This document shows positions 1 to 64,000 of a DNA stretch of 64,000 nucleotides, piece after piece. This DNA is from Thiomonas arsenitoxydans. Lineage in GTDB: Bacteria > Pseudomonadota > Gammaproteobacteria > Burkholderiales > Burkholderiaceae_C. The stretch lies in contig NC_014145.1 in assembly GCF_000253115.1 (NCBI RefSeq), positions 2,046,001-2,110,000 on the forward strand. Direction: 5' to 3'. A model generated the notes under the pieces. That model ran no database searches. It was not told the DNA's origin and saw nothing but the letters and a program-made list of their open reading frames with translations. The position numbers and the translations under genes are program-made. How positions within the stretch are numbered: position 1 is the first letter of the stretch; every line of letters starts with the position of its first letter.

Positions 1-620
1 GAGGCAAACGACTCGGCTTGCGGATCGAGGGTGTCGCCGGCCGCGTCGCGGGCCACCACCAGGCCGGACTGCACCAGGGCATCGGCGTTGTAATTCGCGA
101 ACGCGCCGGCCAAGGGCTGCCAATCGTCCGGGGCGTAGCCCAGGCCAAATTTTTTGGCGACCTGGCCTTGCAAGCCACGGGCGATGAGGTAGTTCTTCGC
201 CCGTTCGCTATGCCGCAGGCGGTGCTGATAAAAGCCGTCAGCCGTCTGCAGGGCGTCGACGAGCGTGGCCTGCAGACTACGCTGCTGTTGGATCTGGCGA
301 AGTTGCTGCGGGTCGAGATCAGGCTCGGGCACGGTCATGCCGTAGCGCCTGGCCAGTTCCTTGACCGCATCGACGAAGCCCATGCCCGCATGCTCCATCA
401 GGAAGCCGATAGCCGTGCCATGTGCGCCGCAACCGAAGCAGTGATAGAACTGCTTGCTCGCACTCACGGTGAACGAGGGCGTCTTCTCGCCGTGGAAGGG
501 GCACAGGCCCTTGTAGTTGGTACCGGTCTTTTTCAGCTCGACATACTGGCCCACGACCTCGACGATGTCGGCGCGGGCGAGCAGATCCTGAATGAAACCG
601 GGCGGAATGCGTTGCTGCAT
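1..620 (-). CDS. dnaG: DNA primase DnaG, N-terminal part (cut by window edge)
   Basis: DNA primase synthesises RNA primers at the replication fork with DnaB helicase. The minus-strand frame opens at ATG 620 (MQQRIPPGFIQDLLAR) and stays open to the left edge, about 206 residues. The CHC2 zinc finger is plain: C40 and H43 in CPFHGEKTPSF, C61 and C64 in HCFGCGAHG. The N-terminus matches the usual primase start, which supports the ATG. The catalytic TOPRIM and helicase-binding domains lie outside the window. It is the last gene of a minus-strand run after the SDR gene, 63 bases away. Confidence 0.95.
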   Translation of the reverse strand, partial: MQQRIPPGFIQDLLARADIVEVVGQYVELKKTGTNYKGLCPFHGEKTPSFTVSASKQFYHCFGCGAHGTAIGFLMEHAGMGFVDAVKELARRYGMTVPEPDLDPQQLRQIQQQRSLQATLVDALQTADGFYQHRLRHSERAKNYLIARGLQGQVAKKFGLGYAPDDWQPLAGAFANYNADALVQSGLVVARDAAGDTLDPQAESFA

Positions 621-683
621 GGATCGGTCGCCGTCATCGTGGCGGCTGGGGCGGCGGCCGCGAAACGGCTGGATCGGGCGAGA

Positions 684-1442
684 CTACTTGGGCTGCATGC
701 GAATGGCGCCATCGAGCCGGATGACTTCGCCATTGAGCATGCGGTTGGTGAGGATGGATTCGACCAGGGCCGCGTATTCCTCGGGCCGTCCCAGACGCTG
801 CGGAAACGGCACCATCTGTCCCAGCGCCGCCTGCACCTCGGCAGGCATGCCCATGAGCATCGGCGTCTCGAAAATGCCGGGCGCGATGGTCATGACGCGG
901 ATACCGTCCCGCGAGAGATCGCGCGCCAGCGGCAGGGTCATGCCGGCGATGCCAGCCTTGGAAGCGGCATAAGCTGCCTGGCCTATCTGCCCGTCGAACG
1001 CCGCCACCGAAGCGGTATTGACGATTACGCCTCGTTCGCCATCTTCCAGCGGCGTTTGCTGGGCCATCACGGCGGCGGCAAGGCGGGCGAGGTTGAAGCT
1101 GCCAACCAGATTGATGTTGATCACCCGCTGGAAAAGCTCCAGGGCATGGGGGCCTTGCTTGCCCAGCGTGCGCGCAGCCGGGGCGATGCCGGCGCAACTC
1201 ACCGCCACCCGCAGCGGGGCCAGCGCGTTGGCCGCTTGCACCGCCGCTTCCACGTCGCCTGCCTGCGTCACATCGCAACGCATGAACTGGCAGCCGATGT
1301 CTGCTGCGGTTGCTCGCCCGGCGTCTTCTTGCAGATCGGCGATGACCACCCGCATGCCCCGTGACGCGAGCAAGGCGGCGGTGGCGCGGCCCAGACCTGA
1401 TGCGCCGCCGCTGATGATCGCACTGTGACCAGAGAGTTGCAT
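684..1442 (-). CDS. SDR-family dehydrogenase, 3-hydroxyacyl-CoA dehydrogenase type II-like
   Basis: A 252-residue short-chain dehydrogenase/reductase. The Rossmann glycine motif GGASGLG is at residues 12-18, the catalytic Ser at 145 (NTASVAAF), and Tyr158 and Lys162 lie in YAASK. The sequence resembles the HSD17B10/FadB2-type 3-hydroxyacyl-CoA or 2-methyl-3-hydroxybutyryl-CoA dehydrogenases, NAD-dependent enzymes of fatty-acid or isoleucine breakdown. Substrate assignment is inference; the SDR fold and catalytic triad are seen directly. It lies 16 bases after adk on the same strand, so probably cotranscribed. Confidence 0.85.
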
Positions 1443-1458
1443 AGGGTGCTCCGTCCGT

Positions 1459-2118
<660 letters not shown>

Positions 2119-2185
2119 TCAATCGTAAAAACGCACATTTCAGAATAGCAGACCGCTCTGCCACGACGCTGACTCGGCGTCCTGT

Positions 2186-2965
2186 TCAGCGCTCAAGCCA
2201 CATCGCCCGCACGCGCTCCAGATCGGCCAGCGTGTCGACGCCGGGGCCGGGCGCCTGTTCGGTCACATGCACCGCAATGGAGTGCCCGTGCCAGAGTACG
2301 CGCAATTGCTCCAGCGCTTCGGCCTGTTCCAGCGGCGCCGGGGCCAGCTTGGCGTAATCGCGCAGAAAACGGTGGCGATAGGCGTACAACCCGATGTGAC
2401 GATAGACCGGATGCGGGGGCTGCCCCGGCATCGCCCAGCCGCCTGAACCCGCCGTGTAGGCGTCGCGCTGCCACGGAATCGGCGCGCGCGAGAAATACAG
2501 GGCCCTGCCCTGCGCATCGAGCACGACTTTCACCACATTCGGGTTAAAAATCTCGGCCGCTTCGGTGATGGCATGCGCGCAGGTGGCCATCGGGATTTGC
2601 GGAGTGCGCTGCAGCAAGGCCGCGCAGGCCGCGGGCAACTTGGGGTCGATCAGCGGCTCGTCGCCCTGCACATTGACCAAGATGGCGTCTTCGGGCAGAC
2701 CCAGCGACTCGGCGGCCTCGGCCAGCCGGTCGGTGCCGCTGGCGTGATCTTCGCGGGTGAGAACGGCGCGAACGCCGTGCGCCGCACAGGCCTGCGCAAT
2801 CAACGGACTGTCACAGGCCACCACCACTTCCTGCGCGCCGCTATGCGCCACGCGCTGCGCCACGCGCACCACCATCGGCGCCCCGGCAATGTCCGCCAGG
2901 GGCTTGTTGGGCAGGCGCGTGGAAGCCAGCCGGGCCGGTATGAGCACCCAGAACGCAGCCGCCAT
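2186..2965 (-). CDS. kdsB: 3-deoxy-manno-octulosonate cytidylyltransferase (CMP-KDO synthetase)
   Basis: KdsB activates KDO as CMP-KDO for the inner core of lipopolysaccharide. The 259-residue product opens with the nucleotidyltransferase signature [17 protein letters not shown], followed by NVQGDEPLI and the YFSRAPIPW motif typical of KdsB. It begins 2 bases after the Trm112-like gene in a run with lpxK, so two lipid A/LPS genes share the transcription unit. Confidence 0.96.
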
Positions 2966-2967
2966 GC

Positions 2968-3189
2968 TCAGGCCGCCGGTTCGGCAGTGGCGGCGTGGGA
3001 CGGACTCGGCGTTGCGTCGGCGGGCAGGGTCATGTCGCGGGCGAGATCGACCAGCATCAGCGGAATGTCGTCGCGCACCGGGTAAGCCAGCTTGTCGCGC
3101 GGGCAGATCAGCTCCTGCGCGGCGGCGTCGAATTGCAGCGACCCTTTGCAGATGGGGCAGACGAGCAGGTCAAGAAGTCGGGAGTCCAC
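2968..3189 (-). CDS. Trm112/YcaR-family small protein, GTG start
   Basis: A 73-residue protein of the Trm112 (UPF0434/YcaR) family. The start chosen is GTG at 3189, giving [18 protein letters not shown], the usual family N-terminus; a longer open frame upstream has no family resemblance and would overlap lpxK more. Cys11 and Cys14 (CPIC) and Cys29 ([11 protein letters not shown]) form a partial zinc-ribbon set. The gene overlaps the end of lpxK by 20 bases and sits 2 bases before kdsB. In other proteins Trm112 activates methyltransferases; the bacterial role here is uncertain. Confidence 0.88.
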
Positions 3190-4216
3190 GGGCTTTCTCC
3201 AATTGTTGGTGCAACCAGGGCAGCAGGTCGGCGGGCAGTTGCAGCCGCAGGCCGACAACCCAGAGACGCTCGCGCAAAACAGGCGGCAGATGGGCCGATT
3301 TTATGGCGTCCTTTTCCGTCAGCAGAATGGGGCCGTCTGGCGGCAGACCGGCCAGTGCGTCGGTGCTCAGAGGCTGATGGTCGCCCAGCGCCCGGGTCTG
3401 CACCGTCAGCCCGAGAGCTTGCAGCATGGCAAAAAACTGCCTCGGATGGCCGATTCCGGCCACCGCACCCAGCGGTTTTGCACCAAAACGCTGCACGAAC
3501 TGCGCAGCGCTGAGCGTTTGCGCACTGACGATGTGCGTGATGTCGCCCAGACTGCGCACCAGCGCGAAGTGCCGCCCCCCGCCGGACACCTGCTGCAGCG
3601 CCGCCTCGGGGCCGAGCGTAGCGTCGCGCCGTCTGCCGGGCGATTCGCGCAGCGGCCCGGCAGGCAACAGCCAGCCATTGCCCCAAAGTCGCTGATCGAC
3701 CACCACCAGTTCGACATCGCGAGCCAGCGCCAGATGCTGCAGGCCGTCGTCGCTCAGAATCACATCCACATCGGGCCATGCGGCCCGCAGAGCGAACGCG
3801 GCCTGAGCGCGCCGCCGTCCGACCATCACCGGGCAGCCGGTCAATCGGGCCAGCAGCACAGGCTCGTCGCCACACTCCGCCGGATCGCTCTGCGCGTCCA
3901 CGCGCAATGGAGTGTCGTCGGCTGAGCGGCGGCCATACCCTCGAGAAACGATCCCTGGCCGCCAGCCCACCTGCTGCAAGCCGCGCGCCAGCTCGGTGAT
4001 CAGCGGCGTCTTGCCCGCGCCGCCCACGGTGAGGTTGCCCACCACGACCACCGGCACGCCCACGCGTTCAGCACGCAGCACACCCGCGCGATACAGGCTG
4101 CGGCGCCCGGCGCTCAGCAGCGCGAACAACCGGGAGAGCGGCCACAGCGCCCAACTCAGCAGGCTGCGGCGCAGCCACCAGTCCGGCCAGCCGCTGTGCC
4201 CCGCGGGTTGCGCCAT
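3170..4216 (-). CDS. lpxK: Tetraacyldisaccharide 4'-kinase LpxK
   Basis: LpxK phosphorylates the 4' position of the lipid A disaccharide precursor at the inner face of the cytoplasmic membrane. The 348-residue product has a hydrophobic N-terminal segment (about residues 17-36), then the P-loop in [18 protein letters not shown] (GGAGKT at 65-70) and the ILSDDGLQH motif. Its ATG overlaps the exbD stop by one base (TGATG on the minus strand), implying translational coupling to the proton-channel genes upstream. Confidence 0.96.
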
Positions 4217-4635
4217 CAGGAACCGGGAGACTTCTGCGTGGCGAAGGTCAGGCGGCTCAAGCCTGCGGCGCGCGCGGCCTCCATCACATTCACCACCGAT
4301 TGCTGCGTGGCCTGGGCGTCGGCGCTGATCACCACCATGGTGTCGGCCTTGCCTTTGGACGCATCGAGCAGCGACTGGGTCAGCGCACTCACCGTGCGGC
4401 TCGGGAGCAACTGCTTGTTCACCGCATACTCGCCGCCGCTGCTCACGGCCACGATGATTTCCTGCGGATGGTTCTGCAGCTTCTCGGCGTCGGCCGTGGG
4501 CAAGGTGATCTTCAGCTCGGTGAACTTGGAATAGGTGGTGCTGATCATCAGAAAAATCAGGATGACCAGCAGTACATCGATCAGCGGAATGAGGTTGACC
4601 TCGGGGTCTTCCGTGGTCTGTCGTTTGAAATTCAT
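4216..4635 (-). CDS. exbD: ExbD/TolR-family biopolymer transport protein
   Basis: A 139-residue single-span inner-membrane protein. One TM segment spans about residues 15-33 and carries the conserved proton-relay Asp20 (IPLIDVLLVILIFLM), followed by a periplasmic domain. ExbD/TolR work with ExbB/TolQ to harvest the proton gradient for outer-membrane functions. It sits between exbB and lpxK. ExbD versus TolR cannot be settled because no tonB, tolA or pal is adjacent. Confidence 0.9.
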   Translation of the reverse strand: MNFKRQTTEDPEVNLIPLIDVLLVILIFLMISTTYSKFTELKITLPTADAEKLQNHPQEIIVAVSSGGEYAVNKQLLPSRTVSALTQSLLDASKGKADTMVVISADAQATQQSVVNVMEAARAAGLSRLTFATQKSPGS

Positions 4636-4668
4636 GGCAAGCGGCGCAGGTCGGAGGCGCGGTTCATT

Positions 4669-5289
4669 TCAGCGGCGCGGCAGATAGCTTTGCAGATGCG
4701 TGGCCAGACGCCGCGCGGCCTGCTCGAGTTCGACCGTGTAGTCGTCCACGCGGCTGCGGAAGTAACGGTAGAAAATCAGCGAGGGCACCGCCACGATCAG
4801 CCCAAGCGCCGTGTTGTAAAGCGCCACCGAAATGCCATGCGCCAGCACCGTCGGATCGGTTCCGGCCGTGGACTGCGAGCCGAAAATCTCGATCATGCCC
4901 ACCACCGTGCCGAGCAGACCGAGCAAAGGCGCCGCAGAGGCCACGGTGGCCAGCGCGTTGAGATACTTCTGCAGCCGATAGACCTGATTCCTCCCGGCGT
5001 TTTCCAAGTCTTCCTGCAGCCCCGCCGCGCTGGCATGCGGCCGCGCCACCGAGCGGAACCCGCTGGCCAGCACGGCGCCCAGCGGCGAATTCTGTTCGAG
5101 CTTGTCGATCACATCCGCCGCCGGCAGTTGCTTGGCCGACACATTCAGCGCCTCGTCCAGCAATTTGGTCGGCAGAATGCGAGCGCGACGCAGCGAGGCC
5201 AGCCGTTCGAAAATCACCGCGAGGGCCACAATCGAGCACAGAATCAACGGCCAGATCGGCCAGCCTGCGGCTTCCACCATCTGCAACAT
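4669..5289 (-). CDS. exbB: MotA/TolQ/ExbB proton channel family protein
   Basis: A 206-residue product starting at ATG 5289 (MLQMVEAAGWPIWPLI); an upstream in-frame extension is rejected because AAAGGAAA lies just before this ATG. Three membrane spans are visible: residues about 11-30, and two flanking the AAPLLGLLGTVVGMIEIF core typical of ExbB/TolQ. It pairs with exbD 33 bases downstream. It is the first gene of the minus-strand run to dnaG, so the promoter should lie in 5290-5685. Confidence 0.92.
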   Translation of the reverse strand: MLQMVEAAGWPIWPLILCSIVALAVIFERLASLRRARILPTKLLDEALNVSAKQLPAADVIDKLEQNSPLGAVLASGFRSVARPHASAAGLQEDLENAGRNQVYRLQKYLNALATVASAAPLLGLLGTVVGMIEIFGSQSTAGTDPTVLAHGISVALYNTALGLIVAVPSLIFYRYFRSRVDDYTVELEQAARRLATHLQSYLPRR

Positions 5290-5685
5290 GGGTCTTTTTC
5301 CTTTGCGTCTTTGCGCTGCAAAATCAGTCGCCGTGCGTGCCCAACCCGTCACGCACGAGCCTTCAGCGCCGCATTATGCCGGGTCAGAGAAGTGGCGGAC
5401 AATGAAACAGCGGGCGCCGGTCAAGAGTCAAGATCGCGGGCTTCGAAAGTTATCCCGCCTTTCTGTGGACAACTCTGTGGGAAAGCGCTGAACGGCAGCG
5501 CCAAATCGCGCAAAATCAAGCGCCCGGCTTAATGTGACGCTTTTTTAATCAATAACTTCTCATTGTTTTTCAATAACTTGGCATGCAAGCACGTTACCTT
5601 CGGGCGCATTCTGGCAGCGAAAGCATCTGCTGGCAAAGTGTGCACATCCTCTTGACGTTTCGCACCTGGCGACTCGATATCCACC
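5290..5685. other. 396-base divergent intergenic region between exbB and xseA
   Basis: Must hold the promoters of the minus-strand exbB operon and of xseA. Visible structure: an 8-bp inverted repeat, CGTGCGTG at 5332-5339 with CACGCACG at 5350-5357; a DnaA-box-like cluster (TTATCCCG 5450-5457, TGTGGACAA 5464-5472); and two direct copies of TCAATAACTT at 5549-5558 and 5570-5579, exactly 21 bases apart in an AT-rich tract. No credible gene. Confidence 0.6.
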
Positions 5686-7059
5686 TTGAAAACTTCAACT
5701 AACGGCGTCCTGGTGTGGACAGTTTCTGCTCTGGTTCAGGCCTTCTCGGACGCCCTCAACGCCCGCTTCAACAGCCTGAGCGTGCGTGGCGAAATCTCGG
5801 GCCTGGTTCGGGCCGCAAGCGGCCACCAGTACTTCAACCTCAAGGACGGCACGGCGCAACTGCGCTGCGTCTGGTTCCGCCAGCGCGCAGGCTCTGCCGC
5901 CACCGCGCTGCGCGACGGCATGAGCGTGCGGCTGCGCGCCACCGTGGCGATTTACGAACCCCGCGGCGACCTGCAACTCATTGTTGAGAGCGTGCAGCCC
6001 GACGGCGAGGGTGCGCTGCTCGAAGCGTTTTTGCGCCTGAAGGCCAAACTGCAGATCGAGGGCCTGTTCGACCCCGAGCGCAAACGCCCGCTGCCGGCCC
6101 TGCCGCAAGCCGTCGGCGTGATCACCTCGCTACAGGCCGCAGCCCTGCGCGACGTGCTCACCACCCTGCGGCGGCGCAGCCCCCATGTGCGCGTTGTGGT
6201 CTATCCCGCCAGCGTGCAGGGGGCCGCGGCGCCCGGCGAGCTGCTCGCCGCCCTGCAGCGCGCACAGGCGCGGCGCGAAGTCGATCTCATCCTGCTGGTA
6301 CGCGGCGGCGGCAGTCTCGACGACCTCTGGGCCTTCAACGACGAGGCGCTGACCCGGGCGATTGCCGCCAGCACCCTACCGGTGATCAGCGGCGTGGGCC
6401 ACGAGACCGACTTCACCCTGGCCGATTTCGTCGCCGATCTGCGTGCGCCCACCCCCACCGCCGCCGCCGAACTCGGCGTGCCCGCCCAGGCCGCGTTGCT
6501 CGACGCGCTCACCCACACCGCGCACCGCGCCAGCAGTGCACTCAGCCGCCATCTGCAGCGCGAACAGCAGCGCTGCGACCGCCTCGCCCTGCGCTGGCCG
6601 CAACCTGCCGCGCTGCTGGCCGCACCGCAGCGCCACCTCGCGCAGTTGCAGTGGCGACTGCGGCAGGCCTTGAACGACCTGCCGAGGCTGCATGCGCAAC
6701 GGCTGCAACTCTTACAGCACCGCCTGGCCCATGCGCTGCGCCAGCGCGCGCCCCGGGAACGCGAGCGCCTGAACCGATGCGAGCGCAGCCTGCCAGAAGC
6801 GCTGTCGCGCCAGATCTCCAACAGCCAGCTCCGCCTCGACCGGGCCGCGCAGCACCTGCAACTCCTCAGCCCGCGCGCCACCCTCGCGCGCGGCTACCTG
6901 CTGGGCATGAACGCGAACGGCCAAGTGCTGCGCGACCTCACGCAACTCGCGCCACAGCAGCCCCTGCTGCTGGCCGACGCGCAACGCGCGGTGCGGATCG
7001 ACATCAGCCGCATCGACGCGCAGCCCCATCCTCTCGAAGCGGACATCCCGCCGAATTGA
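5686..7059 (+). CDS. xseA: Exodeoxyribonuclease VII large subunit
   Basis: XseA with XseB forms exonuclease VII, which degrades single-stranded DNA. The 457-residue frame has an N-terminal OB fold (VSALVQAF to about residue 100), the catalytic core with VRGGGSLDDLWAFNDE and the ISGVGHETDFTLADFVAD and PTAAAEL motifs, then a long Arg/Gln/Leu-rich coiled-coil. Start is uncertain: the frame contains only TTG 5686 or GTG 5713 before the conserved fold, neither with a strong Shine-Dalgarno site. xseB is not adjacent. Confidence 0.94.
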   Translation: MKTSTNGVLVWTVSALVQAFSDALNARFNSLSVRGEISGLVRAASGHQYFNLKDGTAQLRCVWFRQRAGSAATALRDGMSVRLRATVAIYEPRGDLQLIVESVQPDGEGALLEAFLRLKAKLQIEGLFDPERKRPLPALPQAVGVITSLQAAALRDVLTTLRRRSPHVRVVVYPASVQGAAAPGELLAALQRAQARREVDLILLVRGGGSLDDLWAFNDEALTRAIAASTLPVISGVGHETDFTLADFVADLRAPTPTAAAELGVPAQAALLDALTHTAHRASSALSRHLQREQQRCDRLALRWPQPAALLAAPQRHLAQLQWRLRQALNDLPRLHAQRLQLLQHRLAHALRQRAPRERERLNRCERSLPEALSRQISNSQLRLDRAAQHLQLLSPRATLARGYLLGMNANGQVLRDLTQLAPQQPLLLADAQRAVRIDISRIDAQPHPLEADIPPN

Positions 7060-7060
7060 G

Positions 7061-7137
7061 CGCCCCCAGGGTCGGCTCGCCGACCCGCCCCCCGTGGGGA
7101 TCAAGGAAACTTGGGGCGGCCCTGCGTTTCCTTGAGT
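7061..7137 (+). repeat. Palindromic dispersed repeat, copy A
   Basis: About 77 bases between xseA and sodB. The left block holds the hairpin GGGTCGGC/GCCGACCC. The right block has perfect 10-base inverted arms TCAAGGAAAC (7101-7110) and GTTTCCTTGA (7126-7135) around the core TTGGGGCGGCCCTGC. Related copies are at 11449, 23159 and 29047 with different but still complementary arms. Confidence 0.85.
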
Positions 7138-7213
7138 GAGCAAAGTCAAACGGCTATTCCTAGAATGACTTTGGTTTGATTTATGCAACCGCCACTCACT
7201 CAAGGAGAAGCCC

Positions 7214-7795
7214 ATGCAACACGAACTCCCCCCCCTGCCCTTTGCCCCCGACGCGCTCGCCCCGCATATGTCGCGCGAAACGCTGGAATACCACCACGGC
7301 AAGCACCATCAGGCTTATGTCAATAACACCAACAACCTGATCAAGGGCACCGAGTTCGATAACATGTCGCTGGAAGACATCATCAAAAAATCCAGCGGCG
7401 GCCTGTTCAACAACAGCGCCCAGGTGTGGAACCACACCTTCTTCTGGAACTGTCTGAAAGCGGGCGGCGGCGGTGAACCCAAGGGCGCGCTGGCTGCGGC
7501 CATCAACGCCAAATGGGGCAGCTACGCTGCGTTCAAGGAAGCCTTTCACAAATCCGCCGTCGGCAACTTCGGCTCGGGCTGGACCTGGCTGGTGAAAAAG
7601 GCCGACGGCAACGTGGACATTGTCAACACTGCCAACGGTCAGACCCCGCTGACCACCGCCGACAAGGCCCTGCTGACCATCGACGTGTGGGAGCATGCCT
7701 ACTACATCGACTTCCGCAACCGCCGCCCTGACTTCGTCACCACCTTCCTCGACCACCTGGCCAACTGGGACTTCGCCGAAAAGAACTTCGGCTGA
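7214..7795 (+). CDS. sodB: Superoxide dismutase [Fe]
   Basis: A 193-residue cytoplasmic superoxide dismutase that converts superoxide to oxygen and peroxide. Metal ligands are seen at H27 (LEYHHGKHH), H74 ([10 protein letters not shown]) and in [11 protein letters not shown] near the C-terminus. The [10 protein letters not shown] and FGSGWTWL context favours the iron enzyme over the manganese form. The Shine-Dalgarno site AAGGAG lies just before the ATG. The gene is followed by a strong terminator and preceded by repeat copy A. Confidence 0.97.
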
Positions 7796-7816
7796 TCGCG
7801 CCCAAATACATGTCGC

Positions 7817-7847
7817 AGAAAAGCCCGCAGTGCGGGCTTTTCTTTTT
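7817..7847 (+). terminator. Rho-independent terminator of sodB
   Basis: Perfect stem AGAAAAGCCCGC / GCGGGCTTTTCT with loop AGT, followed by a short T-run, 22 bases after the sodB stop. It separates sodB from the convergent DUF1501 gene. Confidence 0.9.
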
Positions 7848-7864
7848 GCCCGCTGCCGCGCGCC

Positions 7865-9079
7865 TCATACCAGCCGCAGATCGACTGGCCGAGCCCCCGG
7901 AAAAATGGTCTGAATTTGCGATGGCCTGAGCCCCCACTGCCGCTGGAACAGGCCGCCGAGCAAGTCGCGGTAGTCGGTCAGCACCGGATCGTCGCGGTTC
8001 TGGTTGAGGGTAGAGGGCGATTGCACGATCTGCTCACCCGCGATGCGCCCGCCCCGCACCGCGCCGCCCAACACCCAGTACACCGAGCCGTGGCCGTGAT
8101 CGGTGCCGCGATTGCCGTTTTCGCGGAAGGTGCGGCCAAACTCGCTGAGTACGACCACGGTGGTCTGCTGCCAGGCGGGGCCCAGCGCCTGCGCCATGCC
8201 GGCTAGCCCCTGGCCGAGCGCGGCGAGTTTGTCGGCAAGCTGGCCTTTGGCGCCGTTGTCGGTGGCTTCGTTGACATGGGTGTCCCAGCCGCCCACGTCG
8301 ATGAAGCCGACGTTGAAGCTGTCGCGCATCAATCCGCCGATGCGCACGGCCTCGGCGACGAAGCCCTTGGGCGCGACCGCGCCGCGGCTGGCGGCCACCA
8401 TCTCGGCCTGCCAGCCGGAGGCCTGCATATCGTCGGCGACGGTCTGGTGCACGGCGAAGCCTTCACGCACCGCCGCGCCCTGCGACGAGCCGTTCCACAT
8501 GCTTTCGATCAGCGCGCGCTGGCGGTCGTCTATGCCGGTGTGCCCGGCTTGGGCGATGGCGAGATTGGGCACGCGCTGGGCGCCGCGCAGCGACAACGGC
8601 AGCTGCGCGGTGAAGGCCATGGGCTGGGCGCGCGCGCCGAGCTGCTGCACCAGACGGTTGAGAAAACCGTCGTTGAAATTGCGCGTCTGCGGGCCCTGGC
8701 CGAGTTCGATGTGATCTTGCGTTTCGAAGTGGCTGCGGGTGAGGTCGCGCGTGCCGGCAAAGGGCACGAAAGCCAGTTGCCCGGCCTGCCACAGCGGCAG
8801 CAGGGATTCGCGCAGCGCCGGATGCAGCGCCCAGTCGGCGTTCAGCGCGATGGATGCGTCGGCGCCCTCGCCCGGCCGGGGCACAGCGATATGCGGCCGC
8901 GACTCGTAATAGAAGCTGTTGGCATGGGGCACGAGCAGATTGGTGGCGTCATACGCGCCGCGCAGGAACACCAGCACGAACTTGGGCTGCCCCTGTGCGG
9001 CGGGCGCGGCCCACAGGCGGGTCATCGGTGTGGCCAGCGCGGCGGCGGTGGCGGTTTGCAAAAAATGGCGGCGTTGCAT
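7865..9079 (-). CDS. DUF1501 exported protein with Tat-type signal
   Basis: A 404-residue protein of the DUF1501 family. The ATG at 9079 is preferred over the longer frame because it starts a twin-arginine signal (MQRRHFLQTATAAALATP) and follows a plausible ribosome site; the extension would translate an intergenic repeat. Visible motifs include FLRGAYDATNLLVP, DVGGWDTHV and VLSEFGRTFRENGNRGTDHGHG, resembling the alkaline-phosphatase/sulfatase-like core of the family. It lies downstream of the DUF1800 gene; the two families are usually paired, and their function is not established. Confidence 0.88.
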   Translation of the reverse strand: MQRRHFLQTATAAALATPMTRLWAAPAAQGQPKFVLVFLRGAYDATNLLVPHANSFYYESRPHIAVPRPGEGADASIALNADWALHPALRESLLPLWQAGQLAFVPFAGTRDLTRSHFETQDHIELGQGPQTRNFNDGFLNRLVQQLGARAQPMAFTAQLPLSLRGAQRVPNLAIAQAGHTGIDDRQRALIESMWNGSSQGAAVREGFAVHQTVADDMQASGWQAEMVAASRGAVAPKGFVAEAVRIGGLMRDSFNVGFIDVGGWDTHVNEATDNGAKGQLADKLAALGQGLAGMAQALGPAWQQTTVVVLSEFGRTFRENGNRGTDHGHGSVYWVLGGAVRGGRIAGEQIVQSPSTLNQNRDDPVLTDYRDLLGGLFQRQWGLRPSQIQTIFPGARPVDLRLV

Positions 9080-9107
9080 GGCAGTTTCTCCTGAGCAATT
9101 CACCGGG

Positions 9108-9172
9108 CCGCACCAAGAATTTCTCGCCCCCTGGGGGGAGAGCCGAGTGCGGCGAGGCTTTCGGGGGGCATT
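9108..9172. repeat. G/C-rich repeat-like spacer between DUF1800 and DUF1501 genes
   Basis: Contains the CCCCCTGGGGGG palindrome and a second G-run, resembling the short C/G-rich interspersed repeats common between betaproteobacterial genes and the left block of the repeat at 7061. It lacks the TTGGGGCGGCCC core, so membership in that family is tentative. Confidence 0.4.
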
Positions 9173-10863
9173 CACGCGTTCATGAATTCGGGCGATGAGA
9201 GCCACAGCGTGTTCCAGCGCAGGCGGTTGTCGGCCTGCGCCAGCGCGCGCAAGGTGGCGATGCTGAGCTGGTTTTGCTGGGCGAGATAGACCGGGCTGCG
9301 CGCGAGATCGGGCGGGGGACGGTGGGGTGGCTTGGCCGCGGTTTGGGGAGCAGTCATCGCCGCCATTGCTTCACCCGATTCTGCGGCCACCAGCGGCGCG
9401 CTCTGCTGCAGGGAAGCTGGCGGTGGCTCGAACATCGCCGGTGCGCCACTGCCGATCTGCCGTGCGACTTCAAAGCGCGCGGTGAGCTGGCCCGAGCCGT
9501 CCCAGGCGCTCGCGTTCAGCGGGTAGCCGTCGGGCGTCTGGCGCCCGAACAGCGGCTCGCCCAGGCGGGCCAGCATGCCGAGCACCGGCTGCGGGTTGCG
9601 GATCGGTTCCTCGCCCAGGCTGGCGCGCAGCGCCGACAGCACATAGCGCATCGGGTCTTTGAACTGCGGCTGGCCCAGACTGGCGGCGAATGCCGCGCTG
9701 GTGAACATCGCGCGCAGCACTTCGGCCATCTGACCGCCGCTGGCCTGCCAGCGCCGCACCATGACATCGACCAGAGCGGGCGGAGCGGGATCGGCGACGA
9801 AGTACTGCGCCAGTTGCGTGCTGACGTGCCGCGCGGTGGCGGGGTGGTCGGCCAGCAGGGTGATGACCTCGTCGATCTCTTCCAGGCCGTGGCCTTGCAG
9901 GGTGTAGCCCAGCACGGTCTTGGGGTCGGGGTCGTGCCGCGCGGGGTTGAACACCACCAACCCCTGCCGCCAAACATCGGCGCGCAGGGCCGGGCGCACC
10001 CGCACCGGCTGATCCATCAGGTCGACGCCCGGGCCGGTGAGTGCGCGGGCGAGGTTGGTCACATCAGTCTGGGTGTAGCCGCTGCCCACGCCCAGGGTGT
10101 GCAACTCCATGACTTCGCGCGCATAGTTTTCGTTCACATGGCCGCGGGCGTTTTGCGCGTTGTTCAAGTACAGCAGCATCTGCGGCGAAAACATCGTGGC
10201 GCGCAGCAAATCGCGAAAGCGGCCGAGCGCGTGCGGAGCGATGACGCGCTGGGTGTAATCGCCCATCATCGGGCCGATATTGCCACCACGGAACACATTG
10301 AAATGATTCAGCCAGAACCAGCTCAGCCGCTGCTGCAGGGCATTGGGGGCGTACAGACCGAGCCACACCTGTTGCGCCGCTGCCTGTTGCGCAAGGGCGT
10401 ACTTGAAGCGGTTGAGCGCCTTCAGCCGGGCCTCGGTATCGGCAGCGGCCTGCGGGTCATTTTTGCGGGCCTGGAACAAGGCGCGTTGTTCACGCACGAT
10501 GGGCGGAATGAGCGCGTCGAGCGGCTGATTCACCGGCAAGGCGGCAAGCCGCGCCGCCAGCTCGGATGGCAGCACTGCACCGGGCTGAACGCGCAGTTGC
10601 AGGTCCAGATAGGCCGTGGCGCCCAGGCGGGACAGCGCCTGCAGTTGCTCCGCGCTGGCGCCCCAGCTCACCCGGTCGAGAAAGGTCACCGCATCGGCCT
10701 GCGCAGCGGCGTCCAGCGCAGCAGGGCCAGCCTCGTCAGCGGTCTGCAAGGTTTGCGACAGCGCAGCCGGCGCCAAACCCCACAAGCCCAGTCCCGCAGC
10801 GCCAAGCCCCCCGATGAAACGGCGGCGCGAAAGCCGCCCGGCAGCGTGCAAACAATGTTCCAT
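9172..10863 (-). CDS. DUF1800 exported protein with Tat-type signal
   Basis: A 563-residue DUF1800 protein. ATG 10863 gives MEHCLHAAGRLSRRRFIGG, a twin-arginine (SRRRFIGG) signal followed by a hydrophobic stretch ending near ALSQ; the longer frame upstream overlaps a small lipoprotein gene and is rejected. Family features include FLDRVSWGAS, LSWFWLNHFNVF, NENYAREVMELHTLGVGSGYTQTDV and a C-terminal SSPEFMNA. It is 14 bases downstream of the lipoprotein gene and upstream of the DUF1501 gene. Presumed periplasmic; biochemical role unknown. Confidence 0.88.
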   Translation of the reverse strand: MEHCLHAAGRLSRRRFIGGLGAAGLGLWGLAPAALSQTLQTADEAGPAALDAAAQADAVTFLDRVSWGASAEQLQALSRLGATAYLDLQLRVQPGAVLPSELAARLAALPVNQPLDALIPPIVREQRALFQARKNDPQAAADTEARLKALNRFKYALAQQAAAQQVWLGLYAPNALQQRLSWFWLNHFNVFRGGNIGPMMGDYTQRVIAPHALGRFRDLLRATMFSPQMLLYLNNAQNARGHVNENYAREVMELHTLGVGSGYTQTDVTNLARALTGPGVDLMDQPVRVRPALRADVWRQGLVVFNPARHDPDPKTVLGYTLQGHGLEEIDEVITLLADHPATARHVSTQLAQYFVADPAPPALVDVMVRRWQASGGQMAEVLRAMFTSAAFAASLGQPQFKDPMRYVLSALRASLGEEPIRNPQPVLGMLARLGEPLFGRQTPDGYPLNASAWDGSGQLTARFEVARQIGSGAPAMFEPPPASLQQSAPLVAAESGEAMAAMTAPQTAAKPPHRPPPDLARSPVYLAQQNQLSIATLRALAQADNRLRWNTLWLSSPEFMNA

Positions 10864-10877
10864 GATGAGCGCTCCGT

Positions 10878-11111
10878 TCAGCCGCACACGCCCCAATGGC
10901 CCGGATGCCAAGCGCCGTAGGGGCCGCGCCAGCCGGGGTGCCAACAGCCGCCGCCTTCCGGCCGAACGATTACCGCCCCTGAAACCCTCGCCGGGGCAAG
11001 AGGCGCCACATAACACCCGCCGAGCAGCAGACTCCCTGCGACCGCCACTGAAACCAGTTGCAGGCGGCGCGAGCGTGCGACGCGCCCCAAGACTTTCATG
11101 GCGCGCGTCAT
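10878..11111 (-). CDS. Small lipoprotein, 77 aa
   Basis: A 77-residue product with a basic N-terminus, a hydrophobic segment and the lipobox LLLGGC (Cys33), then a short mature part rich in Gly/Trp/His/Pro (WHPGWRGPYGAWHPGHWG). That end resembles small YXWGxW-type envelope proteins, but I make no firm family call. Its ATG overlaps the stop of the upstream gene by 4 bases (ATGA), implying coupling. Only this C-terminal part of a longer open frame is credible. Confidence 0.75.
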   Translation of the reverse strand: MTRAMKVLGRVARSRRLQLVSVAVAGSLLLGGCYVAPLAPARVSGAVIVRPEGGGCWHPGWRGPYGAWHPGHWGVCG

Positions 11112-11629
11112 GGTGTGATCTCCCGGCTGATGGCGTCTTCCTGACGGTTCAGCGCCCAATACTGGGAACGCACCAGCGCGCCGCCCTGAGCTCGCGCCAG
11201 CACGTCCTGCCGCCAGCGCACCTGCGCCACCTGGTGTTGCAGCGCGGCGGCCCGCCAGGGCGTGAGGGCGCCGGTCCATCTTGCGTAGGCAATGCGCTGA
11301 TCGAGATGATTGGCGCGTTGGAGCACTTCGGCACGCGCCGGATGGGCGGCCTGCCAGGGTGTTTCGGCCATGGCCAGCGGTGCAGTGAGCAAGGCGCTGG
11401 CAGCCAGCAGACCGAGCGCCAACGGCTTCCAGTGCCCGGCGTTTGATAGAGAGCGCCCCCAGGGTCGGCTCGCCGACCCGCCCCCCGCGGGGGATGAGGC
11501 CCGCGGCTCCAAGCTGCCCTGCGGCAGCTTGGACGGAGCCGAATCCGAGCAGCTTGCAAGCTGCGAGGTGGACAAGAAAGCTTGGGGCGGCCCGGCGTTT
11601 TCTTGAGAATGATGCAGAAAAGAATGCAT
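11108..11629 (-). CDS. Small exported protein with repeat-derived N-terminus
   Basis: A 173-residue frame. AAAGGAAG lies at good distance before ATG 11629 (MHSFLHHSQENAG). Residues about 9-62 are read through the palindromic repeat at 11449-11607. A normal signal peptide follows at about residues 68-88 (LALGLLAASALLTAPLAMA), then a helical, Ala/Arg/Gln-rich mature domain (about 85 residues). I do not recognise the family. Either the repeat was inserted in frame just after the start codon, or translation now begins at an internal TTG (KPLALG). The mature end couples to the lipoprotein gene. Confidence 0.65.
   Translation of the reverse strand: MHSFLHHSQENAGPPQAFLSTSQLASCSDSAPSKLPQGSLEPRASSPAGGGSASRPWGRSLSNAGHWKPLALGLLAASALLTAPLAMAETPWQAAHPARAEVLQRANHLDQRIAYARWTGALTPWRAAALQHQVAQVRWRQDVLARAQGGALVRSQYWALNRQEDAISREITP
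11449..11607 (-). repeat. Palindromic dispersed repeat, copy B (extended)
   Basis: Left block as in copy A (CCCCCAGGGTCGGCTCGCC, then GACCCGCCCCCCGCGGGGG), about 75 further bases, then arms ACAAGAAAGC (11572-11581) and GTTTTCTTGA (11597-11606) around TTGGGGCGGCCCGGC. It is read in frame inside the exported-protein gene on the minus strand. Confidence 0.8.
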
Positions 11630-11699
11630 GATGAACTTCCTTTGAAATTCGACGAGAACAATGGCGGCCGTGTCGAATCAACGAAAGTCCTGCCTGCCC

Positions 11700-11730
11700 G
11701 GTGACAACTGCACCGCACGCAGTTGTCACC
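11700..11730. repeat. Perfect 12-bp inverted repeat downstream of the DUF192 gene
   Basis: GGTGACAACTGC at 11700-11711 and GCAGTTGTCACC at 11719-11730, loop of 7. It lies 12 bases beyond the DUF192 stop on the minus strand. There is no T-run, so it could be a factor-dependent terminator, an RNA-stabilising hairpin or a protein-binding site. Confidence 0.6.
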
Positions 11731-11742
11731 GCTTGTATCGCG

Positions 11743-12207
11743 TCAGCGGCTTGGGGCGGGCAGCCCCAGCACGCGCGCACCCGGCCGGATGCCGTGCTGC
11801 GCAAACCAGTGCAGCGGGGTTTCCAGCGCATAGCGCACATCGGTCTGGCCGCAGTGCACGTCTTCGGTCTGCGGCTGCATGTCGGCGATATTGACAATGC
11901 GGCCATCCGTGGTGATGAAGGCGACCGACAGGGCAATGAGCGTGTTTTTCATCCACATGCACACCGGCTGAGACTCGGCAAACACAAACACCATGCCGCG
12001 ATTCGCGGGCAGACTGCGGCGGTTCATCAGCCCGGTCTGCTGCTGCTCGGGGGTAGAAGCCACCTCGGCGGTGAGGGTGTGGCCGTCGATCTGCAGGCGC
12101 ACCAGCGGCAGGCCGGTATTGACCTCGGGCTGCGCGGCCCAGGCCGCGTTGGAACTGGCCAGTACAAAAGCCAAGGCGATGCGGTGGATGAAACGAGACT
12201 TGTGCAT
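11743..12207 (-). CDS. DUF192 family exported protein
   Basis: A 154-residue DUF192 (UPF0127) protein with an N-terminal signal peptide (LAFVLASSNAAWA). Family motifs are TPEQQQTGLMNRRSLPANRGMVF and MWMKNTLIALSVAFI, with DVRYALETP near the end. Probably periplasmic; function of the family is not established. It ends 27 bases after ispF and may share its transcript. Confidence 0.88.
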   Translation of the reverse strand: MHKSRFIHRIALAFVLASSNAAWAAQPEVNTGLPLVRLQIDGHTLTAEVASTPEQQQTGLMNRRSLPANRGMVFVFAESQPVCMWMKNTLIALSVAFITTDGRIVNIADMQPQTEDVHCGQTDVRYALETPLHWFAQHGIRPGARVLGLPAPSR

Positions 12208-12234
12208 GGTTCGGTCCTTGTTCGGTGGCGTTCG

Positions 12235-12717
12235 TCAATCGCGCTGCAACAGGCACACCGCGCTGGCGGCGATGCCTTCGCCCCGGCCGACGAAGCCCAG
12301 ACGCTCGGTGGTCTTGCCTTTGACGTTGACCTGCGCCGCGTCCAGCTCCAGCAGCGCGGCGATGCGCTGGCGGATGGCGTCGCGATACGGCGCGAGCTTG
12401 GGCGCCTGCGCGATCACGGTGCAGTCCACATTGCCGATCGCCCAGCCCTGCGCCAGCACGCTCTGGCGCGCCTGCCGCAGCAGTTCGCCCGAATCTGCGC
12501 CCTGGTAGCGCGCGTCTGTATCGGGGAAATGCTGGCCGATGTCGCCCAGCCCGGCCGCGCCCAGCAAAGCGTCGGTGATGGCGTGCAGCAGCACGTCGGC
12601 ATCGGAATGGCCGAGTAGGCCGAGGGGATGGGGGATGGTCACGCCGCCGATGATGAGTTTGCGGCCGGGAACGAGAGCGTGGACGTCATAGCCCTCGCCG
12701 ATGCGGATTTGCGTCAT
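12235..12717 (-). CDS. ispF: 2-C-methyl-D-erythritol 2,4-cyclodiphosphate synthase
   Basis: IspF catalyses the cyclisation step of the MEP isoprenoid pathway. The 160-residue product has the metal-binding GYDVHAL motif (D11, H13), [25 protein letters not shown] split across the active site, and the [11 protein letters not shown]-terminal motif. ATG 12717 overlaps the ispD stop by 4 bases (ATGA); the longer open frame is the ispD shadow. Confidence 0.96.
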
Positions 12718-13451
12718 GTCGATACTCCTGCGCGCGCGGCAAGCAAGGCCTGCGCGAGTTCGAGGTCGGGGGAATAGGTGATCTTGAAATTCCACGACGC
12801 GCCGGTGACCAGCAACGGATACGCGCCCTGGCGCTCCATCGCGCCGGCTTCGTCCGTAGGTGGCGCGTTGACAATGATCGCCGCCCGCAGCGCCTCGCGC
12901 AGCGCGCCGATGCGAAACATCTGCGGCGTCTGCGCCAGCCAACGGCCCTCGCGTGGCTCGGTGTGAGCCACACGGCCTGCGGGATCGGCGGCCTTGAGGG
13001 TATCGGGCAGGGGCAGCGCCAGCAGGCCGCCGACGTCATCGGGCAGGCAGGCGTCGATCAGGCGATCGATCAGCTCGGGGGTGATGCAGCAGCGCGCGGC
13101 GTCGTGCACCAGCGCCCAGTCGTCATGTGCCGCGCCCGCATCTAACAAGGCCTCCAGCCCGCCGAGCACGCTGTGCGCCCGAGTCGCGCCGCCGCGTGGC
13201 ACCAGATGCAGCCGGGGATCGGGCTGCAAGGCGTCGGCCGCCCACACGTCGCCCTCCTGCACCACCACCGATACCGAGGCGATGCGCGGCGTCTGCAGAA
13301 TAGCCCGCACCGTGTGCTGCACCACCGACTCGCCCAGCAGACGCCGGTATTGCTTGGGCGCATCGCCAGGCAGGCGCGAACCGCTGCCCGCGCTCGGAAT
13401 CACGGCATGGCAACGGGAGGGTCGGGCGGGAGAAGCGGGCGGTATTTGCAT
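12714..13451 (-). CDS. ispD: 2-C-methyl-D-erythritol 4-phosphate cytidylyltransferase
   Basis: IspD makes CDP-methylerythritol in the MEP pathway. The 245-residue product starts at ATG 13451 ([19 protein letters not shown]). The nucleotidyltransferase motif is [16 protein letters not shown] (usual form AAGxGxR), followed by VHDAARCC and [10 protein letters not shown]. It is divergent from mfd, with 43 bases between starts, and coupled to ispF by a 4-base overlap. Confidence 0.95.
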
Positions 13452-13494
13452 CAAGACACACGGGCGCCCACGACTTTGGGCGAAAATTTGAACA

Positions 13495-16400
13495 ATGTCT
13501 ATTGTCCATGCCCTGCGCGCGCAAGTGCCCGCGCTCAAGCCCGGCCAGCGTGTGAGCTGGCCGCTTCCCGCCGGAAGTGCCGATGCCCTGTTGCTGGCCG
13601 AGTTTTGCGCGCCGCGCGATGACGCCGCGCCCTGGCTCGTCGTCACCGCAGGCGCAGCCGATGCCCAGCGTCTGCTCGGCGAGTTGCAGTGGTTCGCCCC
13701 GCAGTTGCGCGTCGGCTTGCTGCCCGACTGGGAAACCCTGCCTTACGACAGCTTTTCACCGCACCAGGATCTGATCTCCGAGCGGCTGGCCACCCTCTGG
13801 GCCATCCACAACCAGCAGATCGACGTGGTCATCGCCCCGGCCAATACCGCCATCCAGCGGCTGGCCCCGCCCGAGTTCCTCGCGGCCTACACCTTCGATT
13901 TCCGCCAGGGCGAGGCGCTCAACGAAGCCGCGCTGCGCGCCCAGCTCGTTCTGGCCGGGTACAACCACGTCAGCCAGGTGATGGCCCCGGGCGAATACGC
14001 GGTGCGCGGCGGTCTCATCGACCTGCATCCCATGGGCTCGCCTGTGCCCTACCGCGTGGACCTGTTCGGCGACACCATCGACGCCATCCAGGCCTTCGAC
14101 CCCGACACCCAGCGCAGCCTTTACCCGGTCAAGGAGGTGCGACTGCTGCCGGGCCGCGAATTTCCGCTCGACGATGCGGCGCAGAAGCGCTTTCGCGCCC
14201 GCTGGCGCGAGGTGTTCGAGGGCGACCCGAGCCGCAGCCCACTCTACAAGGACATGGGAAGCGGCGTAGCCGGGCCCGGCATCGAGTACTACCTGCCGCT
14301 GTTCTTCGAGCACACCGCCACTCTGCCCGACTATCTGGGCGAACGTACCCGCGTGGTGCTGCATGGGGACATTTCCACCGCCATCCAGAAGTTCTGGACC
14401 GATACGCAGGAGCGCCACCGTCTGTTGCGGCACGACCCGGAGCGCCCCGCCCTCGCTCCCGACCAGCTTTTTCTCAGTGAAGAAGCGTTCTTCAGCCGCA
14501 TCAAACCCCTCGCCCAGCTTGCGCTGCGGCCCAAGGCCGATGCGCCGCAGACCGACAAACCCACCAGTGCCGAGCTACCCGACATCAGCGCCGACCGCCG
14601 CGCCACCCGCCCACTGGCGCGCCTGGCGCAATGGCTGGAAGAGGGCCGCCCGCAACACCGACGCGCGCTGCTGCTGGCCGAATCCGCCGGCCGCCGCGAA
14701 ACCCTGCGCGAGCTGTTGCAGGAGTCCGGCTTGTCGGCCCAGCCTGCGGAAAGCTGGGACGAATTCGTACAGGGCACCACCGGCTTCGCCCTGGCCGTCG
14801 GGCCGCTGGCGCGGGGTTTCTCGCTGCCCGCCGACCGATTGGCCGTGCTCACCGAGACCGAGCTGTTCGCCCTCAACCCGGCCCAGCGCAGGCGGCGCAA
14901 GCAAGAGCAGGCCAGCAATGTCGATGCCCTGATCCACGACCTGGCCGAGCTGCAGCCCGGCGACCCGGTGGTGCATGCCAACCACGGCATCGGCCGCTAT
15001 CAGGGCCTGGCCGAGCTCGATCTGGGCGACGGCCCCGCGGAGTTTCTGCATCTGGTCTATGCGAACGATGCGGTGCTCTACGTGCCTGTGTCGCAACTGC
15101 ATCTCATCGGCCGCTACAGCGGCGCGGCGCAGGATGACGCGCCGCTGCACATCCTCGGCTCGGGCCAGTGGGACAAGGCCCGGCGCAAAGCCGCCGAACA
15201 GGTACGCGACGCCGCCGCCGAGCTGCTCAACATCTACGCCCGCCGCGCCGCGCATCAGGGCCATGCCTTCCGCTACTCGCCGCAGGACTATGAAGCCTTC
15301 GCCGCGAGTTTCGGTTTCGAGGAGACGCCCGATCAGGCCGCGGCCATCCATGCGGTGGTGCAGGACATGATCTCCCCCAAGCCGATGGATCGCCTGGTCT
15401 GCGGCGACGTCGGCTTCGGCAAGACCGAAGTCGCGCTGCGCGCCGCGTTCGTGGCGGTGATGGGCGGCAAGCAGGTGGCCGTGCTCGCCCCCACCACCCT
15501 GCTCGCCGAGCAGCACTGCGAGACCTTTCGCAACCGCTTCGCCGACTGGCCGGTGCGCATTGCCGAGATGTCGCGCTTTCGCAGCACCAAGGAGATCAGC
15601 GCCGCACTCGACGGCCTGGCGCGCGGCACGGTGGACATCGTCATCGGTACCCATAAGCTGCTGTCGCCCACGGTCAAGTTCGACCGGCTCGGCCTGGTCA
15701 TCGTCGATGAGGAGCACCGCTTCGGCGTGCGCCACAAAGAGGCGCTCAAGGCCATGCGCGCCTCGGTCGATTTGCTCACCCTCACCGCCACACCCATTCC
15801 GCGCACCCTGGGCATGGCGCTCGAAGGGCTGCGCGATCTGAGCGTGATCGCCACCGCGCCGCAAAAGCGGCTGGCGATCAAGACCTTCGTGCGCAGCGAA
15901 AGCGGCGCGGTGATGCGCGAGGCCATCCTGCGCGAAATTAAGCGCGGCGGCCAGGTGTATTTCCTGCACAACGAGGTCGAGACCATCGAAAACCGCCGTC
16001 GCCAGCTCGAAGAACTGGTGCCCGAAGCGCGCATCGAAATCGCCCACGGCCAGATGCACGAGCGCGATCTGGAACGGGTGATGCGCGACTTCCACGCCCA
16101 GCGCTTCAATATTCTGCTGTGCACCACCATTATCGAAACCGGCATCGACGTACCCAGCGCCAACACCATCGTCATGGCGCGGGCCGACAAGTTCGGCCTG
16201 GCGCAGCTGCACCAGTTGCGCGGCCGCGTCGGGCGCTCGCATCACCAGGCCTACGCCTATCTGCTGGTGCCCGATGTGCAGAGTTTGACCAAGCAGGCCA
16301 GCCAGCGGCTCGAAGCCATTCAACAGATGGAAGAACTGGGCTCGGGCTTCTATCTGGCCATGCACGACCTGGAGATTCGCGGCGCCGGCGAAGTGCTGGG

Positions 16401-16977
16401 CGAGCAGCAATCGGGCAATATGCAGGAGATCGGCTTCCAGCTCTACAACGACATGCTGGGCGAGGCCGTGAAGGCGCTGCGCGCAGGCCGCGAGCCCGAC
16501 CTGCTCAACCCGCTGGGCGTGACCACCGAGATCAATCTGCATGTGCCCGCCCTGCTGCCCAACGACTATTGCGGCGATGTGCATGCCCGGCTTTCGCTCT
16601 ACAAGCGACTGGCCAGCGCCGCCACCAGCGCCCAGCTCGACAGCGTGGCCGAGGAAATCGTCGATCGCTTCGGCCGCCTGCCGCCGCCTGCGCAGGCGCT
16701 GGTGGACACACACCGTCTGCGGCTGATTGCGCAGAGCTACGGCATCACCAAGATCGACGCGGCCGAAGAAGTGGCCATTCTGCACTTCCGCAAGGACGCC
16801 CCGGTGGACGCCGCCCGCATCATCGACCTCATCCAGAAGAACCGCCACATCAAGCTCACCGGCAACGACCGACTGCGGATCGAACGCCCGACGAAAGACG
16901 CCACGCAGCGCGCCCAGCTCATCCGCGACACCCTCAAGCAACTCGGCGCGCCGCGGACCGAGGTGGCGATTGCCTGA
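13495..16977 (+). CDS. mfd: Transcription-repair coupling factor
   Basis: Mfd removes RNA polymerase stalled at DNA damage and recruits UvrA. The 1160-residue product has the UvrB-like N-terminal module, the CarD-like RNA-polymerase interaction domain (GDPVVHANHGIGRYQGL), a RecG-like translocase with Walker A GDVGFGKTE near residue 638 and DEEHRFG near 738, QLRGRVGRS of motif VI, and the C-terminal TRCF domain. Length is typical. Confidence 0.97.
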   Translation: MSIVHALRAQVPALKPGQRVSWPLPAGSADALLLAEFCAPRDDAAPWLVVTAGAADAQRLLGELQWFAPQLRVGLLPDWETLPYDSFSPHQDLISERLATLWAIHNQQIDVVIAPANTAIQRLAPPEFLAAYTFDFRQGEALNEAALRAQLVLAGYNHVSQVMAPGEYAVRGGLIDLHPMGSPVPYRVDLFGDTIDAIQAFDPDTQRSLYPVKEVRLLPGREFPLDDAAQKRFRARWREVFEGDPSRSPLYKDMGSGVAGPGIEYYLPLFFEHTATLPDYLGERTRVVLHGDISTAIQKFWTDTQERHRLLRHDPERPALAPDQLFLSEEAFFSRIKPLAQLALRPKADAPQTDKPTSAELPDISADRRATRPLARLAQWLEEGRPQHRRALLLAESAGRRETLRELLQESGLSAQPAESWDEFVQGTTGFALAVGPLARGFSLPADRLAVLTETELFALNPAQRRRRKQEQASNVDALIHDLAELQPGDPVVHANHGIGRYQGLAELDLGDGPAEFLHLVYANDAVLYVPVSQLHLIGRYSGAAQDDAPLHILGSGQWDKARRKAAEQVRDAAAELLNIYARRAAHQGHAFRYSPQDYEAFAASFGFEETPDQAAAIHAVVQDMISPKPMDRLVCGDVGFGKTEVALRAAFVAVMGGKQVAVLAPTTLLAEQHCETFRNRFADWPVRIAEMSRFRSTKEISAALDGLARGTVDIVIGTHKLLSPTVKFDRLGLVIVDEEHRFGVRHKEALKAMRASVDLLTLTATPIPRTLGMALEGLRDLSVIATAPQKRLAIKTFVRSESGAVMREAILREIKRGGQVYFLHNEVETIENRRRQLEELVPEARIEIAHGQMHERDLERVMRDFHAQRFNILLCTTIIETGIDVPSANTIVMARADKFGLAQLHQLRGRVGRSHHQAYAYLLVPDVQSLTKQASQRLEAIQQMEELGSGFYLAMHDLEIRGAGEVLGEQQSGNMQEIGFQLYNDMLGEAVKALRAGREPDLLNPLGVTTEINLHVPALLPNDYCGDVHARLSLYKRLASAATSAQLDSVAEEIVDRFGRLPPPAQALVDTHRLRLIAQSYGITKIDAAEEVAILHFRKDAPVDAARIIDLIQKNRHIKLTGNDRLRIERPTKDATQRAQLIRDTLKQLGAPRTEVAIA

Positions 16978-17042
16978 GGCGCTGGCGTAAAGTCCGACGC
17001 AAACCTCCCAACAGCCCTATCGCATCCGCACACGCACACACC

Positions 17043-17924
17043 ATGTACCACCTCGTCATTCAGCGCCACACCGCCCCGCTCTCGCAAGACAACCTCGACC
17101 ATCTCTGCCACATCGCCGCGCCGATCAGTCTGGAAAAATTTGCCGACGACCACGGCCCCAACCGCGGCCATAACGGCGCGCGCCTGCGCGACATCCGCAG
17201 CGCCGGCCCCGGCATGCGCCGCGCACTCAATGCCCATTGCCGCGAACACCATATCGACTGGGCCATCGTGCCCGCCGGGTTGCATCTGGGTGATTTCAAG
17301 CTGCTGGCGATGGACATGGACTCCACGCTGATCAACATCGAGACCGTCGATGAAATCGGCGCCGCCGTCGGCAAGAAAGACGAGATCGCCGCCATCACCG
17401 CCGCCGCCATGCGCGGCGAAATCGCCGACTACGCCACCAGCCTGCGCCAGCGCGTGGCCCTGCTCTCCGGGGTGCCGCTTGCCTCACTCGACAAGCTCTA
17501 CACCGACACCCTGCGCCTGAACCCCGGCGCCGAAACCCTGCTGGCCGCAGCCCTGGCCGCCGGACTGAAAACCCAGCTCGTCACCGGCGGCTTCACCCAC
17601 TTCACCGACCGGCTGAAACAGCGCCTAGGCTTCGATCGCGTTGCCGCCAATGTGCTGGGCGTGAGGGGCGAGGCGCTCGACGGCACACTCATCGGCGACA
17701 TCATCGACGGCGAAGCCAAGAAAAAGGCCGTGCTCGCCTTCTGCGACGACCTGGGCTGCGATCCCGGCGAAGTGCTGGTGATTGGCGACGGCGCCAACGA
17801 CCTGCCCATGATGAACGCGGTGGGCTTCAGCGTGGCTTACCACGCCAAACCCAAGGTGCGCGAAGCCGCCACCGCCGCCATCGACCATGGCGGCCTCGAC
17901 AGTCTGCTGCACTGGTTCGAATAA
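17043..17924 (+). CDS. serB: Phosphoserine phosphatase
   Basis: SerB makes serine from phosphoserine. The 293-residue product has an N-terminal extension of about 80 residues, then the HAD motif DMDSTLI with nucleophile D91 and acid D93, VTGGFTHF (motif II), and GDGANDLPMM (motif IV). ATG 17043 begins MYHLVIQRHT; no clear Shine-Dalgarno site is visible. It is 65 bases after mfd. Confidence 0.94.
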   Translation: MYHLVIQRHTAPLSQDNLDHLCHIAAPISLEKFADDHGPNRGHNGARLRDIRSAGPGMRRALNAHCREHHIDWAIVPAGLHLGDFKLLAMDMDSTLINIETVDEIGAAVGKKDEIAAITAAAMRGEIADYATSLRQRVALLSGVPLASLDKLYTDTLRLNPGAETLLAAALAAGLKTQLVTGGFTHFTDRLKQRLGFDRVAANVLGVRGEALDGTLIGDIIDGEAKKKAVLAFCDDLGCDPGEVLVIGDGANDLPMMNAVGFSVAYHAKPKVREAATAAIDHGGLDSLLHWFE

Positions 17925-17953
17925 ACGGGCCTCAAAGCCGCATTACGGCGGCA

Positions 17954-18535
17954 TCACGGCAGGCTGACTGCCGGATACTGCGACCCCGCCATCGCCCCCA
18001 CGGCCGCGCCCAGCGCTGCAGCCGCCGTCTTGCCATTGCCATGGCCGAAGCGTGATCCCACCAGCCCACCGACCACCCCGCCGATCACCGTACCCGGCGT
18101 GATCTGCGTGGCATAGGGATTGGCCGCATTGGCCCCCACCACCGCGCCCAGCGCCGCGCCCGTGGCCGCCATGGCCGTGCGGCCATTGCCCGCACCGAAG
18201 CGCGAACCGATCAGCCCGCCCGCCACCGCCCCCAGCGCTGCGCCCGGCAAAGCCGATTGCGCCACCGGCGCGGGTGCGTAGCCCGGCTGCGCCGCGTAGG
18301 CAGGCTGCTGCACATAGGCCGGTTGCTGCGCATACTCGGGCGGCGCCGACGCATAAGCCCCGGCATACCCCGGCTGGGCATAAGGCGCATAACCCGGCTG
18401 CTGATAAACAGGTTGCTGATAGCTCGGCTGCTGCGCAGGCGCATACGCCGTGGAATAGGACGGCGGCACGACAGCGCAACCCCCCAGTAGTGACAACAAC
18501 ACTGCGCCGCTGATCAACAGACTTGGCCGAAACAT
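17954..18535 (-). CDS. Glycine-zipper lipoprotein with Tyr/Gln/Pro-rich repeats
   Basis: A 193-residue lipoprotein with lipobox LLGGC (Cys20). Residues about 25-95 are low-complexity repeats rich in Tyr, Gln, Pro and Ala (YQQPVYQQPGYAPYAQPGY). Two glycine-zipper hairpins follow (GAALGAVAGGLIGSRFGAGNG and GTVIGGVVGGLVGSRFGHGNG), the 2TM glycine-zipper pattern of Rickettsia 17-kDa-antigen-type outer-membrane lipoproteins. Probably outer-membrane anchored; role unknown. Confidence 0.85.
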   Translation of the reverse strand: MFRPSLLISGAVLLSLLGGCAVVPPSYSTAYAPAQQPSYQQPVYQQPGYAPYAQPGYAGAYASAPPEYAQQPAYVQQPAYAAQPGYAPAPVAQSALPGAALGAVAGGLIGSRFGAGNGRTAMAATGAALGAVVGANAANPYATQITPGTVIGGVVGGLVGSRFGHGNGKTAAAALGAAVGAMAGSQYPAVSLP

Positions 18536-18602
18536 GATGGGTTCCCCGTAAAGTTAAGCTATGCAGCCTCAACGGAGTTTGGGCGCTGTTGGGTGACAAC
18601 GC

Positions 18603-19826
18603 TTAGAACATTTGTTGCATCGCCTGCCGCAAGTCGTCGATCAGGTCTTGCGGGTCTTCGAGGCCGATGGCCAGGCGCACCAGGCCGCCTTGGTGCGGCC
18701 AGCGTCCCGCCGGGCGCATGGCCTGCACGTCGTAGGGCACGGCCAGGCTCACCGGGCCGCCCCAGGAATAGCCGATCTTGAAGAGTTGCAAGGCGTCGAC
18801 GAAGGCATCGACCTGAGCGGCGGTGTAGCGCGCATCGAACACCACGCTGAACAACCCGGCGGCGGCGGTGCAGTCGCGCTGCCAGTGCGCATGGCCGGGG
18901 CTGCCGGGCAGCGCCGGGTGGAGCACCTGCGCCACCTGGGGCTGGTCCTGCATCCACAACGCGATGCGCCGCGCGCTGGCGTCTTGCGCGGCATAGCGCA
19001 GCGGCAGGGTATGCAGGCCGCGCAGCACGCGGGCGACGTCGTCCGCGCCAACGCCCAGGCCGAGCCGCATGTGGGTGAGCAGCAGGCGTTCGTGCAGGGC
19101 ATCGTCGCGGGTGGTCACGCTGCCCATGAGCAGGTCGGCGCCGCCGCTTTGGTATTTGGTAAGGGCCTGCATCACCACATCCACGCCGAGATCGAAGGGC
19201 TGCAGCGCGATGCCGGCAGCCCAAGTGGCGTCGATGGCGGTGAGGATGCCGTGCTGCCGTGCCACGGCGATGAGTCCGCGCAGATCGGGCATTTCCATGG
19301 TCACCGAACCGGGCGCTTCCAGCCAGAGGAGCTTGGTTTGCGGCGTGATCAGCTTGGCGAGTTCTTCAGGGGTGCAAGTGGCTTCGTAGATTTGGTGCTG
19401 AATGCCCCAGGCCCCGAGAAAGCGCTCGGCCAGTTCGCGGCTCGGGCCGTACACATTGCCCGGCAACAGCACCGTGTCGCCTTGCTTCAACAAAGTGAGA
19501 TCGACCAAGGCGATGGCCGAAAGACCCGAGGGGCAGAGCACGCAGTGGCGCCCGCCATCGAGCACGGCCAGACGCTCCTCCAGGATGAACGTGGTGGGGG
19601 TGCCGTGCAGCCCGTAGGTATAGCCGGCCTTGCTGCGCCAGTCGCGCGCGCGCATCGTGGCCACATCTGGGAAGATCACGGTGGAGGCATGGTGCACGCC
19701 GGGCTCCACCGCACCAAAACCGGCTGGAGGTTGATACGGGTGATGTTGCAAACGGGTGGACAAATGTTGCATTTCGGAGGGCGACTGGGGTTTTTGGTCT
19801 AATTGGGGCTCTTGTTGACTCGACAT
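18603..19826 (-). CDS. metC: Cystathionine beta-lyase
   Basis: A 407-residue PLP enzyme of the Cys/Met metabolism family. The PLP lysine is K224 in ALTKYQSGGAD, with D199 (AIDATWA) and the tyrosine/arginine region YTYGLHGTPT. The overall pattern matches proteobacterial MetC, which cleaves cystathionine to homocysteine; family members can also act as cysteine desulfhydrases, so specificity is inferred. It is divergent from the CorC-like gene. Confidence 0.9.
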   Translation of the reverse strand: MSSQQEPQLDQKPQSPSEMQHLSTRLQHHPYQPPAGFGAVEPGVHHASTVIFPDVATMRARDWRSKAGYTYGLHGTPTTFILEERLAVLDGGRHCVLCPSGLSAIALVDLTLLKQGDTVLLPGNVYGPSRELAERFLGAWGIQHQIYEATCTPEELAKLITPQTKLLWLEAPGSVTMEMPDLRGLIAVARQHGILTAIDATWAAGIALQPFDLGVDVVMQALTKYQSGGADLLMGSVTTRDDALHERLLLTHMRLGLGVGADDVARVLRGLHTLPLRYAAQDASARRIALWMQDQPQVAQVLHPALPGSPGHAHWQRDCTAAAGLFSVVFDARYTAAQVDAFVDALQLFKIGYSWGGPVSLAVPYDVQAMRPAGRWPHQGGLVRLAIGLEDPQDLIDDLRQAMQQMF

Positions 19827-20151
19827 GGAATGGGCTCCGCGATGTTTGGATCTTGTTTTGCGGGTTTGCGTAGGCGATCAGCCCGCTGCGCAAACCAACG
19901 TGAAGCATAGGCCGAATGCCAGCCCGCTCCGACACCCACTCCTTGGATCCTGACCCTGCGTCTTTGTTACCCGGCCCTTTGTTCCCTAAGCTCTGTGCCG
20001 GGTTTGCAACCACCGCCCAGCGCTCTGCGCAGCCCTTGCGCACCCGCCGCCCCGCCTGCCCGATCTTGCCCTGTGCCTCTTTGCATCTTCGCTGGGCCGC
20101 TGCACAGGCGACTGCTTTTTTCCGTGTTTCGTCCGCTCTGGAGCGCCCGTC
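19827..20151. other. 325-base divergent intergenic region, metC / CorC-like gene
   Basis: No convincing gene on either strand; short open frames here are shadows with no domain resemblance. It should contain the metC promoter on the minus strand and that of the CorC-like gene on the plus strand. No clear operator, riboswitch (including SAM-type) or terminator was recognised. Confidence 0.5.
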
Positions 20152-21489
20152 ATGGAAGTGCTGATTCTGTTCGGTCTGATTCTGCTCAATGGTCTGTTCG
20201 CCATGTCGGAGATCGCGCTGGTCACGGCGCGCCGTGCTCGCCTGACCGCGCTGGCGGAGGCCGGCAATGAAAACGCCCGCACCGCGCTGCATCTGTCCGA
20301 GCAGCCCACGCGCTTGCTGTCCACGGTGCAGATCGGCATCACCTCCATCAGTGTGCTCAACGGTATTTTGGGCGAGGCGGCGTTTTCCGAGCCGGTGGCC
20401 AACTGGCTGATCTCGCTGGGTCTGCTGCCCAAGTTTGCCGGGGTGTCGGCCACGGCTATCGTGGTGCTGATCATCACCTTCGCCTCCATCGTCATTGGCG
20501 AGCTGGTGCCCAAGCGGCTGGGGCAACTCGCGCCCGAGCGCATCGCCATGGTGATGGCGCGGCCCATGACCTGGATCGCCCGCGGCGCGGCGCCCTTCGT
20601 CAAGCTGCTGTCCATTTCCACCGACCTGCTGCTGACCTTGCTGCGCGTGCGCCACAACACCATGCCGCAGATGACCGAGGCCGAGATCAACGAGGTGCTC
20701 GAAGAAGGCTCGGACGCCGGGGTGATCGAGGAGCAGGAGCACGAGATGGTGCGCAATGTGTTCCGCCTTGACGACCGGCAGATCGCCTCGCTGATGACGC
20801 CGCGCAACGAGATCGAATATCTCGACGTCGATCAGCCGCTGAGCGAAAACCTGAACAAAATCGCGCAGTCGACGCATTCGCGCTTTCCGCTGGTCAAACG
20901 CGGGCTGGAGGAAGTGGTCGGCATCGTCTCGACCAAGGATTTGCTGGGCCGTTTCATCCGCCGCGAGGGTATCGACGATCTAAGCAAGGCCGCCGTACCC
21001 GCGACCTTCGTGCCCGAAAGCCTGACCGGGCTGGAGCTGCTGCAGACCTTCCGCCAGAGTCCCGAGCACACCGCCGTGGTGATCGACGAATACGGCCAGA
21101 CCATGGGCATCGTGACCGTGCAGGACTTGATGGAGGCCATTGCAGGCGAGTTCAAGTCGCATCCGTCCGAAGAACCTTGGGCGATACAGCGCGAAGACGG
21201 CTCTTGGCTGATGGACGGCCTCATCACCGTGGAAGACCTCAAGACCCGCCTGGGCCTGGCCCGTCTGCCCGACGAGGAAAAGCAGCGCTACAACACCCTA
21301 TCGGGCATGCTCATGCTACTGCTCGCACGGCTGCCGGCCACTGGCGACATCGTGCAGTGGGGCGACTGGACTTTCGAGATCGTCGATATGGACGGCAAGC
21401 GCATCGACAAGGTGCTGGTGCAGCGCCGCCCCACCGAAGCCGCAGACGAATTCTCCGACCCCGGCGAAGGACGCGACTCGCGGCTTTGA
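20152..21489 (+). CDS. Hemolysin/CorC-family membrane protein (DUF21-CBS-CorC_HlyC)
   Basis: A 445-residue inner-membrane protein. N-terminal DUF21 with about four hydrophobic spans (residues about 1-150), paired CBS domains (about 200-330, including DVDQPLSENL and EYGQTMGIVTVQDL), and a C-terminal CorC_HlyC domain (about 350-425). Members are implicated in magnesium/cobalt efflux and ion homeostasis; the hemolysin label is historical. Likely an ion-transport protein; substrate unknown. Confidence 0.88.
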   Translation: MEVLILFGLILLNGLFAMSEIALVTARRARLTALAEAGNENARTALHLSEQPTRLLSTVQIGITSISVLNGILGEAAFSEPVANWLISLGLLPKFAGVSATAIVVLIITFASIVIGELVPKRLGQLAPERIAMVMARPMTWIARGAAPFVKLLSISTDLLLTLLRVRHNTMPQMTEAEINEVLEEGSDAGVIEEQEHEMVRNVFRLDDRQIASLMTPRNEIEYLDVDQPLSENLNKIAQSTHSRFPLVKRGLEEVVGIVSTKDLLGRFIRREGIDDLSKAAVPATFVPESLTGLELLQTFRQSPEHTAVVIDEYGQTMGIVTVQDLMEAIAGEFKSHPSEEPWAIQREDGSWLMDGLITVEDLKTRLGLARLPDEEKQRYNTLSGMLMLLLARLPATGDIVQWGDWTFEIVDMDGKRIDKVLVQRRPTEAADEFSDPGEGRDSRL

Positions 21490-21550
21490 AAATAGGTGCG
21501 GCTCCCGCCATCGTGGGCTGCCGCACCCGTGCTGCTTCTGATCTCACTCC

Positions 21551-22450
21551 ATGCTGCACGACGCCCTGCTCCTGCTGCCTGACTTCATCTTGATCGTGCT
21601 GGGGCTGCTGCTCATGCGCTTCACCGCGCTCAACCGCAGCGTGTGGGACGGGGTGGAACGGCTGGTGTATTTCGTGCTGTTTCCGGCTCTGCTGTTTTCC
21701 ACCACCAGCCGCGGCCATGCCAGTCTGGGCGACACGCGGGACTTCGTCATCGCGGGAGCGGCCATGCTGCTCATCGGCATCGGCCTGTCGTATCTGGCCT
21801 TCTGGTCGCGCAAGGCCGACCGACGTTGCGTGGCCAGCGGCGTGCAGACCGCCTTTCGCTTCAATTCCTACATTGCCCTGGCCGTCGCCGATCGGGTGGG
21901 CGGCCCGCCCGCGGTGTCTTTGGTCGCGGTGCTCATCGCCGTGGGGGTGCCGCTGTGCAATGTCGCGGCGGTGTGGGCCCTGGCGCGTCATGCACAAAGC
22001 AATGTCTGGCGCGAACTGTTGCGCAACCCCCTGCTAATCGCCACCGTCGCCGGGCTGACGGTGCACAGCCTCGGCCTGTCGCTGCCCGAGCCCATCGTGC
22101 CCGCGCTGGATCGGCTCGGCCATGCCTCCATCGCACTAGGGCTGATGACCGTGGGCGCCGGTCTGCAATGGCGCGGCCTGCACCGGGAATTGCCGGTGGG
22201 TCTGTGGTTTCTGAGCATCCGGCACCTGCTGCTGCCCCTGTCTGCGATGGCGCTGGCTTGGGCGTTTGCACTGCCGCCGCTGCAGGCTCTGGTGCTGGTG
22301 CTGTTCGCCGCCATGCCCACCGCGTCGAGCGCCTACGTGCTGGCGGCCCGCATGGGCGGTGACGGCCCCTACGTGGCCGGCCTCGTCAGCCTGTCCACCG
22401 TACTCGGCGCCTTCTCCATTCCGGTCTTTCTCGCCGTGATGCAGCATTGA
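21551..22450 (+). CDS. AEC-family (auxin efflux carrier-type) transporter
   Basis: A 299-residue protein with about ten hydrophobic spans in two groups, the auxin efflux carrier superfamily pattern: N-terminal LLPDFILIVLGLLLMRF and FNSYIALAVADRVGG, C-terminal MPTASSAYVLAARMGGDGP. Bacterial members export or import organic acids such as malate or malonate; substrate unknown here. It is 61 bases after the CorC-like gene and may be cotranscribed. Confidence 0.88.
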   Translation: MLHDALLLLPDFILIVLGLLLMRFTALNRSVWDGVERLVYFVLFPALLFSTTSRGHASLGDTRDFVIAGAAMLLIGIGLSYLAFWSRKADRRCVASGVQTAFRFNSYIALAVADRVGGPPAVSLVAVLIAVGVPLCNVAAVWALARHAQSNVWRELLRNPLLIATVAGLTVHSLGLSLPEPIVPALDRLGHASIALGLMTVGAGLQWRGLHRELPVGLWFLSIRHLLLPLSAMALAWAFALPPLQALVLVLFAAMPTASSAYVLAARMGGDGPYVAGLVSLSTVLGAFSIPVFLAVMQH

Positions 22451-22551
22451 TTTATTTCCGATTTTGAGCCTTGTGATGTAACGCATACTGAGTGTTTCAG
22501 TGTGGTTTACAGTGAGATGACATTTTTGCCATGTATCCTTCAAGGATTGAA

Positions 22552-23067
22552 ATGACACTCACTTCCCTGTCTAACATGCCGAATTTCCACGTTATTTTCT
22601 GGCGACACGCCGAGGCCGAAGACGCCGCGGGCTCTGCGCAGGGCGACGAGGTCGATCTGCGCCGCAACCTCACCAAGCAAGGCCGACGCGACGCGGCCCA
22701 GGTCGCCGGGTGGATCAAATCGCAGTTGCCCAAACCCTGGACGGTGATCTCCAGCCCCGCCCAGCGAGCGCGCCAGACTGCGCAGCATCTCAACGACTAT
22801 CCGGTGATCGACCCGCGCCTGCGCCCGGAATCGTCGATGGAGGAACTGCTCTCGGTGGTGTCCGAATTTCCGCGCGAAGGCGGTGCGCTGGTGCTTGTGG
22901 GCCATCAACCCATCCTCGGCCGCGCCGGGCTTTACTGGATCACCGGCTGCGACCAGCAGTTCTCATTGCGCAAAAGCGGCCTGCTCTGGGCGGTGGAACG
23001 CAGCCGCGAAGTCGGCATCCAGCGCAGTCTGCGCGCCTGCGTCAGCCCGGATTTGCTGGGCGATTGA
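22552..23067 (+). CDS. sixA: SixA-type phosphohistidine phosphatase
   Basis: A 171-residue histidine-phosphatase superfamily protein. ATG 22552 is chosen because AAGGA lies 5 bases upstream; starts at 22531 and 22576 are possible. The catalytic signature is FWRHAEAE (H19), followed by SSPAQRARQTA and VLVGHQPILG. SixA removes phosphate from phosphohistidine on HPt domains or PTS proteins. It lies upstream of the OlsB-like gene on the same strand, but a Pho box intervenes. Confidence 0.85.
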   Translation: MTLTSLSNMPNFHVIFWRHAEAEDAAGSAQGDEVDLRRNLTKQGRRDAAQVAGWIKSQLPKPWTVISSPAQRARQTAQHLNDYPVIDPRLRPESSMEELLSVVSEFPREGGALVLVGHQPILGRAGLYWITGCDQQFSLRKSGLLWAVERSREVGIQRSLRACVSPDLLGD

Positions 23068-23099
23068 GGCCCTGCTCACAACTCGTCAGCTTGCTTGCA

Positions 23100-23154
23100 C
23101 TGTCACACCAAATTCACGAGACCTTCACTGAACTGTCACGGCGCGTTCTTATCT
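23100..23154 (+). promoter_or_regulatory. Tandem Pho box and -10 upstream of the OlsB-like gene
   Basis: Four heptamers at strict 11-base steps: CTGTCAC (23100), AATTCAC (23111), CCTTCAC (23122), CTGTCAC (23133). This is the direct-repeat geometry of two adjacent PhoB boxes. A -10-like TTATCT lies at 23149-23154, 9 bases after the last heptamer, in place of a -35 hexamer, as in PhoB-activated promoters. Repeat copy C lies in the presumed leader. Confidence 0.75.
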
Positions 23155-23158
23155 TTCA

Positions 23159-23245
23159 CTCAAGAAAACGCAGGGCCGACCCAAGTTTTCTTGACCCCCA
23201 CGGGGGGCGGGCTGGGCCTAGCCCTGCCCTGGGGGCTCCTATCCG
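23159..23245 (-). repeat. Palindromic dispersed repeat, copy C (inverted)
   Basis: Arms TCAAGAAAAC (23160-23169) and GTTTTCTTGA (23185-23194) are perfectly complementary around GCAGGGCCGACCCAA, the reverse complement of the usual core. The C/G-rich block follows to about 23240. It lies in the 5' leader of the OlsB-like gene. Confidence 0.8.
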
Positions 23246-23261
23246 ATATGGAGGAAAGACA

Positions 23262-24059
23262 ATGTTCGACGACGAACAAGCGCGTCCGCTGGACAGGCGC
23301 ACTGAGCACAACGCGGCGGGCCTGAACGCCGCAGCCGGACAAGCCTCGCAGAGTCTCAGCGTCGCCTGGGCGCGTCATGGCGATGAAGTGCGCGAGGCGC
23401 AGCGCCTGCGCTACAAGGTGTTCGTCGAAGAAATGGGCGCGCAGATCAAAACGCCCGAGCCCGGCCTCGACATCGATCTGTTCGACGCCTACTGCGACCA
23501 CCTGCTGGTACGCGACGGCGACGGACGCCTGATCGGCACCTACCGCGCCCTGCCCCCGCATCAGGCCAAACGCGTGGGCACGCTCTACACCGAAACCGAA
23601 TTCGATCTCACCCGCCTGTATCACCTCAAGCCCCGCCTGCTCGAAATCGGTCGCTCGTGTGTGCACCGCGACTATCGCAGCGGCGCCGTCATCATGGCGC
23701 TGTGGAGCGGCATCGCCACCTATATGCAACGCCACGGGCTCGATGCGCTGATCGGCTGCGCCAGCATGTCGATGCGTTGCGGCGGACATACCGCCGCCAG
23801 CCTCTGGGCCCAACTTCAGAAAAGCCATCTGGCCGCGATCGAAGACCGGGTGCACCCGCGTCTCGCCCTGCCGGTGCAGCACCTGCGGCAAGACCTCGCG
23901 GTGGAGCCGCCGCCGCTGCTCAAGGGTTATCTGCGTGTCGGCGCCAAAGTGTGCGGCGCTCCCGCTTGGGACCCGGACTTCGGCGTGGCTGATTTCGCCT
24001 TACTGCTGCGTCTGAGCCAGGTCAACCGGCGCTACGCGCGGCATTTCCTCGGCGAGTAA
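23262..24059 (+). CDS. olsB: OlsB-like ornithine N-acyltransferase (GNAT superfamily)
   Basis: A 265-residue protein starting at ATG 23262 after GGAGGAAAG. It has the Acetyltransf_5-type core: EAQRLRYKVFVEEMGA, FDAYCDHLLVRD, VGTLYTETEFDL and RLLEIGRSCVHRDYRSG. These match proteins that transfer a 3-hydroxyacyl chain from ACP to ornithine in the first step of ornithine lipid synthesis; hemolysin-like acyltransferases are the alternative. No olsA follows (fumC converges 8 bases away). The Pho box upstream fits replacement of phospholipids in phosphate starvation. Confidence 0.8.
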   Translation: MFDDEQARPLDRRTEHNAAGLNAAAGQASQSLSVAWARHGDEVREAQRLRYKVFVEEMGAQIKTPEPGLDIDLFDAYCDHLLVRDGDGRLIGTYRALPPHQAKRVGTLYTETEFDLTRLYHLKPRLLEIGRSCVHRDYRSGAVIMALWSGIATYMQRHGLDALIGCASMSMRCGGHTAASLWAQLQKSHLAAIEDRVHPRLALPVQHLRQDLAVEPPPLLKGYLRVGAKVCGAPAWDPDFGVADFALLLRLSQVNRRYARHFLGE

Positions 24060-24067
24060 GCGCCGCT

Positions 24068-25501
24068 TCAACTGGTTCTCACCATGTCCTGCGGCCGCAC
24101 CCAGCGGTCATAGTCTTCCGCACTCACCAGCCCCGAGGCCAGCGCTGCTTCGCGCAGGGTGCTACCGCTGTGGTGGGCCGACTTGGCAATGGCCGCCGCC
24201 TGGTCGTAGCCGATGTGCGGCGCAAGCGCGGTAACGAGCATCAGCGAACGCTGCATCAACTCGGTGATGCGCGCCCGGTCGGCCTCGATGCCGCGCGCCA
24301 GATGATGATCGAAGCTGTTCATCGCATCGGCCAGCAGCCGCAGGCTTTGCAGCACGTTGTGCGCGATCAGCGGCTTGAACACATTGAGCTCGAAGTTGCC
24401 GGAAGCCCCGCCGATATTGATCGCCACATCGTTGCCGAACACCTGCGCGCACACCATGGTGAGCGCCTCGCACTGCGTGGGGTTGACCTTGCCCGGCATG
24501 ATGGAACTGCCCGGCTCGTTCTCGGGAATGCGAATCTCGCCCAACCCGCTGCGCGGACCGGAAGCCAGCCAGCGCACGTCATTGGCGATTTTCATCAGTG
24601 CCGTCGCGAGCGTTTTGAGCGCGCCGTGCAGGAACACCAGCGCCTCGTGCCCGGCGAGCGCGGCGAACTTGTTCTCGGCGCTGGTGAACGGCAGCCCGGT
24701 CTGCCGCGCCAACTCGGTGGCCACGCGCACGCCGAACGACGCATGGGTGTTGAGCCCGGTGCCCACCGCGGTGCCACCCACGGCCAGTGCATAGACCGGC
24801 CCCAGCGCGGCGTCGACGGCGCGCCTTGCCAGATCGAGTTGGGCGACGTAGCCCGAAAATTCCTGCCCGAGGGTGAGAGGCGTGGCGTCCTGCAAATGGG
24901 TGCGGCCGATTTTGACGATGTCGGCGAAAGATTCCGCCTTGGTCTGCAGGGTGGTGCGCAGGGCGATGAGTGCGGGCAGCAGATATTGCACGGTCTGCGA
25001 AGCGGCGGCCACATGCATGGCCGTGGGGAAAATGTCATTCGACGACTGCCCCATATTGACCTGATCGTTGGGATGCACGCTGCGCGCCAGACCCACGCCA
25101 CCGCCCAGCAGCACCGAGGCGCGGTTGGCGAGCACCTCGTTCATGTTCATATTGGTCTGCGTGCCCGAGCCGGTCTGCCAGACCGCCAGCGGAAACTCGT
25201 CGGGATAGCGTTCGGCAATGACCTCATCGGCCGCCTCGATAATGGCCTGCGCGGTGCGCAGATCGAGTTTGCCCAACTCGGCATTCACGCCGGCGCAGGC
25301 CCGCTTGACCAGCGCCAGGGCGCGGATGAACTCGCGCGGCATCTGCTCGGTGGAAATCGCGAAATGCTGCAGCGAGCGCTGCGTCTGCGCGCCCCACAGA
25401 TGCGCCTCGGACACTTCGATGGGACCGAACGAGTCGGTCTCGATCCGGTTGCCCTCGCTGGGCTCTATCAACTGCTGGGTAGTGTTGCCGTTACGGTTCA
25501 T
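24068..25501 (-). CDS. fumC: Fumarate hydratase class II
   Basis: FumC interconverts fumarate and malate in the TCA cycle. ATG 25501 ([14 protein letters not shown]), preceded by GGGAG, gives 477 residues, about 14 longer than usual owing to a polar N-terminus. Superfamily motifs: [32 protein letters not shown] and the signature [15 protein letters not shown]. Class II is iron-free and stable to oxidants. It is divergent from the riboswitch-controlled operon at 25643. Confidence 0.93.
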
Positions 25502-25642
25502 GCGTCGTCTCCCGCGTGTATTTCTAAGTTTGTAGCGCCTGCGGCCCAGCATTGCCAGTGGCGAGGTTGTGACCGCATCATTCAGCCATCTCGCTAGGGT
25601 AAAGTTTGGTCGCCATATTTTCGTTTTGAAACGGATGTCAGC

Positions 25643-25672
25643 TTGACCCTTTTCGGTTTGAACTCCTAGACT
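25643..25672 (+). promoter_or_regulatory. Sigma70-type promoter ahead of fluoride riboswitch 1
   Basis: -35 TTGACC at 25643-25648 and -10 TAGACT at 25667-25672, spacer 18. Transcription would begin near 25680, just before the aptamer. Confidence 0.6.
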
Positions 25673-25684
25673 GCACAGCAACCA

Positions 25685-25745
25685 TTAGGCGATGGAGTTC
25701 GCCAAAACCGCGTGGGGCTGCCCCCAAGCTAATGACTCCTACCTG
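25685..25745 (+). ncRNA. Fluoride riboswitch (crcB motif) 1, controlling the Ehr-type operon
   Basis: The 5' aptamer element GGCGATGGAGTTCGCC (25688-25703) is followed by AAAACCGC, a GGGG/CCCC hairpin and the 3' element GCTAATGACTCCTACC (25728-25743). These are the conserved parts of the crcB-motif fluoride aptamer. Downstream, CGCAAGC/GCTTGCG (about 25747-25769) could form the switching hairpin, with GGAGGAG of the first gene at 25781-25787. No long T-run is present, so control may be at translation. Confidence 0.92.
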
Positions 25746-25789
25746 CCGCAAGCCATGCAATCGCTTGCGTTTCACGACAGGGAGGAGCC

Positions 25790-26734
25790 ATGCGCGGTGA
25801 CGTCATCTTGCAGCAAGTGTGCCAGGTACTGGCCATTGTGCTGCTCTCGCCTTTGCTGCACGGTTTCATCGTCACGATGGAAGAGAAGGTGCAGCGCGGC
25901 CGCGGCCCCAGCCTCTTTCAGCCTTACCGCGATCTGTTCAAGCTGCTGCGCAAAGAGATCGTGGTGCCGCAGACGGCTTCGTGGATTTTCTGGGCCGCGC
26001 CCATCGTGGCGTTCTCGGCCATGCTCACGGTGCCCATTCTCATTCCGGTGCTGACCAACTATCCGCTGCCGCTCTCCGACATGGGCGACATTCTCGGCGG
26101 CGGGCTCATTCTCACCCTGGGTGGCTTCGCCATCCTGCTCGCCGGGCTGGACAGCGGCCATCCCTACGGCGGACTGGGGTCGAGTCGTGAGGCCATGCTC
26201 TCCATTCTGGCCGAGCCCACGCTGATCATGGTGTTCGTCGGCATCACCCTGCTGGCGCAGGCCATGCTGCCCTTCGTGGTCAACCATCTGCTGGTGGCCA
26301 GCGCGGCGGTGTTCTGGAGCCCGGCGCATTTGTTCCTGGTTGCGGCTTTTTTCATTTTGCTGACGGTGGAAACCGAGCGGCTGCCCATCCATTCGAGCAT
26401 CCACTACGAGATCTACATGATCGGCGAGGCCCGCATCCTCGAATACTCCGGCCCGCTGCTTGCGCTGCTGAAGTGGGCGTCGTGGATGAAGCAGGCCATT
26501 CTCTACACCATTTTTCTCAACGTGCTGACCATTCCCTGGGGTTTGTCCATCAAAGGCACGGCGCTGGGCATTCTGGGCGCCACCCTTGCGCTGCTGGCCA
26601 AATGGGCGGTGGTTGCGCTGATCATGGTGTTCGTCGATACCGCGCAGTCGCGCCTGCGCTTCTACCGCTATCAAGAGCCGCTGGCGCTGTCTTTCCTGAT
26701 GGCAATTCTCGCCATCGTGGCGCGTCAGGTGTGA
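25790..26734 (+). CDS. HyfC/NuoH-like membrane subunit of Ehr-type complex
   Basis: A 314-residue protein with about eight hydrophobic spans, homologous to HycD/HyfC and NuoH, the subunit that links the soluble arm to the proton channels. The loop VTMEEKVQRGRGPSLFQPYRDLFKLLRKE is the family signature; ERLPIHSSIHYEIYMIGEARILE matches the conserved cytoplasmic loop. First gene after fluoride riboswitch 1, with a strong Shine-Dalgarno site. Inferred role: ion-translocating membrane arm. Confidence 0.9.
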   Translation: MRGDVILQQVCQVLAIVLLSPLLHGFIVTMEEKVQRGRGPSLFQPYRDLFKLLRKEIVVPQTASWIFWAAPIVAFSAMLTVPILIPVLTNYPLPLSDMGDILGGGLILTLGGFAILLAGLDSGHPYGGLGSSREAMLSILAEPTLIMVFVGITLLAQAMLPFVVNHLLVASAAVFWSPAHLFLVAAFFILLTVETERLPIHSSIHYEIYMIGEARILEYSGPLLALLKWASWMKQAILYTIFLNVLTIPWGLSIKGTALGILGATLALLAKWAVVALIMVFVDTAQSRLRFYRYQEPLALSFLMAILAIVARQV

Positions 26735-26744
26735 GGGACCAACC

Positions 26745-27425
26745 ATGCTGATCTTCCACCTCGGCGGCGTGCAGGCCTCGCTCTTCAGCCTGCTGACCAT
26801 CGTCGCGCTCATCCTGGCTTTTGTCATGCTGGGATCGCACTGGATCAAGAACCACATTCTGGCGTTCGCCGCGGAATCTTGGGTGATCGCGGCGCTATCG
26901 GCAGCTATCGGCATCACCGGCCATTACCCGGAGCTGGTGTTCATCGCCGCGCTCACCGCGCTGTTTCGCGGCACGTTGCTGCCTTATCTGCTGGTGCGCA
27001 TCGTCAACGGGCTGGGGCAGAACCGCGAGTTCACCCCGCTGCTGCAGCCGGCGTCGAGCATCGTGCTGGGCGGCTTTCTGGTGCTGTTTTCCTATGCGCT
27101 TGCGCACAAGCTGGGCGTGCGTATGAATCTGGTGGACAACATCGCGGTGCTGGCGCTCACCGCCATGTTCTCGCTCAAGCTCATCGGCTTTCTCATGCTG
27201 GTGCTGCGGGCAGAGGCGGTGAGTTCCATCCTCGGGCTGCTGGTGATCGAGAACGGCATCTTTCTAGGCTCGCAGATTCTGGTGCCGGGCATGCCCTTGC
27301 TACTGGAAATGGTGATTCTGTTCGACTTGCTGATCATCGTCTCCACCTTCGGCATGCTGATCCGCTTCCTGCACAAGGAAATCGGCACCACGAGCAGCCG
27401 CGAACTCACAAGGCTGGTGGGGTGA
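26745..27425 (+). CDS. HyfE-like membrane subunit (NuoK-related)
   Basis: A 226-residue protein with about seven hydrophobic spans resembling HyfE of hydrogenase-4 complexes, whose C-terminal part is NuoK-like (LGLLVIENGIFLGSQILVPGMPLLLEMVILFD). Acidic residues in the late membrane helices (E and D in VIENG, LLEMVILFDLL) fit an ion path. It starts 10 bases after the HyfC-like gene. Confidence 0.85.
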   Translation: MLIFHLGGVQASLFSLLTIVALILAFVMLGSHWIKNHILAFAAESWVIAALSAAIGITGHYPELVFIAALTALFRGTLLPYLLVRIVNGLGQNREFTPLLQPASSIVLGGFLVLFSYALAHKLGVRMNLVDNIAVLALTAMFSLKLIGFLMLVLRAEAVSSILGLLVIENGIFLGSQILVPGMPLLLEMVILFDLLIIVSTFGMLIRFLHKEIGTTSSRELTRLVG

Positions 27426-27429
27426 GGCG

Positions 27430-28887
27430 ATGATCTGGAACGCGTTATATGCCATCTGGATCGTCACCGCGCTGGCGATGGCGGGGAGCTGGGTGTCGCG
27501 TCGCAGTCGCGTGGCCGAAGCGCTCAACCTCGCCGCGGCCATCATCGACTTCGTGCTGGTCGTCGTGTTGCTCATCGCCACGCCCAGTCAGCCCATCACC
27601 GCGCTGAACCATTACCTGCTGCTCGACACCTTCGGCGTGTGGGTGATGTTCTGCCTGGCCATGGTGTATCTGCTGGCCAGCGTGTACGCCATCGGCTATA
27701 TGCGCTGGATGCACGGCGAGCAGGCGCGGCTGCACCGCTTCTATTCGTTGTTTGCGGCGTTCGCGCTGACCATGTTCTTCGCCCCGGCGCAGAACAATCC
27801 GGGCCTGTACTGGATCGCCATCGACCTCACCACCATCGTCAGCGCCTTTCTGGTGGGCTTTCAACGCGCGCCCGAAAGCATCGAGGCGGCGTGGAAGTAC
27901 ATCGTCATCGTCTCCGCCGGGCTGGGTTTGGCGCTGCTGGGCACGGTGCTGTTTTACTGGGCCGGCACCTTCATCCTCGGCCCGGTGTACGACATGACCT
28001 GGGCCAATCTCGCCGCCATCGCCCCCAAGGCCGAGCCCTTGCTGCTGATGCTTTCTTTCCTGCTGGTGCTGGTGGGTTTTGGCACCAAGGTGGGCCTGGC
28101 CCCCATGCACACCTGGCTGCCGGATGCGCACAGCGAAGGCCCGGCGCCTGTCTCGGCCATGCTCTCGGGCGCGCTGCTCAACTGCGCCATGCTGGGCATC
28201 GTGCGCTATCTGCACATTCTGCAAGGCACGTCCATTGAAACGATGGCGCGCACCACCTTGGTGGTTCTGGGCGCCTTCAGCCTGCTGGTGGCGGCGCTGT
28301 TCATCAGCCGCCAAACCATCGTCAAACGGCTGGCGGCGTATTCGAGTGTGGAGCATATGGGCGTGATCGCGCTGGGCTTCGGCTTCGGCGGGCCGCTGGG
28401 CGTGATCGGCGCGCTCTATCACATGCTCAACCACTCGCTGACCAAATCGCTGGTGTTTTTCGGCGCTGGCAACATGATGCACGCTTATGAGAGCAAGGAG
28501 ATCGCCAAGATTCGCCGCGTGCTGCGCTTTTTTCCGCGCAGCGGCGCGATCTGGCTGGCCGGGGCGGTGGCCATCACGGGCGCGCCGCCGTTCGGGCTAT
28601 TTCTGTCGGAACTCACCATCCTGCGCGGCGGCATGCAGAGCGCCAACCCCTGGGCGGTGTGGTGGATGGCGGTGCTGCTCATTGTCATTTTCATCAGCTT
28701 TCTCAACCACTTCCGCGCCATGTTCTTCGGCCCGCGCCCCGACCATGAGCCGCATCTGGAATTGAAATTCGTGCATGTGGCGCCGATGGCGGTGGCGCTG
28801 GCCGCCATCCTGCTGCTCGGCCTGTGGTGGCTGCCGCCGATCTGGAATCATCTGGCGAGCATCGCCACGCAACTCGGAGGGGTGTGA
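27430..28887 (+). CDS. HyfF-like antiporter subunit (NuoL/M/N family)
   Basis: A 485-residue proton-antiporter-type protein (Proton_antipo_M) with about 13-14 membrane spans. Conserved features: VGFGTKVGLAPMHTWLPDAHSEGPAPVSAMLSG, with the family Lys and His, and YSSVEHMGVIALGFGFGG and LYHMLNHSLTKSLVFF downstream. It starts 4 bases after the HyfE-like gene and ends one base before the large subunit gene. Confidence 0.9.
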   Translation: MIWNALYAIWIVTALAMAGSWVSRRSRVAEALNLAAAIIDFVLVVVLLIATPSQPITALNHYLLLDTFGVWVMFCLAMVYLLASVYAIGYMRWMHGEQARLHRFYSLFAAFALTMFFAPAQNNPGLYWIAIDLTTIVSAFLVGFQRAPESIEAAWKYIVIVSAGLGLALLGTVLFYWAGTFILGPVYDMTWANLAAIAPKAEPLLLMLSFLLVLVGFGTKVGLAPMHTWLPDAHSEGPAPVSAMLSGALLNCAMLGIVRYLHILQGTSIETMARTTLVVLGAFSLLVAALFISRQTIVKRLAAYSSVEHMGVIALGFGFGGPLGVIGALYHMLNHSLTKSLVFFGAGNMMHAYESKEIAKIRRVLRFFPRSGAIWLAGAVAITGAPPFGLFLSELTILRGGMQSANPWAVWWMAVLLIVIFISFLNHFRAMFFGPRPDHEPHLELKFVHVAPMAVALAAILLLGLWWLPPIWNHLASIATQLGGV

Positions 28888-28888
28888 C

Positions 28889-30487
28889 ATGCGTTTTTGC
28901 GACACCACCCGCCTGAGCCCCGCCGAATTGCTGACGGCGGCCGACAGCCTGCTCACCGAACTGGGCGACACGCCCAGCGCCCACGGCCGCATGCAGATGG
29001 CCTACGCCTGTATTTGCGCCGAGGGAGGCATGGAGGTCATTTACGTCAGTAGCGCCCCCACGGCGCCGCAAGCGGTGCCTGCCCCCCAAGGGGGCGAGCA
29101 AACCTTGGGGCGGCCCGACGGTTTGCTCAACCAGGGCACGAACCAACCCTACAAGGTCTGGCGCGTGCGGCCGAAAGACCGCACCCTGCCCTCGCTGGCC
29201 AACAAGCTGCCGCTGCTGGGCTGGTACGAGCGCGAGATGATGGACTTATACGGCCTGCGCTTCGAAGGTCATCCCGAGCCGAACCCACTGGTTTTGCACG
29301 AGGGCGAGCCGCGCGATCCGGCGCCCTTGGCATCTGGCTTCGACCCCGCAGCCCCTGCAAGAGACTATTCGCCGCTGCCGCCCATCGTGCCGCAGGTGCA
29401 GGGGCCGGACATCCAGCGTCTGCCTTTCGGCCCGGTGCGGGCCGACATCGTCGAGTCGGCGCAGTTTTTGTTTTTCTACATCGGCGAAGGCATCCTGCAC
29501 TATCACCCGCGGCTGTTCTACAAGCACCGGGCGATGGAAGGGCGCTTTGAAGGCGCCACGCTGGCGACGGGCGCGGTGCTGGCCGAGCGCGTGAGCGGTA
29601 TCGACTCGGTGGCGCATGCGCTGGCATTTGCCCAGGCTGTGGAGGGCGCCATGGGCTGGCGCCCACCGCCGCGCGCCCGCTATCTGCGCGTCGTCCTGGC
29701 CGAGCTGGAGCGTCTGTACAACCATCTGCATTACCTCGGCCATCTGTCCAAGACCACCACGCTCAAGGTCGGTGAGACCGAAGGCCATCTGCTGGAAGAG
29801 AGGGTGAAGCAGATCAACGGCAGACTCACCGGCAGCCGCTTTCTGCGCGGGCTCATCACCCCCGGCGGCCTGCGCCGCGACCTCGACATCTCGGGTCTGG
29901 ACAAGGCGCTCGACAGCGTCAATGACGAGATCGACCGCTATCTGCAGCGCCTGGAAAACACCCGCAGCCACCTCGACCGGCTGATGACCACGGGCCGCTT
30001 GGAGCGCCAGGTGGCCTTCGACCAGGGCGCCTGCGGCCCGATCGAGCGCGCCAGCAACCTGGACCGCGATCTGCGCCGCGATCATCCCTACGCCAACTAC
30101 GAGAAGGTGCGCTTCTCGGTGCCCGTGCAGCAAGGCGGCGACGCCCACGCGCGCTCACTGGTGCGCATGGAAGAAATCCGCGAATCGCTGGCCATCATTC
30201 GTCAGACCATCGGCCGCACCAAGCCGGGCGAGGTGCTGCGCTTCGACGTGATGGAAGACGCCGATCCGCAGGGCGAAGGGCTGGGCTGGGTGGAGGCCAC
30301 GCGCGGCGGTCTGCTTTACGCCGTGCACTTGAGCGAAGACCGCACCCGCCTGCAGCGCGTGAAAATCAAAGAGCCGTCGTTCTCGAACTGGCGGGTGTTT
30401 CCGTTCACTGTGGAGGACAGCAACATGATGGATTACGCCATCAACGAAGCCAGCTTCGGCCTGTCCATCGCGGGCGCTGACCGCTGA
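28889..30487 (+). CDS. Ehr-type large subunit: NuoC-NuoD/HyfG-like fusion without NiFe cysteines
   Basis: A 532-residue fusion starting at ATG 28889 (GGAGGGG upstream). The NuoC-like part (about 1-165) includes WYEREMMDLYGLRFEGHPE; the NuoD/HycE-like part follows. The NiFe-binding motifs are altered. Where hydrogenases have RxCGxC, this has RVSGIDSVAH; where they end in DPCxxC, this ends SFGLSIAGADR. All four Cys ligands are missing, so hydrogenase activity is not expected. This matches energy-converting hydrogenase-related (Ehr) proteins. Residues about 53-80 are encoded by a palindromic repeat. Confidence 0.9.
   Translation: MRFCDTTRLSPAELLTAADSLLTELGDTPSAHGRMQMAYACICAEGGMEVIYVSSAPTAPQAVPAPQGGEQTLGRPDGLLNQGTNQPYKVWRVRPKDRTLPSLANKLPLLGWYEREMMDLYGLRFEGHPEPNPLVLHEGEPRDPAPLASGFDPAAPARDYSPLPPIVPQVQGPDIQRLPFGPVRADIVESAQFLFFYIGEGILHYHPRLFYKHRAMEGRFEGATLATGAVLAERVSGIDSVAHALAFAQAVEGAMGWRPPPRARYLRVVLAELERLYNHLHYLGHLSKTTTLKVGETEGHLLEERVKQINGRLTGSRFLRGLITPGGLRRDLDISGLDKALDSVNDEIDRYLQRLENTRSHLDRLMTTGRLERQVAFDQGACGPIERASNLDRDLRRDHPYANYEKVRFSVPVQQGGDAHARSLVRMEEIRESLAIIRQTIGRTKPGEVLRFDVMEDADPQGEGLGWVEATRGGLLYAVHLSEDRTRLQRVKIKEPSFSNWRVFPFTVEDSNMMDYAINEASFGLSIAGADR
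29047..29129 (+). repeat. Palindromic dispersed repeat, copy D, inside the Ehr large-subunit gene
   Basis: Starts with the same GCGCCCCCA as copies A and B. Arms GAGCAAACC (29096-29104) and GGTTTGCTC (29120-29128) are perfectly complementary around TTGGGGCGGCCCGAC. It is read in frame as a Pro/Ala/Gln/Gly-rich segment between the strand MEVIYVSS and NQPYKVWRVRP of the NuoC-like domain. Confidence 0.85.
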
Positions 30488-30502
30488 AAGAGGAGAGCCG
30501 CC

Positions 30503-31324
30503 ATGCCTGTATGGACTTGGTTTAGCCTTCAAAAAGGCCGCGCCACCACCCCCTGGCCCGAGCGCCCCGGCCCGGACGGGCAGGAGGGCGTGCTCGGCCT
30601 GCCGCGCTTCGATGCCGCGCGCTGTTCCAGCGAGCAAAGCGGCTGCAGCGATTGCGTCGCGGTCTGCCCTGCCTCGGCCATCAAGCGCAGCGAAGCGGGC
30701 GCGGTTCAGCTCGATTACGCCCGCTGCGTCGGTTGCCAGCTCTGCACCGAGGTCTGCCCGGAAAGCGCGTTCAGCGTCAGCCATGACTGGGCGTTTGGCG
30801 TGCGCGACAAGTCCGATCTGCTCAACCCCGCCCAAGCCGCCCCCACGAACCCCGACGCCGCGAAAGAAGCCGAACTCGCGCAAGCGATGAAAGGTTTCGG
30901 CAAAAGTCTGCACATCCGCCATGTGGACACCGGTTCGTGCAACGGTTGCGAAAGCGAGCTGCAGGCCCTGCTCAACCCCTTCTACAACCTGCACCGGCTG
31001 GGCGTTTTTTTCACACCCTCGCCGCGGTTTGCCGACCTGTTGCTGGTCACCGGCCCGGTGACTGCCGCCATGCGCGAGCCGCTGCTGCGTACCTATGAGG
31101 CCATGCCCCAGCCGCGCTGGGTCATGGCCGCCGGCACTTGCGCCACCGGGGGCGGCACCAATGGCGGCGGTTATGCCTGCCACGAGGGGCTGGACGGCAT
31201 TCTGCCAGTGGACGTGTGGCTGCCCGGCTGCCCACCCAACCCGGCGGCGCTGATCGAAGCGCTGCTTTTGCTGCTGCGGCGCAGCCCGCAGCGGGTGCAC
31301 GGAGGCGTTTATGAATCTGCCTGA
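30503..31324 (+). CDS. Ferredoxin-small subunit fusion (HyfH-like + HyfI/NuoB-like)
   Basis: A 273-residue fusion. The N-terminal ferredoxin part (about 30-100) has two 4Fe-4S sets: a C-x6-C-x2-C-x3-CP set (CSDCVAVCP) and CVGCQLCTEVCP. The C-terminal part is HyfI/NuoB-like, with CNGCE, GTCATGG and LPGCPPNP supplying the four Cys of the proximal 4Fe-4S cluster. The electron wire thus looks intact although the NiFe site is absent. The end overlaps the next gene by 14 bases. Confidence 0.9.
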   Translation: MPVWTWFSLQKGRATTPWPERPGPDGQEGVLGLPRFDAARCSSEQSGCSDCVAVCPASAIKRSEAGAVQLDYARCVGCQLCTEVCPESAFSVSHDWAFGVRDKSDLLNPAQAAPTNPDAAKEAELAQAMKGFGKSLHIRHVDTGSCNGCESELQALLNPFYNLHRLGVFFTPSPRFADLLLVTGPVTAAMREPLLRTYEAMPQPRWVMAAGTCATGGGTNGGGYACHEGLDGILPVDVWLPGCPPNPAALIEALLLLLRRSPQRVHGGVYESA

Positions 31325-33314
31325 TTCCGTCTCGTTGACCGCTTTCGGCTTGGCCGCGTTGGCCTGGTTGCTGGCGCTGCTGGCCGATCTGCTCATCGGC
31401 ACCGCCCTGCCCCGTCTGCTGCTGGCGGCAGGCTGCGTGCTGGCGGCGCTGGGCGCGCTGTGGGGTCTGCCCGAAGGCGGCGCCAGCCAGACCTTGCTGC
31501 TGCTGGGCAACTCGCCAGTGGTGTTTCAACCCGATGCCTCCGCACTGTGGCTGATGCTGCCCGCGCTGCTGCCCGCCTTTTTTGCCAGCCTGCTTGGCGG
31601 CACGGGGCACGCCCGCGGCTGGGCCGCTGGCGCGGCACTGTCGCTGCTCGGTGCGCTCGGGTTGTATGGCTTGCAGGACGGCGCGAGCTTTCTCATCGCT
31701 TGGGAAGTGATGGGCTTCGGCGGCGCGCTCATGCTGCTGGCCGACCATCGCAGCGTGCAGGCCGGGCGCGACAATCTGTTCATGCTCGCGCTGCTCGAAG
31801 TCGGCGGCGTGGCGCTGCTGCTGGCCGTGCTCATGCTGGGCCAAAGCCTGGCCTTCGGCACCTACGCGCTGCAATGGACGCAGTGGGGCGTGGCTTCGGC
31901 CTTCTTCCTCGGCCTGCTGTGGCTGGCGGGCTTCGGCGCCAAGCTCGGGCTGCTGCCGTTTTACGAGTGGTACCCAGGCGCCTACGGCAGCGGCAGTGGC
32001 TCCAGCGGCGCGCTGATGTCCGGGGTGGTGATGAATGCGGCCTACTTCGCCCTTGGCCGTGCGCTGCTGCAGTGGATGGGCCATCCGCCCTGGCTGGCCG
32101 CGTTCGGCGTGGTGGTGCTGGCTGCGGGCACGTTCACCGCCATTCTGGCGATTCTCTATGCCTTCCAGCAGAGCGACTGGCGGCGCTTGCTCGCCTTCTC
32201 CTCCGCCGAAAACGCCGGGGTCGCCGTCACCGCGCTGGGGGCGGCGCTCATTTTCCGCGCGGGGGGGCAAGACGCCCTCTCGGCCCTTGCCTGGACAGTG
32301 GGCATGCTGCACCTCATGGGCCACAGCCTGGCCAAGGGCACGCTGTTTCTCAGTGCCGATGCCGCCGCCGCGCTGCAGGGCAACCATCACCTGCGGCAAA
32401 GCGCCATCCTGCGCCATGCGCCGCTCACCCTCGGGCTGGGCGCAGTGTTCGGCGCCATGAGTCTGGCCGCCATGCCGCCCACCGCGGGCTTCGTCAGCGA
32501 GTGGTATCTGTTCCAGAGCCTGTTCCACGACTTCACCCTCAAGACCGATGGTTCGCGCATCGCTCTGGCGCTGGCTGGCGCCGGCATGGCGCTGACTGCG
32601 GCCATTGCGCTGGCAACCATGGTCAAGCTGTTCGGCGTCGGCCTGCTCGGGCAGAACGAGGAACACGCCGCGCAGCACCGCAAACACCAGACTGCGCTCA
32701 CGCCGCTGCAACGCGGGGCCGTGCTCGTCACCGGGCTGGCCGTGCCCGCGTTCGCGGTGAGTCTGGTGTTCTGGCTGCCGCAGATGGCCGCCTCGGCCTG
32801 GCCCGCCGCGCAAGCCCCGCAGAAGATGACGCATGACTGGCTGCTGGTGCCGCTGTCGGCCGGGTTCGCATTCATCTCACCGGCCATGCTGGTGATCGTC
32901 GTGCCCTTGCTCGCCCTCATTCCTTTGGCCCTGGTATGGGGTCGGCGCCGCTATGCCGTACGCCGTGCGCCGCTGTGGTGCGGCGGCGAGGACTACGCCG
33001 CGCACGCCGGGGCGACCACAGCGCTGTCGTTCTCCAACGCGCTGCGGGTGTTCTACAACTTCATCTACCGGCCGCAAAACGCGGTGGCGCGGCAGTTCGA
33101 GGGCAAGGCCTATTTCCTGAAAGAATTGCAGTTCGATTATTCGCAGGCGCCGCTGTTCGGCCCGCTGCTGTTCAACCCTGCGGTTCATGCGGTGCAATGG
33201 CTGGCGCGCAAATTGCGATTCCTGCAGAACGGGCTGATGAACGCCTATCTGGCTTATATCGGCGTGTTGTTGCTGGTGATTTTTGGCTTGGTGCTGGTGT
33301 GGAGTCCAGGCTGA
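31311..33314 (+). CDS. HyfB-like antiporter subunit (NuoL/N family)
   Basis: A 667-residue membrane protein with about 15-17 hydrophobic spans. Family features: FLIAWEVMGFGGALMLL, FGAKLGLLPFYEWYPGAYG (conserved Lys in the first half-channel) and LLAFSSAENAGVAVTALG. The C-terminal extension holds a cytoplasmic CGGEDYAAHAGATTALSFS stretch seen in HyfB/HycC relatives. Second antiporter subunit of the operon; with HyfF-like it makes two potential pumping channels. Confidence 0.9.
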   Translation: MNLPDSVSLTAFGLAALAWLLALLADLLIGTALPRLLLAAGCVLAALGALWGLPEGGASQTLLLLGNSPVVFQPDASALWLMLPALLPAFFASLLGGTGHARGWAAGAALSLLGALGLYGLQDGASFLIAWEVMGFGGALMLLADHRSVQAGRDNLFMLALLEVGGVALLLAVLMLGQSLAFGTYALQWTQWGVASAFFLGLLWLAGFGAKLGLLPFYEWYPGAYGSGSGSSGALMSGVVMNAAYFALGRALLQWMGHPPWLAAFGVVVLAAGTFTAILAILYAFQQSDWRRLLAFSSAENAGVAVTALGAALIFRAGGQDALSALAWTVGMLHLMGHSLAKGTLFLSADAAAALQGNHHLRQSAILRHAPLTLGLGAVFGAMSLAAMPPTAGFVSEWYLFQSLFHDFTLKTDGSRIALALAGAGMALTAAIALATMVKLFGVGLLGQNEEHAAQHRKHQTALTPLQRGAVLVTGLAVPAFAVSLVFWLPQMAASAWPAAQAPQKMTHDWLLVPLSAGFAFISPAMLVIVVPLLALIPLALVWGRRRYAVRRAPLWCGGEDYAAHAGATTALSFSNALRVFYNFIYRPQNAVARQFEGKAYFLKELQFDYSQAPLFGPLLFNPAVHAVQWLARKLRFLQNGLMNAYLAYIGVLLLVIFGLVLVWSPG

Positions 33315-33395
33315 GTCAGGCTTCTGCGGCGTTTCTTGGGCTGCGTCTCACGGCGTGGCAGTTCTTTCACTTCCAACCTTTTTTGGATGTTCCCT

Positions 33396-33779
33396 ATGAC
33401 TTACGTCTTCATCGCCCTCTTCGCCATCATCGGCGCGTTTGCGCGCTACGGCCAGAGCATCGTCGTTCAGGGCGTGCTGGGACGCTCGTTCCCTTTTGCC
33501 ACGCTGTCGATCAACGTACTAGGCTCATTCCTGATGGGCTTTCTGTTTTTCGAAACCCTGGAACGCATCAACCTCAGCCCTGAGCTGCGCACTGGCATTC
33601 TCACCGGCGGCCTGGGGGCCTACACCACCTTCTCGACCTTCTCCCTGGAATCGCTCAATCTGATTGAAAACGGCGAGATGGTGAAGGCCGGGTTGTACAT
33701 CGGCGCCTCGGTTGTGCTGTCTGTTGCAGCGGCCATGTTTGGCGCCTATCTGTCACGCAATATGGGAGTCTCAGCATGA
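33396..33779 (+). CDS. crcB: Fluoride ion channel CrcB/Fluc
   Basis: CrcB/Fluc dimers passively export fluoride across the inner membrane. ATG 33396 gives 127 residues with four TM spans. Family motifs: NVLGSFLMGFLF (Asn in the pore), GILTGGLGAYTTFSTFSLE (phenylalanine box and sodium-site TFSTF region). No riboswitch lies directly upstream; the 81-base gap follows the Ehr-type operon, so expression probably depends on riboswitch 1 far upstream. It overlaps the DUF190 gene by 4 bases. Confidence 0.96.
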   Translation: MTYVFIALFAIIGAFARYGQSIVVQGVLGRSFPFATLSINVLGSFLMGFLFFETLERINLSPELRTGILTGGLGAYTTFSTFSLESLNLIENGEMVKAGLYIGASVVLSVAAAMFGAYLSRNMGVSA

Positions 33780-34102
33780 GCGCCAAATCCGTCACCATGG
33801 TTCGCGTCTATATCAAAGAGGGCGACAAGGACACCGATCACCACGACCTGATGCGCTCGATCTTCAAGCTGCTGCACGAACAGCACAAAGTGCACGGCGT
33901 CACCGTGTTTCGCGGCGTGGCCGGGTTCGGCAGCAAGGGCGAAGTGCATGCCGACGACCTGCTGCGGCTGAACGTGCATCTGCCGCTGGTGCTGGAGTTC
34001 TATGACGAACCCGAGGTGGTCGAGTCGGTATTGCCGCGGATTCAGGAAATGGTGCCGCCGGGCCACATCGTCTATTGGTCGGCGCAGTGCGGCTGCAACT
34101 GA
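33776..34102 (+). CDS. DUF190 PII-like protein
   Basis: A 108-residue DUF190 protein (VTMVRVYIKEGDKDTDHHDLMRSIF, GVTVFRGVAGFGSKGEVHADDLLRL), a ferredoxin-fold PII-like family often next to or fused with CrcB. Start ATG 33776 overlaps the crcB stop (ATGA). Likely a soluble trimer modulating or accompanying the fluoride channel; ligand unknown. It is followed by a strong terminator. Confidence 0.92.
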   Translation: MSAKSVTMVRVYIKEGDKDTDHHDLMRSIFKLLHEQHKVHGVTVFRGVAGFGSKGEVHADDLLRLNVHLPLVLEFYDEPEVVESVLPRIQEMVPPGHIVYWSAQCGCN

Positions 34103-34112
34103 TTTCAGCCTT

Positions 34113-34143
34113 GCGGTCCGGCTCAGGGCCGGACCGCTTTTTT
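34113..34143 (+). terminator. Rho-independent terminator after crcB-DUF190
   Basis: Stem GCGGTCCGGC / GCCGGACCGC followed by six Ts, 11 bases after the DUF190 stop. It probably ends the riboswitch-1 transcription unit. Confidence 0.92.
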
Positions 34144-34191
34144 CCCGCTTTCTCTTTTTATGTCAGAGGCGCGGCCTAGGCCGCGAATGCC

Positions 34192-34584
34192 ATGAATCCT
34201 TCGAAACACGCCGCGGTCTGGATCGACCACAACGAGGCGCATGTGTTCTTCGTCGATCCAGAACATGTGCGCGAATCCATCGTGCACTCGCCGCACCCGC
34301 ATCAACATCTGCATCACAAGGCCAACACCATCGGCTCGGGCAAGGCGCAGGAAGATGAACATTTCTACCACTCCGTAGCAGAGTCTCTGCGCGACGCGCA
34401 TGAAATTCTGATTACCGGGCCGGGGCAGGCCAAGCTGTGGCTCATCAAACACCTGCACAGCCACGACCCGGAGGTGTTTGATCGGGTGATCGCGGTGGAA
34501 ACGGTCGACCATCCCTCGAACAATCAACTGGTGGCGCATGCGCGGCATTACTTCGACGTGAGCGACCGGCGCATCACCTTCTGA
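34192..34584 (+). CDS. Uncharacterised His-rich protein, eRF1-like translational machinery family
   Basis: A 130-residue soluble protein (HAAVWIDHNEAHVFFVDP, a His-rich HSPHPHQHLHHKANTIGSG, then EILITGPGQAKLWLIKHLHSH and ARHYFDVSDRRITF). The pattern resembles small betaproteobacterial proteins named translational machinery protein, related to the eRF1 central-domain fold (GPGxAK). I do not know a function. It lies between crcB-DUF190 and the zinc-ribbon gene. Confidence 0.6.
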   Translation: MNPSKHAAVWIDHNEAHVFFVDPEHVRESIVHSPHPHQHLHHKANTIGSGKAQEDEHFYHSVAESLRDAHEILITGPGQAKLWLIKHLHSHDPEVFDRVIAVETVDHPSNNQLVAHARHYFDVSDRRITF

Positions 34585-34599
34585 CCACTGGAGCACGTC

Positions 34600-35064
34600 A
34601 TGGGCGAGCGCAGCGCTTTTCAGTATTGCACCTGGTGCTTTGCCGAAATTCCGCTCGATGCCCAGGTCTGCCCCGACTGCGGCACCAACCTCGACGATTA
34701 CGCGCGGCACACGCCCTACCCCGACCGCCTGATCCACGCCCTGCACCATCCCCTGAGCGAAACGCGCATGGGCGCCATCATCGCGCTGGGCAAACAGGCC
34801 GATCCGCACACCATCGGGGCGCTGGCCGACTGTGCGCTGGAGCATGACGGTGATGTGATCGAGGGGCTAGAAATCCTGCATAGCCTGGCCGAGATGCCCA
34901 CGGCCGACCCGCGGCTCAAAGCCGCGTTGCAGCGGCTGGCTGAGCAGCATCCGGCGCACGCCGTGCGTACCCGCGCCCAGTACCTGCTTCAAACCCATCG
35001 CCAAGCGGACAAGGCCGATTTACAGAACGATCAGGATTCATCCGGCCCGAAGACTTCGGCGTAA
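34600..35064 (+). CDS. Zinc-ribbon protein with HEAT-like repeats
   Basis: A 154-residue protein. An N-terminal zinc ribbon (CTWCFAE, then CPDCG) is followed by alpha-helical HEAT-like repeats (LSETRMGAIIALGKQADPHTIGALAD and the next units) and a disordered polar tail. Probably a scaffold or partner-binding protein; no function known. Starts 15 bases after the previous gene. Its 3' end overlaps the convergent MutS-like gene by 34 bases. Confidence 0.7.
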   Translation: MGERSAFQYCTWCFAEIPLDAQVCPDCGTNLDDYARHTPYPDRLIHALHHPLSETRMGAIIALGKQADPHTIGALADCALEHDGDVIEGLEILHSLAEMPTADPRLKAALQRLAEQHPAHAVRTRAQYLLQTHRQADKADLQNDQDSSGPKTSA

Positions 35065-36545
35065 AGATCGGCGCCAAAACTGGTCTGCAGGGCATCGCCC
35101 GCCTCAAGCCGGAAGCTGCGGCTGCCGTCGTCGCGGCGTTCGGCGCGCAGCATCAGCACCTGATCGGCGTTCTGGCCTTGCAGCCGTCTTGCAGCGTCGA
35201 ACAGGTGCGTGACCAGCGCCACCTTGATGTCGCGCTGACGCAGCGCATCGACCGCCTGCAGCAGCAGTTCGGAGCCTTCGCGCTCGTTGGTCGAGGCAAA
35301 CGATTCGTTCGACAGCCAGAGCGCACCGGGGCGAATCTGATCGGCAATCACGCTCATGCGGTCGAGCTCTTCGTCGAGTTTGCCGCCCTGCATGCCGGCA
35401 TCTTCTTCGCGCTTGTAGTGGCTGAACAGACCGCTGGCCAGCTCGCCGCCATACGATTCGGCCGCGACGAACAGACCGGCATGCAGCATGAGCTGAGCCA
35501 GCCCGACAGAGCGCAGAAAGGTGGACTTGCCGCCCTGGTTCGCCCCGGTCACGGCGATCAGGTTCTTGCCGTTTGCATCGAGCGTATTGCCCACCGGGGC
35601 GCGCTGCAGGGTAAGTGCCAGAGTGGGGTCGCGCAGCGCCTGCGTGCGCAATTGCAAGGCGCCGATCGGCTTGAACGTGGGGATGCACACCGGCACGTCC
35701 AGCGCCGCCAACCGCTGTTGCAGATTGAGGCAGGCGACGTAAAAGCCCAGTTCGGCGCGCAGCAGTTCAAAGAAACTCAGCACATGATCGGTGGCCTGCG
35801 CCATGGCGTTGGCCACGTCGTTGATGCCGCGATCGACCAGTTCAGACAGCGCCTGCGCGCCCGCCTCGTCGCGCTCGGCCAGGCGGAAGGTGTATTGCGG
35901 CGGGGCCTGGTGCAGCAGCCGCGCCAGCCAGCCGGGACGGCTGCCATTGCCCGCATGCAGCACGTAGCCGCTGCCCGCATTGCCCGGGCCAAGGCCCGAG
36001 CTGAGCAGCACGCCATGCCGGAATCGCAGCGTCTCCAGATGCTCCTGCACCGTATCGAAATAGTCATCGCTGATGTCGCGTTTGAGGCTTTCGAACAGCG
36101 TGCCAAAGGCCTCGGAGCGGAAGCTGCCGCTCAGCGCATCAGCCTGCTGGCGCAAGCGGCGCAGGTATTGCACAAAGGTCTGCAGCAGCTCGACCGCGCC
36201 GCGCAGATTGAAGCTTGGATAACGCCCGAACAGCCCCAGGCCGAACAGATGCTTCTTGCGGCTGTCGATGGCTTCAACCACCAGCGCGTAGAGCGCCCTC
36301 ATCTGTTCGGGATGATTGAGCGCATCCTGCAATGCGGACTGCCGGTAGGAGATGACGCGGGCATCGCCTGCGCCGCTGGCGGCCATGAGGGTGCGCGCCG
36401 CCACGTCGAGCAAAAAAGCGTCACCCTCGGTCATTGCGCCCAGCAGGGTATCGACCTCCAGGTCTTGCGCCAGCTCGGGCCATTGCGGCGGCGGATCGGC
36501 CTTGGGATCGAAGTCACGATCGGGAAACAGCAGATGGGCTTTCAT
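35031..36545 (-). CDS. Short MutS-like ATPase 1 (no mismatch-recognition domain)
   Basis: A 504-residue protein with only the MutS core/lever helices and the C-terminal ATPase. Walker A is GANQGGKSTFL; the Walker B region reads LWLSNESFASTNEREG, with Asn where MutS has Asp before the catalytic Glu. The C-terminal VALVTHLFDAA carries the ABC H-loop His. The N-terminal mismatch-binding domains of MutS are absent. Last gene of the riboswitch-2 operon; its ATG overlaps the stop of the neighbouring MutS-like gene (ATGA). Role in fluoride response unknown. Confidence 0.88.
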   Translation of the reverse strand: MKAHLLFPDRDFDPKADPPPQWPELAQDLEVDTLLGAMTEGDAFLLDVAARTLMAASGAGDARVISYRQSALQDALNHPEQMRALYALVVEAIDSRKKHLFGLGLFGRYPSFNLRGAVELLQTFVQYLRRLRQQADALSGSFRSEAFGTLFESLKRDISDDYFDTVQEHLETLRFRHGVLLSSGLGPGNAGSGYVLHAGNGSRPGWLARLLHQAPPQYTFRLAERDEAGAQALSELVDRGINDVANAMAQATDHVLSFFELLRAELGFYVACLNLQQRLAALDVPVCIPTFKPIGALQLRTQALRDPTLALTLQRAPVGNTLDANGKNLIAVTGANQGGKSTFLRSVGLAQLMLHAGLFVAAESYGGELASGLFSHYKREEDAGMQGGKLDEELDRMSVIADQIRPGALWLSNESFASTNEREGSELLLQAVDALRQRDIKVALVTHLFDAARRLQGQNADQVLMLRAERRDDGSRSFRLEAGDALQTSFGADLYAEVFGPDES

Positions 36546-38158
36546 GTGGGAATGCGTTCGAGCAGTTGCTGCCGGGTGACGCCGAATTTCTGCGCCAGCG
36601 CCAGCGCGTAAGACTTGCCATCGGCGGCGCGTCGCACCACTTTGAAGGTGCGCAGGGTCGGGTCTTGGGCATCGACCGTGCCCACCATGCTTACGGTGTG
36701 CGCATCAAAGGTGGAGAGCTCGTCGAGAAAGGTGACGAACACGCAGGCCGCGCCAATGGCGGCGAGCCGCGCCATGATGTGCCGCGCCAGCCAAAGCGCA
36801 TCATCGAGCGTGGTGGACGAAAAGATCTCGTTCATCAGCACCAGGCTGTGCGGCGTGGCCGCGGCCAGAATGCGGTGCATGCGCACCAAATCATCCTGCA
36901 GTTTGCCGCGCTGGTTGCTGATGTCTTCGACCCGCTCGAAGTGAGTGAACATCTGGTCGGGCAGCAACAGGCTGGCGCTGTGCGCGGCCACGGTCAAACC
37001 CAGCGAGGCGATGTGGTGCAACTGGCCGAAGGTGCGCGCCAGCGTGGTCTTGCCGCCGTGGTTGGGGCCGGTGACGACCAGCATGCGCTCGTCGCCTTGC
37101 AGCGCCATGTCGTTGCACACCACCGGTTTTTGCGCATCGAGACACTGCCAGGCCAGCGCCATGTCGTAGGCCTCGCGGGCGTCTATATGGCCCTGTTCGA
37201 GGTTGAGGGTGGGAAAACACAGCGGCAGTCCGGCGCGCTCGAGGCGCTGGGTGTAATCGATCCAGGACAGATACCAGGCCAGCTCGCGGTCCAGACGCAC
37301 GATGCGGGCCTCGGCAAAACCTTCCTGCGCGCTGCGAAACTGCGCCAGCCGCTCGAACACCTCCGGGTGCAGCAGGGCGACACGGTCGAGTAGTTGCCCT
37401 TCCACATGGTTCAACCGCGAAGCCGGGTTGAACTGCACACGGTAGTCTTTCACCTCGCCCTGGCGAAAGCGCGCGAAAGTATCGGCGATGGTGGCGCTGT
37501 AGTCCGGCTCCTGCGGGTCTTGCAGCACGGTGACTGCGGTGCCGTCCACGCGAAAGGCGTAGCGCACCTGCGCCAGCGCTTCGATCAAAGCCTGAGCTTC
37601 CTTCATGCGCTCGGTGTGTGCGGGCGAGGCCAGCAAGTCGGCGACATGACCCTGCAAGGATTGCAGCGCCTGCGACTGCAGCTCCGCGCCGGCCAGCGTC
37701 TGATGCAGGGCTTGCAGCGCATGGCCGTAAACCAGCGCGGCGTCCACAAACCAGCGCTGCCCCTCGGCGGCGTAATCCGCTTTTTCTGCGCGACGCAGCG
37801 AGGTGCGCAACTCTTGCATGCCGCGCTGAAACGCGCGCATGCCCTTGAGCAGCGGCGCCTGTTTCAGGTCGCGTAGCGCGGCCTGACGGTACTGCACCAC
37901 GCTCAGCTCATGCAAGGGCGTGCCGAACAGCGCCTGCAACAAAGCCAGCACCTCGGCGCGATAGGGTGCTTCGTCATCTCCCTGATGGACCACATAGAGC
38001 GACGGCTTTTCGCGCGGGGCAAAGCTGCCGTAAGCCCCCATGAAAATCGCCTCTAAGAACAAGTCGTGGAACACATCACGAAGATCGGGGCGAGACTGCG
38101 CGGCCTCCTGCTCCGGGGAGGGATAGACGATGCTGTGAAACCCCGACGTGCCCGTCAT
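36542..38158 (-). CDS. Short MutS-like ATPase 2
   Basis: A 538-residue paralogue-type neighbour of the preceding entry. ATG 38158 (MTGTSGFHS) is preferred over the TTG 4 codons earlier. ATPase motifs: Walker A GPNHGGKTTLAR; Walker B region LVLMNEIFSSTTLDDA, again Asn for Asp; H-loop replaced by VTFLDEL. Like its partner it lacks mismatch-recognition domains. It starts 8 bases after the enolase stop. MutS homodimerises, so a heterodimer of the two coupled products is plausible inference. Confidence 0.88.
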   Translation of the reverse strand: MTGTSGFHSIVYPSPEQEAAQSRPDLRDVFHDLFLEAIFMGAYGSFAPREKPSLYVVHQGDDEAPYRAEVLALLQALFGTPLHELSVVQYRQAALRDLKQAPLLKGMRAFQRGMQELRTSLRRAEKADYAAEGQRWFVDAALVYGHALQALHQTLAGAELQSQALQSLQGHVADLLASPAHTERMKEAQALIEALAQVRYAFRVDGTAVTVLQDPQEPDYSATIADTFARFRQGEVKDYRVQFNPASRLNHVEGQLLDRVALLHPEVFERLAQFRSAQEGFAEARIVRLDRELAWYLSWIDYTQRLERAGLPLCFPTLNLEQGHIDAREAYDMALAWQCLDAQKPVVCNDMALQGDERMLVVTGPNHGGKTTLARTFGQLHHIASLGLTVAAHSASLLLPDQMFTHFERVEDISNQRGKLQDDLVRMHRILAAATPHSLVLMNEIFSSTTLDDALWLARHIMARLAAIGAACVFVTFLDELSTFDAHTVSMVGTVDAQDPTLRTFKVVRRAADGKSYALALAQKFGVTRQQLLERIPT

Positions 38159-38166
38159 GCCAGGTC

Positions 38167-39456
38167 TCAACGGTAGGGGTTGACGAATTCGGCCCGATCA
38201 CCCAATTCGGCTTCGATCTCCATCAGCCGGTTGTACTTGGCCAGCCGCTCGCTGCGCGCCGTTGCGCCCGACTTCATCTGCCCCGCGCCCACGGCCACGG
38301 CAAAGTCGGACAGGAAGGCGTCTTCGGTCTCACCGCTGCGGTGCGACATCACCGTGCCCCAGTCCACTTTCTGGCACAGGCGCACCGCGGCGATGGTCTC
38401 GCTCACCGTGCCGATCTGATTGAGTTTGATGAGCGAGGCATTGGCCGTACCTTCGTCGATGCCGCGCTGGATGATGCGGGTATTGGTGACGAAGTTGTCG
38501 TCGCCGACGATCTGAATCTGACCGCCGAGTTGGCGCGTCATCGCAGCGAAGCCAGCCCAGTCGTCCTCGGCATGGCCGTCTTCAATCGAGACGATGGGAA
38601 AGACGTTGAGCCAGCCCTGATACAGCTCGACCATCTCCTGACTGTCGAGCACCTGATTGCCACTGCGGCTCAGGTGGTAGCGGCCATTTTTATAGAACGA
38701 GGTCGAGGCCGGATCGAGCGCAATGGCGATATCTTCTCCCGGCCGATAGCCCGCGCGCTCCATGCCGCGCACCATCAGCTCGCAGGCCGCCTGATTGCCG
38801 CCCATCAACTTGGGCGCGAAGCCGCCCTCATCGCCCACCGCGGTGGAATGTCCTTGCGAGATCAGCAACTCCTTGATGGCGTGATAGGTCTCGGCGGCAT
38901 AGCGCACCGCTTCGCTGAAACTCGGCGCGCCCATCGGCACGAGCATGAACTCCTGAAAATCCAGACTGCTGCCCGGTGCGTGCAGGCCGCCATTGAGCAC
39001 GTTGAACATGGGCATGGGCAGCAGGTTCGACGGCTTCTCGCACAAGCTGCGATGCAGCGGCTCACCGCGCACCAGCGCGGCGGCGCGGGCGGCGGCCATG
39101 CTCACCGCCAGCAGCGCATTGGCGCCCAGACGCGCCTTGTTGGGCGTGCCGTCTAGGGCGATGAGCGCCGCGTCGATCGCGGCCTGATCGCACACGTCGC
39201 GCCCTTTGAGCGCCTCGGCGATTTCGCCCTCGATATGGGCAATCACCTTGCGCACCCCTTTGCCGAAATAGCGCTTCGGGTCGCCGTCGCGCAGTTCCAC
39301 CGCATCGTTGCTGCCGGTGGAAGCCCCCGAGGGCACCGCCGCCGAGGCGCGCGCCCCCGACTGCAGCGTGATGGTGGCCTTCACGGTCGGCGTGCCGCGG
39401 GAATCGAGAATTTCCTGCGCGCGAATCGAAGAAATAAGAGCGTCTGAAGCAGGCAT
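38167..39456 (-). CDS. eno: Enolase (probably a fluoride-response paralogue)
   Basis: Enolase converts 2-phosphoglycerate to phosphoenolpyruvate. ATG 39456 gives 429 residues. Catalytic and metal regions are all present: SAAVPSGASTGSNDAVELRD, GDEGGFAP, SIEDGHAEDDW, LIKLNQIGTVSET and MSHRSGETED. Context is unusual: between cfa and MutS-like genes under a fluoride riboswitch rather than near pyrG-kdsA-ftsB. Fluoride with phosphate inhibits enolase, so an induced copy is functionally sensible. Whether another eno exists in the genome cannot be seen. Confidence 0.93.
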   Translation of the reverse strand: MPASDALISSIRAQEILDSRGTPTVKATITLQSGARASAAVPSGASTGSNDAVELRDGDPKRYFGKGVRKVIAHIEGEIAEALKGRDVCDQAAIDAALIALDGTPNKARLGANALLAVSMAAARAAALVRGEPLHRSLCEKPSNLLPMPMFNVLNGGLHAPGSSLDFQEFMLVPMGAPSFSEAVRYAAETYHAIKELLISQGHSTAVGDEGGFAPKLMGGNQAACELMVRGMERAGYRPGEDIAIALDPASTSFYKNGRYHLSRSGNQVLDSQEMVELYQGWLNVFPIVSIEDGHAEDDWAGFAAMTRQLGGQIQIVGDDNFVTNTRIIQRGIDEGTANASLIKLNQIGTVSETIAAVRLCQKVDWGTVMSHRSGETEDAFLSDFAVAVGAGQMKSGATARSERLAKYNRLMEIEAELGDRAEFVNPYR

Positions 39457-39525
39457 GGCCTCTCCTTGAAGGGTGGACATCGGTGGCGCGAAACCGCACC
39501 GCCGCACTCGCAAAATTACGCGCAA

Positions 39526-40887
39526 CTACGCCGTCTGCGCTTCGGCCGACGCCGCAACGACTTGCGGTTTTTCTGCGTTTGTCGAGCCTGCGCTTGCCTT
39601 GCCCGCATACTGGTAGCTGCGGTTGAACGGATACTCGGACTGCCGGGCCCGCAGCAGGCGGTCGCAATCGATGCGGTCTTCCACCACGCCATCCGGACGG
39701 CTTCCAAGAATCTGGAACAGCGAAATCCACCCCTGCTCAAAGCCCATGGCCGATCCCGCGAGGTACAGCCGGTAAGCGCGCAAGGTCTTTTCAGCATGCT
39801 CGCCCAGCACGCGGCGAGCTTCGTCGAGATGGCCTTCGAGCGCATCGACCCAGTACCACAGCGTTTTGGCGTAATGCGGCCGCAGACATTCGAAATCCAG
39901 CGGCTCCAGGCCGCCACGCGTCATGGTCTCGGCCATTACGCTGACATGCACGAGCTGCCCGCCCGGGAAGATGTACTTCTCGATGAAGTCGCCCATGCCG
40001 CCGGCGAGCTGGCTGTTGTCCACGCCTCCGGCGGTAATGCCGTGGTTCATCACCAGCCCGCCCGGCTTGAGCAAGCGGCGGATTTTGCTGAAATACAGCG
40101 GCAGATTCGGGCGGCCAACGTGTTCGCACATGCCCACTGAAGCCACTTTGTCGAAGGGCTGCGACTCGTCCACATCGCGGTAGTCCTGCAGCAACATGCG
40201 CACTCGTCCCTGCAAGCCTTTTTCGACGATCAGCCGGTTCACATGGTTGTACTGATTCTTCGACAGGGTGATGCCGGTCGCGTCCACGCCGTAGTGCTCG
40301 GCGGCCCACAACAGCAGCCCGCCCCACCCTGCGCCGATGTCGATGAAGCGCTCGCCCGGCTTGAGCATGAGCTTGGTACAGATGTGATCGAGCTTGGCTT
40401 CCTGCGCCTGCGCCAGGGTCATCGACGGCTCGGCGAAATAAGCGCAGGAATACACCCGGCGCGGATCGAGCCACAGGGCATAAAAATCGTCGGACACGTC
40501 GTAATGGCTCTGAATCTGCGCGGCGTCTTTTTCGCGGCTGTGGTGGCTGTGCTCCCACAGGGTGCGGCGCAAGCCGTGCCATATCCGCGCGGTGGCGGCC
40601 GAAGGCTCGTTGCGCGGGTCGTCGTCGAGCAGCACCGGAGCGATGCGCATGAGGTCGCGCAGATTGCCCAGAATGTCCACCATCCCCTCGACATAATCTT
40701 CAGCCAGTTTGCCGATCTGCCCGGTGGTGATGTGCCATAGCGCGCGTTTGTCGCGCAGGCGCATTTCGATTTGCGCATTGCTCGGGCCCACGCGCTGCCC
40801 GCCCGGCAGCACCACACTGCAGGGCAGCGGAAGATGGGACAGACGCGCGTCAACCCGGCCAAGAAGAGAGGATGAGATCGAAGACAT
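39526..40887 (-). CDS. cfa: Cyclopropane-fatty-acyl-phospholipid synthase
   Basis: Cfa uses S-adenosylmethionine to methylenate unsaturated acyl chains of membrane phospholipids, usually under stress. The 453-residue product has an N-terminal lipid-binding domain, then QSHYDVSDDFYALWLDPRRVYSC, the SAM motif FIDIGAGWGG and GVDATGITLSKNQ, with MCEHVGRPN near the active site. The C-terminus carries an extra Ala/Ser/Glu-rich tail. It follows the small ORF and fluoride riboswitch 2; AAGGAG precedes the ATG. Gap to eno is 69 bases. Confidence 0.95.
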   Translation of the reverse strand: MSSISSSLLGRVDARLSHLPLPCSVVLPGGQRVGPSNAQIEMRLRDKRALWHITTGQIGKLAEDYVEGMVDILGNLRDLMRIAPVLLDDDPRNEPSAATARIWHGLRRTLWEHSHHSREKDAAQIQSHYDVSDDFYALWLDPRRVYSCAYFAEPSMTLAQAQEAKLDHICTKLMLKPGERFIDIGAGWGGLLLWAAEHYGVDATGITLSKNQYNHVNRLIVEKGLQGRVRMLLQDYRDVDESQPFDKVASVGMCEHVGRPNLPLYFSKIRRLLKPGGLVMNHGITAGGVDNSQLAGGMGDFIEKYIFPGGQLVHVSVMAETMTRGGLEPLDFECLRPHYAKTLWYWVDALEGHLDEARRVLGEHAEKTLRAYRLYLAGSAMGFEQGWISLFQILGSRPDGVVEDRIDCDRLLRARQSEYPFNRSYQYAGKASAGSTNAEKPQVVAASAEAQTA

Positions 40888-40899
40888 ACGGAACTCCTT

Positions 40900-41055
40900 T
40901 CAGATGTTGGCAAGCACGAACCGACGCCCCAGCAGACACAGACGCTGCGAACAAAGCGGAAGCATGAGTTGTTTTTGCGCGGACCGAGGGCGCTGGGCGG
41001 AAGCCCCGTCTTGCGCCTGCGGCAAGACACTCCTGATCAATGGGGATGTAAACAT
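40900..41055 (-). CDS. Candidate 51-aa small protein or leader peptide downstream of riboswitch 2
   Basis: A 51-residue minus-strand frame from ATG 41055 (MFTSPLIRSVLPQAQDG) to TGA 40902-40900, preceded by AGGGAGGAG with ideal 6-base spacing. The stop abuts the cfa ribosome site (TGA then AAGGAG), suggesting translational coupling. The product is basic with two Cys and no recognised family. It could be a real small protein, a regulatory leader peptide, or chance. Confidence 0.45.
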   Translation of the reverse strand: MFTSPLIRSVLPQAQDGASAQRPRSAQKQLMLPLCSQRLCLLGRRFVLANI

Positions 41056-41080
41056 CCGCAACTCCTCCCTGAAGGCGGCG

Positions 41081-41100
41081 CCCGCTGCACGGGCAGCGGG
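41081..41100 (-). promoter_or_regulatory. Hairpin in the riboswitch-2 expression platform
   Basis: CCCGCTGC / GCAGCGGG with a 4-base loop, between the aptamer (ends 41115) and the AGGGAGGAG ribosome site of the small ORF. No T-run follows, so it may modulate ribosome access rather than terminate. Confidence 0.5.
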
Positions 41101-41114
41101 TCAACCGGAACATG

Positions 41115-41181
41115 GGTAGGAGTCATCAGCCTGGGGCGAAACCCCTATTGAGGCAATTGCACGGCGAACTCCATCGCCGTT
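41115..41181 (-). ncRNA. Fluoride riboswitch (crcB motif) 2, controlling sORF-cfa-eno-mutS-like operon
   Basis: Read on the minus strand: GGCGATGGAGTTCGCC (41178-41163), identical to the 5' element of riboswitch 1, then TTGCC, a GGGG-TTTCG-CCCC hairpin and GGCTGATGACTCCTACC (41131-41115). The two sites share both conserved ends while the middle hairpins differ, as expected for homologous aptamers. A promoter lies directly upstream. Confidence 0.92.
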
Positions 41182-41191
41182 TGTTGATTTG

Positions 41192-41220
41192 AATTTAGGC
41201 CATGAAATGCGCAGGGTCAA
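41192..41220 (-). promoter_or_regulatory. Sigma70-type promoter ahead of fluoride riboswitch 2
   Basis: Minus strand: -35 TTGACC (41220-41215), 17-base spacer, -10 TAAATT (41197-41192). It places the start of transcription just before the aptamer. Confidence 0.7.
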
Positions 41221-41258
41221 TGTCCGGGGCGCTCAAGGTTGCTTCGAAATGCAATCGC

Positions 41259-41639
41259 TCAATACTTCTGCCGCGCCGGAATCACGCCGCGCACGCCGCC
41301 CAGCGGCTCAGCCATGTCGCCGTCGTAACGCGGGATGAGGTGTAGATGCACATGGAAAATGCTCTGCCCGGCCGCGCGGCCGCAATTCACGCCCAGGTTG
41401 AAACCATCCGGCCGGTGCTCGCGCAGCAGCAGAGCGCGGCCTTGAGCAGCTAGTTCGAGCAGCGCCTGATGTTCCTGCGGGGTGCAGTCGAACCAGTCGG
41501 CTACATGGCGAAAGGGAATGAGCAGCAGATGCCCCGGGTTGACCGGCGTGCGGTCATACACCGCAAAGCCCAGTTCGTTGTGTAGCGCCCAGGGCATGTC
41601 CTGGCAGAACGGGCACCGGGAATCGCCGCCGGATTTCAT
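41259..41639 (-). CDS. HIT-family nucleotide-binding protein
   Basis: A 126-residue histidine-triad protein starting at ATG 41639 (MKSGGDSRCPFCQDMPW). The triad motif is FHVHLHLIPRY; a CxxC (CPFC) at the N-terminus resembles zinc-binding HIT hydrolases. Such proteins hydrolyse dinucleoside polyphosphates or nucleoside phosphoramidates; the substrate is unknown. The ATG overlaps the stop of the phosphatase gene by 4 bases. Confidence 0.88.
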   Translation of the reverse strand: MKSGGDSRCPFCQDMPWALHNELGFAVYDRTPVNPGHLLLIPFRHVADWFDCTPQEHQALLELAAQGRALLLREHRPDGFNLGVNCGRAAGQSIFHVHLHLIPRYDGDMAEPLGGVRGVIPARQKY

Positions 41640-42253
41640 GCCAAGCCTCGCAGGTGCGTGGTGTCGTTGACGAGTTGCAGCGCGACCTTGCCTAGTGCAT
41701 CCACGCTGAACAGATTGAGGCAGCAAGGCTTTTGCGTGATGCGCCAGTAGCCCGATAGCGGCAGATCGAGCGCGTGCAGCAGCAGCGCGCGGTTGACGCT
41801 GTCGTGCCCGACCAGCACCACGGTGTGCTCGGCATGGCGCGAGAGCAACGCCCTCAGGCCGTCGGCAGTGCGCAGCGCCAAGTCCTGCAGCGACTCGCCG
41901 CCGGGAAAGCGCACCCACTGCGGCGCGCTTTTCCATAAGGCGTAGGTCTGCGGATGCGCTGCCTTCACCTCCTCGTGCGTCTTCCACTGCCACTGGCCGT
42001 AGTCGAGATCGTTCACCCCTTCAAGCACCTGTGCGCTCAGGCCGCAGGCTGCGGCAATGTCGGCGCCGGTTTCGCGGCAGCGTCCCATCGGGCTGGTGTA
42101 AACCGCCTGCGGGGAAAACTCGGCCGCAATGCGCTGCGCCACCGCCTTGGCCTGCTGGCGGCCGAGTGCGGTCAACTCCAGTTCCATACGCCCACGAAAA
42201 CGCTCGGGATGAATGCCTTCAACTTCACCATGCCGTGTGAGGATGATCTGCAT
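41636..42253 (-). CDS. Histidine phosphatase family protein (phosphoglycerate mutase-like)
   Basis: A 205-residue protein with LTRHGEVEG (catalytic His8), RFRGRMELELTALGRQQA, YTSPMGRCRETG and VVLVGHDSVNR (second His). It resembles CobC/GpmB-type phosphatases; the exact substrate cannot be told. No cobalamin genes are adjacent. Coupled to the HIT gene. Confidence 0.85.
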   Translation of the reverse strand: MQIILTRHGEVEGIHPERFRGRMELELTALGRQQAKAVAQRIAAEFSPQAVYTSPMGRCRETGADIAAACGLSAQVLEGVNDLDYGQWQWKTHEEVKAAHPQTYALWKSAPQWVRFPGGESLQDLALRTADGLRALLSRHAEHTVVLVGHDSVNRALLLHALDLPLSGYWRITQKPCCLNLFSVDALGKVALQLVNDTTHLRGLA

Positions 42254-42327
42254 CGTCAGCTCCAGTTTGTAGCTCAGTACCGCTTTTGCGGCTTGTGCTC
42301 AAACATTACGCGGCAGGCATGACGCGA

Positions 42328-43863
42328 TCAAGAAGGACTTTGTAACGCGACGTTCCAGTTCAGCCGCGTCCACTCGGCGGCCTCTTGCCGCAGGCTGTAT
42401 TCGGTCAGCGGATTGCCTTTGAGCCAGGATTCCGGGGCGACGATATCGAGCGGCGGCCGCAGGCCGGAGAGCTTGACTCCGGCTGGTTGGTAACGCAGAT
42501 GCAGTCCATCGATATCAACCGCGGTGCGGTTGCGCGCCAGAATGACCGCCAGACGCAGCGCCAGGACGGCGTCGAGATCAATGTTTTCAAGATCAGTAGC
42601 GCTGAGTTTTTTCAGTTTGCCGGTGTGAGTCAACACCAGTTGCGCCAGCGCCGCCTGCTCGCCGCGCGAGAAACCCGGCATATCGGCGTTGGCCGCGATA
42701 TAGGCCGAATGCTTGTGATAGGCGCTGTGCGAAATCGACAGGCCGATTTCGTGCAACTGAGCGGCCCAGCGCAGCAGGCGCTGATCGGCTTCGGTAGCGT
42801 TGGGGCGCAACTGCGCATAGAGCCGCAGCGCCAGTTCCGAGACCCGTCGCGCCTGTTGGGCATCGGCGCCGTAGCGCTGCGTGAACTGCAGGGCGGTGAC
42901 TTCGCGCATGTCTTGCGACTGCTCGCGCCCGAGCAGGTCGTAGAGCACGCCCAAGCGCAGCGCGGCATCCGTCACTTCCATCGACTGTATGCCCAGTTCC
43001 TCGAAGACGCCGAGCATGATGGCCAGCCCGCCGGCCGCCACCGGCACGCGGTCGGGTTTGAGCCCCTCCATGCGCAGCTTGTTGAGATTGCCCGCCCGCA
43101 CGAAGGTGCGACGCAGTTCGCGCAGCCCTTGCAAGGTGATGTCGCCCGGCTGGTCGGGCGGGTTGAAGCCACTGCCGCCGATCATGTCGGCCAGGGCGCG
43201 CGCCGTACCGCTGGAACCCACCGCATGGTTCCAGCCATTGCGCTTGAAGTCGGCGGCGATAATCTGAATCTCCTTGCGCGCCGCAATCTCGGCCGCGCGC
43301 ATGGTGGTCTCGTCCACCTGATTGCCCGGAAAGAAGCGCTGGCTCATCGACACGCAGCCGATGTAGAGCGACTCCATCATCCCTGGCTCATAGCCCTGGC
43401 CGATGATGAACTCGGTCGAGCCCCCGCCGATATCGACCACCAGGCGTTTGCCCTGCACCACCGAGACCGAATGCGCCGCACCGATATAGACCAGCCGCGC
43501 CTCTTCCCGCCCGGCAATGACCTCGATCGGAAACCCCAGCGCCGCCTGCGCGCGCTGCAGAAACTGCGGCGCATTCTTGGCCACGCGCACCGTGTTGGTG
43601 GCCACGGCCCGCACCCGGTCCGGATGAAACTGGCGCAGGCGCTCGCCGAAGCGCTGCAGGGTTTGCAACGCGATTTGCTGCGCGGCTTCCGACAGATACT
43701 TTTTGTCATCCAGCCCCGCTGCCAGACGTACCGGCTCGCGCAAGGAGTCGATGGCATAGACCTGCACCCCCGCCGCACTGTCCTGCGCCCGTCCGATAAG
43801 CATGCGAAAACTGTTCGATCCAAGATCGACGGCGGCAAGGTGTTGATTGAGCAGGTTGGGCAT
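42328..43863 (-). CDS. ppx: Exopolyphosphatase / guanosine pentaphosphate phosphatase
   Basis: Ppx releases phosphate from polyphosphate ends (GppA-type members act on pppGpp). ATG 43863 gives 511 residues. The actin-like ATPase core is clear: AVDLGSNSFRMLIGR, VDIGGGSTEFIIG, SSGTARALADMI; a C-terminal HD-like helical domain follows (EIGLSISHSAYHKHS). Divergent from ppk, 134 bases between starts, so polyphosphate breakdown and synthesis share one regulatory region. Confidence 0.94.
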   Translation of the reverse strand: MPNLLNQHLAAVDLGSNSFRMLIGRAQDSAAGVQVYAIDSLREPVRLAAGLDDKKYLSEAAQQIALQTLQRFGERLRQFHPDRVRAVATNTVRVAKNAPQFLQRAQAALGFPIEVIAGREEARLVYIGAAHSVSVVQGKRLVVDIGGGSTEFIIGQGYEPGMMESLYIGCVSMSQRFFPGNQVDETTMRAAEIAARKEIQIIAADFKRNGWNHAVGSSGTARALADMIGGSGFNPPDQPGDITLQGLRELRRTFVRAGNLNKLRMEGLKPDRVPVAAGGLAIMLGVFEELGIQSMEVTDAALRLGVLYDLLGREQSQDMREVTALQFTQRYGADAQQARRVSELALRLYAQLRPNATEADQRLLRWAAQLHEIGLSISHSAYHKHSAYIAANADMPGFSRGEQAALAQLVLTHTGKLKKLSATDLENIDLDAVLALRLAVILARNRTAVDIDGLHLRYQPAGVKLSGLRPPLDIVAPESWLKGNPLTEYSLRQEAAEWTRLNWNVALQSPS

Positions 43864-43905
43864 AAGCAGCAATTGAACGTTGGTTTGATGACAGGTTTTT
43901 GAAAA

Positions 43906-43923
43906 ATGTCATCAAGATTTCAT
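43906..43923 (+). promoter_or_regulatory. Possible Pho box in the ppx/ppk intergenic region
   Basis: ATGTCAT (43906-43912) and ATTTCAT (43917-43923) are 11 bases apart, the PhoB half-site spacing, reading towards ppk. The first half lies inside an inverted repeat TGATGACA (43886-43893) / TGTCATCA (43907-43914). No strong -10 follows at ideal distance, so this is weaker than the other two sites. Confidence 0.4.
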
Positions 43924-43997
43924 GCTAAACCGTCATTCTCGCTCGGTTTGTTCCCGGCACTGGCAAAATGCCAGTCGCTTTTCCGCCAGAGTCATTC

Positions 43998-46088
43998 ATG
44001 TCCCATCCCGCCACCGCACCTCGCCTGCTCAATCGTGAGCTGGGCACTCTCGAATTCAATCGCCGCGTGCTGTTTCAGGCGCTCGACGACACCAATCCCC
44101 TGCTCGAACGGTTGCGGTTTCTCAGCATCGTGTCGAGCAATATGGACGAGTTTTTTGAAACCCGCGTCGCCACCCTGCAAGACATGCTGGAAGCCGACCC
44201 GGCTTCACGCACGCCTGATGGCATGCTCGTCAGCAAAGCCCTGACCGAGATTTCCGAACGCGCCCACGCCCTGATTGCCGACCAGTACCGCGTGCTGCAA
44301 CAGGCCGTGCTGCCGGCACTCGACAAGCAGGGCATCCGCCTGTACCGGCTGCCCGACTGGACCGATGCGCAGCGCGCCTGGGCGCAGCATTATTTCGAGA
44401 CCGAAGTTTCGCCCTTGCTCACGCCGATCGGCCTCGATCCGGCGCATCCCTTCCCCCGCGTCATCAACAAGAACCTGGTGTTCGCCGTGCAACTCGGCGG
44501 CACCGACGCCTTCGGCCGCAATATCGAGCTGGGCGTGGTGCAAACCCCGCGCACCTTGCCCCGGGTCGTGCCCCTGCCGCCGGAGTTGTGCGACGCGCGA
44601 TACGGGTTCATGCTGCTGTCGTCGTGCATGCAGGCGTTTGCCGGGCAACTGTTTCCGGGACTCGAAGTGCTCGGCGTGCATCAGTTTCGCGTTACCCGCA
44701 ACAGCGAGTTGTTCATCGACGACGACGACATCACCAATCTGCGCGCCGCACTGCAAGGCGAACTACGCGCCCGGCACTTCGGCGATGCGGTGCGGCTGGA
44801 AGTGGCGGCCGATTGCCCGCACGCCGTCATCGACCGCCTGCTGCGCGAAAACAATATCGTGCCGCAAGACTGCTACCGGGTCGACGGCCCGGTGAACTTG
44901 GTGCGACTGCAGGAAATTCTTGACTACGTCAACGAGCCGCAACTGCTGTTCAGCCCTTATCTGCCCGCCCTGCCGCGAGACTGGCCCGGCGTGGATACCG
45001 AGATCTTCGACCGCATCCGGGCCCGCGACATCCTGCTGCACCATCCCTACGATGCCTTCGCTCCCGTGGTCGATCTGGTGAAGACGGCCGCGCGCGATCC
45101 GTTCGTGGTCGCCATCAAGCAGACCATTTACCGCACCGGCGGCAATTCCGAGCTGATGGACGCCCTCATCGAAGCGGCGCGTAATGGCAAGGAAGTCACC
45201 GTGGTGCTGGAACTGATGGCGCGGCTAGACGAAGAAACCAATATCAACTGGTCGTCGCGGCTGGAGGCGGCGGGCGCGCATGTGGTCTTTGGCGTGGTCG
45301 GCTTCAAGTGCCATGCCAAGATGCTGCTCATTGTCCGCCGCGAAGCCGCCGAGGGCACCGGCCGCAAGGTGCTGCGCATGTACGCGCATCTGGGCACTGG
45401 CAACTATCACGCCCGCACCGCGCGGCTTTACACCGACTTCGGCCTGATGACCGCCAACCCGGAAATCTGCGAAGATGCGCGCCGCGTGTTTCTGCAAATC
45501 ACCGGCTCCAGCCAGGCGCAGGAACTCAGGCGGCTGTGGCAGGCCCCGTTCACCCTGCATGCCAATGTGCTGGCCGCCATCGCCCGCGAGGCCGACCACG
45601 CGCGCAGCGGCAAGCCCGCGCGCGTCTGGGCGCGAATCAACGCACTGCTCGAACCCACCGTGATCGAAGCACTCTACGCCGCCTCGCAGGCCGGTGTGGA
45701 GGTGCGTCTGCTGGTGCGCGGCGCCTGCATGCTGCGCCCGGGCGTAGAAGGTTTGTCCGACAACATCCGGGTGCGTTCGACCATCGGCCGCTTTCTCGAA
45801 CATTCACGGGTGTTCTACTTCCACAACGGCGGCGAAGCCGAGGTCTATATCTCCTCAGCCGACTGGATGGAGCGCAATCTGCTTCGCCGGGTCGAAATCG
45901 CCGTGCCCTTGCTCGACAACAAGATCAAGGCGCAGGTCATCCGCGAGGGTCTGCGCATGCAGTGGCAACACCCGGGCAACGCCTGGGAGATGGACAGCGA
46001 GGGCAATTACCACCGTCCGCGCGGCTCACGCAGCCGCCTGAGCTGCCATCAGGTGCTGATGCACTCGCGGATGGAACGCAAAAATTAG
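43998..46088 (+). CDS. ppk: Polyphosphate kinase 1
   Basis: Ppk polymerises polyphosphate from ATP, usually membrane-associated. ATG 43998 (MSHPATAPRLLNRELGTLEFNRRVL) gives 696 residues; an in-frame ATG 10 codons earlier is possible. Features: FLSIVSSNMDEFFETRV, the phospholipase-D-like core with the autophosphorylated His region (LLIVRR after VGFKCHAKM) and MYAHLGTGNYHARTARLYTD, and SADWMERNLLRRVE. It converges on phoR with 8 bases between stops. Confidence 0.96.
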   Translation: MSHPATAPRLLNRELGTLEFNRRVLFQALDDTNPLLERLRFLSIVSSNMDEFFETRVATLQDMLEADPASRTPDGMLVSKALTEISERAHALIADQYRVLQQAVLPALDKQGIRLYRLPDWTDAQRAWAQHYFETEVSPLLTPIGLDPAHPFPRVINKNLVFAVQLGGTDAFGRNIELGVVQTPRTLPRVVPLPPELCDARYGFMLLSSCMQAFAGQLFPGLEVLGVHQFRVTRNSELFIDDDDITNLRAALQGELRARHFGDAVRLEVAADCPHAVIDRLLRENNIVPQDCYRVDGPVNLVRLQEILDYVNEPQLLFSPYLPALPRDWPGVDTEIFDRIRARDILLHHPYDAFAPVVDLVKTAARDPFVVAIKQTIYRTGGNSELMDALIEAARNGKEVTVVLELMARLDEETNINWSSRLEAAGAHVVFGVVGFKCHAKMLLIVRREAAEGTGRKVLRMYAHLGTGNYHARTARLYTDFGLMTANPEICEDARRVFLQITGSSQAQELRRLWQAPFTLHANVLAAIAREADHARSGKPARVWARINALLEPTVIEALYAASQAGVEVRLLVRGACMLRPGVEGLSDNIRVRSTIGRFLEHSRVFYFHNGGEAEVYISSADWMERNLLRRVEIAVPLLDNKIKAQVIREGLRMQWQHPGNAWEMDSEGNYHRPRGSRSRLSCHQVLMHSRMERKN

Positions 46089-46096
46089 ACGGCGTT

Positions 46097-47473
46097 TCAA
46101 GCGGCCTTGAGCGCGCCGTCTTTAGGTGAAACCTCCGCGGCACGTCCTGCAGAGGGTGTGCCTGCGGGGGCCAGCCGGGCGGCCGGGAAGCGCACCACAA
46201 ACCGGCTGCCCTTGCCGGGGGTGCTGTGCACCAGCAGTTCGGCCTGATGCCGCACCAGCACATGCTTGGCGATCGCCAGCCCCAGCCCGGTACCGCCAGA
46301 CTCGCGCGAACGTCCACGATCGACACGGTAGAAGCGCTCGGTCAGCCTCGGAATATGCTCCGCGGCAATGCCGATACCGGTGTCGCTCACGCTGAACTCT
46401 GCGTAGCGGGGCTGGCCGTCGATCAAAACGGCGTCCCATGCCAGGCTGATGGCGCCGCCGTCCGGGGTGTAGCGCACCGCGTTGCTGACCAGATTGGAGA
46501 GCGCGGAATGCAGCTCTTGCGGGCTACCGCGCACCCACAGATCGGTACGCGCTTCCATCTTGATCTGATGCCTTCCGCCGGACAGCGCCTGCGCCTCGTT
46601 CTGGTACTGCGTCATCATCGACGGCATGTCGATGACCATTTCGGTCGGAGGATAGGGATCGCCCTCCAGCCGCGCCAGCACAAGCAGATCGTCCACCAGA
46701 TGCCGCATGCGGTCGGACTGGGTCTGCATCATGTCGAGCACGCGCAGGCGCTGGGTTTCGTCGAGCGGCATGTCGCGCATGGTTTCGACGAACCCCCCCA
46801 GCACGGTCAGCGGGGTCTTGATCTCATGCGACACATTGGCCACGAAATCGCGGCGCATCGACTCGGTGCGCTCGAGCTGCGTGATGTCTTGCGACAGCAG
46901 CAGTTTCTGCTGATCGCCGTAGGGAAAGACCTGCACGCTCAGCGTGAACTGCGACCGAGAACCTGCGCGGTGCATGTGCAAGGGCTCGTGAAAGTGCGCC
47001 GCCTGGAGATAGGCGACAAACTCGGGGGTGCGAATCAGGTGCACCGCATGTTGGCGAAGATCGCGCTGCGCGTCCAGACCGAAGTGCTGCGCCGCAGTGG
47101 CGTTGCACCAGTCGATCTGGTTGTTTTCATCGAGCAGAATCACCCCGTTGGGCGAGACCTGCAGCGCCTCGATGAAGCGGTGCAGCTTGGACTCCTCGTA
47201 GCCCAGACGCCCCGTCCACAGCCGCAATTGACGCGATGCCCGGTAAAACACTTCGGCCCAGGCGCCAGAGCCATTGGGCACCGGTGTCACTTCGGGCGCC
47301 TTGAGCCAGCGGATCAATCGCGACAGCGCGATGGAATCACGCGCCACCGCGCCGATGAGCACCAGCAGCGCCGCCACCATGGCGCCAGAGCGCCCGTCGA
47401 TCAAAGCCCCAACTCCTGCGGCCACCAGAACCAGCAGCAGGATAAGGGAGATGCGCCAGGCGACAGAGATCAT
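46097..47473 (-). CDS. phoR: Phosphate regulon sensor histidine kinase PhoR
   Basis: PhoR senses phosphate status with PstSCAB-PhoU and phosphorylates PhoB. The 458-residue protein has two N-terminal membrane spans (about 7-25 and 29-46), a PAS region (GVILLDENNQIDWCNATAA), the H-box VSHEIKTPLTVLGGF and ATP-binding motifs LSNLVSNAVRYTPDGG, DTGIGIAAEH and GGTGLGLAIAKH. It ends the pst-pho run, 134 bases after phoB. Confidence 0.95.
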   Translation of the reverse strand: MISVAWRISLILLLVLVAAGVGALIDGRSGAMVAALLVLIGAVARDSIALSRLIRWLKAPEVTPVPNGSGAWAEVFYRASRQLRLWTGRLGYEESKLHRFIEALQVSPNGVILLDENNQIDWCNATAAQHFGLDAQRDLRQHAVHLIRTPEFVAYLQAAHFHEPLHMHRAGSRSQFTLSVQVFPYGDQQKLLLSQDITQLERTESMRRDFVANVSHEIKTPLTVLGGFVETMRDMPLDETQRLRVLDMMQTQSDRMRHLVDDLLVLARLEGDPYPPTEMVIDMPSMMTQYQNEAQALSGGRHQIKMEARTDLWVRGSPQELHSALSNLVSNAVRYTPDGGAISLAWDAVLIDGQPRYAEFSVSDTGIGIAAEHIPRLTERFYRVDRGRSRESGGTGLGLAIAKHVLVRHQAELLVHSTPGKGSRFVVRFPAARLAPAGTPSAGRAAEVSPKDGALKAA

Positions 47474-47607
47474 GGGGAAATGAGCGAAAGGCTGCGCTCA
47501 GGTGTCGTACTTGTATCGAATCACACTGTAAAGCAGACGAAGCCCGTTTCGGCCAGGCGGCATCAAGCGGCGACGTGGGTGGGTGTGGCTACCTGAGGGT
47601 GGCCACC

Positions 47608-48342
47608 TCAGGCAGCCGAGACCTGCGGTGAGCGCGACTGTGCGGTAAAGCGATAGCCCGCTCCGCGCACCGTTTCCACCATCTCGGCGCATTGCACCGG
47701 AGACAGCGCTTCGCGCAGACGCTTGATGTGCACGTCCACCGTGCGCTCTTCGATGAACACGTGGTCGCCCCACACCTTGTCGAGCAGCGCGCCTCGGCTG
47801 TGCACTCGCTCGGGATGCGCCATGAGGTAGTGCAATAACTTGAACTCGGTGGGCCCCAACCGGATTTCCAGAGGCTCGCTTCCCGGCTTCTTGAACAAGG
47901 CGCGACGGCTGGACGGATCGACAGACAACCCGCCGATCTGCACCTGCTCGGCAGTGAGCTGCGGCGCGCGACGGCGCAGCACCGCGCGAATGCGAGCCAG
48001 CAGCTCCTTGGGTGAGAACGGCTTAGTGATGTAGTCGTCCGCCCCGGCGTCGAGCCCTTGCACTTTGTCGCCCTCTTCGCTGCGGGCGGTGAGCATAATG
48101 ATGGGAATGGCCTTGGTGCGCGCATCGGTGCGCAAGGCCCGCGCCAACGCCACGCCCGACATGCCCGGAAGCATCCAGTCGATCAGCAGCACGTCGGGCA
48201 ACACGTCGCGAATGACCCGCAGCGCCTCTTCGGCACTGCCAGCGCGAATGGGGCAATGGCCGGCATGCTGCAAATTCATCGCCAGCAATTCAGCGATGGC
48301 GGGCTCGTCTTCGACGATCAGAATATTGCTCGACAGACTCAT
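47608..48342 (-). CDS. phoB: Phosphate regulon response regulator PhoB
   Basis: The 244-residue product starts at ATG 48342 (MSLSSNILIVEDEPAIAEL). Receiver domain with acidic pair E11-D12, phosphoacceptor D55 (LIDWMLPG) and the KPFSPKEL lysine; OmpR-type winged helix at the C-terminus (RVHSRGALLDKVWGDHVFIEERTVDVHI). It binds Pho boxes such as those at 23100 and 53088. 31 bases after phoU. Confidence 0.95.
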   Translation of the reverse strand: MSLSSNILIVEDEPAIAELLAMNLQHAGHCPIRAGSAEEALRVIRDVLPDVLLIDWMLPGMSGVALARALRTDARTKAIPIIMLTARSEEGDKVQGLDAGADDYITKPFSPKELLARIRAVLRRRAPQLTAEQVQIGGLSVDPSSRRALFKKPGSEPLEIRLGPTEFKLLHYLMAHPERVHSRGALLDKVWGDHVFIEERTVDVHIKRLREALSPVQCAEMVETVRGAGYRFTAQSRSPQVSAA

Positions 48343-48373
48343 GGCAGGGTGCTTTTCAGAACAAAACGCTGAA

Positions 48374-49093
48374 TCAAAGCGCGGATCCAAGCGAGCCCGC
48401 CACTTCGCGGAAGGCTTCCTTGTTGTGCCGCACATCGGTGCCGCGCACGATATAGATCACCAACTCGGCGATGTTCTTGGCATGGTCGCCAATGCGCTCG
48501 ATGGCCTTGGCCACGAACATCAGATCGAGCATGGTGGAAATGGCGCGCGGGTCTTCCATCACATAGGTGATGACCTTGCGGGTGAAGCCATCAAACTCCT
48601 CGTCGATGCGGAAGTCGGATTCGACGATGTCAACCGCCGCCTTCTCGTCAAGACGCGCGAAGGCGTCGAGCGATTTGCGCATTTGCTCGATGGCGAGATC
48701 AGACGCATGCTGCAGATCGCTGATGCCGATGGTCATGGGCGTACCCGATTCGACAATGTCGCGCGCCATGCGGGCGATGCGGGCCGCCTCGTCACCAGCC
48801 CGCTCCAGATTGGCGATGGCCTTGGAGATGGCCACCAGCAAACGCAGATCACGCGCCGTGGGCTGGCGCTTGGCGATGATTTGCGTGATGTCGGCGTCAA
48901 TATCCACCTCCATCTGGTTCACCCGCTTCTCGACCTGCAGTACGGTGCGCGCGGCCTCGACATCGAGGTGGCGCAGTGAATAGATAGCCTGCGCCAGTTG
49001 CGATTCAACCTGTCCGCCCATTTCAAGCACACGGGTGGATACAGCGTTGATTTCAGCGTCGAACTGTGTCGACAGATGGGGTTTGTCATCCAT
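48374..49093 (-). CDS. phoU: Phosphate signalling protein PhoU
   Basis: PhoU links the PstSCAB transporter to PhoR and represses the regulon when phosphate is plentiful. ATG 49093 (MDDKPHLSTQFDAEI) gives 239 residues in two three-helix repeats, each with a metal-binding E/DxxxD pattern (ANLERAGDEAARIA; AKAIERIGDHAKNIAE). It follows pstB after 79 bases. Confidence 0.95.
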   Translation of the reverse strand: MDDKPHLSTQFDAEINAVSTRVLEMGGQVESQLAQAIYSLRHLDVEAARTVLQVEKRVNQMEVDIDADITQIIAKRQPTARDLRLLVAISKAIANLERAGDEAARIARMARDIVESGTPMTIGISDLQHASDLAIEQMRKSLDAFARLDEKAAVDIVESDFRIDEEFDGFTRKVITYVMEDPRAISTMLDLMFVAKAIERIGDHAKNIAELVIYIVRGTDVRHNKEAFREVAGSLGSAL

Positions 49094-49172
49094 GGTACGA
49101 AGTCCTTTATTGGAACTATCTGGGCTTGAGGCAAGGGTTCTGCCGAAGTATGGAAGTACTTTTAGTACCACA

Positions 49173-49994
49173 TCATCCGAAACGACCGGTTATGTAGTCC
49201 TCGGTCTCCTGCTTCTTGGGTTTCAGGAAAATCTGATCGGTTTGCCCGAATTCAACAAGCTCCCCAAGATACATATAAGCCGTGTAATCTGAAACACGGG
49301 CCGCCTGCTGCATATTATGCGTCACAATAACGACCGTGTAGTCCTTCTTCAGTTCGGTGACCAACTCTTCGATCTTACCCGTTGATATCGGATCGAGCGC
49401 GGAAGTCGGTTCATCAAGCAGCAAGACCTCCGGTTTAATCGCAATACCCCGTGCAATGCAAAGCCGCTGCTGCTGCCCGCCGGACAGTCCCATGCCGCTT
49501 TGCTGCAATTTATCCTTCACTTCATTCCACAAACCGGCCCTGGTCAAACTTGTCTCGACTCGTTCATCCATCTCCGAACGAGACATACTTTCATAAAGTC
49601 GGACGCCAAACGCGATGTTTTCATAGATTGACATCGGAAATGGCGTAGGTTTTTGGAACACCATACCGATTTTCGCGCGAATCAGCGAAACATTTTTTTT
49701 GCTGGTGAGGATATTTTCGCCATCAATATTAATTTCACCCTCTGCGCGTTGACCCGGATAGAGTTCATACATCCGGTTGAACATACGAAGCAGGGTTGAT
49801 TTTCCACAGCCAGACGGCCCGATAAATGCCGTAACTTGATTGCCTGGAATATCAAGTTCGACGTTGTTGATGGCCTTAAAGTTGCCGTAGTAAAAACATA
49901 GCTTCCTGGTCTGAATCTTGACGGGGTTATCTGACGGGCCAGATTGGCGGGTCGGAGTAACGGAAGGGCGAGGAGGGGCGATAGTCGTTTCCAT
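49173..49994 (-). CDS. pstB: Phosphate ABC transporter ATP-binding protein PstB
   Basis: The 273-residue product starts at ATG 49994 ([16 protein letters not shown]); a TTG four codons earlier is the alternative. ABC motifs: Walker [10 protein letters not shown], signature LSGGQQQRL, Walker [15 protein letters not shown]-loop VTHNMQQA. It powers PstA-PstC. The gene is AT-rich for this genome. Confidence 0.96.
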
Positions 49995-50021
49995 AATTAA
50001 TTCCAATATGATAGTTTCAGG

Positions 50022-50870
50022 TCAGGATTTCACACCGCCGCGGCTGATCAACCACCGTGAACCCAGGCTGAGAATCAGGATGAACACCACCGCCACAAAC
50101 GCACCAGCCCAAGCCATTTGTTGCCAGTTCGCATAAGGACTCATAGCAAACTGAAAAATAACTACAGGCAAATTCGCCATCGGATGCCACACATCTGAAC
50201 TAAAGTACTGATTGTTTAGCGCTGTGAAGAGCAGAGGTGCCGTTTCACCACTGATTCGCGCTACCCCAAGAATCACACCCGTCAAAATGCCGGTAGAGGC
50301 GGCCTTCCAGGTGATCTTGGTCACCATTTTCCAATAGGGCGTGCCAAGGGCTATGGCCGCTTCACGTAATGAACCGGGCACAAGACGCAACATTTCATCT
50401 GTCGTGCGCACCACAACCGGGATCAGAATCAGTGCGAGAGCAACACCGCCTGAAAACGCCGAGAAATGGCCTAACGGATCGACCAAAATTGCATAAGCGA
50501 ACAAACCAACGACGATGGAGGGTGCGCTCAGCAGAATGTCATTAAGAAATCGCACTACCCCACCGAGCTTGCGCTTGACGGCAAACTCGCCCAGCCAAGT
50601 TCCCGCCAGAATGCCGATAGGCGTTCCGATCACTAAAGCAATACCTAGAAGAATGAAACTCCCGACAAAGGCATTGCGCAATCCGCCACCTTCTGCGCCC
50701 GGAGGAGGCGTATCCTGCGTAAAAAGGTGAAGATTTAGTGCTGGCGAACCATACCGTGCGGTGGTCCAGAGAATCCAGATCACCCAAAAAATTCCGAATG
50801 CCGTCATCAATACGGCAATAATCATGTTGATTTTATTGATCAATTGGCGGCGTGTGTAAAGCGACATCAT
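50022..50870 (-). CDS. pstA: Phosphate ABC transporter permease PstA
   Basis: A 282-residue inner-membrane permease with six predicted spans and the permease-ATPase contact loop LREAAIALGTPYWKMVTKITW. Six-span topology and FTALNNQYFSSDVWHPMANLP are typical PstA. Its ATG overlaps the pstC stop by 4 bases. Base composition is close to 50% GC. Confidence 0.95.
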   Translation of the reverse strand: MMSLYTRRQLINKINMIIAVLMTAFGIFWVIWILWTTARYGSPALNLHLFTQDTPPPGAEGGGLRNAFVGSFILLGIALVIGTPIGILAGTWLGEFAVKRKLGGVVRFLNDILLSAPSIVVGLFAYAILVDPLGHFSAFSGGVALALILIPVVVRTTDEMLRLVPGSLREAAIALGTPYWKMVTKITWKAASTGILTGVILGVARISGETAPLLFTALNNQYFSSDVWHPMANLPVVIFQFAMSPYANWQQMAWAGAFVAVVFILILSLGSRWLISRGGVKS

Positions 50871-51871
50871 GATTTTTTGCCTTCTTGGCTGGACTCAAGA
50901 CGCATCAGCAGTAGCTTTGCCAAAGCGAGCACAATAACGGTGATCACAAAAAGTACCAAACCCAAGGCGAGCAGTGATGACTTATATAAGCTTGTGGTCG
51001 CCTCGGTGAATTCGTTTGCAATAACCGAAGCAATCGATGCACCGGGCATCAAAAGACTAGCGCTCAGGTTATTGGCATTGCCGATGATGAAGGTGACCGC
51101 CATGGTTTCGCCCAGCGCCCGACCTAGGCCGAGAAAAATTCCGCCCGTCACCGCCGTGCGTGTGTAAGGGAGAATGACATTACGGGCGACCTCCCAAGTC
51201 GTCGCACCCAGCGCATAAGCGGACTCTTTCAAGGGCGGTGGAGTAATCAGAAAAACATCGCGCATAATCGAGGCGATGAACGGAATGATCATGATGGCAA
51301 GTACGATACCCGCCGTCAACATACCAATGCCCATGGGCGGGCCCTGAAACAAAATACCAATTCCAGGTACTGCACCTAGATTATTGTTGATCCAAGGCTC
51401 TATATTTGCAAACCGGGGTGCAAAAACGAGTAAGCCCCACATACCGTAAATAATACTGGGAATGGCGGCCAGCAGTTCAATCGTTGCAGAAATCGGACCG
51501 CGCATCCAGTTTGGCGACAGCTCAGAAATAAACAGCGCAATACCGAAACTCACCGGAACTGCGATCACCATGGCGATCGCCGAACTGACCAGCGTGCCCA
51601 CAATAAACACCAGCGCGCCGTATTCATTGGTCACGGGGTCCCAGGTTGAAGTGACAAGGAACTTCCAACCGAAGGTGTGGATGGCTTGCCAGCCATCGAT
51701 AATGAGGGAAATCATGATGGCGATCAAAGCGATCGCTACGATGAAGGCAATGAAACCCGTCCCCTTGCGGAACAAAATATCTGCAAAAGAAGAGCCAATC
51801 TTCTTCGCAGGATTTTGCTCCGAAGTGTTTTGGTCAAGTGATTTGTTTGCCACCGCTCCGGATGCGCTCAT
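50867..51871 (-). CDS. pstC: Phosphate ABC transporter permease PstC
   Basis: A 334-residue permease with a cytoplasmic N-terminus and six to seven spans; contact loop LKESAYALGATTWEVARNVILPY and IPSIIYGMWGLLVFAP are PstC hallmarks. It is preceded by a hairpin and T-run after pstS, which would lower its expression relative to the binding protein. Confidence 0.95.
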   Translation of the reverse strand: MSASGAVANKSLDQNTSEQNPAKKIGSSFADILFRKGTGFIAFIVAIALIAIMISLIIDGWQAIHTFGWKFLVTSTWDPVTNEYGALVFIVGTLVSSAIAMVIAVPVSFGIALFISELSPNWMRGPISATIELLAAIPSIIYGMWGLLVFAPRFANIEPWINNNLGAVPGIGILFQGPPMGIGMLTAGIVLAIMIIPFIASIMRDVFLITPPPLKESAYALGATTWEVARNVILPYTRTAVTGGIFLGLGRALGETMAVTFIIGNANNLSASLLMPGASIASVIANEFTEATTSLYKSSLLALGLVLFVITVIVLALAKLLLMRLESSQEGKKS

Positions 51872-51893
51872 GTCATTTCACTTTCTGATCTCT

Positions 51894-51944
51894 TATAAAA
51901 CAAACCAGGCACTCCAAAGCTTTTTCGCTTGAAAGTGCCTGGTT
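51894..51944 (-). terminator. Attenuator-like hairpin between pstS and pstC
   Basis: Minus strand: AACCAGGCACT (51944-51934) pairs with AGTGCCTGGTT (51913-51903) over an about 20-base loop, followed by TTTGTTTT. It lies 36 bases after the pstS stop and fits partial termination, giving more binding protein than permease. Confidence 0.7.
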
Positions 51945-51979
51945 CACAGCCATCACGCTGAAGACAACCTCAGGCGAAC

Positions 51980-53020
51980 TCAGATGCCGAGGTTTTTCTT
52001 CCAGTAAGTCTTGATGACATCAACCGTGCTAGTCGGCAATGGGCCAAAGGCAATCGACTCGGCCATTTTCTGACCATGTTCGAAGCCCCAAGTGAAGAAT
52101 TTGGTGACTTCCTCATTGGTCGCCTTGGGAGCCTTCTTGCTCAGGATCTGCCAGGTGCAGCCCGAAATCGGCCAGGTGTCCGGGCCAGTGTGATCAGTCA
52201 AAATGACGTAGAAGTCTTGCGCCTTGTTGAAATCAACGTGGGCAGCGGCATCCTGAAAGCCCTTGAGGCTAGGGCTCACGACCTTGCCATCGCGATTGAT
52301 CATGCGGGCATAGGACATCTTGTTTTCGAGAATGTAAGCATATTCAACGTAACCGATGGAGCCGGAAATGCGCTGCACATAAGCTGCCACACCCTCGTTG
52401 CCCTTACCGCCTACCCCGGTGGGCCAGTTCAGCGAGGTGTTGGCACCGACTTTTTGTTTCCACTCAGGGCTGACCTTGGAGAGGTAGTCAGCAAAAGTGA
52501 ACGTGGTACCGGAACCGTCCGAGCGGTGCACCACGGTGATATCCATGCTGGGGAGCTTGAGGCCGGGGTTGAGCTTTTCGATCGCCGGATCATTCCACTT
52601 CTTGATCTTGCCAAGATAGATGTCAGCAACGACGGGGCCGCTAAGAATCAACTCACCCGGCTTAATGCCCGGCAGGTTGTACACCAGGTCTTCGCCTGCA
52701 ACCGCCGTAGGGAACTGAATCAGTCCATCTTTTTCCAGTTCTTCAGGTTTGAGGGGCATATCGCTGGCGCCAAACGCCACCGTGCCGGCCTTGATCTGAG
52801 CAATACCGCCACCAGACCCGATGCCTTGATAGTTGACCTTGGTGCCAGTCTCTTTCTCATAGACGACGGACCATTTCACCACCAAGGGGTACACCCAGGT
52901 GCTGCCCGCGCCAGTCAGGCTGGTAGCGGCAAAAGCCGTGGTCATGATGCCGGTGCTCAATGCACCAGAGACGGCAATGGCCAGCGCAGCCTTGCCAAAA
53001 GATCGACGATTCCAGTTCAT
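51980..53020 (-). CDS. pstS: Phosphate ABC transporter substrate-binding protein PstS
   Basis: A 346-residue periplasmic phosphate-binding protein with a cleavable signal peptide (about 1-31, ending ATTAFA-like TTAFAA). Phosphate-binding segments TGAGSTWVYP, SDGSGTTFTF and NWPTGVGGKGNEGV are present. First gene of the pst-pho run, with a Pho box 68 bases upstream and CAAGGAGAA as ribosome site. Confidence 0.96.
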   Translation of the reverse strand: MNWNRRSFGKAALAIAVSGALSTGIMTTAFAATSLTGAGSTWVYPLVVKWSVVYEKETGTKVNYQGIGSGGGIAQIKAGTVAFGASDMPLKPEELEKDGLIQFPTAVAGEDLVYNLPGIKPGELILSGPVVADIYLGKIKKWNDPAIEKLNPGLKLPSMDITVVHRSDGSGTTFTFADYLSKVSPEWKQKVGANTSLNWPTGVGGKGNEGVAAYVQRISGSIGYVEYAYILENKMSYARMINRDGKVVSPSLKGFQDAAAHVDFNKAQDFYVILTDHTGPDTWPISGCTWQILSKKAPKATNEEVTKFFTWGFEHGQKMAESIAFGPLPTSTVDVIKTYWKKNLGI

Positions 53021-53071
53021 GTGTCATTCTCCTTGTGAGGGTTTCAGAAATGGCTTTCTGCCACACAATGG

Positions 53072-53105
53072 ATCGTAGAAATTGATTGTGACAATCATAT
53101 GACGT
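53072..53105 (-). promoter_or_regulatory. Pho box and -10 of pstS
   Basis: Minus strand 53105-53088 reads ACGTCATATGATTGTCAC: two PhoB half-sites (ACGTCAT, TTGTCAC) 11 bases apart. A -10-like TACGAT lies at 53077-53072, 10 bases after the box. Confidence 0.8.
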
Positions 53106-53131
53106 TGTCAAGCATGCTGGAACAGACCCAA

Positions 53132-54448
53132 TCAACCAAGAGACTGGGCAAGTTCTCTAGCGATGCGCTCCCCTGCCTGTGCGTCGCGGTGTTCGACCAT
53201 GATGCGCAACACGGGCTCGGTGCCTGATGGGCGGATGAGCAGCCTGCCACTCCCATTGAGCTGAGTCTCAGCGGCAGCGCGCGCACTCGCAAACTTGGCA
53301 TGTGTTTTCCAGTCGAGCCCGGGCGGCAGCTTGACGTTGAGCAGCGTCTGCGAAAACAGTTGGACGGCCTGCAATTGCTCACCCAGGCTGCGACCGGTTC
53401 GCACGACAAGCTCAAGCATCTGCAGCGCGGCGACGATACCGTCGCCTGTCGTATGCCGATCGAGCAGCAGCATGTGACCAGAGCCTTCGCCGCCAAGCTG
53501 CCAGCCGCGTGCGAGCAGTTCTTCGAGCACATAGCGATCGCCAACGGCCGCGCGCACGAATTCCATGCCCTGCTGCTCAAGCGCTTTTTCCACCGCGAGA
53601 TTGGTCATCAGCGTGCCAACTACTCCAGCGGGCTTGCGATCCATCGCCAGCAGATAAAGCAACTCGTCACCGTTGAACAGGCGACCGTGACGGTCGACGA
53701 GTTGCAGGCGGTCGGCGTCGCCATCAAGGGCGATGCCGTAGTCGGCCTGGTTGGCGCGCACCGCGCGAATCAGCGCATCCGGCGCCGTTGCGCCGACCTC
53801 TTTGTTGATATTGAAACCATCAGGCTGCGCCCCGATGGAAATGACCTCGGCCCCCAGTTCATGAAACACCGCGGGCGCGATGTGATAGGCCGCGCCATGC
53901 GCACAGTCCACCACGAGCCGCAGGCCCTTGAGGGTGAGGTGATTGGGAAACGTGCTTTTGCAAAACTCGATGTAGCGCCCCGCGGCATCATCGAGTCGGC
54001 GGGCCTTGCCGAGTTGCTCGGAGGGCACGCAGCCCTCGGCCTCGGGCAGGGTTGCTTCCACTTCCAGCTCCCAGACATCGGGCAACTTGCTGCCGCCCGC
54101 CGAGAAAAACTTGATGCCATTGTCGGCAAACGGATTGTGCGAGGCACTGATGACCACGCCCAGATCAAGGCGCAGTGCGCGGGTCAGATAGGCCACTCCG
54201 GGCGTGGGCAATGGGCCAACCAGCACCACATCGCAACCGGCGGCAATGAAGCCGCACTCCAGCGCAGCTTCGAGCATGTAGCCCGAGATGCGTGTGTCCT
54301 TGCCGATCAACACCGTCGGCCGGCCGACACCCTGGCTGCGCAACACCTTGCCCGCGGCATGCCCCAGGCGCATGCCGAACTCTGGCACGATCGGGCTTTT
54401 GCCCACATGGCCACGGACGCCATCGGTCCCGAAATACTGTCTGCTCAT
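53132..54448 (-). CDS. glmM: Phosphoglucosamine mutase
   Basis: GlmM converts glucosamine-6-phosphate to glucosamine-1-phosphate for peptidoglycan and LPS. ATG 54448 ([19 protein letters not shown]), after GGGAGAAGGA, gives 438 residues, slightly short for the family. The phosphoserine loop is SASHNP (S103), the metal loop DGDADRL, the sugar loop GEGSGH and the phosphate loop RPSGTEP. Preceded by folP after 55 bases. Confidence 0.96.
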
Positions 54449-54503
54449 TCCTTCTCCCAAAGGTTGTAATGCGGTTGTTGTGCGCGTTTGAGCAAGCCCG
54501 AAC

Positions 54504-55331
54504 TCAGGCGCGCATGGCGCTCCACACTTTAATCGCGTCGCATGTCGGGCCAACGTCGTGGACGCGCACGATCTGCGCACCGGCCGCCAAGCAAGCCAGC
54601 ACTGCGGCCAAGCTGCCCGGCAGGCGCTGCCCGACATCGCGCCCCGTCAGTGCGCCGATCATCGATTTACGCGAAAGTCCCACCAGCACCGGATAACCCG
54701 ATTGCACGAGAGCAGGCAAACCTTTCGCAAGAGTCAGATTGTGTTCCAGCGTTTTGCCAAAGCCAAACCCCGGATCGAGGGCGATGCGGGATCGGTCGAT
54801 ACCCATCGACTCGGCGGCAGCGGCACGGCTCCACAGAAATTCCCTGACTTCGCCTAAAACGTCCGCATAGTGCGGCGCCTGCTGCATGCTGGCGGGATCG
54901 CCCTGCATGTGCATGAGACAGACCCCGGCCTTTGAAGCGGCGACCACTTCAAGGGCGCCCGGCCGCTGCAAAGCGTGAATGTCGTTGATGATGTCCGCGC
55001 CCAGATCGAGTGCACGGCGCATGGTTTCGGGTTGGTAAGTATCCACCGAAACCGGGACGTTCCAGCGCACGGCCTCCTGTAAAACCGGGGCGATGCGCGC
55101 CCATTCCTGCGCATGGCTCAGCCGCGGAGAGCCCGGGCGGGACGACTCGCCGCCAATATCCAGAATATCGGCCCCCTGCTCCACCAAAGTCTGTGCATGT
55201 CGCAAGGCGAGCACCGCATCCGCATGCTGCCCGCCATCGGAAAATGAATCCGGCGTGACGTTGACGATGCCCATGACCAGGGGCCGATGCAATTGCAGGG
55301 TGAAGCGCCCTGCTTGCCAATGACTTGCCAT
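54504..55331 (-). CDS. folP: Dihydropteroate synthase
   Basis: FolP condenses p-aminobenzoate with dihydropterin pyrophosphate in folate synthesis, the sulfonamide target. The 275-residue TIM barrel has [45 protein letters not shown] and [10 protein letters not shown]. The ftsH-folP-glmM order is common in proteobacteria; here a strong terminator separates ftsH from folP. Confidence 0.96.
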
Positions 55332-55344
55332 CGGAGATGATTCC

Positions 55345-55378
55345 TAAAAAAAACGGCCCGGTTTTAGACCGGGCCGTT
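55345..55378 (-). terminator. Rho-independent terminator of ftsH
   Basis: Minus strand: ACGGCCCGGT (55377-55368), 5-base loop, ACCGGGCCGT (55362-55353), then eight Ts. It lies 54 bases past the ftsH stop and just before folP. Confidence 0.92.
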
Positions 55379-55431
55379 GCTGAACTCGCTGTAGCGAGCT
55401 GAATATGAATACCGCCAGTGAAGCCCGAAAA

Positions 55432-57339
<1,908 letters not shown>

Positions 57340-57522
57340 AACCAACCTCCTGAAACAGGGCAAGCGCAGATGCAAGACATGCAGCGCATTTTAGGCATTT
57401 CAAGAGGCGGGGCGCAGCGATTGTGGAAAACCGATCCGACAAAATGGGCTATTGATTCTGTCAATCTGATCGAATTTGACAAATAGCAAGTCTGTCGCGG
57501 TTGCTGCAATCATGTTGAGCGC

Positions 57523-58173
57523 TTACGCAACCGACTTTTTCAGCGTGCGCGCCAGGATGAAAGTTTCCGCCGACTTGTCGCGCGATGCTTGCGGCTTGAC
57601 CGCCTTCACCTGCTGGAATACCAGCTTGAAAGCCTTCACGATCTGACTGTAGTAACTGCCGTGAAAGGTCTTGATCACCATCGCGCCCTGGGGTTGCAGC
57701 CAGCGCTGGGCAAAGTCCAGGGCGAGTTCGCTCAGATGTTCGATTCGGGCCGCATCAGCCGACGGAATGCCGGTGAGATTGGGCGCCATATCGGACAACA
57801 CCACGTCGACCTTGCGCCCTTCGAGAAGCGCCTCCAACTGATTCACCACCGCCTCTTCGCGGAAGTCACCCAGCAGAAAATGCACATCGGGCACGGGCTC
57901 CATGGGCAGCAAATCCAGCGACAAAATTGTGCCCTGAACCGCGCCGCCACGCATCAGCCGGTTGCGCGCATATTGCGACCACGAGCCCGGCGTGCTGCCC
58001 AGATCGACCACGATCTGCCCGGGCCGCAACAGCCCCTCGGCCTCGTCGATTTCCTTGAGTTTGTAGGCGGCGCGGGCTCGATAGCCCTCACGCTGCGCCA
58101 TTTTCACATAGGGATCGTTGAGATGATCCTGCAGCCAGGCTTTGCTGAATTTGTTTTTCTTCGCACTCGACAT
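57523..58173 (-). CDS. rlmE: 23S rRNA (uridine-2'-O)-methyltransferase RlmE
   Basis: RlmE (RrmJ/FtsJ) methylates U2552 of 23S rRNA. The 216-residue product has [13 protein letters not shown], the SAM motif [24 protein letters not shown] and VIKTFHG, containing the K-D-K catalytic elements. Upstream of ftsH in the common rlmE-ftsH arrangement, with 183 bases between; divergent from yhbY. Confidence 0.95.
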
Positions 58174-58247
58174 GGGTTCTTCAAGGACAATAGCGGATTA
58201 AGACTTCAGAATGCGCGCACAAAGATGTTGCACCGCGCTTGGCAATC

Positions 58248-58739
58248 ATGACCCCATTGGAACTCACTCCGCCCTTTCGCAGCAGCCTGCGCGCCCAGGC
58301 ACATGGGCTCAAACCCGTCGTGATGATCGGCGAGCAAGGGCTCAATCCGGCCAATCTGGCGGAAATCGACGTGGCGCTCAAGGCGCACGAACTCATCAAG
58401 GTGCGCGTGTTCGGTGACGATGCCGCGGCGCGCCTGGCCATGCAACACACCATCTGTGACACGCTGGGCGCCGCTCCTGTGCAGGCGATCGGCAAACTGC
58501 TGGTGTTGTACCGGCCACGCCCGAAAGAAACCCGGCAGGCGCCTGGAGAAGAAACTCTAGTTGCCAAGCGCGGCAAATCGCCCCGCACCGTCAAAGTGGT
58601 CGTGCCTGCCAGCAGCCCGACACACCGGGCCAAGGTCAAGCGCATCACCCTGCTGGGCAATCAGCGCCTTTCGGCCACGGGCAAGGTCAAGCGCGCCAAG
58701 CCGCGCCAGACCAGCGTGAAAAAATCGTCTCGCGGCTGA
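58248..58739 (+). CDS. yhbY: YhbY-family RNA-binding protein (CRM domain)
   Basis: A 163-residue product from ATG 58248 (MTPLELTPPFRSSLRAQ). The CRM domain (about 1-90) has AHGLKPVVMIGEQGLNPANLAEIDVALKAHELIKVRV. The C-terminal half is a Lys/Arg/Ser-rich tail. YhbY associates with the pre-50S ribosomal subunit; divergence from rlmE is the usual arrangement. Confidence 0.92.
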   Translation: MTPLELTPPFRSSLRAQAHGLKPVVMIGEQGLNPANLAEIDVALKAHELIKVRVFGDDAAARLAMQHTICDTLGAAPVQAIGKLLVLYRPRPKETRQAPGEETLVAKRGKSPRTVKVVVPASSPTHRAKVKRITLLGNQRLSATGKVKRAKPRQTSVKKSSRG

Positions 58740-58758
58740 AACGCGTTCAAAAGAGGTT

Positions 58759-59184
58759 TCAGGCCGTTTTGCGGCGTGTTGGCAGCCGCCACACATACGC
58801 CGCCACGCACAGGGCCTGCAGGGCGAACACCAGACTGGCAATACCGTGCCACATGCCTGCTTGCGGCGAATGGCTATAGGCGGCCTGCAGCAACCGAGGC
58901 ACCACGCCGAACTCGCCCAGGACGGCAAAAAACACGCCACCCAGCGGCAGCAGCAGATCCGCCGACATCGCCCTTTTGTCGGCAAACCGTTCGAGCGCGA
59001 CAATCAGCACGCCGAAAACGATTGCGGCCAGCGCCATGAGGTAGAACATGCGACTGGCCACGGCGGCGGCGATCATTTTCTCGGGCACCGTGGCGAACGC
59101 CGTAGGTGCGCCGATAAGGCCGACGGCCACCATGCCGCCCAGCCAGAGCGCGGCGAGAAACCAGCGGGTGCGCAGACTGCTCAT
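58759..59184 (-). CDS. DUF4149 membrane protein
   Basis: A 141-residue protein with four hydrophobic spans ([38 protein letters not shown], and two more), matching DUF4149, commonly placed between yhbY and greA in betaproteobacteria. Function unknown. Its ATG overlaps the greA stop by 4 bases. Confidence 0.85.
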
Positions 59185-59654
59185 CGGTAGTGCACGGCAA
59201 GAATTTCGTAGTGGCGCACGCCACCTGGCGCGGCGACCTGCGCAACTTCACCGGACTCTTTGCCGATCAGCGCCCGAGCGATGGGGGAGTTGATGGAAAT
59301 GCGTCCCTGCTTGAGATCGGCTTCGTCATCGCCCACGATCTGGTAGGTGATTTCGTCGCCGCTGGATTCGTCGCTTAGTTCCACCGTAGCGCCGAACACC
59401 ACGCGGCCGTCGGCCTGCAGTTCGCTCGGATCGATGATCTGCGCTGTGCCGAGCTTGCCTTCAATATCGGCAATGCGGCCTTCGATAAAGCCCTGCTTGT
59501 CGCGGGCCGCGTCGTATTCGGCGTTTTCAGACAAATCGCCTTGCGCACGCGCCTCGGCGATGGCCTGGATCACCGCGGGTCGCTCGATGGTCTTGAGACG
59601 ATGCAGTTCTTGCTTGAGTTGTTCCGCGCCTTTGCGCGTCATGGGGGTCGCCAT
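59181..59654 (-). CDS. greA: Transcription elongation factor GreA
   Basis: GreA stimulates transcript cleavage by backtracked RNA polymerase. The 157-residue product has the N-terminal coiled-coil with [16 protein letters not shown] (tip acidic residues) and the C-terminal FKBP-like domain ([18 protein letters not shown]). It lies downstream of carB, after a terminator. Confidence 0.96.
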
Positions 59655-59676
59655 GATTGGGCCTCCGTTTAACCAG

Positions 59677-59729
59677 GAAAAAAACGAGCACCGCAGCCTG
59701 CGGCGTCGAATCGCCTGGGTGCGGTGCTC
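59677..59729 (-). terminator. Rho-independent terminator of carB
   Basis: Minus strand: GAGCACCGCA (59729-59720) pairs with TGCGGTGCTC (59695-59686) over a G/C-rich loop, followed by a T-run of seven (59684-59678). It separates carB from greA. Confidence 0.85.
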
Positions 59730-59743
59730 AGATGGAACTGATT

Positions 59744-62968
<3,225 letters not shown>

Positions 62969-63005
62969 GGGCGAGTCTCTTTATGCGGTTGAATCAGGTG
63001 AAAAA

Positions 63006-63698
63006 TCAGTGTGTTCTTGCGGTAGCCGCCAGCGCCAGTTTCACGCCGAAGCCAAAAAATCCGGCCCCGGTCGCGCCCATCGTCAGCGCGGAAAGGCGTC
63101 GGCGGCGGCGGAAGGCATCCGCCACACGCACGCCGCCAAAGATCAGCACCGACAGATAGAGCAGGCTGAAGAACTGGACGATAAGGCCCAGCAGCAGAAA
63201 CGACAGCGCCGGATGCGGGTAATGCGGATCGACGAACTGGATGAAAAACGACACAAAAAACAAAATCGCCTTGGGGTTGAGCAGACTGATGAACAAGGCT
63301 TTTTGAAACGGGTTTTCCAGCCTCTTTCCGGCCTGCGCGGTGTGGGCATGAGGCTGCGGCGCCTGGGCATGCAGCCCGGTGTCAGGCGTATGCCAGCGCT
63401 TCCAGGCCGCGCGCAGCATATTGATGCCCAGCCAACCCAAATACAGCGCTCCCGCCGCTTGAACCAGGTGATACAGGGCCAGATTGGTTTCCAGCAACGA
63501 GGCTGCCCCGGCTGCGGCCAGCACCATCAACACCGTGTCGCCCAGAAACACCCCGAACGCCCCCCGATAGCCCTGGCGAACCCCGCGCTGCGCCGCCACA
63601 CTCAGCACATAGAGCGAGTTCGGCCCGGGCAGCAGGACGATGAAGATCACCCCGAGCACATAGGTCCACAGATTGACGACGCCGAACATGTGATCCAT
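63006..63698 (-). CDS. LysE-family amino acid exporter
   Basis: A 230-residue membrane protein with about six spans and the LysE/RhtB signature (LLPGPNSLYVLSVAAQRGVRQGYRGAFGVFLGD in the first third; KALFISLLNPKAILFFVSFF in the second half). It most resembles the LeuE/RhtB branch; substrate unknown. It lies between carA and carB on the same strand, 37 bases before carB. Confidence 0.88.
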   Translation of the reverse strand: MDHMFGVVNLWTYVLGVIFIVLLPGPNSLYVLSVAAQRGVRQGYRGAFGVFLGDTVLMVLAAAGAASLLETNLALYHLVQAAGALYLGWLGINMLRAAWKRWHTPDTGLHAQAPQPHAHTAQAGKRLENPFQKALFISLLNPKAILFFVSFFIQFVDPHYPHPALSFLLLGLIVQFFSLLYLSVLIFGGVRVADAFRRRRRLSALTMGATGAGFFGFGVKLALAATARTH

Positions 63699-63706
63699 GG
63701 GCAGTC

Positions 63707-64000
63707 TCAGGCGCGATCCATCAGAGCGACAAAACGGTCGAACAGGTAGCCGATGTCATGCGGCCCGGGACTAGCTTCCGGGTGGCCCTGAAAGCAGAAA
63801 GCCGGTTTGTTTTTCCAGGCCAGCCCTTGCAGCGTGCCGTCGAACAGCGAGACATGCGTGGTGCGCACGGTGTCGGGCAGGCTGGCCGCGTCCACCGCAA
63901 AACCGTGGTTCTGGCTGGTGATGGACACGCGGCCGCTATCGAGGTCTTTGACCGGGTGATTGGCGCCGTGATGGCCGAATTTCATCTTGAAGCTCTTGCC
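63707..64000 (-). CDS. carA: Carbamoyl-phosphate synthase small subunit, C-terminal part (cut by window edge)
   Basis: The minus-strand frame is open from the right edge ([17 protein letters not shown]) to the stop at 63707. It is the end of the class I glutamine amidotransferase domain: SQNHGFAVD and [15 protein letters not shown], the latter with the His-x-Glu of the catalytic triad. The nucleophilic Cys lies outside the window. Followed by the LysE-type gene after 8 bases. Confidence 0.95.

Follow-up and report, generated by a model that had tools for sequence, protein, structure and literature searches.

Two convergent operons headed by fluoride aptamers form a probable fluoride-response island in Thiomonas arsenitoxydans

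Relationship to described systems

The closest described systems are the following. The fluoride riboswitch regulon (RF01734): in the portions available, one source names mutS, ion-transport and formate-hydrogenlyase genes for the crcB-motif regulon (PMC2864571), and a 2024 review places enolase and Na+/H+ antiporters among the fluoride riboswitch genes and counts formate hydrogen lyase with the enzymes most often associated with the riboswitch (PMC11139923). Both aptamers of the locus reported here are members of this family; the locus differs in that two switches frame one unit with cfa, and we replace the mutS label by MutS-core ATPase pair and the formate-hydrogenlyase label by Ehr complex. 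The GI3 operon of Enterobacter cloacae FRM: the available part of its description gives a riboswitch-controlled, probably transferred operon, ppaC-uspA-eno-gpmA-crcB-orf5249, in which knockouts and complementation indicated that the crcB-neighbour genes contribute (PMC5533749). It shares with our locus eno and crcB under a riboswitch, but has one switch rather than two, and the available portion of the GI3 table lists no Ehr complex, MutS pair or cfa (PMC5533749). The MutS2 and KamC-type MutS-core ATPases (NCBIfam labels KamC lysine 5,6-aminomutase reactivase): the MutA and MutB proteins reported here resemble these in having a core and an ATPase domain in about 500 residues, but they score far under both cut-offs, form a side-by-side pair, show NE for DE at Walker B and have no reported Smr domain. 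The energy-converting hydrogenase-related (Ehr) complexes: the locus matches them in its six hydrogenase-4-like subunits with the iron-sulphur cysteines kept and the nickel cysteines lost, and differs in that its complex shares an operon with crcB behind a fluoride riboswitch.

The labels ‘mutS’ and ‘formate hydrogen lyase’ have been attached to fluoride riboswitches since 2010 and have shaped models of toxicity (DNA damage and a fermentation shift, respectively); the sequence comparisons below argue that both mislead for these loci. In the open-licence literature, where absence is weak evidence, we found no paper combining fluoride and riboswitch with either MutS or dynamin, and none combining ‘fluoride riboswitch’ with ‘cyclopropane’; fluoride, crcB and cyclopropane co-occur in two papers.

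Organization of the island

The window analysed is a 64,000-nt stretch of Thiomonas arsenitoxydans (GCF_000253115.1, NC_014145.1 positions 2,046,001-2,110,000, forward strand), and all feature coordinates are positions within it. The island (25643..41220, about 15.5 kb) consists of two convergent operons, one fluoride aptamer heading each. The plus-strand genes are, in order, NuoH/HycD-like, HyfE-like, HyfF-like, NuoCD/HycE-like, a ferredoxin-NuoB-like fusion, HyfB-like, crcB and DUF190; those on the minus strand are a short ORF, cfa, eno, MutB and MutA. Pfam and NCBIfam profile matches back these identities and agree with the original prediction, which had described a six-gene complex-I-like operon running on to crcB and DUF190 on one side, and a short ORF, cfa, eno and two MutS-like genes on the other. 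We consider it probable that the locus is a fluoride-response island, in which both operons are riboswitch-controlled and export, pumping, membrane, enolase and ATPase roles act jointly; most likely it is a horizontally assembled fluoride regulon. Its base composition carries no foreign signal (64.1% GC against 63.6% for the window).

Aptamers and leaders

25679..25748, plus strand: fluoride riboswitch aptamer RF01734 (48.1 bits, E 3e-10, gathering 34, model positions 1-64 of 64)
41110..41187, minus strand: fluoride riboswitch aptamer RF01734 (49.3 bits, E 1.2e-10, gathering 34, model positions 1-64 of 64)
25643..25672, plus strand: promoter-like site of the plus operon (TTGACC-18-TAGACT, 9/12 consensus letters)
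41220..41192, minus strand: promoter-like site of the minus operon (TTGACC-17-TAAATT, 9/12 consensus letters)
40900..41055, minus strand: leader ORF of 51 aa between aptamer and cfa, whose ribosome site is predicted to pair with the aptamer

An inward-pointing crcB-motif aptamer had been predicted at each end, together with a covariance-model search as its check; in that search both sites score above the RF01734 gathering threshold, and they are the only matches in the whole 3.79 Mb assembly. A sample of 274 genomes of the class has an RF01734 match at E<=0.001 in 19 and above the cut-off in 15; with aptamers this rare, two within 15.5 kb are not due to chance. Both promoter-like sites start at the end points that the original prediction had given for the island; as a class, such sites show no excess over shuffled sequence, with 3 in the region against 2.3 expected.

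In both leaders the predicted folding, in which the pseudoknot is not representable, pairs the ribosome-binding site with the 3' strand of the aptamer, the expected number of pairs being 5.55 and 5.96. This pairing is predicted at loci L022 and L024 as well, and is absent from the leader of L023, of the same genus; part of it may be generic, since the conserved CUCCU looks like an anti-ribosome-site. Since the ribosome site folds onto the aptamer in both leaders, they are likely to work as translational ON switches. At low fluoride the aptamer 3' strand (ACUCCUAC) would pair with the ribosome-binding site; fluoride would lock this strand into the aptamer, releasing the site and letting translation begin. 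On the minus side the released site would be that of the 51-aa leader ORF, which leader translations also show in this frame in L022 and, with greater divergence, in L024. As this ORF stops 12 nt ahead of cfa, cfa-eno-mutB-mutA would then be reached by coupled translation.

The MutA-MutB pair

36542..38170, minus strand: MutB, MutS-core ATPase subunit (Walker B Asp to Asn; 4-nt overlap with MutA)
35031..36545, minus strand: MutA, MutS-core ATPase subunit (Walker B Asp to Asn)

For comparison we used 80 loci picked by the MutS-like gene alone, the best 80 of 530 confirmed MutB loci. Wherever both genes are present among these best 80, they are neighbours on the same strand (79/79), and the pair occurs next to fluoride aptamers across 15 named bacterial and archaeal phyla. 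In both proteins MutS domain V is the sole match above the Pfam cut-off. Pfam reports neither a mismatch-recognition nor a connector domain (E<=0.01), and no Smr nuclease domain; in the fold comparison the E. coli MutS rows mostly start aligning near residue 260. Walker B reads Asn-Glu in the window pair and, among the relatives from the best 80 of 530 loci, in 80/80 MutB and 72/73 MutA (152/153; the column is uncovered in six of 79 MutA alignments), where wild-type MutS reads ‘lvlmdei’; the Asn is the letter of the engineered E. coli D693N mutant. The pair lacks both the domain I match and the Walker B Asp-Glu of MutS1; it scores 77.0 and 48.2 bits against the cut-off of 400 of the MutS2 model TIGR01069, without an Smr match, and 39.1 and 43.9 bits against that of 300 of the KamC reactivase model NF052383. 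The shared MutS fold by itself says nothing on function either way.

In an alternative reading, suggested by the ‘mutS’ label of the 2010 crcB-motif paper, the pair would be a repair device for DNA damaged by fluoride. The missing mismatch-recognition and connector domains, the alignment beginning mostly near residue 260, the absence of a reported Smr domain and the near-universal Walker B Asn, as in D693N, all stand against such a device, which we regard as doubtful, and mismatch repair is unlikely on these features. In the fluoride-response reading that we prefer, the minus operon would supply a MutS-core ATPase pair linked to the fluoride response in many phyla. By analogy with KamC, which is said to reactivate an aminomutase, we tentatively raise the possibility that the two proteins form a heteromeric ATPase dedicated to fluoride, with a target other than DNA: the Asn might weaken Mg2+ coordination, thereby avoiding Mg-fluoride trapping, and ATP might be used to extract Mg-fluoride-phosphate from enzymes, enolase first. 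An anti-phage role was considered and set aside, the PADLOC matches to MutA and MutB being only marginal (E 0.005 to 0.008).

The cfa gene and the island enolase

39526..40887, minus strand: cfa, cyclopropane fatty acid synthase family (Pfam CMAS 313.4, cut-off 27; NF040703 CfaB 396.3, under the cut-off of 650)
38167..39525, minus strand: island enolase (TIGR01060 577.6 vs cut-off 300; ORF call opens at TTG)

The original prediction presented cfa as an addition to the known families. The gene is not confined to the window: cfa is present in 13/80 of the best 80 of 530 MutB loci (tblastn), and its ORF cluster spans Pseudomonadota and Acidobacteriota. It was not found in 16 regions around over-cut-off aptamers in genomes of the class.

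For the enolase, an in-frame ATG near 39456 is a likelier start than the TTG. The protein keeps SHRSGETED, GDEGGF, IED and GDD, which we take to be the catalytic motifs of enolase, and the genome holds two other enolases, 55% identical to it. Among the best 80 of 530 MutB loci eno is an extra genomic copy in 26/28 genomes, a count covering 28 of 31 eno loci (L021, L022 and L025 left out). In a tree of 55 enolases, which leaves out the L128 partial sequence and six long rows, 12 island enolases group in a single clade (100/99) that contains none of the sampled housekeeping copies. A larger tree holds 61 of 62 sequences, omitting the L128 partial, and both trees leave out two further copies, one partial and one with a stop; the island label has one known error, L108, scored ‘other’, being the enolase truncated where L088 ends. 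A specialised active site was sought and rejected, as all members of the clade keep the inspected motifs and its conserved differences are merely scattered (213 T, 276 S, 326 F, 384 C and 436 E, in positions of the window enolase ORF). Likewise rejected as diagnostic was the Asn after GDD in the window enolase, which is common to 3/12 clade members, the window included.

Nor could a particular association of eno with the MutS pair be upheld: by ORF clusters eno occurs in 27/80 of the best 80 of 530 MutB loci (31/80 by tblastn) against 2/16 MutB-free aptamer regions (Fisher p = 0.14 on the cluster counts). It directly adjoins the pair on the same strand in nine of the best 80 loci by gene clusters, seven times upstream and twice downstream. 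Cyclopropane fatty acids, the predicted product of the minus operon, should slow the leak of HF, and its enolase would be a back-up for a fluoride-inhibited step. Fluoride-tolerant enolases might naturally be sought in the island clade.

Recurrence in other genomes

The locus is no isolated case, its components being found again in many bacteria. An aptamer match (E<=0.0055) is present in 62/80 of the best 80 of 530 MutB loci, with two or more in 31 and three or more in 18; at a strict threshold of >=34.5 bits the numbers are 43/80, 22 and 10. In 39 of the 62 the aptamer lies on the same strand, at most 700 nt upstream of the MutB match. Of the 40 aptamers behind the model used, 38 came from 15 of these loci; among the other 65 of the best 80, which were not model sources, 47 have a match, 28 of these at >=34.5 bits. 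Eighteen of the best 80 are aptamer-free at the threshold: five have less than 1.8 kb upstream of MutB, L021 has lost its aptamer through a deletion of about 290 bp and 12 are without explanation. As a control, 16 loci of housekeeping mutS or eno (58.8 kb) gave zero aptamers at E<=1.

The first genes 3' of the aptamers at the best 80 loci include the Mut pair, a dynamin-like GTPase, eno, DUF190, EhrH, cfa and a Na+/H+ exchanger (134 of 139 model matches surveyed, the five weakest dropped; 118/134 with a called gene within 600 nt). The presence of cfa and dynamin-like genes suggests that one layer of defence concerns membrane permeability. In the class sample five genomes have two aptamers, three of them on the same contig within 16 kb and two on different contigs. 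The 16 class regions mentioned above come from 14 genomes with over-cut-off aptamers, four further genomes with weaker matches being left out; none has a MutB match, and in six an Ehr operon lies downstream.

The comparative survey proposed with the original prediction found the same families together repeatedly (eno in 31/80 and cfa in 13/80, as given above). The premise that they are normally scattered and assembled only here finds no support, with two or more aptamers at 31 of the best 80 of 530 loci and eight, all above the Rfam cut-off, within 21.5 kb at L064.

These data also bear on a passive explanation of the co-location, by which stress genes were gathered beside crcB in a plastic region and crcB alone matters for fluoride. 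The modules do move independently: L023 (Thiomonas bhubaneswarensis) has cfa-eno-mutB-mutA without an Ehr or crcB match within 21.6 kb. Yet each side of the island has its own aptamer, in other phyla separate aptamers precede genes of the same families, and the available part of the E. cloacae FRM report indicates that crcB-neighbour genes contribute (PMC5533749), all of which makes this explanation improbable.

The Ehr complex, crcB and DUF190

25790..26734, plus strand: EhrH, NuoH/HycD-like membrane subunit (Pfam NADHdh 110.4 bits)
26745..27425, plus strand: EhrE, HyfE-like membrane subunit (NF008556 52.4 bits, under the cut-off of 136; no Pfam match)
27430..28887, plus strand: EhrF, HyfF/Mrp-like proton-channel subunit (Pfam Proton_antipo_M 168.3; NF005044 390.8, under the cut-off of 610)
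28889..30487, plus strand: EhrL, NuoCD/HycE-like large subunit (Pfam Complex1_49kDa 145.8 and Complex1_30kDa 43.6, both on the longer ORF 28775-30487)
30503..31324, plus strand: EhrS, ferredoxin-like domain fused to a NuoB-like subunit (Pfam Fer4 and Oxidored_q6)
31311..33314, plus strand: EhrB, second proton-channel subunit, HyfB-like (Pfam Proton_antipo_M 81.3; NF005086 285.8, under the cut-off of 667)
33396..33779, plus strand: crcB, Fluc fluoride channel (TIGR00494 80.9 vs cut-off 80.45; Pfam CRCB 92.4 on the longer ORF 33336-33779)
33776..34102, plus strand: DUF190, COG1993 (Pfam DUF190 84.1)

The crcB of the island is the only Pfam match to this family in the genome. The complex has the hydrogenase-4-like membrane and hydrophilic subunits of an Ehr complex without the nickel site, and EhrS has 13 Cys (41,48,51,55 / 75,78,81,85 / 146,149,213,226,243). 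We take the four nickel-binding cysteines of the group 4 [NiFe] hydrogenases to be those of RxCGxC and DPCxxC. In the alignment of EhrL with HycE (7z0s), which has the first of these motifs, RVCGIC of HycE corresponds to RVSGID in the window, and the C-terminal site reads EASFGLS. The nickel cysteines are found in 0/18 aligned fluoride-linked large subunits, two of the 18 showing one site each (contig-end fragments in L066 and L088 left out), and Pfam finds no formate dehydrogenase among 20 ORFs of the island and its flanks. Nickel-site loss was rejected as a hallmark of fluoride loci: 29/29 further large subunits, not fluoride-selected and looked at from 39 other matches in a phylum sample, are also without full motifs, and judging from these sequences the loss marks this Ehr branch at large.

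A true formate hydrogenlyase or group 4 hydrogenase, shifting metabolism to fermentation under fluoride, is thus scarcely credible here: formate hydrogenlyase subunit 5 (7z0s) is the closest solved-structure relative of EhrL, and the available part of the review ranks formate hydrogenlyase among the commonest riboswitch-associated enzymes (PMC11139923), but the nickel cysteines are missing and no formate dehydrogenase is among the 20 ORFs scanned. By the motifs of the 18 aligned large subunits the ‘formate hydrogenlyase’ of fluoride loci is no hydrogenase, and the original assignment to the Ehr type was correct.

In the layered response that we favour, the layers would be export, proton pumping against the HF cycle, membrane tightening, enzyme back-up and the ATPase pair; such layering had been predicted, and it gains from the recurrence of the same families in unrelated genomes and from leaders that fold as an ON switch would. 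CrcB would pass F- out passively while HF leaks back in, a loop that admits protons; the Ehr complex, complex-I-like without a hydrogenase site, would most likely pump protons (or sodium) outward to offset it. Two questions result and become directly testable: what the target of the ATPase pair is, and whether the proton leak of HF entry and CrcB efflux limits fluoride defence.

Between the operons

34113..34137, plus strand: terminator-like stem after DUF190 (11-pair stem, loop 3, T6 tail)
34192..34584, plus strand: Pelota/eRF1-like small protein (TIGR00111 E 6.9e-6, 25.6 bits, under cut-off)
34600..35064, plus strand: zinc-ribbon/HEAT-repeat protein (Pfam HEAT_2 30.1 bits), its 3' end overlapping that of MutA

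Across the region 20 terminator-like sites were counted where 13.3 (sd 4.3) would be expected, no clear excess over chance for the class. Since the stem lies 3' of DUF190, the two small genes that follow it are probably outside the fluoride operon.

The two aptamers and the operons behind them

Both fluoride aptamers of the original prediction, which lie at the two ends of the island and point inward, scored above the gathering threshold in a covariance-model check (48.1 and 49.3 against 34 bits). No other Rfam family exceeds its own gathering score in the window, and the Rfam fluoride model finds no third aptamer in the whole 3.79 Mb genome. Among 274 genomes of the same class, 19 have a match to this model at E<=0.001 and 15 a match over the cut-off.

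Features of the island (coordinates in the window; Rfam gathering score of RF01734, 34)
25679-25748, +, fluoride aptamer RF01734, 48.1 bits
25790-33314, +, six subunits of a hydrogenase-4-like complex (Ehr), by family profile matches
33396-33779, +, crcB, the sole copy found in the genome
33776-34102, +, DUF190, by family profile match
34113-34137, +, strong terminator-like stem directly after DUF190
40900-41055, -, 51-aa ORF ahead of cfa, eno, MutB and MutA
41110-41187, -, fluoride aptamer RF01734, 49.3 bits

The minus side reads 51-aa ORF, cfa, eno, MutB, MutA; the last two, a pair of MutS-core ATPase genes, overlap by four bases. The enolase is one of three in the genome, and cfa has a single weaker relative there (37% identity across part of its length). 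Among the matches listed, the closest named relatives of MutB are from Thiomonas. Between the operons (34192-35064) lie genes for a Pelota/eRF1-like protein and a zinc-ribbon HEAT protein, both present again in two MutB loci from other genomes (L021 and L024). The neighbours to the left of the island (22710-25681) encode a GNAT protein (Acetyltransf_5, with a weak resemblance to FeeM) and a fumarase of class II, whose ORF as mechanically called runs, on the opposite strand, three bases into the start of the plus aptamer.

A probable translational ON switch

In partition-function folds, which cannot represent the pseudoknot, the ribosome-binding site AGGGAGGAG of both leaders pairs with the conserved ACUCCUAC strand of the aptamer (5.55 and 5.96 expected pairs). 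The same site pairs comparably in L022 (5.83) and L024 (5.98); by the same folding, the L023 leader has no ribosome site of the paired kind. Both leaders are thus probably translational ON switches: because bound fluoride would keep the ACUCCUAC strand inside the aptamer, the ribosome-binding site would be released. In the minus leader, the site that pairs is that of the short ORF rather than that of cfa. The ORF keeps its frame in L022 and also in L024, where its beginning and end are recognisable. Its stop codon lies 12 nt ahead of the first codon of cfa, a spacing suggestive of translational coupling. In L021 (~7249-7257; window ~40933-41222), from a Thiomonas intermedia metagenome assembly, ~290 bp upstream of cfa are absent. 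The gap takes away the aptamer and the greater part of the leader ORF, and its two flanks overlap by 9 bases where they join; it is either a naturally occurring loss of the switch or an artefact of assembly.

Recurrence of multi-aptamer islands

A species-genome collection was scanned with an alignment of MutB relatives, so the aptamer had no part in selecting loci, and the best 80 of 530 confirmed loci were retained. The covariance model used on them was built from 40 aptamers that each exceed the Rfam cut-off, 38 of them taken from 15 of the 80 loci. At E<=0.0055 it yields 134 matches in 62 of these best 80 loci, with at least two in 31 and at least three in 18; a same-strand aptamer lies within 700 nt upstream of MutB in 39. 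At a strict score of >=34.5 bits, 43 loci retain an aptamer, 22 having two or more and 10 three or more. The 65 of the 80 outside model building give a match in 47 and a strict score in 28, and none was found at housekeeping mutS and eno in 16 control loci (58.8 kb). The 62 aptamer-bearing loci are spread over 15 named phyla, of which two are archaeal; in one of these two the match is weak.

By tblastn, the same best 80 of 530 loci have eno nearby in 31, crcB in 18, any Ehr subunit in 15 and cfa in 13; with the 31 multi-aptamer loci, this shows that the island is not unique, and the view in the original prediction that these families are normally scattered is not supported. ORF clusters add dynamin-like GTPases (20 loci), an MFS transporter (19), a Na+/H+ exchanger (7) and a universal stress protein (7). 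The first gene after the 134 matches is Mut (35), unassigned (30), dynamin-like (9), eno (6), DUF190 (5), EhrH (5), a metallophosphoesterase (4), cfa (3), a Na+/H+ exchanger (3) or another (18), with no gene called in 16. Across L021-L100, dynamin-like GTPases thus lie near the MutS pair in 20 loci, nine times directly downstream of an aptamer. L024 shares the convergent plan of the window, whereas L026 shares the modules but has them in tandem. A Pandoraea genome (L064:630-16980) has eight aptamers over Rfam's cut-off within the 21.5 kb fetched, and in L031 (Nitrospirae) and L065 (Terriglobia) the Ehr operon and MutS pair are co-directional behind fluoride aptamers. MutB relatives also occur on plasmids (45 records, of which 21 are typed as conjugative), making horizontal transfer plausible.

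Weinberg et al. 2010 (PMC2864571) include mutS and formate hydrogen lyase among crcB-motif genes, a 2024 review (PMC11139923) adds enolase and antiporters and takes the lyase as fermentation, and Liu et al. 2017 (PMC5533749) describe a six-gene fluoride operon of E. cloacae including eno and crcB. As far as our literature searches reach, what is new is that multi-switch islands recur, that two gene classes (mutS and formate hydrogenlyase) differ in nature from their labels, that the MutS pair follows an Asn rule (Asn for the Walker B Asp), that island enolases form a clade, and that cfa and dynamin-like genes are repeated island parts.

Island enolases and cfa

At least two enolases are present in 26 of the 28 genomes with eno in the MutB locus (from the best 80 of 530). 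Twelve island enolases, including the window's, group as one clade of a 55-sequence tree (support 100/99) free of other copies, while the remaining 12 rows labelled island sit elsewhere; the label changes 8 times, against an average of 18.1 in shuffles (0 of 500 as low). A quick tree of 61 recovers the same 12-member clade. An aptamer was found at 11 island copies and at 0 of 13 non-island ones, the latter fetched with 1.5-kb flanks. The catalytic motifs are unchanged, and fluoride tolerance of the island enolase is therefore only a possibility.

A same-strand aptamer precedes cfa in the window, L022, L023, L024, L026, L034, L062, L064 and L092; 8 of 10 genomes searched have more than one cfa relative, fragments counted. 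HF passes through membranes uncharged, and a membrane tightened via cfa would hence be a sensible fluoride defence.

An Ehr complex rather than a formate hydrogenlyase

The closest solved relative of the Ehr large subunit is HycE of formate hydrogenlyase (7z0s). Its RVCGIC motif is RVSGID in the window, and the C-terminal DPCxxC, which we take to be the other nickel-site motif, is EASFGLS. The motif cysteines are absent from all 10 further large subunits from MutB loci (two partial; best 80 of 530) and all 7 from class aptamer regions, hence from 18 of 18 fluoride-linked subunits with the window's, and a formate hydrogenlyase identity is rejected. Nor is the loss fluoride-specific: it belongs to a wider Ehr branch, since 29 of 29 aligned relatives of the same phylum, not selected for fluoride, also lack the motifs. 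The cysteines of EhrS, presumably iron-sulphur ligands, and the lysines of two antiporter-like subunits, likewise presumed functional, are kept.

We propose that Ehr acts as a pump offsetting proton entry: with HF coming in and F- leaving via CrcB, every round would admit one proton and cost membrane potential, a loss that a pump in the same operon as crcB would pay back. Ehr is a main class of fluoride gene in the sampled class, as 6 of 16 class aptamer regions hold an Ehr operon behind the aptamer (seven operons). The window's own genome encodes a second Ehr-like large subunit (G000:C2:328983-330278; 33% identical), at which no aptamer was found. One class genome (L192:1839-17774) has two different Ehr operons facing each other, with an aptamer ahead of each.
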